Assembly: GCA_017619275.1 (NCBI GenBank)
Contig: JAFZSR010000098.1
Location: 1 to 55,705 of the forward strand
Direction of reading: 5' to 3'
Length of the DNA: 55,705 bases
Origin: Prevotella sp.
GTDB lineage: Bacteria; Bacteroidota; Bacteroidia; Bacteroidales; Bacteroidaceae
How positions within the stretch are numbered: position 1 is the stretch's first letter; every line of letters begins with the position of its first letter. The position numbers were made by a program, and so were the translations under genes. The notes below the pieces were generated by a model, which was not told the origin of the DNA, did no database searches, and saw nothing but the letters and a program-made list of their open reading frames with translations. Below, piece by piece: positions 1 through 55,705 of this stretch.

Positions 1-107
1 CAATGAAAGCCTACTACCCCTGGCGCGTCATGTTTATCAATGGTGAATACAAAGCCAATGGCATAGAAGGTTATACGTTCCCATATCCGCTTGACGGCAA
101 AGAGTAG
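1..107 (+). CDS. C-terminal end of an unidentified protein (partial)
   Basis: An open frame enters from the left edge and stops at TAG 105-107. The visible residues are about 34, rich in aromatics (KAYYPWRVMFINGEY, then EGYTFPYPLDGKE). No family is recognised; the aromatic, glycine-rich tail would suit the last strands of a secreted or carbohydrate-active protein, but that is a guess. It converges on the SDR gene with only 15 nt between the stops. The true start lies outside the window. Confidence 0.55.
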   Translation, partial: MKAYYPWRVMFINGEYKANGIEGYTFPYPLDGKE

Positions 108-122
108 AATGCAGGGGAAGGG

Positions 123-878
123 CTACTTTCTGACAATCACACTGCCGCTGGCCTGGTGAGTGGCCAGAATCAGCACCTCTGCAATCTGTACATGCTCTGG
201 TGCATTGGCGGCGTAAACGGCAACATCGGCAATATCGTCGCCAGTGAGGGGCTTGATGCCTTTGTACACATTGGCCGCACGGTTGTTGTCACCATGGAAG
301 CGGATGTTGCTGAAGTTGGTCTCCACCAGGCCTGGCTTCAGATTCGTGACACGAATGGCTGTGTTGGCCACATCGATACGCAATCCGTCAGAAAGGGCCT
401 TTACTGCTGCCTTGGTGGCACAATAGACATTTCCACCGGCATAGGCGGCATCGCCAGCTACGGAGCCGACATTGATGATGTGTCCGCGATTGCGCTGAAC
501 CATGCCCGGCACGATGAGCCTTGTCATGGTCAACAGCCCTTTGATGTTCGTGTCAATCATGGTCTCCCAGTCGTCAGGATTGCCTTCATACTCCGGCTCA
601 AGTCCGAGAGCCAGTCCTGCATTGTTCACCAGCACGTCTATCTCTTGCCATTCTGCTGGCAACATCTCTATGAATTTAGCAGCCTTTTCACGGTCTCTCA
701 CGTCGAAGGTCAATGTCATCACATCAGAGCCTTTTCCTTCCAGTTCCTTTTTGATGTCAGCCAGTCGGCTTTCGTTTCTTCCTGTCAGAATCAGCCTGTC
801 ACCGTTCTCTGCAAATTTTTTTGCACAAGCCAGACCTATTCCGCTTGTTGCACCTGTAATTAGTACGACCTTATTCAT
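123..878 (-). CDS. SDR family NADP-dependent oxidoreductase, YdfG-like
   Basis: Classical short-chain dehydrogenase/reductase of 251 residues, the usual length. The Rossmann motif TGATSGIG is at residues 8-15, NNAG at 85-88, the catalytic Ser near 139 and YCATK (Tyr152, Lys156) follow in order. Arg34 after TG (LTGRNESRL) suggests NADP(H) preference. The overall pattern, including LALGLEP after NNAG and the C-terminal AEVLILATHQ, resembles YdfG-type 3-hydroxy acid / malonic semialdehyde reductases. Cytoplasmic. It is a single gene convergent with the partial gene on the left. The family is certain; the substrate is inferred only by resemblance. Confidence 0.92.
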   Translation of the reverse strand: MNKVVLITGATSGIGLACAKKFAENGDRLILTGRNESRLADIKKELEGKGSDVMTLTFDVRDREKAAKFIEMLPAEWQEIDVLVNNAGLALGLEPEYEGNPDDWETMIDTNIKGLLTMTRLIVPGMVQRNRGHIINVGSVAGDAAYAGGNVYCATKAAVKALSDGLRIDVANTAIRVTNLKPGLVETNFSNIRFHGDNNRAANVYKGIKPLTGDDIADVAVYAANAPEHVQIAEVLILATHQASGSVIVRK

Positions 879-956
879 ATATACTATATTTTAATAAATA
901 TTACTATAATATCACTTAAATGATTGATATTATAGGTCAACTCCTATATCATTGCC

Positions 957-1454
957 TTAATCATCCATATCCAATGAAGCAATGAAATCGTCGTAGGCAG
1001 CTTGTTCTTCGTCATAATCTGCTACATAGCTGTCATAACCAGCATCATTGTATCTGATGTCCTCGATGCCTAAGTCGTACATATCGTCTATGTCTGCATC
1101 GTAGATGTCTCTATAATCATCGGCGATGTCGCTGCTGTCCTTGTGCTTATGGTGCATCATGCCATGCGCCAAGGCAGCTCCTGCCAGCATTGCCGCCGTG
1201 TCGCCGATGGCGTTCTGCTTGCCTCTTTCGGCTTCCATCCGCTTTCGTTCTTCTATCTCTTTCTTCACCCGTTCCAAATTCTTCATGGGATTGGGTGGTT
1301 CGCTCTTGAATCGAAAAATGGCATGTTTGGAAAAACAGAAAGTGTAGACAAAGATACTAACAATCATCAGAAGCACAAGCCACCACGGCATCACGACGCA
1401 CAACATAGCGATGCAGATGGCAAGCATGATTCCCCAACCAATACAACCTATCAT
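957..1454 (-). CDS. Small two-helix membrane protein with acidic tail, unknown function
   Basis: 165 residues. The first 45 residues contain two hydrophobic stretches (IMLAICIAMLCVVMPWW and VLLMIVSIFVYTFCF), so it is probably anchored in the inner membrane. A charged, helix-prone segment follows (NLERVKKEIEERKRMEAE), then a short Ala/Gly-rich piece with a His-rich HGMMHHKHKD patch. The last 60 residues are very acidic with many Asp and Tyr. No known family is recognised. It has its own upstream -7 box at 1544-1551 and a leader of about 85 nt. The composition is consistent along the gene, so it is likely real. Confidence 0.7.
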   Translation of the reverse strand: MIGCIGWGIMLAICIAMLCVVMPWWLVLLMIVSIFVYTFCFSKHAIFRFKSEPPNPMKNLERVKKEIEERKRMEAERGKQNAIGDTAAMLAGAALAHGMMHHKHKDSSDIADDYRDIYDADIDDMYDLGIEDIRYNDAGYDSYVADYDEEQAAYDDFIASLDMDD

Positions 1455-1543
1455 ATATCGTTACTAATTTTTGGGTGCAGAAATTGGAATTAACGATGTT
1501 GGCTTCTTAACTTCTATGAATGTCGTCATGCCTAATTTGTGTG

Positions 1544-1551
1544 CAAATATA
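1544..1551 (-). promoter_or_regulatory. Promoter -7 box for the small membrane protein
   Basis: Minus-strand TATATTTG matches the Bacteroidetes TAnnTTTG -7 element. It lies about 90 nt before the start at 1454, leaving a leader that contains a 21-codon open frame (1464-1529). Confidence 0.5.
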
Positions 1552-1680
1552 GGAAGAATAATTGTTTTTGCCAAAGGAAAAAAGGAAAAGTTTCCAACGA
1601 AGACGTTCTAATGTTTTTCCGACGTTCCGACGGATGTTCCTATGTGCGTTTTCATGCTTGCGTAATTAATTTCGTGTTGG

Positions 1681-1688
1681 TAACTTTG
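1681..1688 (+). promoter_or_regulatory. Promoter -7 box for the primase-like gene
   Basis: TAACTTTG matches TAnnTTTG, with a TTG-type upstream element about 20-25 nt earlier (GCTTGCG). The start codon is at 1741, giving a leader of about 45-50 nt. The remainder of 1552-1680 shows no convincing gene. Confidence 0.6.
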
Positions 1689-1740
1689 CATTGTCATTCG
1701 GCCGATGACACGCTAATATCAAAATAAAATATTTTTAGTT

Positions 1741-4032
1741 ATGAAAAAGAATATGTTTTCAATCAGTGAGTCGATCAAGACTCCCGCTCAGATGCAACCC
1801 TGCACCCCTGAGCTGCTTAACGCTGCGCTCGATAGCCAGCAAGTGGCCAACACCTGCCAAGAGATAGCCAAAAAGCTGGCAGAAGTGAGAGAAGGCAAGC
1901 TCTCACGCGAAGCCTTCGAGACCATGAAATCGAAACTGAAAGCCGATGGGCTGCCCGTGGTTTGCTTCCACGCCACCTTCACCGATGGCTACCGCCACAA
2001 CCAGTCGGCCGTGCCCAGTGGCCTCTCCATCTACGACGTCGACCATCTGCAAGACAGCCCTCGTGCCTACTATTACTGCAAGGTGTCGGGGCGCGAGGCG
2101 GAGCTGGGCATCTCGCTGGCACACATCTCGCCGAGCGGCGAGGGCATTCGCCTGGTGTTTGAGGTGCCGCAAGGCATGTCGCTGGCCGAGGCTCAGCAAT
2201 GGATGGCCGAGCAGCTGGGCGACGACACCTACGACGGCAAGGTGAAAGACCTGGCGCGTTGCTCGTTTGTCGTCAGTCGCGACTATGTGCTCTACTACGA
2301 CGAGGAGGAACTGTTCAAGGAGCGCGAGGTGTCGATGCCTTTGGAAAGCAGTGGGACAATTGAGACAATTAGGACAATGAATTCTGCGCCCTTGCTCCCA
2401 CCGTCCACCGATGATTCCGCCGCTTTCGAGGACAACTTCAACGGCATTGACTATGAGCACATTGTGCGCGCGCTGGAAGAGCAGCTGGGGGCTGCGCCCG
2501 CAATGGGAGCCCGCAACAACTTCATCTTCGCCATGGCTTGCAACCTGCGCTATGTGTGCAACGACGACCCACGATGGATTGCCAAAGTGCTGCCCCGATA
2601 TGGCGAGGAAGAGGCGAAGTTTCTGTCGACGGTACGCTCGGCCTGCAACCGCCCTCAGAACAAGGCTGTCCCAGACTTGGTGAATCGCGCTTTGGAGTGT
2701 GCTCGATTGCGCCAACAGGTCGACGAGGCCATCAAGGCCAACGGAGTGTATGCTCCCCAGCCTCCGCAGATGCCTCGGAGGCTCACCAAGTTCATGCGTC
2801 TCATCACGAAGAACGTGCCCGAACATTTGCGCCCAGCGGTGGCGATGGGCGTGTTCCCCGCGCTGGGAGCCCATTGCAAGGGCGTGAAGTTCCGCTACAA
2901 CGACAATGCCCTTGTGGAGCCTACGTTCATGAATGTGCTGGTGGCCGAGATGTCGAGCGGAAAGTCGTGTGTCAACGAACCCATCAACGCCATCATGGCC
3001 GATATCAAGGAGCACGACGCCAAGAACCGCAAGCTGATGCAGGAGTATAAGGAGCAGTACGACACTTGTCCCTCGGACGAGCAGAAGCCCGAGCGACCCA
3101 AGGGGCTGGCGGTGCAATGGGTGAAGTCGGACATGACGCCCGCTGCCTTCGTGCAACTGATGGCCGATGCTGGCGGCAAGTTCCTCTATACCCGCATGGA
3201 CGAGATTGGTATGCTCAACCAGCTGAAAACCAACGGGCGAGGCAACAACGTGACCGAGATTCTGCGCCTGGCCTACGATTGCGGCGACTATGGCCAAGAG
3301 CGCGTGGGCACCAAGTCGGTGTCGGAGAGCGTGGAGGTGCGCTGGAACTGGAATGCCTCGGCTACGCCCGGCAAGTGCCGCCGATTCTTCGCCGACGCCA
3401 TGCTCGACGGCACCCTCTCGCGCATCAGCTTCAGCACCATCTTCACCGACGACGACCGTCTGCCCGTTTATGGCAACTACGACGACAAGTTCAAGAAGGA
3501 AGTGCAGGGGCATGTGGCCAGCCTCAACAATGCCGTAGGAATCGTCATCTGCAAGAAAGCCAATCAGTTGGCCGCCGCGATGATGGAGGAGAACCGCCAG
3601 TATTCAACCCTGGCCGACGACGACACCTATCGCGAGCTCTCCTATCGTGCCACCCTCTCGGCGTTCAAGCGCGGCATGCTGCTCTATCTGCTCAATGGGC
3701 AGAAATGGACGCGCGAGGTGGAGGAGTTCGTGCGCTGGTCGTTCCATTACGACATGTGGTGCAAGATGTGGATATTCGGCGAGAAGATGCGCCGTGCGAT
3801 GGACTTGGACAAGGCCGTGATGCTGCCCGGTCGCCGCAATCTGATGGAGTTCCTCCAGGATAGCTTCACGCTCGACGACCTGAACACCGTGCGCCGTGCA
3901 CAGGGTATGAGTGGCGATGGCTTGCCGCTCGTGCGCAAGTGGCTCCAGCGCGGCTATTGCACCTTCGACCACGTCACCCAGCAATACACCAAGAGTCAGC
4001 AGTTCATCAACAAGCATCCGAAGGGGGCATAA
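1741..4032 (+). CDS. VirE-N/BT4734-like primase domain plus DUF3987-type ATPase, orphan
   Basis: 763 residues. Residues about 65-190 match the BT4734-like/VirE N-terminal domain: LSIYDVDHL near 95-103 and SPSGEGIRLVF at 130-140 resemble the DxD and sGxGh motifs of archaeo-eukaryotic-type primases. Residues about 345-750 look like the DUF3987 helicase-like region, with a P-loop-like EMSSGKS at 403-409 and MDEIGML near 487. Such proteins usually belong to integrated elements, often beside HU-like and amidase genes. Here none of those partners, an integrase or a tRNA is visible, so it is an orphan. A linker at residues 205-213 is encoded by three 9-bp tandem repeats. Proposed role, inferred from domains: DNA replication priming or unwinding for a mobile element. 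Confidence 0.82.
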   Translation: MKKNMFSISESIKTPAQMQPCTPELLNAALDSQQVANTCQEIAKKLAEVREGKLSREAFETMKSKLKADGLPVVCFHATFTDGYRHNQSAVPSGLSIYDVDHLQDSPRAYYYCKVSGREAELGISLAHISPSGEGIRLVFEVPQGMSLAEAQQWMAEQLGDDTYDGKVKDLARCSFVVSRDYVLYYDEEELFKEREVSMPLESSGTIETIRTMNSAPLLPPSTDDSAAFEDNFNGIDYEHIVRALEEQLGAAPAMGARNNFIFAMACNLRYVCNDDPRWIAKVLPRYGEEEAKFLSTVRSACNRPQNKAVPDLVNRALECARLRQQVDEAIKANGVYAPQPPQMPRRLTKFMRLITKNVPEHLRPAVAMGVFPALGAHCKGVKFRYNDNALVEPTFMNVLVAEMSSGKSCVNEPINAIMADIKEHDAKNRKLMQEYKEQYDTCPSDEQKPERPKGLAVQWVKSDMTPAAFVQLMADAGGKFLYTRMDEIGMLNQLKTNGRGNNVTEILRLAYDCGDYGQERVGTKSVSESVEVRWNWNASATPGKCRRFFADAMLDGTLSRISFSTIFTDDDRLPVYGNYDDKFKKEVQGHVASLNNAVGIVICKKANQLAAAMMEENRQYSTLADDDTYRELSYRATLSAFKRGMLLYLLNGQKWTREVEEFVRWSFHYDMWCKMWIFGEKMRRAMDLDKAVMLPGRRNLMEFLQDSFTLDDLNTVRRAQGMSGDGLPLVRKWLQRGYCTFDHVTQQYTKSQQFINKHPKGA
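2353..2379 (+). repeat. 3 x 9-bp in-frame repeat inside the primase-like gene
   Basis: GGGACAATT, GAGACAATT and AGGACAATG follow each other exactly on codon boundaries, encoding GTI-ETI-RTM at residues 205-213. They sit in the linker between the N-terminal primase-like domain and the ATPase region. Confidence 0.75.
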
Positions 4033-4075
4033 CCAACAGAACGGGCTGCGTCAAATTAGCTTGCATTATTCACGA

Positions 4076-4236
4076 AGGAGTTTAGGAGTATGGGAGTTTA
4101 GGAGTGTGGGAGTTTAGACAATAGTTCTGGCGTTTCAGCAGACTCAGATTCTTTCTGTCAGCTTTATAGCGAAAAGTCTATTGTCTAAACTCCTAAACTC
4201 CAAAACTCCATAACTCCAAAACTCCTAAACTCCTAA
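4076..4236. repeat. Inverted repeat with 8-bp tandem arms between convergent genes
   Basis: The left arm (4076-4124) is built from degenerate 8-bp units such as AGGAGTTT and GGGAGTTT. The right arm (4178-4236) has the complementary units AAACTCCT and AAACTCCA. The inner ends pair perfectly as GAGTTTAGACAATAG with CTATTGTCTAAACTC. It fills almost all of the space between the primase-like gene and trxB, which converge, so the RNA hairpin may also act as a two-way terminator. Confidence 0.8.
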
Positions 4237-4242
4237 GAAAAA

Positions 4243-5172
4243 CTATGCCAGCAGGAAGCGCTCGGCCTCGATGGCGGCTTGGCAACCGGTGCCAGCGGCG
4301 GTGATGGCTTGGCGATAGACGGGGTCGGCGCAGTCGCCAGCCACGAAGATGCCGGGCAGGGCGGTGCGGGGCGTGCCGTCAATCTTCTTCAGGTAGCCCA
4401 CCTCGTCGGTTTCGAGCCAAGGCTTGAAGATGTCGGTGTTGGGCTTGTGGCCAATGGCGAGGAAGAAGCCATCGATGGCAATGTCGACCAGCTCCTCGTC
4501 GGGCTCGCCGCGACGCTTCATCAGGTGTGCGCCCTCAACGCCATCTGCGCCGAAGAGTCCCACGGTGTTGTGCTCGAACAGGATTTCGATGTTCTCGCGC
4601 TCCTTCACGCGCTGCTGCATTACCTTCGAGGCACGTAGGAAGGGCTTGCGCACAATGAGATACACCTTCTTGGCCAGTCCCGAAAGGTATAAGGCGTCCT
4701 CGCAAGCCGTGTCGCCACCGCCCACCACGGCCACGGTCTTCTTGCGGTAGAAGAATCCGTCGCAGGTGGCACATGCCGAAACGCCCATGCCGTTGTACTT
4801 CTGCTCGTCGGGCAGACCCAGGTACTTTGCCGAGGCTCCCGTGGCAATGATCACGGTCTCGGCCTCAATCTCGTTGCCCGTGTCGTCCTTCAGTCGATAG
4901 GGGCGGGCAGAGAAGTCCACCTCCACAATCTCGCCATCGCGGATGTCGGCTCCGAATCGCTCGGCCTGTTGGCGCAGGTCCATCATCATCTGGTTACCGT
5001 CCACACCCTCGGGGTAGCCCGGGAAGTTCTCCACCTCGGTGGTTTGCGTCAGCTGTCCGCCCGGCTGCATTCCGCAATACTCAATCGGATTCAGGTTGGC
5101 GCGGGAAGCATAAATGGCAGCGGTGTACCCTGCGGGTCCGCTACCGATAATCAAGCATCGTGTTTTTTCCAT
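4243..5172 (-). CDS. trxB: Thioredoxin reductase
   Basis: 309 residues, the normal length for low-molecular-weight thioredoxin reductase. FAD-binding GSGPAG is at residues 10-15, the redox-active CATC at 134-137 (followed by DG), the NADPH motif GGGDTA at 151-156, and a C-terminal second FAD motif (FVAGDCADP). It reduces thioredoxin with NADPH in the cytoplasm, feeding ribonucleotide reductase and peroxide defence. A glutathione peroxidase gene, whose family usually draws on thioredoxin, lies 0.9 kb away. Own promoter at 5196-5203; divergent from hicA. Confidence 0.97.
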   Translation of the reverse strand: MEKTRCLIIGSGPAGYTAAIYASRANLNPIEYCGMQPGGQLTQTTEVENFPGYPEGVDGNQMMMDLRQQAERFGADIRDGEIVEVDFSARPYRLKDDTGNEIEAETVIIATGASAKYLGLPDEQKYNGMGVSACATCDGFFYRKKTVAVVGGGDTACEDALYLSGLAKKVYLIVRKPFLRASKVMQQRVKERENIEILFEHNTVGLFGADGVEGAHLMKRRGEPDEELVDIAIDGFFLAIGHKPNTDIFKPWLETDEVGYLKKIDGTPRTALPGIFVAGDCADPVYRQAITAAGTGCQAAIEAERFLLA

Positions 5173-5195
5173 TTTTTCTCTCTTTTAGTTTTGTG

Positions 5196-5203
5196 CAAAG
5201 ATA
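5196..5203 (-). promoter_or_regulatory. trxB promoter -7 box
   Basis: Minus-strand TATCTTTG (TAnnTTTG), about 23 nt before the trxB start at 5172. Confidence 0.65.
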
Positions 5204-5320
5204 CAAATAGTTTCCGAAACCTACAACTATCCGATTAAGTTTTTCCATTATTTTTTGCTTTATGGAGGTTTCGGCACGAAAAATCTCTGTGGAATAGTTT
5301 GCCGTGTGATTATTTTTAGT

Positions 5321-5328
5321 TACCTTTG
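5321..5328 (+). promoter_or_regulatory. hicAB promoter -7 box, almost touching the start codon
   Basis: TACCTTTG matches TAnnTTTG. The best hicA ATG is at 5333, only 4 nt downstream, which predicts a leaderless or nearly leaderless transcript unless ATG 5357 is used. Confidence 0.65.
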
Positions 5329-5332
5329 CGGC

Positions 5333-5593
5333 ATGAATAAGAAAGAGAAACTTATTATGCGGTTCAGAACGCTGCCCCGAGACTTTACCTTTGATGAGGT
5401 GGTGACGCTATTTCAAGGTTGTGGCTTCACACTTGAGAACAAAGGGGCAACCTCTGGCTCACGTGTCAAGTTTTTCAATGAGCGCGATCAGAACGCCTAT
5501 ATCATGCATAAGCCCCATCCCAGTAACATCATCAAGGGTTACATGATGCGAGACATCTTGAATTATCTGTTAAAGAACAACTATATAGAATAA
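5333..5593 (+). CDS. hicA: HicA family toxin
   Basis: 86 residues from ATG 5333 (KKEKLIMRFRTLPRDFTF...), a small basic protein. The fold pattern fits HicA: helix, the NKGATSGSRVKFFNE hairpin, MHKPHPSNIIKGYM, then a C-terminal helix. HicA toxins cleave mRNA through a dsRNA-binding-like fold. The catalytic His of typical HicA (GSHxxF) is Arg here (GSRVKF). This GSR form occurs in a subgroup often annotated as HicA, so activity is likely but not certain. It is followed 13 nt later by hicB. Start choice: homologue-like KEKL residues favour 5333, though it sits against the promoter; ATG 5357 is the alternative. The locus is visibly more AT-rich than its neighbours, consistent with gene transfer. 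Confidence 0.85.
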   Translation: MNKKEKLIMRFRTLPRDFTFDEVVTLFQGCGFTLENKGATSGSRVKFFNERDQNAYIMHKPHPSNIIKGYMMRDILNYLLKNNYIE

Positions 5594-5599
5594 GGAGGT
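5593..5599 (+). promoter_or_regulatory. Strong Shine-Dalgarno before hicB
   Basis: AGGAGGT sits 7 nt before ATG 5607 and decides that start over GTG 5598. Near-perfect anti-SD matches like this are rare in Bacteroidetes and none was noticed before other genes in the window. Confidence 0.7.
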
Positions 5600-5606
5600 G
5601 ACAACT

Positions 5607-5948
5607 ATGGGATTTTTGAAATACAAAGGTTATACAGGAAGCGTTGAGTATAGCGAGGAAGACAATTGCCTCTTTGGCAAGGTTCAGGGTATGACAAAGG
5701 ATAGTATCACCTATGAGGGTGCTACGGTCGATGAACTGACAGAGGATTTTCATGTGGCAGTAGATGACTATCTGCAGTTGTGCGAGGAAAAGGGTATTCC
5801 GCCCAGGAAGCCCTATACAGGTGTTCTTAACGTGCGCCTGACGCCAGAGATTCACAGTTGTGCGGCTATGGCGGCCAGCAAGCAGGGCATTACCATCAAC
5901 GCATTCATCAAAAACGCTGTTGCCAAGGCATTAGGCATTATGCTCTGA
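5607..5948 (+). CDS. hicB: HicB family antitoxin
   Basis: 113 residues from ATG 5607. The N-terminal part (YKGYTGSVEYSEEDNCLFGKV, then ITYEGATVDEL) is the degenerate RNase H-like HicB fold that covers the toxin. The C-terminal part (LNVRLTPEIHSCAAMAASKQ, INAFIKNAVAKAL) is a ribbon-helix-helix DNA-binding domain of the kind that represses the hicAB promoter. It is encoded directly after hicA in the usual toxin-first order. A hairpin terminator follows at 5991-6034. Autoregulation is inferred from the family, not visible as an operator. Confidence 0.92.
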   Translation: MGFLKYKGYTGSVEYSEEDNCLFGKVQGMTKDSITYEGATVDELTEDFHVAVDDYLQLCEEKGIPPRKPYTGVLNVRLTPEIHSCAAMAASKQGITINAFIKNAVAKALGIML

Positions 5949-5990
5949 AAAGGTTGGGCTGGCGGTTTGCCTTTTCTTCTTTGAAAACAG

Positions 5991-6034
5991 AAAAACAAGA
6001 AAGAACTAAGTACCCTTAGTTTTTTCTTGTTTTT
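5991..6034 (+). terminator. Terminator after hicAB
   Basis: Long hairpin: AAAACAAGAAAGAACTAAG pairs with CTTAGTTTTTTCTTGTTTT around a 4-nt loop, followed by T-rich sequence. Because the outer stem is A/T-rich it could also stop the converging gpx transcript. Confidence 0.8.
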
Positions 6035-6076
6035 GTTCAGCTTAGAAGCTAAAAGATTCGGGAATCTGTGGTGTTG

Positions 6077-6628
6077 TTATCCCAGGAGCTTCTCTATCTC
6101 GGCTTCGATGACTTCCGTCTTGGTGGTGGGTTCAAAACGTGCGACCACCATGCCGCGCTTGTCGACGAGGAACTTGGTGAAGTTCCACTTGATGTCGGGT
6201 TTCTCCTTGTAATCGGGGTCTTCTTTCGAAAGCATGTCGTCGAGGATATGTGCGATGGGATGCTCCATGTCCCAGCCGGCGAAGCCCTTCTGCTCTTGCA
6301 GGAACTTGAAGAGTGGGTCGGCGTCGGGGCCGTTCACCTTCACCTTCTTGAAGCGTGGGAACTCGGTGCCGAAGTTCAGCTTGCAGAACTCATGGATGCT
6401 CTCGTCGGTGCCGGGAGCCTGCTGTCCGAACTGGTTGCAGGGGAAGTCGAGGATGACGAACTCCTTCGAGCGGTACTTCTCGTAGAGCTTCTCCAATTCT
6501 TCGTACTGTGGGGTGAAGCCGCACTTGGTGGCCGTGTTCACAATGAGCAGCACCTCGTTGGCATACTCCTTCAATGACACATCCTTGCCTTTCCTGTCCT
6601 TGACAGCGAAATCGTAAACAGTTTTCAT
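6077..6628 (-). CDS. Glutathione peroxidase family thiol peroxidase
   Basis: 183 residues, family length. The peroxidatic Cys36 lies in NTATKCGFTPQY, followed by the conserved FPCNQFG (Cys64, with Gln69) and the active-site Trp in KWNFTKFLVD. It uses Cys, not selenocysteine, so it probably reduces hydroperoxides with thioredoxin; trxB is nearby. No signal peptide, so cytoplasmic. Single gene with its own -7 box at 6677-6684 and a leader of about 45 nt. Related names are BtuE/BsaA; none is assigned. Confidence 0.95.
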   Translation of the reverse strand: MKTVYDFAVKDRKGKDVSLKEYANEVLLIVNTATKCGFTPQYEELEKLYEKYRSKEFVILDFPCNQFGQQAPGTDESIHEFCKLNFGTEFPRFKKVKVNGPDADPLFKFLQEQKGFAGWDMEHPIAHILDDMLSKEDPDYKEKPDIKWNFTKFLVDKRGMVVARFEPTTKTEVIEAEIEKLLG

Positions 6629-6676
6629 TGTGGTTGTTTAGTTTATTATGAATTAGGTCGTTTCATTTCTTGCTGA

Positions 6677-6684
6677 CAAATTTA
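6677..6684 (-). promoter_or_regulatory. Promoter -7 box of the glutathione peroxidase gene
   Basis: Minus-strand TAAATTTG (TAnnTTTG), about 48 nt before the start. Confidence 0.55.
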
Positions 6685-6734
6685 AGCAAAAAGTTTTTCT
6701 TGACCAAACTTATTAGGAGTTTTTAAGGAAAAAA

Positions 6735-7694
6735 TTAAATCTTCCAGTCGATGAGGATTTGTTCCTTGGTTGTGTTCTCCACCTTCTGCTCGGTCTCGTC
6801 GGGCAGATTACAGAAGAAGTCGATGCCGGTCTTCTCCTCCAGTTGGTGGATGTTGAGCACGTATTTGCTCAGTGCGTCGCCTTTCTTGTTCTGGCTGGTA
6901 TGCTCCACCCAGAAGGCCAGGGCCTTGTATTGCCCTTGGTTGTCTTCGCAGAGCAGGGCCATGAAGAAGTATCTGGGAACGACCATGCCCGTGACGGTAT
7001 AGGCGCGAATGTTGTTGTCGTCGATGGTGCCGCCTTTTACGGCATAGAGCACTCGGCGGAAGCTATCGTCGCGCGCCCACTCTTGCACTTTGTTTTCCAT
7101 GTCGGCCCAGATGCCCGTGTTGAGCGCCGACGACTGGGGCATGATGTTCGAGAGGTAGAACGTCTGCTCGTTGGCCTCCTTCGAGTTGAGCCTGTCGGCC
7201 GAGGCGCAGATGTGTCCGCGCTGATAGGGTATGCCGTAGTATTCCTCCAAGTCGGTTCTCACCTCTGGTGCCAGGTCGGGGTCGGGCTGGAAGGGGTCGC
7301 CCCATCCGTGTGTGCTCATGTTGAGCATGGCCCAGGGGTTGTCTTTCTCGTAGTCCCAGTTATTGCGGTTCCACGCGCGTCCGCTGTTCCCTCGGTACCA
7401 CTGCCAGCAGGTCCAGCGTTGTGTTCGCTTGGCGCAGTCGTACTCGATGGCGTAGTTGATGCCATAGTTGGGCACACGGCGCACCAGCACGATGCTGTTC
7501 TCGTCGCCCTTTAGGCGCGGGAACTCCAGGCGGGCATAGTCGGTGCTCTCGGAAATGGGATTGCGGTTGGTGTTGGTGCCGTTGTCGGCAGGCTTTTCTT
7601 GTGTGTTGGCTGTTGGTAGTTTGTCGTCGTCATCGCACCCTGCGGCCAATAGCGCAAGCAGTAGCAGGGGAATTAGTTTTAGTTTTAAGTTCAT
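6735..7694 (-). CDS. DNA/RNA non-specific endonuclease lipoprotein
   Basis: 319 residues. The first 20 residues are a lipoprotein signal ending in LAAGC (Cys20), followed by DDDDK, an acidic run typical of Bacteroidetes surface-export signals. The nuclease domain (about 55-310) has QRGHICASADR at 159-169, the counterpart of the DRGH motif of the NucA family, with His161 as general base, and LSNIMPQ at 181-187 whose Asn183 would bind the metal. It should cut DNA and RNA outside the cell. It lies downstream of rpmE2 and of the TonB/lipoprotein genes on the same strand. Its start codon falls in a run of 7-bp repeats (7690-7738). Confidence 0.92.
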   Translation of the reverse strand: MNLKLKLIPLLLLALLAAGCDDDDKLPTANTQEKPADNGTNTNRNPISESTDYARLEFPRLKGDENSIVLVRRVPNYGINYAIEYDCAKRTQRWTCWQWYRGNSGRAWNRNNWDYEKDNPWAMLNMSTHGWGDPFQPDPDLAPEVRTDLEEYYGIPYQRGHICASADRLNSKEANEQTFYLSNIMPQSSALNTGIWADMENKVQEWARDDSFRRVLYAVKGGTIDDNNIRAYTVTGMVVPRYFFMALLCEDNQGQYKALAFWVEHTSQNKKGDALSKYVLNIHQLEEKTGIDFFCNLPDETEQKVENTTKEQILIDWKI

Positions 7695-7738
7695 AGTTCA
7701 TAGTTTAATGTTCAACGTTCAACGTTCAATGTTCAACG
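7690..7738. repeat. 7 x 7-bp degenerate repeat over the nuclease start codon
   Basis: Seven consecutive heptamers: TTCATAG, TTCATAG, TTTAATG, TTCAACG, TTCAACG, TTCAATG, TTCAACG. The minus-strand ATG of the nuclease gene (7692-7694) is part of the first unit, so the repeat makes up its 5' leader. Confidence 0.85.
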
Positions 7739-7739
7739 T

Positions 7740-7785
7740 TTAAGGTGCGCACAAGGCATATGCAACTACCCTGAACGCACCTTAA
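7740..7785. repeat. Inverted repeat between rpmE2 and the nuclease gene
   Basis: TTAAGGTGCG (7740-7749) and CGCACCTTAA (7776-7785) are perfect 10-bp arms with a 26-nt loop. It may end rpmE2 transcription or be the partner of the adjacent heptamer repeat. No strong U-run follows on the minus strand. Confidence 0.5.
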
Positions 7786-7813
7786 CAAAAACTTTTCTGC
7801 GTGTAAGTATGTC

Positions 7814-8068
7814 TTATTTCTTCGCAGCCTTACCGTAGCGGCTCATGAACTTGTCGACGCGTCCTGCGGTGTCGACGAGCTTGCTCTTACCCGTGTAGAA
7901 GGGGTGAGAGGTGCTAGAGATTTCTACTTTTACCACTGGGTAAGTCTCGCCTTCGAATTCTATCGTGTCATTGGTCTTTGCGGTAGACTTCGTAAGGAAC
8001 ATATCGCCGTTGGACATGTCACGGAACACGACGGGGCGATAGTTTGTGGGATGAATTCCTTTTTTCAT
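7814..8068 (-). CDS. rpmE2: 50S ribosomal protein L31 type B
   Basis: 84 residues, matching the zinc-free type B form: [20 protein letters not shown] at the start and [12 protein letters not shown] in the middle, with no Cys pairs. It is part of the large ribosomal subunit. Own promoter at 8105-8112 with a leader of about 36 nt. It sits between the nuclease and the OB-fold lipoprotein, so it interrupts an otherwise envelope-related run; readthrough into the nuclease gene is possible because no other clear promoter was found for that gene. Confidence 0.98.
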
Positions 8069-8104
8069 TTTTGTTTAAATTGTTGATAAATACATTTCGG
8101 GCTG

Positions 8105-8112
8105 CAAAGGTA
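8105..8112 (-). promoter_or_regulatory. rpmE2 promoter -7 box
   Basis: Minus-strand TACCTTTG within ATTCGTACCTTTGCAGCC, a version of the shared promoter sequence found before several genes in this window. Confidence 0.7.
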
Positions 8113-8152
8113 CGAATTATTTCTGTAATACACAAACTTTTCGCGCAGAATT

Positions 8153-10381
8153 TTACTTGGCGTAGGTGATTGTGATTTTCGCCACGCGCAATTGTGTGCC
8201 TCCGCTGTTGCCGGTGAAGTCGTTGACAATCTTGAGCGAGGTGTCGCTGAATTTGCTGAAGGTCACTTGTGTGTCGCTGTCCTTCTTGGTTTCCACCTTG
8301 TTGCCGCCAGCCTCGCCATACATCTGTTCGTTGCCGTTGTAGGCCGTTCCCTGATAGGGGTCGGAAGTGGTGATGACCACCTTCGTGATGGTCTTGCTCG
8401 ACTTGATAGTGAGCGAGTTAAGGGCATACATGCGTACGGAGCCACCAGCGGCGGTGTAGTACTTCGGGGCGTTCTTGCCACCCTCTTGTGCAAAGGTGAG
8501 GGTGGTGCCGTCGCCAGCAGTCAGGGTGGGCACATCGGCAGCGTTCTCAAGGCCGAAGTCGGCCAAGGTGATTGCGTAGCCGTCGCCCGTATCGTCGCCG
8601 CCACCGCCAGGATTATCGCCGCCACCGCCAGGGTTGTCGCCTCCACCGCCACCGCCGGTGCCAGCTTCGGTCTTGCCGTTGAGCGAGTAGATGTAGCTCT
8701 CGTTAGCAGCGGTCTCAGGCGTGTTGCCCTTGTAGTTCATCACCTTTCCACAGATAATCACCTCGTCGCCTTTCTTGGGCAGCTCTCCTTCGGTGTACTT
8801 CACATTGCCAAGGTAGAGCGTGCGGAAGACGTAGAACTTCTCGCCGGAGTCGGTGCCGTCGTCGCTGATGTAGAACGTGCAGTTGCCATACTGGGTATTG
8901 AACTGGTTCTTATCCTCAATGTCGATAATCTTACCCTTGATGTAAACGTCGTTGTCCGACTTGGCGTCGGCAGCGAGTGCGCTGGCAAAGGCATTGGCAG
9001 CTGCGGCATTGAACGGGTCTTCGAGTGTGCCCGTGCCTTTGGCCTCGCCTGGTGTGTCGTTACCACCACCTCCACCTGAGCCAGCTTCGGTCTTGCCGTT
9101 GAGTGAGTAGATATAGCTCTTGTTGGCAGCGGTCTCAGGCGTGTTGCCCTTGTAGTTGACCACCTTTCCACAGATAATCACCTCGTCGCCTTTCTTGGGC
9201 AGTTCTCCTTCGGTGTACTTCACATTGCCCAGGTAGAGCGTGCGGAAGACGTAGAACTTGTCGCTGGTGTCGGTGCCGTCGTCACTGATGTAGAAAGTGC
9301 AGTTGCCATACTGGGCGTTGAACTGGTTCTTCTCTTCAATGTCGATGATCTTACCCTTGATGTAGATGTCCTTGTCCGACTCGGTGTCGGCAGCAAGCGA
9401 GCTGGCATAGGCATTGGCAGCGGCAGCATTGTACGGATCCTCGAGTGTGCCCGAGCCTTTGGCCTCGCCACCAGGCTGCGGGGTGTCGCCACTGCCGGTG
9501 TTGCCGTTGAGCGAGTAGAGGTAGGCCTTAGCCTGTACGGTCTCAGGCGTGTTGCCCCTGTAGTTGGTTACCTTACCACAGACGATGACATCGTCGCCCT
9601 TCTTGATTTGTGTGTCGCCGTTGGCGAACTTCTTGTTGCCCAAGTAGAGTGCGCGGAAGACGGTGAATGAGCTGCCGTCGGAACCGTCGTCGTTGATGGT
9701 GAAGGTGCCGTTGCCATACTGGGTGGTGTACTCCTCGGTGATAGAGGCCACCTTGCCCTTGATGTAGACGTCCTTCGGCGATTCGTTGTCGCCCACCTCC
9801 TTGGCGTAGGCGATGGCAGCTGCATAGTTGAAGGGGTTCTCCAGAGTGCCGTCGCCAGTGGCCTCGCCGGGCGTGTCGCTACCGCCACCGCCCTCGGTGA
9901 CGCCGTTGAGCGAGTAGAGGAAGCCACTTCCCTGCACGGTTTCGGGCGTATTGCCTCTGAAGTTGACTACCCTGCCGCAGACGATGACTTCATCGCCCTT
10001 CTTCACCTGGTCCTTTCCGCTGCTGTATTTCTTGTTGCCCAAGTAGAGCACACGGTAGGCGGTGAACTCGTTGGCGGCGAGTCCGTCGTCCGACATCTTG
10101 AAGGTGCCGTTGCCGAAGTTGGTGGTAAACTCTTCGGTTACCTCCGATACAATGCCTTTGATGTAGACTGTGTTTTCCGACTCCTCGCCGTCGAGCGACT
10201 GGGCGTAGTGGATGGCGTCGGCACAGGTGTAGGGGCTTTCCACCGTTCCGGCACCCGTGTAGTTGAATGCTGGTTCGGGTTTATCTTCCGGAATGGGGTA
10301 GGGCTCGGGTACATCCTCGCAGGCCGTGAATGTTGCGGCAGCCATGGCCACAAGCATGAGTTTGCTGAATAGTTTCTTCAT
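8153..10381 (-). CDS. Lipoprotein with four OB-fold-like (DUF6359-type) repeats
   Basis: 742 residues. Signal peptide with lipidation Cys21 (TFTAC). Four copies of a domain of about 120-125 residues follow, at about 42-161, 174-293, 309-431 and 449-571. Each begins GTGTLEDPFNAAAA-like and contains DVYIKGKI, YGNGTF.ISDDG, LYLGN and KKGDEVIICGKVVNYKGNTPET, the beta-rich pattern of DUF6359/OB-like domains. A Gly/Asp/Pro linker (575-598) leads to a different C-terminal domain (about 601-742). Copies 3 and 4 are almost the same, also in DNA. It lies 33 nt after the DUF5689 gene and is probably in one operon with the TonB-dependent receptor. Surface exposed by inference; the ligand is unknown, though OB folds often bind nucleic acid or sugar. 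Confidence 0.88.
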   Translation of the reverse strand: MKKLFSKLMLVAMAAATFTACEDVPEPYPIPEDKPEPAFNYTGAGTVESPYTCADAIHYAQSLDGEESENTVYIKGIVSEVTEEFTTNFGNGTFKMSDDGLAANEFTAYRVLYLGNKKYSSGKDQVKKGDEVIVCGRVVNFRGNTPETVQGSGFLYSLNGVTEGGGGSDTPGEATGDGTLENPFNYAAAIAYAKEVGDNESPKDVYIKGKVASITEEYTTQYGNGTFTINDDGSDGSSFTVFRALYLGNKKFANGDTQIKKGDDVIVCGKVTNYRGNTPETVQAKAYLYSLNGNTGSGDTPQPGGEAKGSGTLEDPYNAAAANAYASSLAADTESDKDIYIKGKIIDIEEKNQFNAQYGNCTFYISDDGTDTSDKFYVFRTLYLGNVKYTEGELPKKGDEVIICGKVVNYKGNTPETAANKSYIYSLNGKTEAGSGGGGGNDTPGEAKGTGTLEDPFNAAAANAFASALAADAKSDNDVYIKGKIIDIEDKNQFNTQYGNCTFYISDDGTDSGEKFYVFRTLYLGNVKYTEGELPKKGDEVIICGKVMNYKGNTPETAANESYIYSLNGKTEAGTGGGGGGDNPGGGGDNPGGGGDDTGDGYAITLADFGLENAADVPTLTAGDGTTLTFAQEGGKNAPKYYTAAGGSVRMYALNSLTIKSSKTITKVVITTSDPYQGTAYNGNEQMYGEAGGNKVETKKDSDTQVTFSKFSDTSLKIVNDFTGNSGGTQLRVAKITITYAK
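8669..9457 (-). repeat. 420-bp tandem duplication (domain copies 3 and 4)
   Basis: The same DNA recurs with an exact 420-bp shift (for example CCAGCTTCGG at 8661 and 9081, both followed by TCTTGCCGTT), corresponding to 140 codons. The copies differ only at scattered positions, whereas domain copies 1 and 2 are more diverged, so this duplication is recent. Confidence 0.9.
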
Positions 10382-10414
10382 ATGATTGATTGTTTTTTAT
10401 GTTCTGGAATGGGG

Positions 10415-11245
10415 TTAATTGTCGAGAATCTCAATGTCGCTGGTCTTCCTGATGACGATTTGCCATGTGGAGTTGTAGCGTGTGGCTATGCCGGTGATGT
10501 TGCATCCCGTGGTGGGCATCACCATAGCGGCGAAGTCGGCGTAGGAGCTGGTGCGGATGATGACTTTCGAGCCATACTCACTGAGTTGCTGGCTGTAGTA
10601 GTTGCTTCCCGAAGCGACACCGTCGATGAGTGTTCGTTTGCCGTTGGCGGCCGCGAAGTGTACGTTCTTCAGGGTGACCAACAGTCCGGCTTGGTCCATG
10701 TCGTTCACGATGGTGGCGAAATCAGTGGGCGGAATGGCTTCGGGCTTGATGTTCTCCGAGCCGCCAATGATTTTGAAGTGTGTGGCCCAGATGTCCTTCG
10801 ACATGCGCCCTACACCTCCGTTATAGGGAGTGCCAATCTCGGCCATGTTGCCATAGCCACCTACGTAAAGTCCTTGCAAGTCGACGATAATCTCTTGCCC
10901 TTCAGCGAGGTATCCGTTCAGTCCACCCTCGTTGACGGCAATGATGATGCCTCCCGTCTCGTCCTGCAGGGCGAACTGCTTGTAGAGGTTTCCTCCTAAA
11001 TCGTTGCCGGAGATGCGTCCGCGAATCTTTATGTCCTTCTCCACCTTCTTGCATTTGTTGCCTTTGATGGCCGCAGCAAATATGGGGTCGGCCTTCAGTT
11101 CAGCTATGCTGATGATGTTCTCCTCGTTGATGGCGTTGTTGCCAAATGGTGCCTGTGTGAAGATAGGCTCGTCCCAGTCGCCGTCCATGCAGGCGGTGAA
11201 GAGGGGGCAGAGCACTGCCAATAATAAATAATGTAGTTTCTTCAT
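10415..11245 (-). CDS. DUF5689 domain lipoprotein
   Basis: 276 residues. Lipoprotein signal MKKLHYLLLAVLCPLFTAC, Cys19. The body matches the DUF5689 pattern: ISIAELKADP, then DIKIRGRISGNDLGGNLYKQFALQD with a TGGIIIAV strand, a beta-rich OB-like fold that recurs in TonB-linked lipoproteins of Bacteroidetes. It is 13 nt downstream of the TonB-dependent receptor and 33 nt upstream of the OB-repeat lipoprotein, so the three are most likely one operon. Probably the surface lipoprotein partner of the receptor. Family call is good; ligand unknown. Confidence 0.88.
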   Translation of the reverse strand: MKKLHYLLLAVLCPLFTACMDGDWDEPIFTQAPFGNNAINEENIISIAELKADPIFAAAIKGNKCKKVEKDIKIRGRISGNDLGGNLYKQFALQDETGGIIIAVNEGGLNGYLAEGQEIIVDLQGLYVGGYGNMAEIGTPYNGGVGRMSKDIWATHFKIIGGSENIKPEAIPPTDFATIVNDMDQAGLLVTLKNVHFAAANGKRTLIDGVASGSNYYSQQLSEYGSKVIIRTSSYADFAAMVMPTTGCNITGIATRYNSTWQIVIRKTSDIEILDN

Positions 11246-11258
11246 GATGCTTGCGGAT

Positions 11259-13838
11259 TTAGAAGTTGTAGGTGACGATGAACATGCCGTTGATGCCGTT
11301 GGCGTAGAATTTCTTCGGGCTGTCCTGGAAAGAATAGGTTCGCAGGCTGGCTGCTTCCTCGGTGTCGCCCTTCGAGTAGTCGGTGTCGCGTCGGTTCTGC
11401 TCCATACCTCCGGTCACAATCTTAATGTTGTTCAGCAGGTTGGTAAGCATCAGGTTGACGCTCATGCGGCGTCCGTGGCGCAGGTTGATGGTCTTGCCAA
11501 TGCTGGCGTCGAGCATGAATCCACCTTTGCCCTTGGCTTGGTCGGGAATGGCGGCCACATTGTGGAGTGCCTCTCCGTTGGCGTCTTTCACCACCTCGCC
11601 GGCGTCGTCCTTCAGCTCGGGCATGTCCTTGTAGTAGCGGATGATAGGCGAGTAGTAGAGGTAGATGCGGTCGTAGTAGTTGCCGATGAGATCGATGAAC
11701 CATCCACTGGCGTGGTAGCTCAGTCCCAGGCTGGCTGCGGTGAGGGGCGTGCTGCCTTCGCGCATGCCTTTGTTCACGCAGATGTCGTCGCGCGACTTGC
11801 CGTCTTCCGAGAGCATGTAGCGCACGTAGGCGTTGTTGGTGTATTTGGCTTCGCTCGTGGTACCGAGTGCTTTCACGTTGAGCACGTCATTGACTTTGAT
11901 GTTCAGTCCCAGCTCGACGCCATAGTATTCTTTGTTGATGCCTGTGAGCGAGATATAGCTGAAGGAGTGTGCGATGTCGCTATAGGCCATCGAGTATTCG
12001 CTCACGTCGGTCAGTCGGCTGAAGTAACCCGACAGGTTGGCCTTGATGCGCGAGTTCTTCAGCTGGTAGCCTGCGTCGGCCGAGAACAGTTTCTCGTTCT
12101 TCAGGTTCAGGGCGAAGTCGTTGTTGATTTGTGGTGCCGAGAAGGCTGTGCGTGCATTAGGTGCTTTCCACTCGTAGCCAGCTCCAACGTGCAGGGCGTG
12201 GCCATGTCCCAGGTTGACGACGGCTCCAGCCTTGCCTCCTCCGTCGAGGAATTTGGCCGTCTTGCCTTTTCCGTAAGAGTTGTCGGGGGCCAGTCCGTTG
12301 CGCATCTTACCGTCGCGCTGCATGGTGGTGCCTCCAACGCGTCCGTTGACGAAGAGGTGGAAGATGCCCATGTCTTTTGTCAGACCAGCCCAGGCGGTGG
12401 CTTTGTTCACCAGGATGTTGTAGTCGTAGCCGAAGCGGTCACCCTCGCCGATAATTTGGTTGGGATGGTTGATGTCGTACTGCACTTCGTTCGAGTTCTC
12501 GGCGTATGTGCCCACCACGTAGGTGTTGACATTGTGGAACGACCAGGCGCCCAGCAGGTCGTCCATGGTCTGGTAGTGCAAGCCTTTGTTGGCCGACAGC
12601 TGCAGTCCGGCATGCAGCGACGTGTTGCGATTGAGCTGCTTGTCGAGGTAGGAGGCCAGCGACAGGCTGAGCTGGTCGTCGTGGTAGCGCTGAATGTAGT
12701 ACATGGCATCAGTGCCCTGGATGTTGGCCATACGGTTGGAGTAGTACAGGCGGTCCCAGTTGATTTGGCGGTTGGCTTTCGCTGCGGTCAGGTAGTCGTA
12801 AGCCGTCTGCCAGTTGGCCAAAGCCACTGCGCCTTGGTCGCCATAGTAGGGCTCCCAAACATCATAGAAATAGGAGGGCATGAGCGAATAGTAGTCGGGC
12901 GCGGGGTTGGTGCTGTTGTTGTATTGCAGACGTGAGCTGCTATACTTGGCATATTTGCCCAGCAGCGTGGTGACGAGTTTGGTCTCCTTGTCGATGTTCC
13001 AATCCCATGTGAGCAGGGCAGCAGGTGCGAAGTCTTTCACCACGCGCGAATTGCGCACCTTGCCCTCCTGGTATCCCCAGTTGGGATTGTAGAAGTTGTT
13101 GTTGGCCATCCAGTACATCTCGTCGGTCGATGCCGATTGTGCTCCTCGCTCAGTGGGGTTGCCCCAGGTGACGAGGCTCACGCGATGCTGGTCGTTCAGC
13201 ATCTTCTCGGCTCCGAGGAAGTAGCTCAGGGAGTTGTAGAACGTTCCTTCAACGTAGCCCCTGTTGGCCCAGCGGTAGGTGAGCGAACCGGTGAACGCCC
13301 ATCCGTTCTCCATCATACCAGTGTTGTAGGTGTACATGGCTCTGACGGTGTAGTTGCGGTTGGCTCCGGCGATGCTGGCTCGCTGTCCGGTGGCGAAGCT
13401 GCTGGGGCGGAAGTTGTAGTTGTTGGAACCGGCCATACCAGCCATCGAGAAGTTGTTGTCCTCGAATGGCAGCGAAGCCTCCTGCGAGCGTGTCTGGTTG
13501 TTCAGACCACCCACGAAGCTGTAGCGGAATTCGCCGCTCTCGACATTGTTCACGGGATTACCGTTGATGTAGATGTCGTTGTACTTCGCCCCGAAGGCAC
13601 GGTATTTGAAGCGGGCCGCCGAGAAGCGGTAACCCACTTCATTGGCGTAAACATTGCGGTTGGATGAGATGACGGTGACGTTTTGCGACACGTCGTCGTC
13701 CTGTCCCAACTGCGCCTCGGTGAAGGTGAAGGCCTGCTCTGTCTGCACGTCCAATGCCAGGGAGTCAACTTCTTCCTGGGCTTGGAGTGCAGCCGAGGTG
13801 CATAAGGCCATCACCGCAAGTATTAGCTTTTTGTTCAT
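11259..13838 (-). CDS. TonB-dependent outer-membrane receptor
   Basis: 859 residues. Signal peptide MNKKLILAVMALCTSAALQAQ. A plug-like domain starts near residue 35 (VTVISSNRNVYANEVGY, then YNDIYINGNPVNN, GGLNNQTRS), followed by a long beta-barrel with repeated aromatic strands (YTVRAMYTYNTG, WAFTGSLTYRWANRGY) and a C-terminal strand ending in FIVTYNF. There is no obvious carboxypeptidase-like domain before the plug, so it is not a standard SusC. It is the first gene of the operon with the DUF5689 and OB-repeat lipoproteins. It imports an unknown ligand with TonB energy. Confidence 0.93.
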   Translation of the reverse strand: MNKKLILAVMALCTSAALQAQEEVDSLALDVQTEQAFTFTEAQLGQDDDVSQNVTVISSNRNVYANEVGYRFSAARFKYRAFGAKYNDIYINGNPVNNVESGEFRYSFVGGLNNQTRSQEASLPFEDNNFSMAGMAGSNNYNFRPSSFATGQRASIAGANRNYTVRAMYTYNTGMMENGWAFTGSLTYRWANRGYVEGTFYNSLSYFLGAEKMLNDQHRVSLVTWGNPTERGAQSASTDEMYWMANNNFYNPNWGYQEGKVRNSRVVKDFAPAALLTWDWNIDKETKLVTTLLGKYAKYSSSRLQYNNSTNPAPDYYSLMPSYFYDVWEPYYGDQGAVALANWQTAYDYLTAAKANRQINWDRLYYSNRMANIQGTDAMYYIQRYHDDQLSLSLASYLDKQLNRNTSLHAGLQLSANKGLHYQTMDDLLGAWSFHNVNTYVVGTYAENSNEVQYDINHPNQIIGEGDRFGYDYNILVNKATAWAGLTKDMGIFHLFVNGRVGGTTMQRDGKMRNGLAPDNSYGKGKTAKFLDGGGKAGAVVNLGHGHALHVGAGYEWKAPNARTAFSAPQINNDFALNLKNEKLFSADAGYQLKNSRIKANLSGYFSRLTDVSEYSMAYSDIAHSFSYISLTGINKEYYGVELGLNIKVNDVLNVKALGTTSEAKYTNNAYVRYMLSEDGKSRDDICVNKGMREGSTPLTAASLGLSYHASGWFIDLIGNYYDRIYLYYSPIIRYYKDMPELKDDAGEVVKDANGEALHNVAAIPDQAKGKGGFMLDASIGKTINLRHGRRMSVNLMLTNLLNNIKIVTGGMEQNRRDTDYSKGDTEEAASLRTYSFQDSPKKFYANGINGMFIVTYNF

Positions 13839-13879
13839 AGAGGAGTGTTTTGGTTTTAATTATTGTTGTTATTTGATTG

Positions 13880-13887
13880 CAAAATTA
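13880..13887 (-). promoter_or_regulatory. Promoter -7 box of the TonB receptor operon
   Basis: Minus-strand TAATTTTG (TAnnTTTG), about 41 nt before the receptor start. The rest of the gap to 14119 is AT-rich and shows no gene; the next gene to the right ends toward it. Confidence 0.6.
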
Positions 13888-14119
13888 ATGAATAAAAGCG
13901 AGACTGCCAAATAAATCTCGAATTTTATTTTATCAGTTTTCTTTAACAGATTCAATAAGGGTTGTCGGAGTGGTTTTATTGGTCATTCTTGTTTGCCTCG
14001 TCGAACTCGTTGGAATCTTCCATTAAGCGGAGCAAAACGAATTTAGCGGATTAACGACTGCTTAATGGGATTGAAAATAAACAAATATGAATCAGACTGT
14101 TATCGATTGTTTGTGGTGA

Positions 14120-14160
14120 AAAAGAAAAAGACCCGACGAGCTTGAATGCTCATCGGATCT
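14120..14160 (-). terminator. Terminator of the secreted low-complexity protein gene
   Basis: On the minus strand GATCCGATGAGC pairs with GCTCGTCGGGTC around ATTCAA, followed by CTTTTTCTTTTTC. This is a textbook intrinsic terminator 26 nt after the stop codon at 14186. Confidence 0.88.
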
Positions 14161-14185
14161 TGAAGTATGATGAAGGTGTGGAAGT

Positions 14186-15355
14186 CTATCTGCGGCTGCC
14201 GCCAAAGTTTCCGCTGCGGTTGCTGGAACCACCGCCACGCGAACCTCCGCCGAAGGAACCGCCGCTGGAACTGCGAGAGGGAGTGCTGCCACTGCTCTGG
14301 CGAACGCTGCTTGCAGGGGCGCTCTGGCGAACGCTTGTTGGTGCGCTCTGACGGACACTTGCTGGAGCACTCTGACGAACGCTAGCTGGTGCGCTCTGAC
14401 GAACACTTGCAGCTGGTGGTGTGGTCTGGCGTGTATTGCCCGACGGTGTGGTCTGGCGAATACTTCCTGCGGGTCTGTTGGTGTTGATGTCCACTGAACG
14501 ACTGCCGCCGAAGCTGCCACTGTTGCGGTTTCCGCCGAAGGAGCCAGCCGAGCCGTTGACGTCGGGGTTGGAGCGTGTGCCCAAGTTGTTGCCGTTGGGG
14601 CGTGAGCCGCTGTTCAAGCCGTTGCCGGGCTGCTGGCCGCCGCCAGGCTGCTGGTTGTTGCGAATGCCGTCGTTGCCGCCATTGCGTCCGCTGCCGAAGC
14701 CACCGCCTGAGCGTCCACCGCCGGGCTGCATGCCATTGTCGGGTCCATTGCCGGGACGGTCGTTAAAGCCGTTGTCACGTCCGTGGTTGGTCGAGCGGCG
14801 AGGTCCTCCAGGCTGGTCGCGATAGTCACCGCGATCCCAACCGTTGCGCATACCCCAGTGCTGGTCGCGTGAGCGGCCGTTGGGGCGATAGAAGTCGCGA
14901 CGTCCCTCATAGAAGCTGCGCCCGTTGTTCATGCGCCAGCTATGACCTCCACGATAGGTGTTGTAGAAGTGTGGACGTCCGAAGTAGAAGTAGTCGCGAT
15001 GCGGATAGCGAGCGTAGATGCTGAAGTGCCAGTAGCCTGCGTCGAAGATGAGCGGGCGGTAGAAATAGGTGGCGGCACGGAACAGATCCCACTGCCATGA
15101 GAACAGGATATAACTGAGGTCCAAGTTGCGACGCTCCCAGTAGGGTCCAAAGACATCATACTGGCTGGTGACACCCATCAGGTAGTCGAGGTTGATTTCG
15201 TAGGCAGCCTCGTACTGTGCGTCGGAGAGGTTCAGCTCGTAGGCCATCTTGTCGGTGAGGAAGAGTGCCTCGCGGCGAGCCTGCTCGTAGGACATGGCGC
15301 TTGCGCTTGCTGCTATCGTCAGCATGGCAATCAGGGTAAACATCATCTTCTTCAT
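14186..15355 (-). CDS. Secreted protein with Gly/Asn/Arg-rich low-complexity C-terminus
   Basis: About 389 residues from ATG 15355, chosen because MKKMMFTLIAMLTIAASASA is a clear signal peptide; the frame extends 18 codons upstream without one. Residues about 20-120 form a folded-looking part (SYEQARREALFLTDKMAYEL, then aromatic YWERRNLDLSYILFSWQWDL). After that come about 250 residues of low complexity: Arg/Asn/Gly/Pro-rich, then repeats of SVRQSAPA (five or so copies), then GGSFGGGSRGGG. No family is recognised for certain. It resembles Bacteroidales cell-surface or periplasmic proteins of unknown function. Intrinsic terminator at 14120-14160. Confidence 0.82.
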   Translation of the reverse strand: MKKMMFTLIAMLTIAASASAMSYEQARREALFLTDKMAYELNLSDAQYEAAYEINLDYLMGVTSQYDVFGPYWERRNLDLSYILFSWQWDLFRAATYFYRPLIFDAGYWHFSIYARYPHRDYFYFGRPHFYNTYRGGHSWRMNNGRSFYEGRRDFYRPNGRSRDQHWGMRNGWDRGDYRDQPGGPRRSTNHGRDNGFNDRPGNGPDNGMQPGGGRSGGGFGSGRNGGNDGIRNNQQPGGGQQPGNGLNSGSRPNGNNLGTRSNPDVNGSAGSFGGNRNSGSFGGSRSVDINTNRPAGSIRQTTPSGNTRQTTPPAASVRQSAPASVRQSAPASVRQSAPTSVRQSAPASSVRQSSGSTPSRSSSGGSFGGGSRGGGSSNRSGNFGGSRR

Positions 15356-15518
15356 AGTTGTATGCTTTTTAAAAGGGTTAGACATGTTGTTTCTTTGTTT
15401 CTGCTGCAAAATAACAACATTTTCCTGACCCCCGCAAAGGATTTTCCCTAAAGTGGAGGGGGGAAAACCCTATAGTTAAGTATCAATTCAAATTAAGTTT
15501 ATACAAATGACTTTTTTC

Positions 15519-15595
15519 CAACAACGGATTACACGGATTTCACGGATTGGCTGCGCATGGCAATTATCCGTTAAATCCGTTTTAATCCGTTGTTG
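15519..15595. repeat. Inverted repeat with ACGGATT-type tandem arms
   Basis: Left arm 15519-15548 contains ACGGATTAC, ACGGATTTC, ACGGATT (9-bp units); right arm 15562-15595 contains the complementary AATCCGTT units. The ends CAACAACGGATT and AATCCGTTGTTG pair exactly. It lies in the gap between the dehydratase gene and the secreted protein gene (15356-15728), which otherwise holds only a terminator. Confidence 0.8.
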
Positions 15596-15664
15596 ATATA
15601 AGAAAATTCTGTTCACCTACTTAAGAAATTGGCGTAGGGACTTTTGTTTGAAAATAATGAATTA

Positions 15665-15698
15665 AGAGACTTTAGTTTTGCACAAAACCAAAGTCTCT
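15665..15698 (-). terminator. Hairpin after the UDP-sugar dehydratase gene
   Basis: AGAGACTTT...GTTTT pairs with AAAAC...AAAGTCTCT around GCAC. It lies 31 nt after the stop at 15729 and is followed on the minus strand by AT-rich TTAATTCATTATTTTC. Confidence 0.65.
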
Positions 15699-15728
15699 CA
15701 ACACTTAACCCTTAACAAAAACACGCTC

Positions 15729-17648
15729 TTACTTGTCGAGCTGGCTGTAGATGGAGTTGTTGCTCTTATATTCGGGCACGATATGCTTCATCTTGGCTAC
15801 GGTATTCATATCGTCGTAGTCCTTGGCAATCTGTGCCAGTTCTTCGATTTCCTGACACACCTCTTGGTAGTCGTACTCGCGAACCTGAGCGATGCGAATC
15901 TTCTCGTGGAACGATGGCATGGTGGTCTCCTCCTCGTTGAGCACCTCTTCGTAGAGTTTCTCTCCGGGGCGCAGTCCGGTGAATTTTATTTCCACGTTCT
16001 TGGCACCGCTGAGCATAATCATGCGCTTGGCCAGGTCGGCAATCTTCACGGGCTGTCCCATGTCGAAGACGAATATCTCGCCGCCGTGGCCCTTTGTGCC
16101 AGCTTCGAGCACCAGTTTGCAGGCTTCGGGTATGAGCATGAAGAAGCGGATGATGTTGGGGTCGGTGACGGTGATGGGGCCTCCCTTGCGTATTTGCTCC
16201 TTGAAGAGTGGGATGACGCTGCCGTTGCTGCCCAGCACATTGCCAAAGCGTGTGGTAACGAACTGCGTCTGTCCTTTCATGTTGCCGTCCTTGATGGCCT
16301 TGTCGAGGCTTTGGACATAGATTTCGCAAATGCGCTTCGAGCAGCCCATCACATTGGTGGGGTTCACGGCCTTGTCGGTGCTGATCATCACAAATTTCTT
16401 CGCGCCATACTTCACTGCCAGGTCGGCTATTACGCGTGTACCTATTATATTATTGTGCACGCTCTCCGATGGGTTGTCTTCCATCATGGGCACGTGCTTG
16501 TAGGCGGCAGCGTGGAAGACGTAAGTAGGCTTGTAGGTGCTGAAGAGTGCCTCCATGTGTTTCGGCTCGCAAATGCTGGCCACGATGGTGTGGGCCTTGA
16601 TGTTGGGCCACTCGTTGCGCATCATCAGCCTGATGTCGTGTTGGGGCGTCTCCGCCTGGTCAACGAGCACCAGCTCGCGGGGCTCATAGACGGCTATCTG
16701 GCGCACCATCTCGCTGCCTATGCTGCCAGCCGAGCCTGTGATCATGATGCACTGTCCACGCAGCTGGTCGCCTACCGACTTCATGTCCACTTGTATCTCG
16801 TCGCGGGGCAGCAGGTCTTCGATGCTGATTTCCTTCAGTTGGGGCGTATCGGTGGGCAGTGAACCGTCGGGGTTCAGTTCCTTGGCCTCCTGTGTGATGT
16901 AGATGGAGATGCCAGCTTTCATCACCTCATCTTGGAATTTCTGGTTGTTGCGGAAATCGCGAAGGCGGAAGGGCGACACGATGAGGGCTTCGACCTTCAT
17001 ATCTATCATCTTCTGCACCAAAGAATCGTCCACCAGATACACTTTGTTGCCCAGCAGGTAAAGGCCTTCCATCTCTTTGTCAACGGTGATAAAGCCCTTC
17101 AGCTGGAACTGACTGGGCTTCTCGGTGCGTATGTGCTTGGCGAGGGCGATGCCGTCGTTCTTCACGCCGAAGATGAATGTGCGCTTCGAGCGTTTCGAGG
17201 CAAAGGCCACGTCATAGAACGTCTTCACCATGATGCGCAGAATCCACAGCAACACCGTTCCCATGGCAAAGACAGCCACTATCTGCGCTGATGAGAGGAT
17301 AGAGAACACCTTGACATGGCCATCGAGCAGGATGTGCGAGACGAGTGCTACAGCTGTGCCAAGAATCATGGCATAGCCTACGCGCGAGAGGTCGACGAAC
17401 GACGAATAACGCAGGATGCCGCTGTAGGTGCGGAAGATTCGGAAGCCAATGTTGTAGAAAACCATGTAGATGGCGATGGAGAGCAGCAGCAACTCCATGC
17501 CTTGCAAAGTGCGAGCAGAACGGTTGAATAGCAGATAAACAAAAAGGTACGTGAAAACGACAATACAATTGTCGATGAGCAGGATGCACCAGTATGGTAA
17601 TGTGCGTCTATTAAAGTACCAGTTAGCTATCTTGTCGAAGAAATTCAT
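15729..17648 (-). CDS. Membrane UDP-GlcNAc 4,6-dehydratase-like (CapD/PglF family)
   Basis: 639 residues. Four or five hydrophobic helices within the first 145 residues, a linker nucleotide-binding region (FIFGVKNDGIALAKH near 158-172), then the SDR domain with TGSAGSIG at 304-311, FHAAAYKHVPMMEDNP near 378-392 and the family signature STDKAVNPTNVMGCSKR at 423-439, in which Thr424, Asp425, Lys426 and Met434 occupy the active site. It converts a UDP-HexNAc to the 4-keto-6-deoxy sugar used in surface glycans or lipid-linked oligosaccharides. A phosphoglycosyl transferase and a GT2 lie next to it on the same strand. Inner membrane with cytoplasmic catalytic domain. Confidence 0.93.
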   Translation of the reverse strand: MNFFDKIANWYFNRRTLPYWCILLIDNCIVVFTYLFVYLLFNRSARTLQGMELLLLSIAIYMVFYNIGFRIFRTYSGILRYSSFVDLSRVGYAMILGTAVALVSHILLDGHVKVFSILSSAQIVAVFAMGTVLLWILRIMVKTFYDVAFASKRSKRTFIFGVKNDGIALAKHIRTEKPSQFQLKGFITVDKEMEGLYLLGNKVYLVDDSLVQKMIDMKVEALIVSPFRLRDFRNNQKFQDEVMKAGISIYITQEAKELNPDGSLPTDTPQLKEISIEDLLPRDEIQVDMKSVGDQLRGQCIMITGSAGSIGSEMVRQIAVYEPRELVLVDQAETPQHDIRLMMRNEWPNIKAHTIVASICEPKHMEALFSTYKPTYVFHAAAYKHVPMMEDNPSESVHNNIIGTRVIADLAVKYGAKKFVMISTDKAVNPTNVMGCSKRICEIYVQSLDKAIKDGNMKGQTQFVTTRFGNVLGSNGSVIPLFKEQIRKGGPITVTDPNIIRFFMLIPEACKLVLEAGTKGHGGEIFVFDMGQPVKIADLAKRMIMLSGAKNVEIKFTGLRPGEKLYEEVLNEEETTMPSFHEKIRIAQVREYDYQEVCQEIEELAQIAKDYDDMNTVAKMKHIVPEYKSNNSIYSQLDK

Positions 17649-17667
17649 ATTATCTTAATTGGGGCTG

Positions 17668-17675
17668 CAAAGGTA
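17668..17675 (-). promoter_or_regulatory. Promoter -7 box of the UDP-sugar dehydratase gene
   Basis: Minus-strand TACCTTTG in TTATTACCTTTGCAGCCCC, about 20 nt before the start. Confidence 0.65.
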
Positions 17676-17767
17676 ATAAAAATTATCAGATATTCTGCAA
17701 GAAAATGTAAAAAAAAGATTTTACTCGTTGAATTCTTGATTTAGAAAAACTGATAAATGAGATTCGC

Positions 17768-18397
17768 TCAGAATTTTTTGCCGAAAGCAATGTTAAGGAA
17801 TGTCTTGACAATGATTTTTGCATCGAACCACCACGAGCGGTTTTCCAGGTAATAGAGGTCCAGTTCCAGTCGGCGCAACATCTTCTCCATGGTGTCGGTA
17901 TAGCCGTTGTAGAGCGTGGCATAGGAGGTGACACCGGGACGGATTTGGTAAAGATACTTATAGCGCTGGTCGTGCTGCATAATTTGGTCGATGAAGTACT
18001 GGCGTTCCGGGCGTGGGCCGATGAAAGCCATGTCGCCCTTGAGCACGTTCCACAGCTGTGGCAGCTCGTCGAGATGATGGTCGCGCAGGAAGCGGCCTAT
18101 TTTCGTCATGCGGGTGTCTTTCTCGTGTTGGTAGAGTTCAGGGCCGTTCTTCTCGGCGTCGAGTCGCATGCTACGGAACTTGTAGATGGTGAAAGGGCGA
18201 CCGAAACGGCCTATTCGCTCCTGCTTGAAGATGGCTGGGCCACCGTCTTCGCGCTTCACCAGGTAATAGCACACCAGCATGAGGGGCGAAAAGACGATAA
18301 GGCAGAAGAAGGCGACAACGAAATCGATCATGCGCTTGATGTTGCGCTCAAATTCGTTCATTCCATCCAGGATATAGCCGTTTTCGAGTTTTGTCAT
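17768..18397 (-). CDS. Phosphoglycosyl transferase (bacterial sugar transferase, PglC-like)
   Basis: 209 residues, the small monotopic form. One membrane segment near residues 23-45 (MIDFVVAFFCLIVFSPLMLV), then YKFRSMR, DELPQLWNVLKGDMAFIGPRPE, the signature of the family, with the Asp-Glu catalytic pair in HHLDELPQ. It transfers a sugar 1-phosphate from a UDP-sugar to undecaprenyl phosphate, starting a glycan. Pairing with the 4,6-dehydratase downstream suggests a 6-deoxy-amino sugar as first residue. Start at 18397; the Met at residue 13 is an alternative. Confidence 0.93.
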   Translation of the reverse strand: MTKLENGYILDGMNEFERNIKRMIDFVVAFFCLIVFSPLMLVCYYLVKREDGGPAIFKQERIGRFGRPFTIYKFRSMRLDAEKNGPELYQHEKDTRMTKIGRFLRDHHLDELPQLWNVLKGDMAFIGPRPERQYFIDQIMQHDQRYKYLYQIRPGVTSYATLYNGYTDTMEKMLRRLELDLYYLENRSWWFDAKIIVKTFLNIAFGKKF

Positions 18398-18497
18398 ATT
18401 ATGTTTTTCTCCGGGGGGGATGTTCGTGTTATAATATCTTAACGGAGAAAAGGGGCGTTTATTATACGACTCTTCAATTTTGTACGAAAATAAATCG

Positions 18498-18519
18498 ATA
18501 AGGGTCGTAAGACCCTTAT
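18498..18519 (-). terminator. Hairpin after the GT2 gene
   Basis: ATAAGGGTC and GACCCTTAT form a perfect 9-bp stem with a GTAA loop, 36 nt beyond the GT2 stop. The minus strand continues CGATTTATTTTCG, a weak T-run. It may separate the GT2 and sugar transferase transcripts. Confidence 0.55.
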
Positions 18520-18554
18520 GCCACAGAATGTTATGAAAAAGGGGGAATGTGCGC

Positions 18555-19316
18555 TTATTTCCTGATAAAAATGCCGGAAAGGAGCTTGATGGGATATTTC
18601 AGGCTGATGAGGAAGCGGTTGGTGGTGATGTGGTTCTTCTTGCAGGCTATGAGGTTCTCTTTAGCACCAATCAGACGGCTGTTCCAGTTGCGCGTGCTGG
18701 CACCGCCCAAGCGCATGGTGACAAAGTCGATGTGCAGGTATTTCATTGGCACGTGGTGCTTTAGGCACAGTCGGGCGATGAGTTCATAGTCGGCCGAGAT
18801 GCGCAGCGACGCATCATAGAGGCCATATTGCTCGAACAGTTGCCGGCGCACATAGAGCGAGGGGTGGGGCGGAAGGAAGCCCAGGCGCATGAGCCAGGGA
18901 CGGAAGATGCGCCCTGAGTAATAGCGCACGCAACGCGAGAGATTGTCGGCCTTCACAAAGTGGACGTCGCCATAGATGGCTCCAGCCTCGTCAGGAAACT
19001 GCTGCACCATCTGTTCAATCACCGTGTCGTCGGTGAGGAAGTCGTCGCTGTTGAGGATGCCCACCACGTCGCCGGTTGCCATTCGCACACCCTTGTTCAT
19101 GGCGTCGTAGATGCCTTTATCTTTCTCCGAGATCCACTTCAGCCTTCCTGCAAATTGAGGCTCAAACGACTTGATGATGTCGGCCGTTCCGTCACTCGAC
19201 AGGCCGTCTACAACGATATATTCAATATCTTTGTAGGTCTGCCTGAGCACCGACGACATAGAGTCGGCAATGGTCGAGGCACTATTGCAGGCTACCGTAA
19301 TGATAGATACTTTCAT
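18555..19316 (-). CDS. Glycosyltransferase family 2
   Basis: About 253 residues from ATG 19316. GT-A fold: MKVSIITVACNSASTI at the start, DIEYIVVDGLSSDGT, ISEKDKGIYDAMNKG and the nucleotide/metal motif NSDDFL. The frame continues 8 codons upstream, but that ATG would lie inside the promoter at 19338-19345, so the MKVSII start is preferred. It adds a sugar to a surface glycan or lipid intermediate, in keeping with the two glycan genes downstream. Acceptor and donor are not predictable. Confidence 0.94.
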   Translation of the reverse strand: MKVSIITVACNSASTIADSMSSVLRQTYKDIEYIVVDGLSSDGTADIIKSFEPQFAGRLKWISEKDKGIYDAMNKGVRMATGDVVGILNSDDFLTDDTVIEQMVQQFPDEAGAIYGDVHFVKADNLSRCVRYYSGRIFRPWLMRLGFLPPHPSLYVRRQLFEQYGLYDASLRISADYELIARLCLKHHVPMKYLHIDFVTMRLGGASTRNWNSRLIGAKENLIACKKNHITTNRFLISLKYPIKLLSGIFIRK

Positions 19317-19337
19317 GCTTTTTTTTGAAATCGGCTG

Positions 19338-19345
19338 CAAAGGTA
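19338..19345 (-). promoter_or_regulatory. GT2 promoter -7 box
   Basis: Minus-strand TACCTTTG inside TTTATTCGTACCTTTGCAGC, the shared promoter sequence. It excludes the upstream Met at 19340 as start. Confidence 0.7.
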
Positions 19346-19409
19346 CGAATAAAAAATGAAAGAAGGAAAGAATGGCTCTTTGAATTTTAGGCTGAGTGCT
19401 TTTCTTGCT

Positions 19410-20060
19410 TTATTCCAGCTTTGAGCCTTCAAGCAGCTTGGGGCACAGATGACTGATTCCGCAGCGGTCGCAGTGTGGGGCACGCGAGGTGCACACATAG
19501 CGTCCGTGCAGTAGCAGCCAGTGGTGGGCACGGGGCACATCGTCGTGGGGGATATGTTTCATCAGCACCTTCTCCACCTTCAGTGGTGTGTTGGCCGAGC
19601 GTGGCACCAGCCCCAGGCGGTGTGAGACGCGGTAGACGTGGGTGTCGACGGCCATGGCCGTCTGCCCGAAGGCCACGGCCTGCATCACGTTGGCCGTTTT
19701 GCGCCCTACGCCGGGCAACTTCAGCAGTTCATCCATGTTGCTGGGCACCTGTCCGTCGTGGTGCTCCACCAGCATGCGCGACAGCTCCACCAGATGTCGG
19801 GCCTTGGAATTGGGATAGCTCACGCTGCTGATGTATTCCAGCACGTCCTCCGGCTCGACCTTGGCCATCGCCTTGGCGTCGGGAAAGCGGCTGAAGAGGG
19901 CTGGCGTCACCTGGTTCACTCGCTTGTCGGTGCACTGCGCACTCAGCACCACGGCCACCAAGAGTTGGAACACACTCTTGAACTCCAGTTCTGTGTCAGC
20001 TTGGGGCATGGATTGTCTGAAATGCTCCAGCACCAAGCGGTATCTCTCTTCTCTTCTCAT
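19410..20060 (-). CDS. nth: Endonuclease III
   Basis: 216 residues, standard length. Helix-hairpin-helix LPGVGRKTANV with catalytic Lys121, catalytic Asp139 in AVDTHVYRVSHRLGL, and the C-terminal 4Fe-4S cluster spacing C-x6-C-x2-C-x5-C (CTSRAPHCDRCGISHLC). DNA glycosylase/AP lyase that removes oxidised pyrimidines. It starts 4 nt after the tex stop on the same strand, so tex and nth are probably co-transcribed. Confidence 0.98.
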   Translation of the reverse strand: MRREERYRLVLEHFRQSMPQADTELEFKSVFQLLVAVVLSAQCTDKRVNQVTPALFSRFPDAKAMAKVEPEDVLEYISSVSYPNSKARHLVELSRMLVEHHDGQVPSNMDELLKLPGVGRKTANVMQAVAFGQTAMAVDTHVYRVSHRLGLVPRSANTPLKVEKVLMKHIPHDDVPRAHHWLLLHGRYVCTSRAPHCDRCGISHLCPKLLEGSKLE

Positions 20061-20064
20061 GCTT

Positions 20065-22239
20065 TTATACCTGCTTCATTGACAAGGCAATGCGATGCCT
20101 GCGCTGATCTACTTCTATAACCTTCACTGTGACGTGCTGGTGCAGCTTCACCACGTCGGAGGGATGGGCAATGCGGCGGTTGGCCATCTGCGAAATGTGC
20201 ACCAATCCGTCCTGATGCACGCCGATGTCGACGAAGGCGCCAAAGTTGGTGATGTTCGTCACAATGCCGGGCAGCACCATTCCCTCCTCCAAGTCGTCGA
20301 TGGTCTGCACGCGACTGTCGAAGCTGAACTCCTCGATTTGCTCGCGTGGGTCGCGTCCGGGCTTCTCCAGCTCGTGCATGATGTCGGTCAGCGTGGGCAA
20401 GCCCACGTCTTTGGTGATATACTTTTTTATATTTATATTCACGCGAGCGCGAAGTTCCTTCTGCTCTATCAGGTCTTTCACGGTGCATCCCTGGTCGTGT
20501 GCCATTTGTTCTACGATGGCATAGCTTTCGGGGTGCACGGCGCTGTTGTCGAGCGGGTTCTTGGCTCCGTGTATGCGCAGGAATCCGGCGCACTGCTGGA
20601 AGGCAGCGGGACCCAGTCGGGGCACTTTCTTCAGTTGTGCACGGCTGTTGAAGGCACCGTTCTGCCGTCGGTAGTCCACGATGTTCTTGGCCAGTGCAGG
20701 CCCCAGTCCGCTCACGTATTGCAGCAGGTGGCTGCTGGCGGTGTTCAGGTCGACGCCCACCTGGTTCACGCAGCTCTCCACGGTCTGGTCCAGCTGCCGT
20801 TTCAGCTTGGTCTGGTCCACGTCGTGCTGGTATTGTCCCACGCCGATGCTCTTCGGGTCGATTTTCACCAGCTCGGCCAGCGGGTCCATCAGGCGGCGGG
20901 CGATGGAGACGGCACCGCGCACGGTGACGTCCTCGTCGGGGAACTCGTCGCGGGCCACCTTCGAGGCGGAATAGATGGAGGCGCCATCTTCGCTGACGAC
21001 GAAAACGGGGATGGTAGGTGGGGTAGGATTAGTAGGTGTGGTAGGTTTTGTAGGAAGGATGCTTTCGATGAAGGCGCGGGTTTCGCGGCTGGCGGTGCCG
21101 TTGCCGATGGCGATGGCCTCGATGTGGTAGTCGCTGAGCATTTGCTGCACGTGCACCATGGCTTGCATGCGGCGGTTCACGGGCGGGTGGGGGAAGATGG
21201 CTTCGTGGTACAGCAGGTTGCCTTGTGCGTCGAGGCACACCACTTTGCAGCCCGTGCGGAAACCGGGGTCGATGCCCATCACACGCTTCTGTCCCAGTGG
21301 GGCGCCTAATAGCAGCTGTCGCAGGTTCTCGGCAAAGACGCGTATGGCCTCGTCGTCGGCCTGTTCCTTGCTTAGGTTGTTGAACTCCGTTTCTATCGAT
21401 GGTTTCAGCAGACGTTTGTAGCAGTCTTCGGCCGCCTCGGCCACCAGTCGGCCGCATGCGTTGTTGCTGCGCACCCATTGGCGTTGCAGGCGGTCGATGC
21501 ACTCCTGGTCGTCGACAGGGTCGATGCTCAGTCGCAGGATGCCCTCGGCCTCGCCTCGGCGCATAGCCAGCAGACGGTGGCTGGAGCAGCGGCGCAGGGG
21601 TTCGTGCCAGTCGAAATAGTCGCTGAATTTCTGTGCTTCGTCGCTGTCGGCCTTGGCTTTCACCACCTTCGATGTGATGATGGCGGTGCGACGGTAGCTG
21701 CCGCGCAGCTGCTGGCGCGAGCGCTCGTCCTCGCTGATGGTCTCGGCGATGATGTCCTGTGCCCCTTTCAGGGCGGTGGCGACATCGGAAACGTCGCCCA
21801 CGACGAACGTGCGGGCGGCGCGCTCCACGTCGGCCTCGCGCTGCAGCATGATGAGCTGGGCCAGTGGCTCCAGCCCCTGCTCGCGGGCTATCTGTGCGCG
21901 AGTGCGGCGGCGGGGCTTGTAGGGTAAGTAGATGTCCTCCAGCTCTGTAGCGTCCCAGCAGTCGTCGATGCGCTGCTGCAGTTCGGGCGTCATCTTCTGC
22001 AGGTCGTTGATGGTCTTCACCACGGTTTCCTTGCGCTTGGCTATCTCCTTCAGTCGCTCGTTCTCATCGTTGATGGCGGCTATCTGTACCTCGTCCAATG
22101 CGCCGGTGCGTTCCTTTCTATAGCGCGATATAAAAGGAATGGTGCAGCCCTCTTCGAGCAGCGCGAGGGTGTTGCCCACTGTCTCCACGTTCAGGTTCAA
22201 GGCCTGGGCTATGAGTTTTGCAAAAATGTTTTTTTCCAT
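20065..22239 (-). CDS. tex: Tex family transcription accessory / S1 RNA-binding protein
   Basis: 724 residues from ATG 22239 (MEKNIFAKLIAQALNL). The frame runs 13 codons further upstream but through the promoter box. Features in order: N-terminal helical region with LPYKPRRRTRAQIAREQGL, YqgF-like nuclease fold (VMGIDPGFRTGCKVVCLD), the hallmark VKIDPKSIGVGQYQHDV, HhH repeats (LNTASSHLLQYVSGLGPALA) and a C-terminal S1 domain (LPGIVTNITNFGAFVDIGVH). Binds nucleic acid. An extra PTKPTTPTNPTPPTIP between SIL and VFVVSEDGAS is encoded by five 9-bp repeats and is not part of normal Tex. Confidence 0.96.
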   Translation of the reverse strand: MEKNIFAKLIAQALNLNVETVGNTLALLEEGCTIPFISRYRKERTGALDEVQIAAINDENERLKEIAKRKETVVKTINDLQKMTPELQQRIDDCWDATELEDIYLPYKPRRRTRAQIAREQGLEPLAQLIMLQREADVERAARTFVVGDVSDVATALKGAQDIIAETISEDERSRQQLRGSYRRTAIITSKVVKAKADSDEAQKFSDYFDWHEPLRRCSSHRLLAMRRGEAEGILRLSIDPVDDQECIDRLQRQWVRSNNACGRLVAEAAEDCYKRLLKPSIETEFNNLSKEQADDEAIRVFAENLRQLLLGAPLGQKRVMGIDPGFRTGCKVVCLDAQGNLLYHEAIFPHPPVNRRMQAMVHVQQMLSDYHIEAIAIGNGTASRETRAFIESILPTKPTTPTNPTPPTIPVFVVSEDGASIYSASKVARDEFPDEDVTVRGAVSIARRLMDPLAELVKIDPKSIGVGQYQHDVDQTKLKRQLDQTVESCVNQVGVDLNTASSHLLQYVSGLGPALAKNIVDYRRQNGAFNSRAQLKKVPRLGPAAFQQCAGFLRIHGAKNPLDNSAVHPESYAIVEQMAHDQGCTVKDLIEQKELRARVNINIKKYITKDVGLPTLTDIMHELEKPGRDPREQIEEFSFDSRVQTIDDLEEGMVLPGIVTNITNFGAFVDIGVHQDGLVHISQMANRRIAHPSDVVKLHQHVTVKVIEVDQRRHRIALSMKQV
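21013..21057 (-). repeat. 5 x 9-bp in-frame repeat inside tex
   Basis: GGTAGGTGG, GGTAGGATT, AGTAGGTGT, GGTAGGTTT, TGTAGGAAG run head to tail, 45 bp, so the reading frame is kept. On the coding strand each unit gives x-P-T, together LPTKPTTPTNPTPPT. Confidence 0.85.
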
Positions 22240-22248
22240 ATATGGCTG

Positions 22249-22256
22249 CAAAGATA
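22249..22256 (-). promoter_or_regulatory. tex promoter -7 box
   Basis: Minus-strand TATCTTTG within GCTCGCTTATTCGTATCTTT. The start codon is only 9 nt downstream. Confidence 0.7.
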
Positions 22257-22271
22257 CGAATAAGCGAGCGA

Positions 22272-22305
22272 AAAGCAAAAGAAAAACGCGTTTTTCTTTT
22301 GCTTT
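22272..22305. repeat. 34-bp perfect palindrome between divergent tex and ABC-F genes
   Basis: AAAGCAAAAGAAAAACG is followed directly by its exact reverse complement CGTTTTTCTTTTGCTTT. It lies just upstream of the tex promoter and about 70 bp upstream of the ABC-F promoter. A related imperfect version (AAAAGAAAAA / TTTTTCTTTT) lies between pbp1A and the GH28 gene. Confidence 0.9.
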
Positions 22306-22374
22306 CCGACCTTCGACAAAGTGAAAGGCTGGAAATATTTCTGTTTTATTCCCACCAGATTTCGATAATTTTTG

Positions 22375-22382
22375 TAATTTTG
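22375..22382 (+). promoter_or_regulatory. ABC-F gene promoter -7 box
   Basis: TAATTTTG (TAnnTTTG), about 30 nt before the GTG start at 22413. Confidence 0.65.
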
Positions 22383-22412
22383 CAGCCGCAAATCAACAAA
22401 AACGCATAGAAA

Positions 22413-24437
22413 GTGATTTCCGTAGAAGGATTGAAGGTGGAGTTTGGCGTGAAGCCGCTGTTCAGCGAAGCCAGCTTCGTTATCAACAGCCGCGACCGCA
22501 TTGCCTTGGTGGGCAAGAATGGTGCCGGCAAGTCGACCATGCTGAAAATACTGTGTGGAATGGAGCGCCCCACGGCTGGCACGGTGAGCGTGCAGAACGA
22601 CATCACTATGGGCTATCTGCCGCAGGTGATGAATCTGCAGGACGAAACTACCGTGCGTCAGGAAGCCCAGAAAGCCTTTGCCGACGTGCAGCGCGTGAAA
22701 GACCGTCTGGACCGCCTGGAGCGGCAGATGGCCGAGCGCACCGACTACGAGTCGGAGGCATATATGCAGATTGTGGAGCGCTACACCGCCGAGCACGAGC
22801 GTTATCTGATGATGGGCGCCGAGGGGCAGGAGGCTTCCTTGGAGCGCACCCTTACCGGCCTGGGCTTCCTGCGCACCGACTTGGAGCGCCCCACCAGCGA
22901 GTTCAGTGGAGGCTGGCGAATGCGTATTGAGCTGGCGAAGATCCTGCTACGCCACCCCGACGTGCTGCTCTTGGACGAGCCTACCAACCACCTCGACATC
23001 GAGAGCATCCAGTGGCTCGAGCAGCTGCTGGCAGGGTGGAGTGGGGCAGTGGTGCTGGTGAGCCACGACCGAGCCTTTATAAATAATGTGTCGAACCGTA
23101 CGCTCGAGATCTCTTGCGGTCGCGTTATCGACTATCGGGTGAAGTACGACGAGTATGTGCAGCTGCGCCGCGAGCGTCGCGAACAGCAGCAGCGCGCCTG
23201 GGAGAACCAGCAGCGCGAGCTCCAGGACATGCGCCAGTTTATTGAGCGCTTCCGCTATCAGGCCACCAAGGCCGTGCAGGTGCAACAGAAGATTCGTCAG
23301 ATGGAGAAGATTGTGCCCATCGAGATTGACGAGGTGGACAACTCGGCCATGCACTTGAAATTCCCGCCCTGCCTGCGCTCAGGCGACTATCCCGTTATCT
23401 GTGATGAGGTGAGGAAAATTTATGGAATCTCCCTCAACGGACCCTCCCCCCTGCCCCTCCCTAGGGAGGGGTCGGGGGTGAGTCTGGAGGGGCCGGGAGA
23501 GGGTCATCTTGTCTTCGACCACGTCAACCTCACCATCAAGCGAGGCGAAAAGGTGGCCTTCGTGGGGCGTAACGGCGAGGGCAAGACCACGCTGGTAAAG
23601 TGCATCATGGGTGAGATTCCCTTCGACGGGCAGCTGAAGATAGGCCATAACGTGCAGATAGGCTACTTCGCCCAGAACCAGGCGCAGCTGCTCGACGAGA
23701 GCCTCACCGTGCGCCAGACCATCGACTATGTGGCCAAGGGCGACATACGCCTGCGCATCAACGACATACTGGGTGCCTTCATGTTTGGCGGCGAGAATGC
23801 CGACAAGCGTGTGAGCGTGCTCAGCGGCGGCGAGCGAAGCCGATTGGCCATGATCCGTCTGCTGCTCGAACCCGTCAACCTGCTCATCCTCGACGAGCCT
23901 ACCAACCACCTTGACATGCCCTCGAAGGACGTGCTGAAGGAGGCCATCCGCGCCTTCGACGGCACCGCCATCATCGTCAGCCACGACCGCGAGTTCCTCG
24001 ACGGCCTGGTCACCAAGGTCTTCGAGTTTGGCGGTGGCCGCGTGCGTGAGCACATCGGCGGCATCTACGACTTCCTGCGTGAGAGGGCCGACAGTTTGGA
24101 GATGAGGGGTGAGCGTATAGAATTTGCGGCCAATGCCGATTCCAACAAGTCTGCTCCCTCAGCCCCTGCAGCCGCCCCCTCATCGGCCAAGAACGATTAT
24201 GCTGTGCGCAAGGAGCAGCAGAAACAGCTGCGGAAGGCCGAGCGGGCCGTGGAGGAGAGCGAGAAGAAGATTGCGCGCATGGAGCAGCGGCTGAAAGAAC
24301 TCGACCAGCTGCTCAGCGACCCCGCCAAGGCTTGCGATATGACGCTCGTTAGCGAATATACCGACACCAAGCGCCAGCTCGACGACGAGGTGGAGCGCTG
24401 GGAGCAGCTGAGCGAGCAGCTCGAACAACTTACATAA
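22413..24437 (+). CDS. ABC-F family ATPase
   Basis: 674 residues starting with GTG 22413. Two nucleotide-binding domains without membrane helices: Walker A VGKNGAGKST near 33-42 and VGRNGEGKTT in the second half, signatures EFSGGWRMR and VLSGGERSRL, and two LLDEPTNHLD / ILDEPTNHLD Walker B motifs. The linker is basic and helical and the C-terminus (about 590-674) is a coiled coil, as in Uup/YdiF-type proteins acting on ribosomes. Between DEVRKIYG and HLVFDHVNL, normally contiguous, sits an extra stretch (GPSPLPLPREGSGVSLEG) from a palindromic repeat. Confidence 0.95.
   Translation: MISVEGLKVEFGVKPLFSEASFVINSRDRIALVGKNGAGKSTMLKILCGMERPTAGTVSVQNDITMGYLPQVMNLQDETTVRQEAQKAFADVQRVKDRLDRLERQMAERTDYESEAYMQIVERYTAEHERYLMMGAEGQEASLERTLTGLGFLRTDLERPTSEFSGGWRMRIELAKILLRHPDVLLLDEPTNHLDIESIQWLEQLLAGWSGAVVLVSHDRAFINNVSNRTLEISCGRVIDYRVKYDEYVQLRRERREQQQRAWENQQRELQDMRQFIERFRYQATKAVQVQQKIRQMEKIVPIEIDEVDNSAMHLKFPPCLRSGDYPVICDEVRKIYGISLNGPSPLPLPREGSGVSLEGPGEGHLVFDHVNLTIKRGEKVAFVGRNGEGKTTLVKCIMGEIPFDGQLKIGHNVQIGYFAQNQAQLLDESLTVRQTIDYVAKGDIRLRINDILGAFMFGGENADKRVSVLSGGERSRLAMIRLLLEPVNLLILDEPTNHLDMPSKDVLKEAIRAFDGTAIIVSHDREFLDGLVTKVFEFGGGRVREHIGGIYDFLRERADSLEMRGERIEFAANADSNKSAPSAPAAAPSSAKNDYAVRKEQQKQLRKAERAVEESEKKIARMEQRLKELDQLLSDPAKACDMTLVSEYTDTKRQLDDEVERWEQLSEQLEQLT
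23440..23503 (+). repeat. GC-rich palindromic element inserted in frame in the ABC-F gene
   Basis: Centre CCCCTCCCTAGGGAGGGG (23454-23471) is a perfect 18-bp palindrome, flanked by ACCCTCCCCCCTG on the left and TCGGGGGTGAGTCTGGAGG on the right. The right half matches the element inside tamB at 33041-33070. Confidence 0.85.
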
Positions 24438-24495
24438 ATATCTATTGACGTAACAGGCAGATATTCAGAAAATTGCCGTTACCCGAAATTTGGCG

Positions 24496-24558
24496 TACGA
24501 CTTTTTTCAAAAACTCAACGAGATTTTTCAAAAAGTGAACGAGATTTTTTAAAACTCC
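24496..24558. repeat. 3 x 21-bp phased repeat upstream of the S9 peptidase gene
   Basis: Units start at 24496, 24517 and 24538, each exactly 21 bp, with consensus AACGAGATTTTTCAAAAAGT. Each has a TTTTT(C)AAAAA palindromic core. It lies in the 24438-24731 gap, about 150 bp before the promoter, and the same unit recurs at 36736. Confidence 0.8.
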
Positions 24559-24711
24559 GTTCGGCATTCCGAAGGGAAAGCATGAAAGGATATAGAAGAA
24601 AGATGTTTTTGGGGGAGACATTTAAGATATTATCATTTGCTCATTAATGTGAAAGATTGAAAAATATTAGCCGGAAAAGACGCGAATCGAATATTTTTCA
24701 CTAAATTTGCA

Positions 24712-24719
24712 GCCATAAA
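24712..24719 (+). promoter_or_regulatory. Promoter -7 box of the S9 peptidase gene
   Basis: TAAATTTG (TAnnTTTG), 12 nt before ATG 24732. Confidence 0.65.
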
Positions 24720-24731
24720 GCCATATAAACA

Positions 24732-26951
24732 ATGAAAAAAGCGATACTTATCATTGCCGTGGCCATCCTTGCTGCGATGCCCGGCACGTTTAAAGCACAA
24801 GACGACGTGAACATTGGTAAACAAAACGTTCAGCTGAAAAGCGACCTGATGACCCCCGAAGCACTGTGGGCCATGGGGCGCATCGGCAGTTATGCCGCCT
24901 CGCCCGACGGCTCGAAAATCGTTTATCAGGTGGGCTACTACAGCGTGAAACACAACAAGAGCCACCAGGTGCTCTGCGTGATGAACAGCGACGGCAGCGG
25001 ACACCAGCGCCTCACCGCCAGCGCAAAAAGCGAGACCGACCCCGCCTGGTTGCCCGACGGGCGCATCGCCTTCGTCACCGGTGGCGAGGTGTGGGCCATG
25101 AACGCCGACGGCACCGGCCGTAAGCAGCTCTCGCAGACCGGCGGCGAGGTGGAGGGCTTCAAGTTCTCGCCCGATGGCTCGAAGGTCATCATCATCAAGA
25201 GCATCCCCTACAACGACATCATCCAGAAGAACCCCGACGACCTGCCCAAGGCCACCGGCCGTCTGGTCACCGACCTGATGTATCGCCACTGGGACCACTA
25301 TGTGGAGAGCATCCAGCATCCCTTCGTCTGTTCGGTGAGCGATGGCATGGCCATCGCTCCTACAGGCATCGACCTGCTGAAGGGCCAGCCCTTCGAGTGC
25401 CCCATGGAGCCTTTCGGCGGTATTGAGCAGCTCGACTGGAGCACCGACTCGCGCTGCATCGCCTACACCTGCCGGAAGAAGACGGGCCTGGAGTACAGCA
25501 TCTCTACCGACAGCGACATCTTCCTCTACGACACCGCCACGGGCCTCACCCGCAACCTGTGCAAGCCCGAAGGCTATGTGGAGCCAAAGATTGACCCCAC
25601 GAAGACCATGAAATACCAGACCGTGAATGCCAAGGAGAACCTGAAGAACAACGTGGGCTACGACCAGAACCCGAAGTTCTCGCCCGACGGCCGCTACATC
25701 GCCTGGATCTCGATGGAGCGCAACGGCTATGAGGCCGACCGCCAGCGCCTGTGCTGCTACGACCTGCAGACAGGAGAGAAGTGCTATCTGACCGAGGACT
25801 TCGACAGCAACGTCGACGACTTCTGCTGGAGTCAGAACACGAAGGATGCACTCATCTACTTCATTGGCGTTTGGCACGCCACCGAGAACCTCTACGCCGT
25901 CAGCGTGGAGAAATACAACAAGAAATCTTCTTTGGCCAATCTCAAGTCTCAAACCATAAGGCTCACCAATGATTGTGCCGACTGGGGGTCGCTGCAGCTG
26001 ATGAATAACGGTCGCCAGCTCCTGATGGAACGCCATAGCTACATCGAGCCAGCCGACCTCTACGTGGTGACGCCCAACGTGAAGAAGCCCGAACAGACGG
26101 CCATCAGCCAGCTGACGCAGGAGAACAAGCACATCCTCGACCGCCTGGCCAAGCCCACCGTGGAGAGCCGTTGGGTGAAGACCACCGACGGCGGGCAGAT
26201 GCTCTACTGGATCATTCAGCCGCCCCATTTCAATCCTGCGAAGAAATATCCCACACTGCTCTTCTGTGAGGGCGGGCCGCAGAGTCCTGTCAGCCAGTTC
26301 TGGAGCTATCGCTGGAACTTCATGATTATGGCCTCGCAGGGCTATGTCATCATCGCCCCCAACCGCCACGGTCTGCCTGGCTTCGGTCAGGAATGGCTTG
26401 AAGAAATCAGCGGCGACTGGACGGGCCAGTGCATGAGCGACTATCTGGTGGCCATCGACGATGCCGCCCAGAACCTGCCCTATGTTGACCGCAACCGAAT
26501 GGGATGCGTGGGAGCTTCCTTCGGTGGCTTCAGCGTCTACTATCTGGCCGGACATCACGACAAGCGCTTCAAGTGCTTCATCGCCCACGACGGCGCCTTC
26601 AACCTGGAGGCCATGTACACCGAGACCGAGGAGAACTGGTTCTCGAACTGGGAGTACGACGACGCTTTCTGGAACCGCGACCAGACAGCCAACGCCAAGA
26701 AGACCTACACCAACTCGCCGCATCGCTTTGTCGACAAGTGGGACACCCCCATCCTCTGCATCCACGGCGAGATGGACTACCGCATCAATGCCACGCAGGG
26801 CATGAGCGCTTTCAATGCCGCGCGCATGCGGGGTATTGAGGCACAGCTGCTCATCTTCCCAGACGAAAACCACTGGGTGCTGAAACCGCAGAACGGTATT
26901 CTGTGGCAGCGCACCTACTTCAACTGGCTCGACCGCTGGCTGAAGAAATAA
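24732..26951 (+). CDS. S9 family dipeptidyl peptidase, DPP5-like
   Basis: 739 residues. Signal peptide of about 22 residues (MKKAILIIAVAILAAMPG...KAQ). WD40/TolB-like beta-propeller in the first two thirds (SPDGSKIVYQVGYY, AWLPDGRIAFVTGGEVWAMN, FSPDGSKVIII), then an alpha/beta hydrolase domain with nucleophile Ser596 in GASFGG, Asp682 in HGEMDYRI and His714 in ENHWV. The GHHDKRFKCFIAHDG context is like DPP5, which removes dipeptides ending in Ala or hydrophobic residues. Periplasmic, for peptide nutrition. A short stretch SSLANLKSQTIRL may be repeat-derived but this is uncertain. Confidence 0.93.
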   Translation: MKKAILIIAVAILAAMPGTFKAQDDVNIGKQNVQLKSDLMTPEALWAMGRIGSYAASPDGSKIVYQVGYYSVKHNKSHQVLCVMNSDGSGHQRLTASAKSETDPAWLPDGRIAFVTGGEVWAMNADGTGRKQLSQTGGEVEGFKFSPDGSKVIIIKSIPYNDIIQKNPDDLPKATGRLVTDLMYRHWDHYVESIQHPFVCSVSDGMAIAPTGIDLLKGQPFECPMEPFGGIEQLDWSTDSRCIAYTCRKKTGLEYSISTDSDIFLYDTATGLTRNLCKPEGYVEPKIDPTKTMKYQTVNAKENLKNNVGYDQNPKFSPDGRYIAWISMERNGYEADRQRLCCYDLQTGEKCYLTEDFDSNVDDFCWSQNTKDALIYFIGVWHATENLYAVSVEKYNKKSSLANLKSQTIRLTNDCADWGSLQLMNNGRQLLMERHSYIEPADLYVVTPNVKKPEQTAISQLTQENKHILDRLAKPTVESRWVKTTDGGQMLYWIIQPPHFNPAKKYPTLLFCEGGPQSPVSQFWSYRWNFMIMASQGYVIIAPNRHGLPGFGQEWLEEISGDWTGQCMSDYLVAIDDAAQNLPYVDRNRMGCVGASFGGFSVYYLAGHHDKRFKCFIAHDGAFNLEAMYTETEENWFSNWEYDDAFWNRDQTANAKKTYTNSPHRFVDKWDTPILCIHGEMDYRINATQGMSAFNAARMRGIEAQLLIFPDENHWVLKPQNGILWQRTYFNWLDRWLKK

Positions 26952-26971
26952 AGAAACTCAACTTTCGGAAA

Positions 26972-27120
26972 TTGGGGAGTTAAAGGAGTGAAAGGGAGTT
27001 AGAGGGAGTTAAAAGACAATAGTTCTTCTCTTAAAGTCCCGCTCCTTAGGTGTTCAGAGGTTGAAAGGTAACGTCCTTTAACTCCCTCTAACTCCCCCAT
27101 AACTCCCTTTATCTCCCCAA
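26972..27120. repeat. Inverted repeat with GGGAGTTA-type arms before leuB
   Basis: Left arm 26972-27015 (GGGAGTTAAAGGAGTG..., repeated GGGAGTTAGA) and right arm 27072-27120 (TTTAACTCCCTCTAACTCCC...) pair loosely over about 45 bp, ending TTGGGGAG / CTCCCCAA. The loop begins ACAATAGTTCT, the same as at 4119 in the repeat before trxB. Confidence 0.8.
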
Positions 27121-27168
27121 GTTGAGCGAATGCGAAACTTGAATAAGAAGGAACCTACACACAAAACA

Positions 27169-28245
27169 ATGAAACTGAAGATTGCAGTATTGCCGGGCGA
27201 CGGTATAGGCCCGGAGATTATGACGCAGGGCCTGGCGGTGATGGACTCCATCGCTCGCAGGTTCGGCCACGAGTTTAGCTACGAGGAGGCGCTGGTGGGC
27301 GCCCATGCCATGGACGTGGTGGGCGACCCCTATCCCGATGCCACCCACGAGGTGTGCATGCAAGCCGATGCGGTGCTGTTTGCCGCCGTCGGTTCGCTGA
27401 AGTACGACAACGACCCCACGGCACCAGTGCGCCCCGAGACGGGGTTGCTGGCCATGCGCAAGAAGCTGGGGCTCTTTGCCAACATTCGGCCCGTGGCCAC
27501 CTTCCCTTGCCTTTTGCATAAGTCACCGCTGAAAGAAGACCTGCTCCGTGGAGCCGATTTCGTGGTCATTCGTGAGCTGACGGGCGGTATGTATTTCGGC
27601 GAGAAATACCAGGACAACGACCGTGCCTTCGACACCAACGCCTATACCCGCCCTGAGGTGGAGCGCATTCTGCGGGTGGCTTTCGAACTTGCCAGGAAGC
27701 GCAAGAAGCACCTCACCGTGGTCGACAAGGCCAATGTGCTGGCCAGCTCGCGCCTGTGGCGACAGATTGCCAAGGAGATGGAGCCGCAGTGGCCCGACGT
27801 CACCACCGATTATATGTTTATCGACAATGCTTCTATGCGCGTGCTCACCGAGCCTCGCTTCTTCGATGTCATCGTCACCGAGAATACTTTTGGCGACATC
27901 CTCACCGACGAGACTTCCTGCATCACTGGCTCGATGGGCTTGCAGCCGTCATCATCGCTGGGACTCCACACGCCGCTCTTCGAGCCCGTGCATGGCTCGT
28001 GGCCACAGGCTGCCGGGCAGAACTTGGCCAACCCCATTGCCATGATTCTTTCGGCTGCCATGCTGCTCGAACACTTCGGGCTCTCCGAAGAGGGTGCACT
28101 CATACGCAAAGCCGTTGACGCCTCACTCCAGGCCAATGTGCGCACGCCTGAAATCCAAGTGGAGGGTGGGGCTCACTACGGCACCCGCGAGGTGGGTCAG
28201 TGGATTGCGGACTACGTCCTAAGTGATGGGCGGCCTTCGGCCTAA
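27169..28245 (+). CDS. leuB: 3-isopropylmalate dehydrogenase
   Basis: 358 residues from ATG 27169 ([18 protein letters not shown]); an upstream in-frame Met at 27130 adds non-conserved residues. Contains [20 protein letters not shown]-like arginines for substrate, the Tyr and Lys of the active site ([21 protein letters not shown]) and the signature [20 protein letters not shown]. Oxidatively decarboxylates 3-isopropylmalate with NAD in leucine synthesis. The other leu genes are not in the window. Its last residues SDGRPSA and stop codon come from a 23-bp tandem repeat. Confidence 0.96.
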
Positions 28246-28301
28246 ATGACAGGCGGCCTTCGGCCTAAATGATAAATGAAAAATGATAAATGATAAATGC
28301 T
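28229..28301. repeat. 23-bp tandem duplication plus 7-bp repeats at the leuB stop
   Basis: GGCGGCCTTCGGCCTAAATG occurs twice with a 23-bp period (28229 and 28252), each carrying the GGCC-TTC-GGCC hairpin. It runs into five heptamers AAATGAT, AAATGAA, AAATGAT, AAATGAT, AAATGCT (28267-28301). The leuB stop TAA (28243-28245) lies in the first 23-bp unit. Confidence 0.85.
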
Positions 28302-28324
28302 GCGCCCGAATGGGTGTCAAGACA

Positions 28325-29050
28325 ATGGTTTCGCGACGGATTGGTAGACTGCTCGGTTTATCATTTGCCATTTGTCATTTGTCATTGAACGTTGCGCTGG
28401 CGCAACCTTCAACGTTCAACATTCAACGTTCAACTTCTGAGTGGCGTGACTCGCTCGCTGTTCTTAACAAGGCCATAACAGCCAATCCTCAGTCAACTGA
28501 CCTGCGGCTGCGCAAGGCGGCAGTGAACATTGAGTTGCAGCAGTGGGACTATGCCATCGAGGAGTATGGCCGTGTGCTCAATATTGACGCGAATAGTTTG
28601 CCTGCGCTCTACTACCGTGCCTACGCTCACAATCATCTGCGCCACTACGACATGGCCCGTGCCGACTACGAGCGCTTCTTGCAGCTCTTGCCCCGCCACT
28701 TCGAGGCGCGCTTAGGACTGGCCATGACCATGCGGCGGCAGGGAAAGGCACGCGATGTCACCGAAGAACTGAATCGTCTGGTGGAGATGTTTCCCGACTC
28801 GGCCGTGGCCTATGCCGTCAGGGCCGACTTCGAGCAGGAGCAGGCGCAGTACGACCTAGCGCTCTACGATTGGGACGAGGCCCTGCGCCTGGCTCCCGAC
28901 CGGCAGGACTACCAGTTGGGTCGTTATGGTGTGCTGTGGGCCATGCGCCGTTACGACGAGGCGCGCCGACTGGGGCAGCAGTTGGTGGCAGGGGGCGTGC
29001 CCAATGCCACGCTCAGGCAATTGCAGGTTGATCCTCCCAAAAAGAAATAA
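28325..29050 (+). CDS. Secreted tetratricopeptide-repeat protein
   Basis: 241 residues from ATG 28325, chosen because MVSRRIGRLLGLSFAICHLS...ALA is then a good signal peptide; an earlier Met at 28283 lies in repeat DNA. The mature part (from about residue 45) is a run of TPR helices: LAVLNKAITANPQSTDLRL, YAIEEYGRVLNIDANSLPAL, MARADYERFLQLLPRHFEA, YDLALYDWDEALRLAPDRQD. Probably periplasmic scaffold; partner unknown. It is 6 nt before coaBC. Heptamer repeats encode much of the signal peptide and the first mature residues, an unusual origin. Confidence 0.85.
   Translation: MVSRRIGRLLGLSFAICHLSLNVALAQPSTFNIQRSTSEWRDSLAVLNKAITANPQSTDLRLRKAAVNIELQQWDYAIEEYGRVLNIDANSLPALYYRAYAHNHLRHYDMARADYERFLQLLPRHFEARLGLAMTMRRQGKARDVTEELNRLVEMFPDSAVAYAVRADFEQEQAQYDLALYDWDEALRLAPDRQDYQLGRYGVLWAMRRYDEARRLGQQLVAGGVPNATLRQLQVDPPKKK
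28357..28435 (+). repeat. 7-bp repeats encoding the TPR protein signal peptide
   Basis: Heptamers TTTATCA, TTTGCCA, TTTGTCA, TTTGTCA, TTGAACG at 28357-28391, and TTCAACG, TTCAACA, TTCAACG, TTCAACT at 28408-28435. The first set is complementary to the AAATGAT units at 28267-28301, so the pair forms facing arms around the start codon. Confidence 0.85.
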
Positions 29051-29056
29051 CAAGAT

Positions 29057-30250
29057 ATGCTGAAAGGAAAGAAAATCGTTCTGGGCATCACAGGCTCGAT
29101 AGCAGCCTATAAGTCGTGCCTCATCATCCGCGAACTCATCAAGCGCGGAGCCGAGGTGCAGGTGGTCATCACCCCTGCGGGCAAGGAGTTCATCACGCCC
29201 ATCACCCTGTCGGCCCTGACGCAGAAACCTGTCGTCAGCGAGTTCTTCTCGCAGCGCGACGGCACATGGCACAGTCATGTGAAGCTGGGCCTCTGGGCCG
29301 ATGCCATGCTCATTGCCCCCTGCACGGCCGCCACGCTGGGCAAGATGGCAACGGGCGTGGCCGACAACATGCTTGTCACCACCTATCTCTCGATGAAAGC
29401 CCCCGTGTTCATCGCTCCGGCCATGGACCTCGACATGTATGCCCATCCCACCACACAGCAGAACATGGAGCGGCTGCGCTCTTTCGGCAATCACATCATC
29501 GAGCCGCAGAGCGGTTTCCTGGCCAGCGGACTGGAAGGGAAGGGCCGTATGGAGGAGCCTGAGAAGATTGTGGATGTGCTCGACGCTTTCTTTGAGCCGA
29601 AGGACTTGCTGGGCAAGCATATCCTCATCACCGCCGGACCTACCTACGAGAAAATCGACCCTGTGCGCTTCATTGGCAATTACAGCAGCGGCAAGATGGG
29701 CTTCGCCCTGGCCGAGGAATGTGCACGCCGTGGCGCCCAAGTGACGCTCGTCGCTGGCCCCGTCAACGTCGTTCAACGTTCAACGCTCAACGTTCAACGT
29801 ATCAACGTAGAAAGCTGCCAGCAGATGCGCAATGCCGCCGTGGCTGCTTTTGCCAAAGCCGATGCCGCCATTCTCTGCGCTGCCGTGGCCGACTTCCGTC
29901 CGGCCGTTGTGGCCGAGCAAAAAATCAAACGGGTGGGGGAGAGCATGGATATCCATCTGGTGCCCAACCCCGACATCGCTGCCGAGCTTGGCCGTATGAA
30001 GCAAGCGGGCCAGTTGCTCGTGGGCTTTGCCTTGGAGACCAACGACGAGGAGGCCAACGCCCAGAAGAAGTTGCAGAAAAAGAACTTCGACTTTATCGTG
30101 CTCAATTCGCTGCGCAACGAGGGCACCTGCTTCCGCAGCGACGACAACCAAATCAGCATCATCTCGGCCAGCGGGCGAAAGGATTTCGAGAAGAAACCCA
30201 AGACGCAGGTGGCCAGCGACATCATCGACGAATTAAGCCAGCGACTATGA
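29057..30250 (+). CDS. coaBC: Bifunctional phosphopantothenoylcysteine decarboxylase / synthetase
   Basis: 397 residues, normal length. CoaC half: GITGSIAAYKSCLIIRELIK, the active-site His in WHSHVKLGLWADAMLIAPCTAAT and PAMDLDMY (PxMNxxMW-like). CoaB half from about residue 185: ITAGPTYEKIDPVRFIGNYS, SGKMGFALAEEC, CAAVADFRP and KKNFDFIVLNSL. Two steps of coenzyme A synthesis in the cytoplasm. A segment NVVQRSTLNVQRINVES after VAGPV is encoded by 7-bp repeats where other CoaB proteins have a short variable loop. The stop overlaps the next start as ATGA. Confidence 0.97.
   Translation: MLKGKKIVLGITGSIAAYKSCLIIRELIKRGAEVQVVITPAGKEFITPITLSALTQKPVVSEFFSQRDGTWHSHVKLGLWADAMLIAPCTAATLGKMATGVADNMLVTTYLSMKAPVFIAPAMDLDMYAHPTTQQNMERLRSFGNHIIEPQSGFLASGLEGKGRMEEPEKIVDVLDAFFEPKDLLGKHILITAGPTYEKIDPVRFIGNYSSGKMGFALAEECARRGAQVTLVAGPVNVVQRSTLNVQRINVESCQQMRNAAVAAFAKADAAILCAAVADFRPAVVAEQKIKRVGESMDIHLVPNPDIAAELGRMKQAGQLLVGFALETNDEEANAQKKLQKKNFDFIVLNSLRNEGTCFRSDDNQISIISASGRKDFEKKPKTQVASDIIDELSQRL
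29772..29807 (+). repeat. 7-bp repeats inside coaBC
   Basis: TTCAACG, TTCAACG, CTCAACG, TTCAACG, TATCAACG in a row. They encode QRSTLNVQRI in the loop after the VAGPVN strand of the CoaB half. Confidence 0.85.
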
Positions 30251-31152
30251 AACGATTACTGCCAATTCTATTCTTCTTCTTCACACTGTTGCCGAGCGCA
30301 ACGGCGCAGGAGCTGCAGGTGAAGGTGACCATCAATCACTCACAGGTGCAGGGCACCAACAAAAGCGTGTTCGAGAACCTGCAGCAGACGATGGAGCAGT
30401 TTATGAACGAGCACCAGTGGACGGCTTTGCAGTTCCAGGAAAACGAGCGCATACAATGCACCTTCTCCATCACCGTGTCGAAGTACGACGCTTCGGCCAA
30501 CAAGTTCACAGGCTCGGCCACGATACAAGCCAACCGCCCTGTCTACAATTCGGCCTACACCACCACGTTATATAATAATAGAGACAAGAACTTCGACTTC
30601 GAGTTTGTGGAGTTCGACCAGTTCAACTTTAACGAGGAGGTCATCGACAACCAGCTGGTGGCGCTCATGGCCTATTACGCCTATCTCATCATCGGTCTCG
30701 ACCTCGACAGCTTCGCGCCCATGGGTGGTACCGACGTGCTTCAGCGCTGCATGAACCTGGTGAACAACGCCCAGAATCTGGGCTTTGCTGGATGGAAGTC
30801 GTTCGACGACGACCGCAACCGCTTTGCCATCATCAACGACTATCTTGATGAGGCTATGAAACCTTTCCGCCAGCTGCAATACGACTATTATCGCAAAGGG
30901 CTCGACGAGATGGCTCAGAACGTGGAGCGAGGGCGCACAAACGTCACCACCGCGCTGCAGGAATGTTTGAAGAAAGCCCACGACGACAAGCCACTGAGCA
31001 TGTTGCCGCAGATATGGACTGAATTTAAGAGAGACGAGCTGGCCAGCATTTATAAGGGAAAGGGAACGCCGAAGGAGAAAGAAAGCGTCTACGACATTCT
31101 TTTCGGTATCAATGCTTCGCTAAACAACTCGTGGGAGAAGATTAAGCAGTGA
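30247..31152 (+). CDS. DUF4835 family secreted protein
   Basis: 301 residues from ATG 30247, which overlaps the coaBC stop (ATGA). Signal peptide MKRLLPILFFFFTLLPSATA. The body has the DUF4835 look: LQVKVTINHSQVQGTNKSVF, NERIQCTFSITVSKYDASAN, RPVYNSAYTTTLYNNRDKNF, VALMAYYAYLIIGLDLDSFA. The family is Bacteroidetes-specific and is commonly found after coaBC, as here. Function unknown; periplasmic or envelope-associated by its signal. The stop overlaps the tamB start (GTGA). Confidence 0.92.
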   Translation: MKRLLPILFFFFTLLPSATAQELQVKVTINHSQVQGTNKSVFENLQQTMEQFMNEHQWTALQFQENERIQCTFSITVSKYDASANKFTGSATIQANRPVYNSAYTTTLYNNRDKNFDFEFVEFDQFNFNEEVIDNQLVALMAYYAYLIIGLDLDSFAPMGGTDVLQRCMNLVNNAQNLGFAGWKSFDDDRNRFAIINDYLDEAMKPFRQLQYDYYRKGLDEMAQNVERGRTNVTTALQECLKKAHDDKPLSMLPQIWTEFKRDELASIYKGKGTPKEKESVYDILFGINASLNNSWEKIKQ

Positions 31153-34100
31153 GGTTACTGAAGCACATCATCAACTGGACGTTGTGGAGCCTGCTGGGAC
31201 TCACCGTTGTGCTCTTCACGCTCATCCAATTGGCGCCCGTGCAACGTTGGCTGGGGCAGCGGGTGGCCGATGCCATCGGCTCCAAGCTGGGCACCGAGGT
31301 CAGTGTGGGGCGTGTTGACCTGGGTTTCTTCAACCGTTTGATTATTGATGATGTGCAGGTGCTCGACCAGCGGCAGGCCCCATTGCTTTCGGCCGACCGC
31401 CTGTCGGTGAAGCTTGAATTGTGGTCGCTGATATCCGATGGCCGTGTGTCCATTTCCTCGGCACAGCTCTTCGGCGCGAATGCGGTGCTCAGCCGCGACA
31501 GCGCCAATGCCGTCCCAAACTATCAGTTTGTATTGGATTCTCTTTCGTCGGGCAACGACGACGAAAATCCTTCGAAGCTCCAGCTGCACATTGGCTCGCT
31601 CATCGTGCGCCGCCTTTCGCTCAGCTACGACCAGCTTGATGCCCCCATGACGCCAGGCCGCCTCAATCCGCAACACCTGCGCATTGCCGACCTCAGCGCC
31701 CATGTGCTGTTGCGCGAGCTCACCAACGACTCCCTCTCCGTGCATCTGCGCCGTTTGTCGCTGCACGAGCATTCGGGCATCGACCTCAATCACTTGGCAT
31801 TCACGCTCGAAGCCAACCGCCAACACGCCTTGCTCACTCACTTGGCTCTGCAGATGCCCCAAACCGCACTTGCCATCGACACCCTGCAAGCCGATTTTCA
31901 GCCCGATAGCCTGGCTTCGTCGCTTCGCTATCGGCTATGCTTGTCGCCATCAACCCTTTCCCTGGCCGATGTGCAGAGCCTTCTTCCGCAAGATGTTCCC
32001 ACCGACCATGTATTCCAGATAGATGCCGCGCCCATTGAGGGTTCCCTCAGCGCCATTAACGTGCCCCGTCTGGCGGTGTCCACTACCGATGGTTGGTTCG
32101 ATATGCTGGCTTCGGCACGTATCACCTCCGATGAGTGTGAAGGAAAACTGTCGCGTCTGCATGTCGACGAGCATCTGCTGACCCAACTGCGCGATTTTTG
32201 GCCCTCGATGCCTGACGCCCTCGACCGTGTAGGCGATGTGGGACTTACTTCAACGCTGAACGTTCAACGTGCAACGATGAACGTTCAAGGTTCCGGCGTC
32301 GTCAGCAGCGGAGCAGGGAACCTGTCGTGGCAAGGCGGCTATCAGGGCGGCAATGTTCCCACTTGGAATGCAAGGCTCTCCACCGATAGCCTCGACCTGC
32401 GCCGTATCATTGGTTCCGACCTGTTGGGGTTGGTGGCCACCCATCTCGATTTGAGGGGGACGGGCAAAAACATCAGTGTGAAGGGACAGGTGCCCCGCCT
32501 CGACTTAAACGGCTACAGCTATCGCCAGCTGGCCATCGACGGTGTGTATTCGCCCTCGGCCGTAGAAGGTCAGCTGGTCATCGACGACCCTCATCTGCAG
32601 GCCGATGTTGAATTGGGAGTTAAACCCACCCATCTGCGCACCACAGGGCGCATCAGCCATATCGCTCCCCAGGCCTTGCATCTATCCGATCAGTGGGGCG
32701 ATGCCGTCTTCTCGGCCATCCTCGATGCCGATATTGGGGGTACCTCGCTGGCCGATGTTGAGGGCACCATCGACCTCGACGACTTCGTGATGGTCAGCGG
32801 CGACACCGCTCGTTATCATCTCGACAATCTGCACCTGCGTTCAGGCTATGACGATGGGCATCACTTCCTGCGCATGAACAGCGACTTTGGCGAGGCTCTC
32901 ATCAGCGGTCAGTTCAATCTGGCCACGCTCCCCGCCACCTTCAAATCGCTGCTGCCTATCGAGCGGACCCACCCCCAGCCCCTCCCTGGAGGGAGGGGAG
33001 CAGTTAGTTCTGCCAACAAGTCTATATACTCCCCTCCCTACAAGGGAGGGGCCGGGGGTGGGTCTGCAGGGTCCGCTCGGTCCGTCAATGACTTCACCCT
33101 CTCCCTACGTCTCTCCGATAGCAGATGGATGCAGCAGCTGCTGGGCTTGCCGCTCGATTTGGGCGATGGACGGCTCGACGTCAATGCCCGGGTGAACGAG
33201 CCTGCGCGCCAGCTCGACATTCGGGCGCAGGTGCCCGCCTTCAGCTTTGCCGCCAACGACCTGCGCGATGCCACGCTCAGCCTGGTCAGTCAGGGCGACA
33301 GCGCCCATTGCACCCTGCACCTGACGCGCCATACCGCTAAGGGCAACATCCAGGACCTGACGCTCAATGCCCAGGCCGATGGCGAGCAGCTGGCTTCCAC
33401 CATCAACATCTCCACCCCCCAGGCCGACCATGGCACCTTCAATACCATCACCCGCTTTTACACCAACGACGATGGCAAGGCCGAGACCCACGTGCGTGTG
33501 CTCCCCTCGCAGTTCATCATAAAGAACGCCACGTGGGAGCTGGAGCCCTGCGACATCGTCTATAGCGACAAGCGCCTGATGGTGGACCATTTCACCTTGC
33601 ATCATGACGACGAGCACCTCATCATCGACGGACTGGCCTCTACGCAGCCCGCCGACTCGCTCCTCATCGACCTCAATAGCTTCGATGTGGCTTATCTGCT
33701 CGATTTGGTCAATTTCCGCTCGGTGAAGTTTGGCGGCAAGGCCAGTGGCCGTGCATACGTGTGCCAAGTTTTTGACAAACTGCGCGCTTGGGCCGACCTC
33801 ACCGTCGACGATTTCTTGTTCCAAGAGGCGCGCATGGGTACGCTCGAAGCCTTTGCCGAGTGGGATGCCGACGAGGGGCAGGTGAACTTGGAGGCAGCCG
33901 TGGACGACGGTGCCGACGCCCAGACCTTCGTCGATGGCTATATCTCGCCACGTCAGAAGGAGATCGACCTGGGCATCCGCGCTCGCGGCACCACTCTGGC
34001 CTTCGTACATTCGTTCACCAAGAGCTTCATCAGCCACATCGATGGTCAGGTGCATGGTGATGTCCGCGTGCATGGCCCCCTGAAGCAAATCGATTTGAGT

Positions 34101-35597
34101 GGCGAGGCGGTGGTGCAGGGCCAGGCATCCATCAGCCCTTTGGGCACCGTATATCATTTCGATGGCGACACCGTGATGCTTTCGTCTGGTACTATTTCCT
34201 TCCACCAGTTCCGTGCCCTCGACCGCGATGGCCACGAGGCCCTGCTTAGTGGTGACATTCACCACCGGTATATGAAAAACTTCACTTTCGACCTCCAGGT
34301 CGAGGCCGACAAGATTCTAGCCTATGATTTCCCCCGCCCCGAAGCGGTGGCCAGCATTGGCGGCACCGTGTGGGCCGATGGCACCGCCACCCTGCGTGGG
34401 CGCCCTGGCGAGGTGGTCATCGACTGCGATGTCACTCCTGCTCCCGGCTCTGTGTTCTATTATAACGCCGCCGGACCCGATGCCATCAGTCAGCAGCGGT
34501 TCATCACGTGGGGCGATGAGCTAAGAGCTGAGGGCGCAGAGTCGAGAGACGTTGCATCGGGTGGATCAAAAGCAACGCCCAACGCTCAACCCACCTCCGA
34601 CCTGCGCATGAACCTGCGCATCAACGCCACCCCCGATGCCTACCTGCGCATACTCATGGACCAGCATTCGGGCGATGCCATCAGTCTGGCCGGCGACGGT
34701 GTGCTGCGCGCTGCCTATTATAACAAGGGTGCTTTCCAGCTCTTCGGAACGTATAATGTGGACCGAGGCACCTACGGCATGACCATCCAGAACATCATCA
34801 AGAAGAACTTCACTTTCCAGCCCGGTAGCTCCATCGTCTTCGGTGGCGACCCCTTCCAAGCCGTCCTCAACCTGAAGGCCCTCCACACCGTTAACGGTGT
34901 CACCCTGAGCGACCTCGGACTGGGCAACTCGTTCACCAGCAATACCATCCGCGTGAACTGCCTGATGAACATTGTGGGCACGGCGGGCGAGCCACGCGTG
35001 GAGTTCGACCTGGAGATGCCCACCCTGAACAGCGAGGAGCAGCAGATGATACGCTCCATCATAGCCAGCGAGCAGGAGTTGAACCAGCAGGTGGTCTATC
35101 TGCTGGGCATAGGCCGCTTCTACACGCAGACGGCCAACAACGCCGCTTCGCAGACATACGGGCAAACCGAGCTGGCCATGCAGAGCCTCCTCTCAGGCAC
35201 CGTTTCCTCGCAAATCAACCAGCTGCTGTCGCAGGTCATCCGCAACGACGACTGGAACTTCGGCGCCAACATCTCCACTGGCAACGAGGGCTGGCACAAT
35301 GCCGAATACGAAGGACTCGTCAGCGGACGTATGCTCAACAACCGCCTGCTCGTCAACGGTCAGTTCGGTTATCGCGACAATGCCACCCAGGCCATGCCCT
35401 CGTTCATTGGCGACTTCGACATCCAGTACCTGCTCACGCCCGCTGGAGGCATCTCGCTGAAAGCCTACAACAAAACCAACGACCGCTACTTCACCCACTC
35501 TTCGCTCAATACCCAGGGCATCGGCGTTATCCTCAAAAAAGATTTCAACGGACTTGGCGACCTCTTCTCAAATCGCAAAAGGAGAACGTCGAAATAA
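31149..35597 (+). CDS. tamB: TamB-like translocation and assembly module protein
   Basis: 1482 residues starting with GTG 31149 that overlaps the DUF4835 stop. One N-terminal anchor helix (IINWTLWSLLGLTVVLFTLI), then a very long region of repeating beta-strands as in AsmA/TamB lipid-transfer tubes, and a C-terminal DUF490/TamB domain (about 1050-1440) with PDAYLRILMDQHSGDAISL, YNVDRGTYGMTIQNIIKKNF and GTAGEPRVEFDLEMPTL. Spans the periplasm and helps outer-membrane assembly or lipid transport. Three repeat-derived stretches lie in frame at residues about 368-381, 606-643 and 1123-1147. Confidence 0.93.
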   Translation: MRLLKHIINWTLWSLLGLTVVLFTLIQLAPVQRWLGQRVADAIGSKLGTEVSVGRVDLGFFNRLIIDDVQVLDQRQAPLLSADRLSVKLELWSLISDGRVSISSAQLFGANAVLSRDSANAVPNYQFVLDSLSSGNDDENPSKLQLHIGSLIVRRLSLSYDQLDAPMTPGRLNPQHLRIADLSAHVLLRELTNDSLSVHLRRLSLHEHSGIDLNHLAFTLEANRQHALLTHLALQMPQTALAIDTLQADFQPDSLASSLRYRLCLSPSTLSLADVQSLLPQDVPTDHVFQIDAAPIEGSLSAINVPRLAVSTTDGWFDMLASARITSDECEGKLSRLHVDEHLLTQLRDFWPSMPDALDRVGDVGLTSTLNVQRATMNVQGSGVVSSGAGNLSWQGGYQGGNVPTWNARLSTDSLDLRRIIGSDLLGLVATHLDLRGTGKNISVKGQVPRLDLNGYSYRQLAIDGVYSPSAVEGQLVIDDPHLQADVELGVKPTHLRTTGRISHIAPQALHLSDQWGDAVFSAILDADIGGTSLADVEGTIDLDDFVMVSGDTARYHLDNLHLRSGYDDGHHFLRMNSDFGEALISGQFNLATLPATFKSLLPIERTHPQPLPGGRGAVSSANKSIYSPPYKGGAGGGSAGSARSVNDFTLSLRLSDSRWMQQLLGLPLDLGDGRLDVNARVNEPARQLDIRAQVPAFSFAANDLRDATLSLVSQGDSAHCTLHLTRHTAKGNIQDLTLNAQADGEQLASTINISTPQADHGTFNTITRFYTNDDGKAETHVRVLPSQFIIKNATWELEPCDIVYSDKRLMVDHFTLHHDDEHLIIDGLASTQPADSLLIDLNSFDVAYLLDLVNFRSVKFGGKASGRAYVCQVFDKLRAWADLTVDDFLFQEARMGTLEAFAEWDADEGQVNLEAAVDDGADAQTFVDGYISPRQKEIDLGIRARGTTLAFVHSFTKSFISHIDGQVHGDVRVHGPLKQIDLSGEAVVQGQASISPLGTVYHFDGDTVMLSSGTISFHQFRALDRDGHEALLSGDIHHRYMKNFTFDLQVEADKILAYDFPRPEAVASIGGTVWADGTATLRGRPGEVVIDCDVTPAPGSVFYYNAAGPDAISQQRFITWGDELRAEGAESRDVASGGSKATPNAQPTSDLRMNLRINATPDAYLRILMDQHSGDAISLAGDGVLRAAYYNKGAFQLFGTYNVDRGTYGMTIQNIIKKNFTFQPGSSIVFGGDPFQAVLNLKALHTVNGVTLSDLGLGNSFTSNTIRVNCLMNIVGTAGEPRVEFDLEMPTLNSEEQQMIRSIIASEQELNQQVVYLLGIGRFYTQTANNAASQTYGQTELAMQSLLSGTVSSQINQLLSQVIRNDDWNFGANISTGNEGWHNAEYEGLVSGRMLNNRLLVNGQFGYRDNATQAMPSFIGDFDIQYLLTPAGGISLKAYNKTNDRYFTHSSLNTQGIGVILKKDFNGLGDLFSNRKRRTSK
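32249..32290 (+). repeat. 6 x 7-bp in-frame repeat in tamB
   Basis: TTCAACG, CTGAACG, TTCAACG, TGCAACG, ATGAACG, TTCAAGG: 42 bp, exactly 14 codons, encoding TSTLNVQRATMNVQG. Confidence 0.85.
32963..33076 (+). repeat. 114-bp GC-rich palindromic element in tamB
   Basis: The outer ends GCGGACCC and GGGTCCGC pair. Inside are ACCCCCAGCCCCTCCCTGGA on the left and CCCCTCCCTACAAGGGAGGG followed by GCCGGGGGTGGGTCTGCAGG on the right. The right part matches the element in the ABC-F gene. It encodes RTHPQPLPGGRGAV and YSPPYKGGAGGGSAGSARS. Confidence 0.88.
34517..34591 (+). repeat. GAGCTGAGAG / CAACGCTCAAC repeat in tamB
   Basis: Degenerate words GAGCTAAGAGCTGAGGGCGC and GAGTCGAGAGACGTTGC, then GCAACGCCCAACGCTCAACC after a 16-nt spacer, loosely inverted to each other. 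It encodes ELRAEGAESRDVASGGSKAT, an odd hydrophilic loop between conserved strands. Confidence 0.6.
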
Positions 35598-35658
35598 GGT
35601 CTCATTTATGATGCGAGTTGGCATATACGTGTAACGGCGATATCCTCTCTGTCACTCA

Positions 35659-36531
35659 CTAAAATCGGAATTTTTCGTCGGTCCATTCATCGACAATCAC
35701 ATCGGGCAGAAGAAGCTTACGGTATTGTGAAAGCAGTTGGTGAACAGTGGGCATGAGTTTGCTGAGCTGCTCGCTGTCATTCCTGCTTACACACTCACAG
35801 ATCTCGTAGAACGTCTCTATCAGTTTCTTGGCAGTTGGCGACAGGCAGGTGTGGCTGCGGGCATAGAGGTCGCCCGTGGGGAGTCCCCAGACGAAATGGA
35901 AGCTCATCGAGTCGAAACCAATGAACGATGGCATAACACCAAGGGGCGTGTCAGGTTTCAATATGGTGTGTATCAGCGTATTGCTAGGAGTGGGGTCCAT
36001 GGGCACGGCGGTATAGACGGCCAGCAGGTGAAGGCGCTGGATGGAGTCATAGACGGCCACGTCGACCTTCGTCTTAAACTTCTTCACCTTGCTCTTGTCG
36101 AGCTCGGGCATCACGTCGTAACACTTCAGCAGCACCAGGGCCGTGTCCTGCTTGTCATAGGTGAGGGCAATGGGTCCCTGCCCCTCGGCGTTTGACCTGA
36201 CCATGAACAAGTGGTCGTGCTCAGGATAGAGATCTATCATCTCGAATCTTTTCTCGTTGTATTCATTCCTGACCTTTGTCCTGATTTTAAACGTTTTATC
36301 GGTAGTTGTGGCAGGCAACTGGGGCTCATAATAGTCCGTGTGCCACCGCTTGCCCTCTAGGTATCCCTCGTAGCGGAAGGTCTCAATCATGTCTTTGATG
36401 TACTCCGCGCCGTTGCGGTATTTCAGCGTGGTGGCTGTTTCCAGACGGTTGGTCATCTTGCTCACATTTGTTTGAGCTACGGCGTGGCTGGCAATGAGCG
36501 CCAACACGATAATGGCAAAACTCCTGTTCAT
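35659..36531 (-). CDS. Secreted protein of unknown function
   Basis: 290 residues from ATG 36531, chosen for the signal peptide MNRSFAIIVLALIASHAVAQ; the frame extends 24 codons upstream without one. The mature protein is mixed alpha/beta with TLKYRNGAEYIKDMIETFRY, FEMIDLYPEHDHLFMVRSNA, LVLLKCYDVMPELDKSKVKK and FHFVWGLPTGDLYARSHTCL, and a C-terminal helical part. The family is not recognised. No lipobox. Own promoter at 36601-36608. Convergent with tamB, 61 nt between stops. Confidence 0.78.
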   Translation of the reverse strand: MNRSFAIIVLALIASHAVAQTNVSKMTNRLETATTLKYRNGAEYIKDMIETFRYEGYLEGKRWHTDYYEPQLPATTTDKTFKIRTKVRNEYNEKRFEMIDLYPEHDHLFMVRSNAEGQGPIALTYDKQDTALVLLKCYDVMPELDKSKVKKFKTKVDVAVYDSIQRLHLLAVYTAVPMDPTPSNTLIHTILKPDTPLGVMPSFIGFDSMSFHFVWGLPTGDLYARSHTCLSPTAKKLIETFYEICECVSRNDSEQLSKLMPTVHQLLSQYRKLLLPDVIVDEWTDEKFRF

Positions 36532-36600
36532 AGACTTGTTGATTGTATGAATGATTCGGTAATTATGTCGCAAATTAGTCATTTGTCCGATGGTTGCTGG

Positions 36601-36608
36601 CAAAGGTA
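36601..36608 (-). promoter_or_regulatory. Promoter -7 box of the secreted protein gene
   Basis: Minus-strand TACCTTTG in GCTCATTTATTCGTACCTTT, a member of the shared promoter family; leader about 65 nt. Confidence 0.65.
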
Positions 36609-36735
36609 CGAATAAATGAGCAGAAAACCAAAAGAATAATGCATAATGCGCAAATATTTTCAGTCATTCGTCGCTTTTCGGCCGATTCCGCAATAATCAA
36701 GGAAAAAACACACGGAAACAGCTGCGAAAAATCTC

Positions 36736-36819
36736 GTACGAGATTTTTTAAAAAGTCGTTACCATTTTTCAAAAAGTCGTTACCAAAATTTTGAAAAGCG
36801 TTACCGTTTTTTTGAAGGG
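36736..36819. repeat. 4 x 21-bp phased repeat upstream of rsmG
   Basis: Units start at 36736, 36757, 36778 and 36799, each 21 bp. The first (GTACGAGATTTTTTAAAAAG) matches the array at 24496; the next three begin CGTTACC. Each keeps a T-run/A-run core, though the third and fourth are degenerate. The gap 36532-36912 otherwise contains only promoters. Confidence 0.8.
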
Positions 36820-36875
36820 TGCCATCTGCCTCAACAAATATTGCCATTTTGTTTGGCGAAATAAAAAAAAATACT

Positions 36876-36883
36876 TATTTTTG
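36876..36883 (+). promoter_or_regulatory. rsmG promoter -7 box
   Basis: TATTTTTG (TAnnTTTG), about 30 nt before ATG 36913. Confidence 0.6.
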
Positions 36884-36912
36884 CACCACGACAATATCGC
36901 TTGTTTATTCGT

Positions 36913-37533
36913 ATGAAACTGATTGAGAAATACTTTCCGGAATTGAGCGACGGGCAGCTTGAGCAGTTGGCTGCTCTTGACACGCTCTACCATGAGTGGA
37001 ACGAGAAGATCAACGTCATCTCGCGTCGCGACATCGACAACCTCTACGAGCACCATGTGCTGCACTCGATGGCCATTGCCAAGCTGCTGCATTTCAAGCC
37101 CGGCACCCATATCCTGGACTTCGGCACCGGTGGCGGTTTCCCCGGCGTGCCGCTGGCCATCTTGTTCCCCGAATGCCAATTCACCCTCATCGATGGCACG
37201 GGAAAGAAAATCCGTGTAGCCACTGAGGTGAACCAAGCCATTGGACTACAGAACTGTACGCCCGTGTGGCGTCGCGGCGAAGAAGAGAAGGGCAAGTACG
37301 ACTTTGTGGTGAGCCGCGCCGTGATGCCCTTGCCCGACTTGGCTCGGATAGTGAAAAAGAATATCGCACATGAGCAACGCAACGCCCTGCCCAATGGCAT
37401 CATCTGCCTAAAGGGCGGCGACCTGCAGGAAGAGATTCGCCCCTTCAAAAACATTGTTCAGACCACCGAACTCTCCACCTGGTTCACCGAGGAATGGTTC
37501 AAGCAGAAATATTGTATTTACTTGCCAATGTGA
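36913..37533 (+). CDS. rsmG: 16S rRNA m7G527 methyltransferase
   Basis: 206 residues from ATG 36913; the frame opens at TTG 36901 but MKLIEKYFPELS is the natural start. SAM-binding motif ILDFGTGGGFPGVPLAI at about 73-89, then LIDGTGKKIRVA and FVVSRAVMPLPDL, as in GidB/RsmG. Methylates G527 of 16S rRNA. The hydrolase gene begins 4 nt after its stop, so the two are co-transcribed. Confidence 0.97.
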   Translation: MKLIEKYFPELSDGQLEQLAALDTLYHEWNEKINVISRRDIDNLYEHHVLHSMAIAKLLHFKPGTHILDFGTGGGFPGVPLAILFPECQFTLIDGTGKKIRVATEVNQAIGLQNCTPVWRRGEEEKGKYDFVVSRAVMPLPDLARIVKKNIAHEQRNALPNGIICLKGGDLQEEIRPFKNIVQTTELSTWFTEEWFKQKYCIYLPM

Positions 37534-37537
37534 TAGG

Positions 37538-38185
37538 ATGAAGATAAAGACTTTCCAATGCAACCCGCTGCAGGAGAACTGCTTTGTGGTGAGCGACGAT
37601 GACAGCCGGGAGGCCGTGGTGATTGACTGCGGCGCCTTCTTCGAGGATGAACGACGGGCCATCGCGGCCTACATCAACGACAATGGGCTTACGCTTCGCC
37701 ATGTGCTCTGCACGCATGCCCACTTCGACCATATCTTCGGCCTCGACACGCTCTGTCAAGAGTTCAACGTAAAACCAAGGCTGCATGTCGCCGACGAGTT
37801 TCTGTATCTGGGTATGGATCGACAGGTGGCGAGCTTTCTTGGCTCCGGCTACTACAGGACGATGCCACCGTTGGGCGAGCCCTTGAAAGATAAGGAGCTG
37901 ATAGCCTTTGGTGGGCAGCAGCTCGAGGTGCTCCACACGCCGGGCCATTCGCCAGGCAGTGTGTTGTTCTACAGCGAGGAAGCAAAGGTGCTCTTCGCAG
38001 GCGACACGCTCTTCCGCATGAGTGTGGGGCGCACCGACCTGGAAGGCGGCTCATGGCAGCAGCTGATGCAGAGTCTCAGTAGGGTGGTGGCCCAGTTGCC
38101 CGACGATGTGACTGTCTACACAGGTCACGGACCCGCCACCACCATTGGCGACGAGAAAAGAATGAATCCGTATTTTAGTTTTTGA
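37538..38185 (+). CDS. Metallo-beta-lactamase fold hydrolase, glyoxalase II-like
   Basis: 215 residues from ATG 37538, 4 nt after rsmG. Metal ligands: THAHFDH (HxHxDH), HTPGHSPGSV, FAGDTLF and the final YTGHGPATTIGDE. This is the compact glyoxalase II-like group (YcbL-type), probably a thioester hydrolase in the cytoplasm. Substrate not determinable. The upstream frame (from 37454) overlaps rsmG and is not used. Confidence 0.94.
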   Translation: MKIKTFQCNPLQENCFVVSDDDSREAVVIDCGAFFEDERRAIAAYINDNGLTLRHVLCTHAHFDHIFGLDTLCQEFNVKPRLHVADEFLYLGMDRQVASFLGSGYYRTMPPLGEPLKDKELIAFGGQQLEVLHTPGHSPGSVLFYSEEAKVLFAGDTLFRMSVGRTDLEGGSWQQLMQSLSRVVAQLPDDVTVYTGHGPATTIGDEKRMNPYFSF

Positions 38186-38188
38186 ATG

Positions 38189-38212
38189 ACGAATTGGGAA
38201 TTCGGAATTCGT
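38189..38212. repeat. GAATTCG-type imperfect palindrome
   Basis: ACGAATTGGGAATTCGGAAT followed by TCGT: 7-bp words around GAATTC with pairing ends ACGAATT / AATTCGT. It lies just after the hydrolase stop and before the MgtC-like gene. Confidence 0.6.
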
Positions 38213-38227
38213 AATTAGCAACAAGTT

Positions 38228-38662
38228 ATGACTGGAGATTATATATTGAGCATTGTGGTGGCCGCACTATTGGGTGGCGCCATTGGCCTGGAGCGTGAGT
38301 ATCGGTCGAAAGAGGCTGGTTTTCGCACTCACTTCTTGGTGGGATTGGGCAGCGGACTGCTGATGGTGTTGTCGATGCATGGCTTCGACGACTTTATGGG
38401 TATTCAAGGCATTCAGCGCGACCCCAGCCGCATGGCGGCGCAGGTCATCAGCGGCATGGGCTTCATCGGCGCTGGCTGCATCATCTTCCAGAAAAACGCC
38501 GTGAAAGGACTTACCACGGCGGCGGGACTTTGGGTGACATCGGCTATCGGCATGACGGCAGGGGCTGGCATGTACCTCCTCGCCTTGGTGGCCACCGCCC
38601 TCGTACTGCTGTGTCTGGAAGGCTCCGACTTCATCCATCACAAGATTTTCCACGAGGAGTGA
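38228..38662 (+). CDS. MgtC/SapB family membrane protein
   Basis: 144 residues. Family motifs GGAIGLEREYRSKEAGFRTH, ISGMGFIGAGCIIF and KGLTTAAGLWVTSAIGMTAG, with four or five transmembrane helices. MgtC-type proteins modulate Mg2+ homeostasis or ATP synthase; here the exact role is unknown. It lacks the C-terminal ACT-like domain of larger MgtC proteins. Its stop TGA is the first part of a 7-bp repeat arm (38660-38694). Confidence 0.93.
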   Translation: MTGDYILSIVVAALLGGAIGLEREYRSKEAGFRTHFLVGLGSGLLMVLSMHGFDDFMGIQGIQRDPSRMAAQVISGMGFIGAGCIIFQKNAVKGLTTAAGLWVTSAIGMTAGAGMYLLALVATALVLLCLEGSDFIHHKIFHEE

Positions 38663-38774
38663 GTGGTGAGAGGTGAGTGGTGAGTGGTGAGAGGAATGCG
38701 GTTAACCCAGTAAGAACAAGGGTAATAAGGAAACGCAAGATGCATTCTCTCACCCCTCACCTCTCACCTCTCAA
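38660..38774. repeat. Inverted 7-bp repeat arms spanning the whole convergent gap
   Basis: Left arm GTGAGTG, GTGAGAG, GTGAGTG, GTGAGTG, GTGAGAG (38660-38694); right arm CTCTCAC, CCCTCAC, CTCTCAC, CTCTCAA (38746-38773). The inner ends AATGC / GCATT also pair. The TGA stop of the MgtC-like gene (38660-38662) and the minus-strand stop of the next gene (38771-38773) are both made by the arms. Confidence 0.88.
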
Positions 38775-39361
38775 ACTATAACAAAGCGTAGCGACTCGTA
38801 GAACTGCACTGCCAACACATAGAGCAGCAGCAGGGGAGCAGCGGCGGCGATGCCGTTGCAAAGGGCTTGGCACACGTCGACGACCGATTGGAAATGTCGC
38901 GACACCAAGCCGTAGGTCACCGACAGCACGATGATGCCAAAGGCCACGATGGGCACTAAGGCGCGGCTGAAGGCCGAGGGCCATAGGTGACCTGTAGCCG
39001 AGAGCAGCACGGCATGTGAAGGCAGCGCGAGCAAAGCCACCACACCTACATACACCAGCAGGATGACGGCCAGTAGCAGAATGGCCTGACGCTGACGGAA
39101 TCCCACGGGACGGTGTAGTACGCCGGCAATGCCACTTTCGCGCATGCAGCCATAGGCCGCCGACAACAGCAACAACCAAATGAGCAAAGGCTTCTGAAGC
39201 ATGTCAACAAAGCCGCCCAGGAAGTAGCGGATGCCCTCCGACGAGAGCAATGACCGAGTGCCCTCGCCTCCCGAAGTGGCCGACAGCAACCACGAAGCCA
39301 GCAACAGCACCACCCAGGCCACCACCAGTGCCAACAACACGTATGACAACAGCTTCTTCAT
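38771..39361 (-). CDS. Integral membrane protein of unknown function
   Basis: 196 residues with about five hydrophobic helices: LLSYVLLALVVAWVVLLLAS, PLLIWLLLLSAAYGC, AILLLAVILLVYVGVVALLA, ALVPIVAFGIIVLSVTYGLV and AAAPLLLLYVLAVQF. The pattern SLLSSEGIRYFLGGFVDML resembles part of AbgT-type transporters, but it is far too short to be one. It is a small inner-membrane protein, possibly transport related. Its stop lies inside the neighbouring repeat. Confidence 0.78.
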   Translation of the reverse strand: MKKLLSYVLLALVVAWVVLLLASWLLSATSGGEGTRSLLSSEGIRYFLGGFVDMLQKPLLIWLLLLSAAYGCMRESGIAGVLHRPVGFRQRQAILLLAVILLVYVGVVALLALPSHAVLLSATGHLWPSAFSRALVPIVAFGIIVLSVTYGLVSRHFQSVVDVCQALCNGIAAAAPLLLLYVLAVQFYESLRFVIV

Positions 39362-39412
39362 GCCAGATTTCTGTTAGTTATAAGTAATAATGAAAAGTTG
39401 GTAGGAAATAAA

Positions 39413-39604
39413 CGGCCTGAAAGGCCAACAAGCTATTAGCCCAGGGCAACGCCCTGGGTATGCTGGGGGCAACAGGCACGCCCTGAAAGGGCAAAAGCAT
39501 TTGATAATGAAAGGCTTTTGCCCTTACAGGGCGAAGATTTCCCTCCCCATCTATACCCAGGGCGCTGCCCTGGGCTATTAGCTTATTGCCCCTTCGGGGC
39601 GCGT
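39413..39604. repeat. 190-bp nested palindromic element (CCCAGGGC type)
   Basis: Several hairpins in a row: GGCCTGAAAGGCC, CCCAGGGCAACGCCCTGGG (39440-39458), GCCCTGAAAGGGC, CCCAGGGCGCTGCCCTGGG (39556-39574) and GCCCCTTCGGGGC (39588-39600). In addition, 39430-39461 and 39552-39583 are near-perfect inverted copies of each other, and the inner GCCCTGAAAGGGCAAAAGC pairs with GCTTTTGCCCTTACAGGGC. It occupies most of the gap 39362-39659. Confidence 0.9.
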
Positions 39605-39659
39605 TGTCGATTGTCATTTCGTACCAACTAATGATTTAATCGTAACAAAAAGAACCCGT

Positions 39660-40376
39660 TTATTCCTCGTCGGCCTCCAGGTTGTCGATATCGAGGATGT
39701 GCAGTTCGAGCGCGCGCACCACCAAACGAGTGGCGTTGACGCTGCGGCCGTCGGGGAACAGCTTCTGCACCAGTTCGTTCTGACGCTTCTCCAGGCTCTT
39801 CACACCAAAGGGCATGCCACGCAGCTGTGTGATCTGGTCCTTGGTGTAGCCCAGTGCGAGATGTCGCAGGAACCGCTCGTCGTATTCGTCAATCTCGTAG
39901 TTCACCATGGCTTCCTGCTTGGCCAGCTCCGAGCCTACGCTGTGCTTGAAGCGCTCCACAATCTTCTTCAGGATAGGTTCGTTGAACACCAGCTGCTTAC
40001 CCGACATCACGGCGAGCACGTCGCCGCGCGTGAGCAGTTCGCCCGTTTTCAGGATGATGCCGTCGGCACCGGCGTCGAGCACGTCGACCCACAGCTTTTC
40101 GTTCAGGATCTCGCCTGTGAAAATCAGCACGCGCACCTGCGGATACATCTCTTTGGTCTGTCGGCACAGCTCCACGCCCACGGTGGTGGAGCCGCCCAGT
40201 CCCAGGTCGAGCAGCACCAGGTCGGGCAGCTGCTGCTTCAGTAGTCGCCAATAGGTGGCTTCGCTGTCGGCGGTGCCAATGACTTCCGCTTCGGGTATGT
40301 CGTTGCGGATGATGCCTTGCGTGCCTTTCAGTTCCAGGGGCACGTCTTCCACGATGATAACCTTGAATTTCTCCAT
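39660..40376 (-). CDS. Response regulator with HTH output domain
   Basis: 238 residues. Receiver domain 1-130: acidic pocket Glu10-Asp11, phospho-acceptor Asp57 in VLLDLGL, Thr87 and Lys110. The C-terminal part (about 165-225) looks like a LuxR-type helix-turn-helix (RFLRHLALGYTKDQITQLRG, GVKSLEKRQNELVQKLF). It starts 9 nt after the sensor kinase, so the two form a two-component system. DNA target unknown; the position after kdgK-eda suggests control of uronate or carbohydrate genes, as inference. Confidence 0.93.
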   Translation of the reverse strand: MEKFKVIIVEDVPLELKGTQGIIRNDIPEAEVIGTADSEATYWRLLKQQLPDLVLLDLGLGGSTTVGVELCRQTKEMYPQVRVLIFTGEILNEKLWVDVLDAGADGIILKTGELLTRGDVLAVMSGKQLVFNEPILKKIVERFKHSVGSELAKQEAMVNYEIDEYDERFLRHLALGYTKDQITQLRGMPFGVKSLEKRQNELVQKLFPDGRSVNATRLVVRALELHILDIDNLEADEE

Positions 40377-40385
40377 CTTGTTTAT

Positions 40386-43300
40386 TTATGATTTTCGTTT
40401 TACAGATTTGCGATTTGGCAGTGTGACGGTGATAATGGTGTTGCCATTGGCATTCACTTCGGCTCGGATGGCACAGCCGCGGCGGTTGGTGGCCTCGCCA
40501 TGGTCGCGCACAATCTGTCGGCACAGCAGGTAGGGAATCTGCCCGCTGGCAGGGGTGAAGAGCGCCAGGGCCTCCTGACTGGTGAGTTGCAGATGGGGCA
40601 TGACCACGGTGCACAGCACATATTTGTCGCCTTGTGGCTCAAAGCTGACGTTCAGCTTCTTCTCGCCCGACTGCTTGCGCAGCAGTTCGAAGAGATAGTC
40701 GATGAGCACGGGGTCGCCCAGGATGTCGTGTTCCAGCGGCTTCAGATGTAAGCGTATGTGCTCGGTCTGCCTGACGGCCTGTAGGCTCAGGATGCCGTAG
40801 AGCTCGCGGTAGTAGGCCACCACTTCGGGCAGCGAGGCGGCGTCGCCCATGTCGACCAGCTGGCTGATGCGGCTGGGATAGTACATCGTCTCGTGCTTCA
40901 AGGCCGATAGGCAGTTGTCCATCACGGCATTGCTCACGTGCAGTGCCTGTTCCTCCTGCTCTATGCGGGCCAGCTCGTCATTCATCATGTCCAGCTTTTC
41001 TAGTTTCTCCTGTTGTCGGCGCGTGGCCTTGCCCAGCGACGACAGCACCTGCCACACCACGGCCAGCAGAATGAAGAAGAGCAGAATGAACAGCAGCACG
41101 ATGGCTACTTGCTTGTTGGTTTGCGACTGCTGCATCCTCCGGCAATATTCGTACAGGGTGGCATCGGCCGACATCTCCTTGAACAGCTGGGTGTAGATGC
41201 GGTTGTTGTATTGATAGAGCTGCCATTGGTGCAAGGCGAGGGCGGCCACCGCACTCTCGTTGCGCATGGTGAGCAGGATATTGTAGTTCACCTTCATGCT
41301 ATCGCGAAACCAGATGATTTCGGGCGGTATGAGCGATGGGTCGCCCGTGCGCAGCAGGGTGTCGGGGGCTGCCGAGGGATGCGAATGGCGATAGAAGGCG
41401 TTGAGATGGCAGCGGCAGGAGTCGGCGTAGGCCAGCGTGCGCTCAAAGGTGCCGTCGACATTCGAGAAATAGGCCGAGTCGGCAAAGGCACTGGCATGGC
41501 TCAGGTGGTCGTCGGGTTGGGCCGTGGAACTGAGAGAGGGCAGATGAGAGGCGAGCAAGAGCAGTAGGATGCGCACCAGGCCGAGGGGCAGACGGAAGAA
41601 GAAGCGACTGCCTTTGCCTTGATGGCTTTCGGCCGAGAGCAGGCACACGGAGAAAATCTTGCTCATCTTGCGATACTTCTCGATGATGCCCTTGCAGTTG
41701 AGCAATCCAAACCCATGCGAGTGGTGGGCTTTGTCGTCGACGATGACTTTGCGGTCGAAGACGTGGGCCAACTGCTCCTCGTCGAGTCCGATGCCCGTAT
41801 CTTCGACGGAGATTTCTACGTAGCCGTCGCCCTCGGTGGCGAAGAGGTGCACGCTACCGCCCTCGGCGGTGAACTTGCGGGCGTTGTCGGCCAGCGTGTT
41901 GAGCATGAAGAGGGTGAGCACGCGGTCGGCCTTCACACGCGCATCGGTGGGCGTCACCTCCAGCTCGATGTGCTTCATGGCGAAGCTGCGGCGGTTCTTG
42001 CCAATGATGTCGAAAAGCTGTTGCAGGGGGAATGTCTCCACATGCAGGCTCAGCTCGCCTTGGCTCAACTGAATCCATCGTGTGAGCAGTTGGGTCTGTA
42101 GGTTGATGTTGTCGGTGAGCTCTGTGATGTAGGCCATGCGCTCCTGCTGGGCAGTGGTTTCCGAGGCCTCCAGACGGTTGGCTTCGTGTAGGATACGGTC
42201 GATAAGCGGGGTGATGCCGTTCACGATGGAGAGCTTGGCCCGTTGTTCCAGCGCCAGTCGCTCACCTTTCTCCACGCGCAGTCTGGCCATGGCGAGCTGC
42301 TCGCGCAGTTCCTCCTCGCGCTGCTGCAGCGCGGGGGTGGTGTCCATGCGGTGGCGATGCTTCTTGTGCCACCAAAAGAAGAACGAGAGCAACAGCATCA
42401 AGGCTACAATGGCGGCCACCACCGCCCAGATGAGCACGCCCAGCTGTGCCGTGGCCTGCTCCAGTTGAGCGGCATGGGCTTCGAGCGAGCGGTCCTGTCG
42501 CGTCTGCTCTTGCAGGTCGAGATAGATGTTGCGGTTCAGGTCGCTCGACTGCTTGTCGTCGATGGCGGCGTAGGCCACGCTGAGCTGCTCGCGGATACTG
42601 GCCACCAGGTCGGGGGCTTTGTTGATGATAGTGTCGCTGAGTGCCAGCTGCAGATGGCGCAGTGCCAGCTCATAGTCGTCGAGCGCCAGATAGCACGAAG
42701 CCAGCGTGCGGTGGGCGCCGGCTATCTGATAGACATCACCGAAACGGCTGAAGATGTCGAGCGAGCGATGGGCCAGATAAAGGGCCAGCGAGTCGTCGGC
42801 CACACCGTCGGGGTTGAAATACTTGAACGCCGGCAGGTTGTCGGCCTCCAGACGGTGACGGTATTCGTCGACCATCAAGTGCTCTGCGAGCGCCTCCAAG
42901 GAGTTGGCCTCGAAATACGACATACCCGTTGGCACCGCCATGAGATAGCAGCGCATCAGGTGGTCGAACTCGGTTTGGTTGATTTGCTCCTGCGACCCCG
43001 TGGTGACCATGCCGCCCGCTCCCACGTTGTAGAGATAGTTCAGATGTTGGGCGGTGTCGGCCGACAGCTCAGGGGGCATCTCGTTCAGCGCCTGTGCCGA
43101 CTGTCGCTCCAGTCCCACATAATAATAATAGGTGGAGGTGACGATGGCGAGCTCGCTCTCTGCATAGATAAGCCGTCGCAATTGGCGTGGGTTCAGCGTG
43201 GAGCGCTCTTCGCTGATTCTGCGCAAGGCACGCATGGCCTGCTCGCGGCAGTCGTAGAAAGCACGGTTCTGCGACTCGCGTTGGCAAAGGCGCATCTGCT

Positions 43301-43616
43301 GAATATAGCCAATGAGCAACTCCAGCTGGTTATCGGTCACCGAGGGGATTTGGTCGAGCAGCTCGCGTGCTTCCTCATAGTGCATCTGTGCGATGCGCAC
43401 AAAAGCCAGATTGTTCAGCGCTTCGGCCTTGCCGTCGGCATAGTGGGCAGAAGCCTCAAAAGCCATCTGGGCATAATGCTCGGTGGAGTCGAGGTTACGA
43501 TAGTGACAGGCATAGGACAAATCATTCAGCTTGTTGGCCGTTTGCCTGTCAGACGGCGAACAAGCTGAAAAGACGATAATACAGACGACGAGTCTAAGAA
43601 CGAGCCTTAGCCACAT
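40386..43616 (-). CDS. Large sensor kinase with two sensor/kinase-like modules (DUF5112/DUF5113-like)
   Basis: About 1076 residues from ATG 43616; an earlier Met is at 43649, from which residues are numbered here. Lipobox-like VFSAC at 26-30, TPR-like sensor to about 400, membrane helix 404-427, then a kinase core: N-box Asn588, DTGIG 617-621, HGFGLL 645-650. There is no ordinary H-box; the best His is in RILHEANR (488). After the kinase core a second module begins: hydrophobic segment 690-703, extracytoplasmic part, membrane helix 847-867, coiled coil with [13 protein letters not shown] (His919), and a degenerate ATPase-like end. The start overlaps the end of eda by 23 nt. Confidence 0.85.
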
Positions 43617-44262
43617 ACCCAAGTGCCTCCTTGCACTTGTCGGTGACATACTGCCAGTCGCCAGCCTTAACTCGGTCGCTGGGGAAGAGCTTCGAACCCA
43701 TGCCTACGCAGAAGACGCCAGCCTTGAACCACTTGGTGAGGTTCTCCTCGTCGGGCGACACGCCACCCGTCACCATGATCTTAGACCAGGGCATTGGGGC
43801 CTTCAGGCCTTTCACCATATTGGGGCCAACCACGTCGCCGGGGAACACCTTCGTGAGGTCGCATCCCAGCTCCTGTGCTTTGCCAATCTCGCTGACGGTC
43901 ATGCAGCCGGGGCAATAGGGGATGAGGCGACGGTTGCACACGGGGGCGATGTCGGGATTGAACAGCGGACCCACCACGAAGCAGGCGCCCAGCTGTATGT
44001 ACATGGCTGCCGTGGGCGCATCGACCACACTGCCGATGCCCAGTGCCAGTTCGGGGCATTCCTTGTCGGCCCACTTCACCAGTTCGCCGAACACCTCTTG
44101 TGCGAAGTCGCCACGGTTGGTAAACTCGAAGGCACGCACGCCACCGTCGTAGCAGGCCTTCACCACGTTCTTGCAGGTCTCCAAATCTTTGTGATAGAAG
44201 ACGGGAACCATGCCCGTCGAGCCTATCTTGGCCATGACGGCCAGCTTGTCAAATTTTGCCAT
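43594..44262 (-). CDS. eda: KDPG/KHG aldolase
   Basis: 222 residues, normal length. Catalytic Glu46 in FEFTNR and Schiff-base Lys138 in LTKVFPGD, with the phosphate-binding [10 protein letters not shown] and [11 protein letters not shown] between and after. Splits 2-keto-3-deoxy-6-phosphogluconate to pyruvate and glyceraldehyde 3-phosphate. It follows kdgK, which makes its substrate. Its end overlaps the start of the sensor kinase, suggesting translational coupling. Confidence 0.96.
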
Positions 44263-44366
44263 AAGTATAATTTAATGAAGAATGGAGAGTGAAGAAGGTT
44301 TAGCTCGACGGCCCGAAGGGGAAAGTCAATTTGCTACCGCATTTCTACATCTCCATCCTACAAATA

Positions 44367-45389
44367 TTAACGTTGAACTCGTCCGTTGGCACTACCACCG
44401 GCCAGGGCTTCCACTTCCTCGATGGTCACCATGTTGAAGTCGCCATTGATGGTGTGCTTCAGGGCGCTGGCGGCCACGGCAAACTCCAGGGCCTCGCCCT
44501 GCGTCGACTTGGTGAGCAGGCCGTGAATGAGGCCGCCCGAGAACGAGTCGCCGCCACCCACGCGGTCGATGATGGGATTGATTTCGTAGCGCTTGCTCTG
44601 GTAGAACTCCTTGCCGTCGTAGATGAGCGCTTTCCAGCCGTTGTAGGTGGCGCTGTAGCTCTCGCGGAGCGTGGAGACAACATACTTGAAGCCAAACTCC
44701 TGCATCATCTGGCGGAAGATGCCCTCGTAGCCGCTGGCATCGGTCTGTCCGCCCTCTACGTCGGCATCGGGCTTGAAGCCAAGGCACAGCTCGGCGTCCT
44801 CTTCGTTGCCGATGCACACATCGACATATTTCATCAGCGGGCGCATGATGCTGATGGCTTTCTGGCTTGTCCACAGCTTCTTGCGGAAGTTCAGGTCGAC
44901 GCTCACAGTGACGCCGTGGCGCTTGGCGGCCTCGCAGGCCAGGCGTGTCAGCTCGGCGGCCTTGTCGCTGATGGCGGGGGTGATGCCGCTCCAGTGGAAC
45001 CACTGGGCGCCCTCCATGATGGCGTCGAAATCAAAGTCGCTGGGGTCGGCTTCGGCGATGCTGCTGTGGGCACGGTCGTAGATCACCTTCGAGGGGCGCA
45101 TCGAAGCTCCCGTCTCGGCGTAATAGAGGCCGATACGGTCGCCGCCGCGCACGATGTACTCGGTGTTCACGCCGTAGCGGCGCAGGGCGTTCACGGCAAT
45201 CTGGCCAATCTCGTGCTTGGGCAGCTTACTTACGAAGTAGGCCTCGTGGCCGTAGTTGGCCACGCTGATGGCCACGTTGGCCTCGCCGCCACCCGGGATG
45301 ATGCGGAAGCTTTCGCTCTGGATGAAACGGTCGTTGCCCTGGGGCGACAGGCGGAGCATGATCTCGCCAAGTGTTACAATCTTTGCCAT
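44367..45389 (-). CDS. kdgK: 2-keto-3-deoxygluconate kinase (PfkB family)
   Basis: 340 residues. PfkB/ribokinase fold: IVTLGEIMLRLSP at the start, RIIPGGGEANVAISVANYG, DLNFRKKLW, and the C-terminal signature DRVGGGDSFSGG with catalytic Asp281. Phosphorylates KDG to KDPG, which the next gene, eda, cleaves. The pair completes catabolism of galacturonate and glucuronate. A possible own promoter (45425-45432) overlaps the ilvD stop. Confidence 0.95.
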   Translation of the reverse strand: MAKIVTLGEIMLRLSPQGNDRFIQSESFRIIPGGGEANVAISVANYGHEAYFVSKLPKHEIGQIAVNALRRYGVNTEYIVRGGDRIGLYYAETGASMRPSKVIYDRAHSSIAEADPSDFDFDAIMEGAQWFHWSGITPAISDKAAELTRLACEAAKRHGVTVSVDLNFRKKLWTSQKAISIMRPLMKYVDVCIGNEEDAELCLGFKPDADVEGGQTDASGYEGIFRQMMQEFGFKYVVSTLRESYSATYNGWKALIYDGKEFYQSKRYEINPIIDRVGGGDSFSGGLIHGLLTKSTQGEALEFAVAASALKHTINGDFNMVTIEEVEALAGGSANGRVQR

Positions 45390-45424
45390 TTGTTTCTTGT
45401 TTTTATAGATTAATAATGTATAGT

Positions 45425-45432
45425 CAAACTTA
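45425..45432 (-). promoter_or_regulatory. Possible kdgK promoter -7 box over the ilvD stop
   Basis: Minus-strand TAAGTTTG fits TAnnTTTG and includes the TAA stop of ilvD; kdgK starts 36 nt downstream. No clear -33 element was confirmed. Confidence 0.4.
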
Positions 45433-47241
45433 GTCGATGATGCGGATTCCTCCCTTGTCGGCCGAGCTGACGCTCTGGGCGTATGCGCGGAGGGCTTTGC
45501 TCACGGTGCGCTGGCGGCGCAGGGGTTGCTGCGGGCGGGCAGCCAGCTCTTCGTCGGTGAGCTTCACGCTGATGCTGCGCGAGGGGATGTCGATGACGAT
45601 TATGTCGCCATCCTTCAGCTTGCCAATGTTGCCACCGTTGGCAGCCTCGGGCGAGATGTGGCCGATGCTGAGGCCGCTGGTGCCTCCGCTGAAGCGTCCG
45701 TCGGTGATGAGGGCGCACTCGCGTCCCAGATGCATCGACTTGATGTAGCTGGTGGGATATAGCATCTCCTGCATACCGGGGCCTCCTTTGGGGCCTTCGT
45801 GGGTGATGACGACACAATCGTCGCTCTTCACCCGTCCGCCGAGGATGCCCTCGCAGGCTTCCTCCTGCGAATCGAAGCAGACGGCGGGGCCCTCGAAGTG
45901 CCACAGGCTCGCGTCGACGCCGGCGGTCTTCACCACGCAGCCGTCCTGAGCGATGTTGCCAAAGAGGACAGCCAGACCACCGTCCTTCGTATAGGCATGT
46001 TCCAGGTCGCGGATGCAGCCGTTGGCGCGGTCGAGGTCGATGGTGGGGTAGAGTTCGTTCTGGCTGCCCATCTCGATGGAGAAGCGTCCGGCAGGGGCGC
46101 TAAAGTAGATGTGGGCGGGATGGGGCGTCTGGGGCGAATCGACGATGGGGGTTGGGTCGTAGGTGTCGAGAGCGTCGGCGAGGGTATAGCCGTCGACGCG
46201 GATGGCGCTGCCGTCGATGAGTCCGCCCTTATAAAGCTCACGGAGTATGCCGAGGATGCCTCCAGCGCGGTTGCACTCCTGCACGGAGAACTTTTGCGTG
46301 TTGGGGGCGAGCTTGCAGAGGCAGGGGGTGCGGCGCGAGAGGGCGTCGATGTCGCTCATGGTGAAGTCGACTCCTGCCTCCTGTGCCACAGCCAGCAGGT
46401 GGAGCACGGTGTTAGTGCTGCCGCCCATGGCAATGTCGAGCGCCATGGCATTGAGAAAGGCCTGGCGCGTGGCGATGCTACGAGGCAGCACGCTCTCGTC
46501 GCCATCCTCGTAGTAGGCGAGTGCATTCTTGACGATGAGCTTGGCTGCGTCCTTGAAGAGCTTTATGCGGTTGGCGTGCGTGGCAAGGATGGTGCCGTTG
46601 CCGGGCAGCGAGAGTCCGATGGCCTCGGTGAGCGAGTTCATGGAGTTGGCGGTGAACATGCCGCTGCATGAGCCGCAGCCTGGGCAGGCGCATTGCTCAA
46701 TCTCCTGCAGCTCTTGGTCGCTGACGGTGGGGTCGGCGCCTTTCACCATGGCGGTGATGAGGTCGGCATTCTCGCCGCGCCAGCGTCCTGCCTCCATGGG
46801 GCCGCCGCTAACGAAGACCGTGGGGATGTTGAGACGCATGGCAGCCATGAGCATGCCGGGTGTAACCTTGTCGCAGTTGGAGATGCACACTAAGGCGTCG
46901 GCCTTGTGAGCGTTGACCATATACTCCACCGAGTCGGCGATGATGTCGCGGCTGGGCAGGGAGTAGAGCATGCCGTCGTGTCCCATGGCGATGCCGTCGT
47001 CGATGGCGATGGTGTTGAACTCGGCGGCATAGCAGCCCATGGCCTCTATCTCTTGGCGCACAATCTGACCAATCTCATGCAGATGGGTGTGCCCAGGAAC
47101 GAACTGTGTGAATGAGTTGGCAATGGCGATGATGGGCTTGCCAAACTGCTTGTGCTTCATGCCTGTGGCTACCCACAAGGCCCGGGCACCGGCCATGCGC
47201 CGGCCTTCGGTGCAGACGCTGCTGCGTAATGGATGCTCCAT
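45430..47241 (-). CDS. ilvD: Dihydroxy-acid dehydratase
   Basis: 603 residues. IlvD/Edd family with the IlvD-type [19 protein letters not shown], cluster cysteines in [12 protein letters not shown] and [17 protein letters not shown], and [10 protein letters not shown]. The N-terminal [14 protein letters not shown], without the extra Cys of the 2Fe-2S type, points to the oxygen-sensitive 4Fe-4S E. coli-like form. Makes 2-keto acids in Ile/Val/Leu synthesis. It lies alone, without ilvBNC, just upstream of kdgK and eda; a sugar-acid dehydratase role was considered but the motifs favour IlvD. Confidence 0.95.
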
Positions 47242-47296
47242 GTTTTTGGCGAATATTTTTATCGTTATTACGTTATTGCTTTAAGCGAGCGGCTGT

Positions 47297-49690
47297 TCAG
47301 AAGAACAACTCGTTCACGATGGTCTCGAATGGGTCTTCACCTTCGTCTTCGTCTTCATAGTCTTCGTCTTCATCTTGTTCGAAGAACATATCGTCTTCGC
47401 CCTTGCAGGGGTCGAAGCCTGGGGTGAGGCTGAACTCGTCGCTCTGGCTGATGCCGAGGGCCTTGTCGGCATAGACCTTCTTCATGTAGAGGCCGAAGAC
47501 GGGCAGTGCGGCGGCGGCACCTTGGGCGTAGGCCATGCTCTCGAAGTGGATGTCGCGGTCATCGCCTCCCACCCAGCAGCCTGAGACGAGCTTGGGCGTG
47601 ATGCCCATGAACCAACCGTCGCTGTTGCTGTTGGTGGTTCCGGTTTTGCCGCCCATGTCGGCAGTGAAGTTATAAGGTGCGCGGCGCAGACGAGCACCTG
47701 TACCGCCGTCGACGACGCCACGCAGCAGATAGATCATGCGCTCGGCCGTCTCGGCGTCGATGACCTCGTTGCCGGGGCGAGCCAGCACGTCGGCACCATA
47801 TTCCTTACCCTCGCTATCAACAATCTTCGTCACATAGATTGGTGCTGAGCGGTAGCCGTGGTTGACGAAGGTGGTATAGGCCGAAACCATCTCGGCGACG
47901 GTGTTCTCGCAGGGACCGAGGCAGAGTGCCGGTCCGGGGAAGATGTCGGGGTTGTTGAAGCCGTAGTCGCGCAGCAGGCGCAGGAAGTTCTTCGGGCGCA
48001 GCACGTCGATGAGATAGGCCGACACCCAGTTGTTGGAGGTCTGGAGACCCCATTTCAGTGTCACCATCTCGCCTTCGCGTGCACGGCTGCCGTTGCGGGG
48101 TGTCCAAGCCTGTCCGCTCTCGGTGTAGTAGGTCTTCTGGATGCAGGGCACCTCGGTGCAGGGCGTCATGTTGCCACCCGATGGCATCATGGCCAGGGAG
48201 TAGAGGAAGGGCTTGATGGTTGAACCCACCTGACGGCGGCCTTCGGTGGCCATGTCGTAGGCAAAGTGCTGGAAGTCGAGTCCGCCCACGTAGGCTTTCA
48301 CATGACCGTTGCGGGGATCCATGCTGAAGAAGCCGGTGCGCAGGAACGACTTATAATATAATATGGAGTCAAGCGGAGTCATGATGGTGTCGCGGTCGCC
48401 ATTGTAGGTGAACACCGTCATCTTCGTGGGGGTGTTAAAGGCGTGGTCGATTTCGTCCTGTGTGGCTCCGTATTCCTTCATCACACGGTAGCGCTCGCAC
48501 TGGCGGATGTTGCGCTTCAGGATGCGCTTCACCTCGGTTGCAGAGAGCGTGTTGCTATAGGGCGCGTTGCGGCGGTTCTTGTTGCCTTTGTTGAAGACGG
48601 GTTGCAGATAGCCCACCACATGCTCGTAGCACGCCTCTTCGGCATACTTCTGCATGCGGGTGTCGATGGTGGTGTAGATTTTCAGTCCGTCGGTGTAGAC
48701 ATTATAAGGCGTACCGTCGCTCTTCTTGTTTTTGTTGCACCAGCCATAGAGGGGGTCTTCGTCCCAAGCTATCTTGTCGTAGGTATATTTGTTTTGGTTC
48801 CATTCAGGATAGTCGCTCCTCGAGGGTTCCTTGGCCATCATATAGCGGCGCAGGAAATCGCGGAAGTAGGTGGCCTGTCCGTCGTTGTGGTCGGCCACGT
48901 GGAATTTCAGGTCGCTTTTCAGTGGCACCTGCATGCAGCTGTCCATTTCTGCTTCCGTGAGATAGCCCTCCTTGCACATTTGGCGGAGCACGATGTTGCG
49001 GCGTTGTTCGCTGCGCTCGGTGTAGCGTCGTGGGTTGAAGTAGGAGGGGTTTTTGCACATGCCCACCAGCGTGGCTGCCTCGGTGATGGAGAGTTCCGAC
49101 GGCTCTTTCGAGAAATAGGTGTTCGAAGCCGTCTTGATGCCCACGGCATTGTTGAGGAAATCGAAGTAGTTGAGGTACATGGCGATGATTTCCTCTTTGG
49201 TGTAGTGGCGTTCCAGCTTCACGGCGATCACCCACTCGATGGGTTTCTGCAGCAAGCGCTCGGCGGTGCTGTGGGCCACGTCGCTGAAGAGCTGCTTGGC
49301 CAACTGCTGGGTGATGGTACTGCCGCCACCAGCACTCTTCTGCCGTAGGATGCCTCGCTTGATGATGGCACGCCCCAAGGCCCAAAAGTCGATGCCGGCG
49401 TGGTCGAAATAGCGGGCGTCCTCGGTGGCCACCAGTGCTTCAACCAGATGACGTGGCAGCTGGTCGTAGTTCACCATCACGCGATTCTCACGGCTCAGAC
49501 TATAGGTGCCCAACATCTTGCCATCGGCAGAATACACCTGCGAGGCAAAACGGTTGATGGGGTTCTGCAGTTCCTCGATGGGGGGCATGTAGCCAATGCG
49601 GCCGTCGGCTATGGCCCAGAAGACAATGCCCGTGGCGATGACGCCAAGCAAGAGCAGTGTCCACAATATTCTGATAAACCATTTTCTCAT
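47297..49690 (-). CDS. mrcA: Class A penicillin-binding protein (PBP1A-like)
   Basis: 797 residues from ATG 49690. The frame continues 91 codons upstream, but that part covers the promoter and is not protein-like. One N-terminal membrane helix, GT51 glycosyltransferase with catalytic Glu90 in ATEDARYFDH and GGGSTITQQLAKQLF, then transpeptidase with STIKPF (SxxK), TSNN (SxN) and GKTGTTNS (KTG). Builds and cross-links peptidoglycan. The last 30 residues are strikingly acidic (EQDEDEDYEDEDEGED). ilvD begins 55 nt downstream on the same strand. Confidence 0.95.
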   Translation of the reverse strand: MRKWFIRILWTLLLLGVIATGIVFWAIADGRIGYMPPIEELQNPINRFASQVYSADGKMLGTYSLSRENRVMVNYDQLPRHLVEALVATEDARYFDHAGIDFWALGRAIIKRGILRQKSAGGGSTITQQLAKQLFSDVAHSTAERLLQKPIEWVIAVKLERHYTKEEIIAMYLNYFDFLNNAVGIKTASNTYFSKEPSELSITEAATLVGMCKNPSYFNPRRYTERSEQRRNIVLRQMCKEGYLTEAEMDSCMQVPLKSDLKFHVADHNDGQATYFRDFLRRYMMAKEPSRSDYPEWNQNKYTYDKIAWDEDPLYGWCNKNKKSDGTPYNVYTDGLKIYTTIDTRMQKYAEEACYEHVVGYLQPVFNKGNKNRRNAPYSNTLSATEVKRILKRNIRQCERYRVMKEYGATQDEIDHAFNTPTKMTVFTYNGDRDTIMTPLDSILYYKSFLRTGFFSMDPRNGHVKAYVGGLDFQHFAYDMATEGRRQVGSTIKPFLYSLAMMPSGGNMTPCTEVPCIQKTYYTESGQAWTPRNGSRAREGEMVTLKWGLQTSNNWVSAYLIDVLRPKNFLRLLRDYGFNNPDIFPGPALCLGPCENTVAEMVSAYTTFVNHGYRSAPIYVTKIVDSEGKEYGADVLARPGNEVIDAETAERMIYLLRGVVDGGTGARLRRAPYNFTADMGGKTGTTNSNSDGWFMGITPKLVSGCWVGGDDRDIHFESMAYAQGAAAALPVFGLYMKKVYADKALGISQSDEFSLTPGFDPCKGEDDMFFEQDEDEDYEDEDEGEDPFETIVNELFF

Positions 49691-49698
49691 ATCGACCG

Positions 49699-49706
49699 CA
49701 AAGGTA
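49699..49706 (-). promoter_or_regulatory. PBP1A promoter -7 box
   Basis: Minus-strand TACCTTTG in GCTCGCTTATTCGTACCTTT. The start codon is 8 nt downstream. The sequence is inverted and nearly identical to the GH28 promoter 130 bp away. Confidence 0.75.
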
Positions 49707-49831
49707 CGAATAAGCGAGCGAAAAACAAAGGAATTCTTCCATTTTTTTACCTTTGGCTGTCGCCGGAGGTACTTTCGCTCGGAAATGAAAAGAAAAATCT
49801 GTTTTTCTTTTGCTTTTTGCTCGCTTATTCG

Positions 49832-49839
49832 TACCTTTG
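49832..49839 (+). promoter_or_regulatory. GH28 gene promoter -7 box
   Basis: TACCTTTG in GCTCGCTTATTCGTACCTTT; ATG 49863 is 23 nt downstream. Confidence 0.75.
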
Positions 49840-49862
49840 CCGTGCAAACCCAAAAACGAAGC

Positions 49863-51218
49863 ATGAAAATGAAACTGAAGAGCGTGTTAATTCTGCTGGT
49901 GCTCATGGTCAGTACATCAGTATGTGGAAAGAAGAAAACAGTACAGCCCCAGCTGTGGCCCAACGGCGAGGTGATGGACGCCTGGTTTACCGATACGGCA
50001 AAGGTGGACGTGGCCAGCCTGGGACGGCAATATGTGCTGACGAGTTACGGCGTGCGACAAGGCACCACCGACATTCAAACCCGCGAGATTCAAGCGGTCA
50101 TCGACCGAGCAGCCAACGAGGGTGGGGGAGTCATCGTAGTGCCGAAGGGCACGTTTTATACCGGTAGCCTCTTCTTCAAACCCGGCACTCACCTGTGTGT
50201 AGAAGAGGGCGGCGTGCTGAAAGGCAGTGAGCGCATTCACGATTTCGAGATTCGTGAGACGCGCATCGAAGGCCAGACCTGCAAATACTTTGTGGCGCTG
50301 ATCAACGCCGATGGCGTCGATGGGTTCACCATTTGCGGAAAGGGCACCATCGACGGCAACGGCCAGCACTACTGGGAGGAGTTTTGGATTCGCCGACAGT
50401 GGAACCCCCAGTGCACCAACAAGGATGCCCAGCGCCCCAGGCTGACGTATATCTCGAATTCGAAGAACGTCACCATACAGGATGTGCGGCTCATCAACTC
50501 GCCCTTCTGGACCAACCATATCTATCGCTGCGACCATGTGCGCTATCTCGACCTTTACATCTACTCCTCTACGCAGGGCATCAAGGGCCCGTCGACCGAT
50601 GCCATCGACATCGACGCTTGCCACGACGTGGTGGTGCGTCGCTGCTACATGAACGTGAACGACGACGCCGTGGTGCTAAAGGGCGGCAAGGGCACCTTCG
50701 CCGACAAGGCGCCCGAGAACGGCCCCTGCTACAACATCCTGGTGGAGGATTGCCACTATGGCACCGTGCATGGCTGCATGACGCTCGGCTCGGAGAGTCT
50801 GCACGACTGGAACGTCATCATGCGCCGCTGCCATGCCGACGACACACACAACGTGCTGTGGCTGAAGATGCGCCCCGACACCCCGCAGCACTACGAATAC
50901 GTCAGCGTGGAGGATTTTACAGGCAATTGCCGCTCGTTCCTGCTCATCAGGCCGTGGACGCAGTTCTACCAGATGGAAGACCGCCCCGACATGCCGCTCA
51001 GCGAGTGTAACAACGTTTCGTTCAAGAACATACGGATGGAGTGCGGCACCTTCTTCGATGTCCGTGGCAGCGACAAGTATCGTCTGCACGACTTCGCCTA
51101 CGACAATGTGGATGTGAAGGACAACGCAAAGGTGAAAGCTTTCACCAACAATCCTATCGAGCAGCTGCAGCTCAACCGGGTGCTCGTGAACGGCGAGACG
51201 ATGAGCCTTAATCAATGA
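49863..51218 (+). CDS. Glycoside hydrolase family 28 (polygalacturonase-like)
   Basis: 451 residues from ATG 49863 (ATG 49869 also possible); the frame upstream covers the promoter. Signal peptide to about residue 21. Right-handed beta-helix with pectate-lyase-like repeats. Active-site region: STDAID (Asp246), NDDAVVLKGGKG (Asp267, Asp268), HGCMTLGSE (303-311) and LKM (334-336), positions matching the NTD, DD, GHG and RIK motifs of GH28. The GHG His appears to be replaced. Expected to act on pectic polymers in the periplasm or at the surface; kdgK and eda nearby could use the uronate produced. Confidence 0.9.
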   Translation: MKMKLKSVLILLVLMVSTSVCGKKKTVQPQLWPNGEVMDAWFTDTAKVDVASLGRQYVLTSYGVRQGTTDIQTREIQAVIDRAANEGGGVIVVPKGTFYTGSLFFKPGTHLCVEEGGVLKGSERIHDFEIRETRIEGQTCKYFVALINADGVDGFTICGKGTIDGNGQHYWEEFWIRRQWNPQCTNKDAQRPRLTYISNSKNVTIQDVRLINSPFWTNHIYRCDHVRYLDLYIYSSTQGIKGPSTDAIDIDACHDVVVRRCYMNVNDDAVVLKGGKGTFADKAPENGPCYNILVEDCHYGTVHGCMTLGSESLHDWNVIMRRCHADDTHNVLWLKMRPDTPQHYEYVSVEDFTGNCRSFLLIRPWTQFYQMEDRPDMPLSECNNVSFKNIRMECGTFFDVRGSDKYRLHDFAYDNVDVKDNAKVKAFTNNPIEQLQLNRVLVNGETMSLNQ

Positions 51219-51276
51219 GCATTCTAAAAACGGAGCGACTTTAGTTCAAAGAACAAAATTTTAAAGTATCAAGGAT

Positions 51277-51933
51277 ATGAAGCTATTGAGAATTTCTATC
51301 ATTCGCGCCATCGCAGCCGTGGTGGGCGGCGTGTTGTTGCTGAAGTACGATGCCGACGTGCTCAAGGTGCTCACCATTGTGCTGGGCGTAGTGTTCCTGC
51401 TGGCAGGTGTTGTGTCGCTGGTGGGATGGGTGAACAATAGGCGCAAGAAGGCCGACTTCCGTGCCTACGACAACCCCAAGGCACAGGCCGACGAAGCCGA
51501 CCCGCAGGTCTTCCCTATTGCCGGACTGGGCAGCTTGCTCCTCGGACTCATCCTCGCCCTCACCCGCAGCGACGATTATCTGGAATGGGCCATGTATCTG
51601 GTGGCCGGATTGCTCGTGCTGGGTGCGGTCAACATGTTTATGAACCTCTTCTCGGCCCGAAAGATGGAGCCGGTGTCCGCTTGGGCGTGGCTCTTCCCCG
51701 TTGGCGTGGCTGTGGCCGCCATTGTTGCCATGTTCAAGGGACTAGTGCCCGCCAACGTGTGCACCACCATCCTCGGCGTGGCTGCCCTGGTGTATGCTGT
51801 CGGCGAGGTGGTGCTCTCCTTCCTGTTCACTGGCATACGTCGGCGCTATGAGAAAACGCAGACGCAGGTTCGCCGAGCTGAACAGGTGAGGGCTGAGGCC
51901 GAGGATGCCCAAATGGTGCCCGTCGACCAATGA
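51277..51933 (+). CDS. DUF308 family membrane protein
   Basis: 218 residues. Six or so hydrophobic helices in short pairs (IIRAIAAVVGGVLLLKYDAD, LTIVLGVVFLLAGVVSLVGW, GLGSLLLGLILAL, MYLVAGLLVLGAVNMFM, LFPVGVAVAAIVAMFKGLVP, ILGVAALVYAVGEVVLSFLF), the HdeD/DUF308 pattern, with a charged C-terminal tail. Function unknown. Its stop overlaps the next start (ATGA), so it is translationally coupled to the phosphatase. Confidence 0.88.
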   Translation: MKLLRISIIRAIAAVVGGVLLLKYDADVLKVLTIVLGVVFLLAGVVSLVGWVNNRRKKADFRAYDNPKAQADEADPQVFPIAGLGSLLLGLILALTRSDDYLEWAMYLVAGLLVLGAVNMFMNLFSARKMEPVSAWAWLFPVGVAVAAIVAMFKGLVPANVCTTILGVAALVYAVGEVVLSFLFTGIRRRYEKTQTQVRRAEQVRAEAEDAQMVPVDQ

Positions 51934-52652
51934 TGTCGGTAAAATATAAGTTGAATCTACGCGATTTGGGTGGCATTCCCACCTCCAATGGAAAGGAGGT
52001 GGTGTCACGCGGTCTGTATCTGCGTAGTGGAAAACTCAGCGTGCTTGGCAAGGAGAAGTGTGCCAAGCTGTGCAAGAAGTATAACATTGCGTGTGTGATT
52101 GATTTGCGCACTCCCACGGAGTCTGCCGAGTTCCCTGACCCCATTATGGAGCAGGTGGAATTCGTGCAGATTCCTTTGCTGAAGGACGCTGCCGTTGGCA
52201 TTACCCATGAGACGGGTTCAGATGCGATGACCATCGTCCGCAACCTGCGCAAGCAGCCTGAGAAATTGAAGGAGATGGTGCCCGACTTCAAAAGCCTGTA
52301 CACCGACATCGTGACCGATGAATACTGTCGTGCCCAGTTGGACAAGGCGGTGGCGATGCTCAGGGCGAATGCCGAGAAAGGCCGATGCACCCTCTTCCAT
52401 TGCACCGAGGGCAAGGACCGTTCAGGATTGGTGAGCATGGCCTTGCTCAAGTCGTACGGCGTGAGCGACAAGGAGATTGTGCGCGACTACATGCTTACCA
52501 ATCGAAATGCTTTCTTGCCAACCATCAAGAAATGTTTGGGCGTGGCGCTGTTGACAAGGAACTGGGATTTGGTGAAGACGGCCTATCATTCTTTTTTGGC
52601 CGACCGCAGACTGATTGAATTGGCCATCAAACTGTATGGAGAGGCCAAGTAA
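51930..52652 (+). CDS. Tyrosine-protein phosphatase (PTP/DSP-like)
   Basis: 240 residues. N-terminal NLRDLGGIPTSNGKEVVSRG and IDLRTPTES are the start of the lipid/tyrosine phosphatase-like family; the P-loop is HCTEGKDRSG with nucleophile Cys158 and Arg164 (CX5R). Cytoplasmic. May act on tyrosine kinases of glycan export or on phosphoinositide-like lipids; not decided by sequence. Coupled to the DUF308 gene. Its stop is directly adjacent to the stop of the converging SDR gene, with no base between. Confidence 0.93.
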   Translation: MMSVKYKLNLRDLGGIPTSNGKEVVSRGLYLRSGKLSVLGKEKCAKLCKKYNIACVIDLRTPTESAEFPDPIMEQVEFVQIPLLKDAAVGITHETGSDAMTIVRNLRKQPEKLKEMVPDFKSLYTDIVTDEYCRAQLDKAVAMLRANAEKGRCTLFHCTEGKDRSGLVSMALLKSYGVSDKEIVRDYMLTNRNAFLPTIKKCLGVALLTRNWDLVKTAYHSFLADRRLIELAIKLYGEAK

Positions 52653-53396
52653 CTACAGCTTCAGTCTTCTCCACACCACTTTGGGGATTCTTCGCCATAC
52701 AGCCGTCAGCAGTCGGTAGCGCCAGTCGATGATGCGCACATGTTTCTCCCGCTTGATGGCAGCGACGATATCCTTCGCCACCTTTTCGGGCTTCATCATC
52801 ATGGGATAACGGAAACTGCCGCTCAGCAAGGCGGTATCCACGAAGCCTGGTCGAATATCCGTGAACTTGATGGCCAGCCCTCGTTGGTAGGCTTGCTGTT
52901 CCAGCGCTTGCAGATAGGTGCTCTGCATGACCTTCGTGGCCGAATAGCTGGGGGCAGGGCCAAGTCCCTTTGTCCCGGCAATCGAAGTGATGGCAGCGAT
53001 ATGACCTTTCTTTTCGGCTGCTCCCTCTTGCGCCTTTTGGGCAAAATAGCGGTAGGCTTCGCCAATCATTCGAGTGAAGCCCACGCCGTTGGTCTGCACG
53101 GTGGCCAGCTCAATGTCTTCGGTCAGCTCCCTGTTTTGTTTACCTATCCCCGAGGCATGGAAGTACAAGTCCATGCCTCCTATCTGGTCAATGAGTGCCC
53201 TCAACTGCTGCGGCGCCTCCTCGCTGGTCACGTCAATACGCTCGCAGGCTGCAGCTCCAAGGTCGTGCAACAGCTCCACACGCCGTGCGGCCACACCCAC
53301 CGTCCATCCGTCGGCTATCAACAGCCTTGCCACTTCGTGGCCGATGCCCGACGATGCCCCAACGACAATCGCCCTCTTCGTCTCTTTCTTTTGCAT
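52653..53396 (-). CDS. SDR family oxidoreductase
   Basis: 247 residues. Cofactor motif VVGASSGIG near 11-19, where the usual Thr is Val; ARR after the second strand suggests NADP(H). The NNAG motif is replaced by FHASGIG, the catalytic part is TSIAGTKGLGPAPSYSATK with the Tyr-x3-Lys present. C-terminal 40 residues are basic and may lie near the membrane (WRYRLLTAVWRRIPKVVWRR). Likely related to DltE/ketoreductase types. The start codon is only 4 nt after the promoter box. Confidence 0.92.
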   Translation of the reverse strand: MQKKETKRAIVVGASSGIGHEVARLLIADGWTVGVAARRVELLHDLGAAACERIDVTSEEAPQQLRALIDQIGGMDLYFHASGIGKQNRELTEDIELATVQTNGVGFTRMIGEAYRYFAQKAQEGAAEKKGHIAAITSIAGTKGLGPAPSYSATKVMQSTYLQALEQQAYQRGLAIKFTDIRPGFVDTALLSGSFRYPMMMKPEKVAKDIVAAIKREKHVRIIDWRYRLLTAVWRRIPKVVWRRLKL

Positions 53397-53400
53397 GGCA

Positions 53401-53408
53401 CAAAGTTA
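53401..53408 (-). promoter_or_regulatory. SDR promoter -7 box next to the start codon
   Basis: Minus-strand TAACTTTG in TTTTGTTCGTAACTTTGTGC. ATG 53396 is 4 nt downstream. Confidence 0.65.
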
Positions 53409-53540
53409 CGAACAAAAAATGAGAAGCCCTCCCCTTCGCCCTTTCTTTTCACTTTTATTAAATCATTGGTGTCCGGGTAAAATGAGCTGAGTCAATTGTA
53501 CCATCTATAAACATGGACATTCTTATGTAAGGACGGACCA

Positions 53541-53561
53541 TGTAGAAAGCGGCTTTCTACA
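53541..53561. promoter_or_regulatory. 21-bp palindrome, possible operator
   Basis: TGTAGAAAGC, one G, GCTTTCTACA: perfect arms of 10 bp. It lies in the gap 53397-53785 between divergent genes, about 30 bp left of the phased array. Confidence 0.5.
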
Positions 53562-53589
53562 AACATCAGTCAGCCTTTCATTTGTTTAA

Positions 53590-53665
53590 ACCGCGACGCG
53601 GTCTATATAAACCGTGACGCAGTTTTTATAGACTACGACGTAGTTTATAAAAACCACGACGTAGT
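53590..53665. repeat. 4 x 21-bp array of 13-bp palindromes
   Basis: ACCGCGACGCGGT (53590), ACCGTGACGCAGT (53611), ACTACGACGTAGT (53632) and ACCACGACGTAGT (53653) start exactly 21 bp apart with 8-bp AT-rich spacers (CTATATAA, TTTTATAG, TTATAAAA). Units 1 and 3 are perfect palindromes around the central base; all share ACNNNGACGNNGT. It ends about 90 bp before the -7 box of the TPR-YraN gene. Confidence 0.88.
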
Positions 53666-53755
53666 CTAAAGAATGTCTGCGTGTCCGAAGCAGAAGTAAA
53701 TCATGGCGTTTTGATAAAAGTACTGTTGATATTTGGCGTTTGAAGATTATTTGCT

Positions 53756-53763
53756 TACCTTTG
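53756..53763 (+). promoter_or_regulatory. TPR-YraN gene promoter
   Basis: -7 box TACCTTTG, with TTTG at 53732-53735 about 20 bp upstream, the Bacteroidetes -33/-7 arrangement. ATG 53786 is 22 nt downstream. Confidence 0.75.
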
Positions 53764-53785
53764 CAGACACTAAGAGCCAACAGCT

Positions 53786-54454
53786 ATGACTGTACAAGAG
53801 GTGTTCGATTTGCGCAAGCAGGGAAAGGTTGAAGAGGCCTACGAGGCAGCAAGGGCGGTCTATGCCGTTGACAGGGGGCCTCATGCTTCTTCCGCAATGT
53901 TCTGGACAGCTGTTGACGTGCTGAAGATGCGGGTGACTGAGAATCGAATGGAGGAGGCCAGGAAGATATACATGGCATTGGAACGGCTGTTGCCCAATGT
54001 GAAAGACGAGAAGGGATGGATGCATGGTGCCATGGAAAAATGTAAGGAATGGTTAGAAAGGGGAGAGAAGCGAGAGATATTATTGGAGAACAAACCAGAA
54101 CACTTGCAAACTGGTGTTTGGGGTGAAGAGTTGGCAACCGCCTATCTGCGTGAAAAAGGCTACGTCATCCTGGAGCGCAACTGGCACTCTAAGCACCGCG
54201 ACATCGACATCGTCGCTCAACAGGGTGAATGCATCGTGTTTGTGGAAGTGAAGACTCGCCGCAATAGCGAGTTTGCCGACCCGCTGACGGCCCTCAACTA
54301 TCAGAAGCAGAGGAACATGCTTCTTGCCATCAACCATTATACCCACTGTTGCAAGCTTGATAATCCTTGGCGATTTGATGTCATCACAATTGTGGGCACG
54401 ATGGGTGCTACTACGCCCAAGATAGACCACATCGAGGACTTCGCGCTGATGTAG
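53786..54454 (+). CDS. TPR-like domain fused to YraN/UPF0102 endonuclease-like domain
   Basis: 222 residues, about 100 more than normal YraN. Residues 1-100 are helical and TPR-like (TVQEVFDLRKQGKVEEAYEA, YAVDRGPHASSAMFW, RMEEARKIYMALERLLP). Residues about 108-222 are UPF0102: TGVWGEELATAYLREKGYVI, HRDIDIVAQ (normally GEIDLI) and FVEVKTRR, a restriction-endonuclease-like core with Asp139/Asp141, Glu154 and Lys156. A similar N-terminal piece is remembered from Prevotella proteins but could not be checked. YraN function is unsettled, likely DNA repair or recombination. Confidence 0.87.
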   Translation: MTVQEVFDLRKQGKVEEAYEAARAVYAVDRGPHASSAMFWTAVDVLKMRVTENRMEEARKIYMALERLLPNVKDEKGWMHGAMEKCKEWLERGEKREILLENKPEHLQTGVWGEELATAYLREKGYVILERNWHSKHRDIDIVAQQGECIVFVEVKTRRNSEFADPLTALNYQKQRNMLLAINHYTHCCKLDNPWRFDVITIVGTMGATTPKIDHIEDFALM

Positions 54455-54543
54455 ACTATAGCCAATGGTTGGGTGAGCCGCATATTTGCGGCTACTGTCT
54501 TCAGCCGTCCCTCGCCCAATATTCATGTGGAAACGCAGGAAAC

Positions 54544-54618
54544 GCAACCGTTTTAGGAATATTTTGCAATCTCTGCTTTGCAATTCGGGATTTTCTTTGT
54601 ACCTTTGCAACCGTTTTA
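54544..54618 (+). repeat. 12-bp direct repeat flanking the nifJ promoter
   Basis: GCAACCGTTTTA occurs at 54544-54555 and 54607-54618, 63 bp apart, the second copy beginning at the last base of the -7 box. Could be a regulator site pair or an old duplication of the promoter. Confidence 0.55.
54600..54607 (+). promoter_or_regulatory. nifJ promoter -7 box with long leader
   Basis: TACCTTTG (TAnnTTTG) with CTTTG about 20 bp upstream. ATG 54784 is 176 nt downstream, an unusually long leader for this window. The leader is AT-rich, no riboswitch was recognised, and it contains no convincing gene. Confidence 0.65.
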
Positions 54619-54765
54619 AAACAAATCACTATTTTTAGGTATTATTCTCGCATAATATGATTCAACTGATTGTAGGCCATAGATAGTCGAGAGACATGTA
54701 ATAGTCAAAAATGCGTGGATATATTATTCCAATTCGTTTCCAAAAAAAAAGCAATTCATTATTAA

Positions 54766-55705
<940 letters not shown>

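Follow-up and report, generated by a model that had tools for sequence, protein, structure and literature searches.

Why do several conserved protein genes on one Prevotella contig carry short tandem words and palindromes in frame? The window, meaning the whole stretch of 55,705 nucleotides that was analysed, is one entire contig (C123) of a 127-contig, 3.59-Mb assembly that is 85% complete. A first-pass annotation had reported such repeats in a primase-like gene, tex, an ABC-F gene, coaBC, and tamB, and had suggested an active repeat-generating process. We compared the source genome with G059, the nearest genome found, which represents a sister species (compared contig, 81,318 bases), and with other members of the genus; the source genome and G059 are both MAG-like drafts. 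Tandem arrays were called by TRF, the palindromes in ABC-F and tamB were seen by alignment and self-comparison, and protein names are from Pfam and NCBIfam. Coding sequences (CDS) were called as greedy longest ORFs, and some listed ORFs are in the wrong frame. We consider it probable that the in-gene repeats are coding copies of several small, non-autonomous, dispersed palindromic repeat families of rumen Prevotella lineages; they look like recent, recurrent insertions into tolerant linkers, with the frame held by selection.

Repeats in frame in conserved genes

The primase-like gene (1741-4032; Pfam BT4734-like_N and DUF3987) contains the reported 9-bp words in frame as a TRF array (2355..2378, + strand; GACAATTGA GACAATTAG GACAATGAA). 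The 9-mer is a member of an intergenic family (L014 2977, L009 6342 and 6539), and the G098 orthologue (L360) has a decayed-looking version of the array.

The ABC-F gene (22413-24437; NF000355 above cut-off) carries a 75-bp GC-rich palindrome in frame before its second ABC domain (23424..23498, + strand), and these 75 bp are missing from the aligned G059 gene. Among the best 30 loci from 100 genomes, 29 were resolved: 20 have a linker of 6-12 nt, six have 33-63 nt with no repeat character by eye, and three hold repeats, namely the source genome, G072 (a 108-nt word hairpin), and G022 (57 nt of the GGAACGA type). The genome_contigs search returned at least 593 pattern matches, 580 of those listed encoding a relative; among the best 80 of at least 580 relatives, the site is empty in 77 and filled in three (L230, L259, and L234), all with 7-bp words by eye. 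The two locus sets overlap, since L229 belongs to G059, the L259 insert matches that of G022, and the L230 insert resembles that of G072; the distinct kinds of insert therefore number four. In an AlphaFold2 model (26 sequences, mean pLDDT 72.4, pTM 0.41), residues 339-363, which correspond to the insert, fall below pLDDT 50 between two strands; four other segments elsewhere in the protein also score below 50.

A hairpin with TAAATGA/TCATTTA arms (28207..28386; TRF) runs from the 3' end of leuB into a TPR gene (28283-29050), and its right arm encodes a stretch that by eye resembles the h-region of a signal peptide. The same gene has a 24-bp GTTCAAC insert in frame (28406..28429, + strand; TRF array 28403-28434) that adjoins a TTGCGCTGGCGCAA palindrome and is absent from G059. 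TCATTTA-type and similar arrays also make up the hydrophobic stretch of signal-peptide-like segments of the ALSFIIYHLSFS-AQ type at other loci (L006 3959-3990 and 7842-7873, L079, and L110 and L112 of G059), so repeat DNA may supply signal peptides.

In coaBC (29057-30250; TIGR00521 above cut-off), a GTTCAAC array lies in a CoaB loop (29770..29808, + strand; TRF), although the greedy ORF calling assigned it to an overlapping ORF. In an alignment of 30 loci, the position of the array corresponds in relatives to a loop of about 11 residues, with little change in length. The 7-bp array is confirmed, and it replaces a segment of nearly equal length and is not an addition. The GTTCAAC word occupies this loop in the source genome, G059, and G033, and a different 7-bp word occupies it in G095 (L036). 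In tamB (31149-35597), both a GTTCAAC array (32249..32293, + strand; TRF) and a double GC-rich palindrome in frame (about 32956..33075, + strand; core TTAGTTCTGCC...AAGTCTATATA), the latter also present in G059, agree with the earlier description; the GAGCTGAG words near 34520 do not, being called as no array by TRF and largely common to G059. At 32249-32293, G059 has unrelated non-repeat sequence that is 3 nt shorter, and its tamB has GTTCAAC arrays at two places without an array in the source genome, which keeps two word-like units at one of them. A loop of like length has given way to the array in coaBC and at tamB 32249, an outcome that simple insertion would not lead one to expect.

The 9-bp array in tex encodes P and T (21012..21054, - strand; TRF). 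It exists as described, but its period is a multiple of three, it lies in a variable loop, and no intergenic family was seen to match it. G059 has one unit fewer, and across 30 loci of the genus the loop measures between 15 and 84 nt. Since just two of 15 long loops pass the repeat test, the source genome and G059 not among them, we treat this segment as a hypervariable loop; tex was set aside as an inserted repeat and reflects mostly ordinary loop variation.

The original observation of in-frame repeats thus stands in part, with corrections to coaBC, tamB, tex, and the GAGCTGAG words. That in-gene words also occur between genes is correct for some, including GTTCAAC and the primase 9-mer; for tex, no such tie was seen. 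The residues found in coaBC, ABC-F, the TPR gene, and a beta-galactosidase (GH2) gene discussed below are not shared by orthologues, so the alternative that these segments are old protein sequence is not borne out.

Repeats between genes

Hairpins and arrays also lie between or beside genes in the window. An intergenic hairpin with 8-bp GGAGTTTA arms and the core ACAATAGTTCTG...AAGTCTATTGTC (4076..4236; TRF) has a second copy in the source genome (L008 14266-14346, E 8.6e-17), and G059 matches it weakly (L116 18108, E 0.38). Another, with GGGAGTTA-type arms and the core AGACAATAGTTCT (26975..27117; TRF), is found at the same place in G059 (L058 13105), and a third has GTGAGAG / CTCTCAC arms (38659..38773; TRF). 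A GTTCAAC array (7680..7740; TRF) is located at and upstream of the 5' end of a gene on the - strand (6735-7694), and, between two genes, an eroded array of the GAAGAGT type precedes the exact anchor AATTTGCTACCGCAT (44265..44342, + strand). Rfam gave no match at gathering score across the whole window.

The window holds repeats of other kinds as well. A dispersed, mostly intergenic family of about 100 bp combines TTTTTCAAAAAGTCGTTACC units of 20-21 bp with AAAAATCTCGTACGAGATTTTT palindromes (24503-24554, 36743-36812, and many other loci). Intergenic 21-bp repeats of the AACCGCGACGCGGTCTATAT type occur at 53587-53668 and at L024 13713-13822, with similar flanks at both sites, and two tandem 420-bp copies that are 91% alike (8660-9469) lie within a gene on the - strand (8153-10381).

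Hairpin elements with recurring cores

Many arrays form inverted pairs, the arms of hairpins around a recurring core, and the arms are either arrays of 7-9 bp words or GC-rich palindromes. Window hairpins of like build are those at 4076-4236, 26975-27117, 28266-28386, and 38659-38773. The earlier interpretation is supported in part and needed amendment at this point: many of the arrays are hairpin arms and not free-standing tandem repeats. Three cores recur, ATAGTTYTG...GTCTATA, AATTTGCTACCGCAT, and TTCTTGCGTCCCTTCGGTAGCAAGCGACCAGAGGTCGAGCGCAAC, and several word families coexist in the source genome, as had been claimed. The GH2 element and the GC-rich family are inverted-repeat units of about 100-150 bp, the latter reaching a size of roughly 120-180 bp. 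Most GTTCAAC arrays have no recognised core, and many GTTCAAC copies are single arms that fall short of such a unit. A word-armed hairpin (TTGACCATT/AATGGTCAA) was also seen in frame near the amidotransferase region of a PurF-like protein (L095 9310-11130, - strand; TIGR01134 139 bits, below the cut-off of 350).

The ATAGTTYTG/GTATATAGAC motif has 33 matches in the stretches from the source genome and G059, 14 of which lie between inverted arms scoring 16 or more (12 elements, two matched from both ends), compared with 0.6% of 7,680 random positions. The arms of these elements are GC-rich in eight, GGAGTTTA in two, GGAGGGT in one, and GCCCCCGAGGGGGC in one. By analogy with telomerase, one repeat-writing activity might add templated words of 7-9 nt to the cores of hairpins and also to ends left by breaks or nicks; the core would then persist and move, and new words would be written into its arms. 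Such rewriting could account for the GC-rich, GGAGTTTA, and GGAGGGT arms found on the core ATAGTTCT...GTCTAT, for the single arms that stand alone, and for the overwriting of some loops at near-constant length. We consider such an activity quite unlikely.

In a count of 8-mers in the flanks of 189 arrays, the AATTTGCTACCGCAT anchor, which is partly common to TTCTTGCGTCCCTTCGGTAGCAAGCGACCAGAGGTCGAGCGCAAC, gave the strongest signal, and ATAGTTCT ranked 17th (eight arrays versus 0.7 expected, some of them orthologous copies). Of 100 genus genomes, 17 contain the exact AATTTGCTACCGCAT pattern, at 45 places in total, and none contains the reversed pattern, used as a control. This 15-mer is exact by design of the search, whereas the neighbouring words were not so constrained; GTGAAGA-like words lie upstream in 28 of the 30 loci read by eye (weak in L184, eroded in L187). 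The same GH2 gene accounts for several of these loci; inverted pairs make up some, and many consist of one half lying between a stop codon and the following start. That many (GTGAAGA)n-TTTGCTACCGCAT copies sit just after a stop and just before a start codon (by eye) would suit words that bind a protein or RNA, for example in the control of translation or mRNA stability, with the coding copies as by-products, and the part of PMC4679880 consulted proposes a regulatory role for TAACTGA heptamers upstream of starts in Beggiatoaceae. However, the copies in MetH, UvrA, GH2, and ABC-F have no plausible common regulatory role, and the words at one loop differ among species. We therefore regard a function as binding sites as very improbable.

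The 45-bp core TTCTTGCGTCCCTTCGGTAGCAAGCGACCAGAGGTCGAGCGCAAC occurs in identical form beside GTTCAAC words in MetH (L019) and UvrA (L094) of the source genome; it is in frame in both, and the evidence here is its presence in two genes. A near-identical copy at L090 in the same genome is also beside GTTCAAC words, and two more copies lack them (L008 in the source genome and L098 in G059). With cores at unlinked sites and in both orientations, and with copies present in some orthologues and missing from others, the units behave like small non-autonomous palindromes.

Local slippage would make the words arise de novo from seeds in fast-evolving linkers, with nothing moving; the likeness among words would stem from a few frequent or compositionally favoured seeds. 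Slippage would produce the differences in unit number seen at shared arrays (the 9-bp array of tex, coaBC, and L079), the coaBC words of several species start with the local GTCAAC of GPVN codons (by eye), and Borg elements are described as local-seed tandem repeats in proteins (PMC9879509, as excerpted). As a sole explanation, however, it is contradicted by long cores shared among unlinked copies in at least two families: the 45-bp core is identical in MetH and UvrA, and the GAAGAAT element is present twice in one gene and has its anchor in other species. The same two words are commonest in both sister species, and a core recurs between inverted arms, both of which also argue against slippage alone. 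We find it doubtful that slippage by itself accounts for the repeats, and we retain dispersed palindromic families as the preferred reading.

The beta-galactosidase loop

The GAAGAAT-armed element occupies one site in the beta-galactosidase of the source genome and two sites, in opposite orientations, in the G059 copy. It is 105 nt long, has a predicted stem of 25 pairs in its core, and can be read through without a stop in either of the orientations seen. Of the 25 loci in which the loop between WDWVDQG and YGGDFGD was resolved, ten have a loop of 18-30 nt and 15 a longer one. Seven of the 15 long loops pass an inverted-repeat or 7/8-tandem test at 0.0125, with L200 exactly at the limit and the source genome and G059 sharing one element. 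Two GC-rich loops are near the limit (0.020 and 0.035), and six fail, including four loops of 69 nt, a degenerate hairpin, and the 85-nt insert of G028. More than one family is thus present at a single site. The G028 copy (L213), whose length is not a multiple of three, breaks the frame and is the one exception to the claim that each repeat keeps the frame, which held in the other in-gene copies examined.

TTA or CTA often precedes the left edge of the insert (by eye). Visual inspection of GH2 site 1 showed no target duplication, but the orthologues there are too diverged to give base-exact empty sites. The element had no match in plasmids at E 1e-5. A contig from a viral collection (L379 610-699), which may be prophage or host sequence, has two TTTGCTACCGCA anchors after GAAGAAT-type words. 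For ABC-F, the TPR gene, and GH2, copies of the repeats occur both between genes and in frame, and the in-frame copies are absent from orthologues.

Excess over chance and spread among genomes

Arrays in CDS were counted for non-3n periods only, so that codon repeats were unable to score, and were compared with 20 codon shuffles. The fair counts are those from blind stretches, because the other samples were partly chosen for repeat matches: the blind set of the source genome comprises 28 stretches chosen without regard to repeats, and the full set of 41 adds 13 that are the window or were chosen for holding or adjoining repeat matches. The blind set has 24 non-3n arrays in 301 CDS (372 kb), versus a shuffle mean of 2.6 (maximum 7), and blind G059 stretches have 22 in 277 CDS (343 kb), versus 2.0 (maximum 5). 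All 41 source stretches gave 45 arrays in 489 CDS versus 5.7 (maximum 10), and all G059 stretches gave 31 in 320 CDS versus 3.1 (maximum 6), so the excess held after the recount was restricted to blind stretches.

Exact tandem runs in 192 kb of blind DNA from the source genome number 44 for period 7, nine for period 8, and 17 for period 9, compared with 7-18, 2-6, and 0-1, respectively, in five first-order resamples; tandem 7-bp repeats are over-represented in this genome, as in repeats of the STRR/LSSR kind. Within a first sample of 359 kb, the commonest period-7 words are GTTCAAC (12 of 79 runs) and TAAATGA (10 of 79), and the same two lead in 60 kb of G059 (seven and three of 20). Stretches of 4-40 kb from twelve other relatives have GTTCAAC once (G033) and no TAAATGA arrays. 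Searches used exact patterns in preference to a covariance model (R1), which would miss single arms. GTTCAAC x3 has 37 overlapping matches across the source genome; order-wide, it was found in two of 247 genomes, the source genome counted, in a sample with two other members of the family and none of the genus, so that this search tells little about the genus.

Three single-contig genomes of the genus have 1, 1, and 2 CDS arrays per 100 kb, versus 0.5-0.7 expected, and 6-14 arrays in total, CDS or not. G072 has nine CDS arrays in 80 kb versus 0.6, eight of them within two stretches chosen for an insert, and G034 has four in 40 kb versus 0.6, a count that rests partly on array-chosen stretches. 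Because the single-contig congeners have little or no excess, the array excess is confined to part of the genus or, less likely, to one kind of assembly. The source genome, G059, G072, and G034 are all multi-contig drafts, a pattern that an assembly or binning artefact of metagenome-assembled genomes could also produce. Such an artefact is extremely improbable: two species whose genomes were assembled separately carry the same GH2 element at the same position, in versions that differ by substitutions, the coaBC array is common to three species, and the reading frames are open around the arrays.

A putative route into genes and the search for a driver

In the mechanism that we propose, the typical unit would consist of a core and inverted arms, either GC-rich hairpins or head-to-tail arrays of 7-9 bp words. 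Units or single arms would enter the chromosome at many places, presumably through copying of the unit. Copies in genes would persist if they are in frame, stop-free on the strand that is read, and within a linker, loop, or signal-peptide segment; one strand of the GTTCAAC words is free of stops. Insertions that bring in a stop or shift the frame would be lost, so the in-frame pattern needs no special mechanism, and frame-keeping, probably by selection alone, is best read as survival. After entry, the arms may lengthen, shorten, and diverge by slippage, as length changes in tex, coaBC, and L079 suggest.

A repeat-generating process can be inferred from these products; no enzyme was found for it, and no target duplication was seen by eye at the GH2 site. 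No transposase was tied to the word-array families in the source genome. Its sole Y1-like match scored 24.4 bits in a six-frame search, with nothing at 1e-5 by hmmscan. This Y1-transposase-like ORF (L118 1378-1803, - strand; 141 aa) has palindromes GGATTTGCAATCC...GAGTATAAGGATTTGTAATCC on both sides (about 970-1230 and 1815-2050), which also occur at L017 6578, L021 10671, and L022 5820 and 11524, and the arrangement looks like a RAYT with its REP family. Because the match is weak and the flanks belong to a different palindrome family, the RAYT was set aside as driver of the word arrays. Since the assembly is 85% complete, a second RAYT gene could be missing from it.

Relation to known repeat systems

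If our reading is correct, enzymes of some rumen Prevotella contain pieces resembling selfish DNA. Selfish DNA read in frame within bacterial proteins is an oddity already recognised; here it would be frequent and come from several families. As the genus has many sequenced species, gain, slippage, and loss can be traced at single sites such as the beta-galactosidase loop, which makes it possible to test how dispersed palindromes move without a known transposase and how often non-coding repeats yield new protein segments. Annotators should be aware that signal peptides and linkers of this clade in some cases resemble repeat DNA. Among the literature matches listed, none reported coding palindromes from either Prevotella or Bacteroides, which is no claim that they are absent from print, and the peptides NVQRSTFNVQ and FILHSSFFILHSS had no occurrence among the papers listed. 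In-frame selfish DNA has reportedly also been described in Methanocaldococcus, judging from a title in a reference list.

Several systems share single features with the Prevotella elements. Heptameric repeats of cyanobacteria, Beggiatoaceae, and Xanthomonas are tandem 7-bp words that are dispersed in the genome and specific to lineages (PMC4679880, PMC4692102). Unlike the Prevotella arrays, they are under-represented in genes in one account (PMC4692102) and mostly lie just upstream of starts in the other (PMC4679880), and the portions of both that we drew on describe no hairpin cores. REP/BIME sequences with RAYT, and MITEs, are likewise dispersed short palindromes, some inside genes (PMC3733652, in the excerpts used). 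In the source genome, in contrast, the word-array families were not seen beside a RAYT gene, the one Y1-like gene found being bordered by another palindrome. Borg tandem repeats, as presented in extracts of PMC9879509, are fast-evolving, lie in ORFs, and encode disordered protein segments, which resembles the Prevotella arrays, but they are inferred to derive from local sequence at each locus, whereas the Prevotella words and cores are common to different loci.

The likeness to the coding palindromic elements of Rickettsia (RPE) that the first-pass annotation had drawn is apt. According to the sections of PMC2229807 and PMC6649704 available, RPE are small hairpins (105-146 bp, in 19 reading frames; PMC2229807) that lie between genes and in frame in conserved protein genes, with repeat identity fading over time, and Wolbachia has such coding palindromes too (WPE; PMC4224334, in part). 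The Prevotella elements are also small hairpins between genes and in frame in conserved genes, a likeness that rests on descriptions and not on sequence comparison. Unlike RPE and WPE, they often have arms composed of 7-9 bp word arrays, they comprise several coexisting families with different words, an arm may stand by itself, and they inhabit rumen Bacteroidota. Arms made of word arrays, a single core bearing different arms, and a loop invaded repeatedly by more than one family were not met in the portions of the RPE/WPE literature covered here. By analogy, the Prevotella families may work like the coding palindromes of Rickettsia and Wolbachia, as a variant of that mechanism in Bacteroidota.
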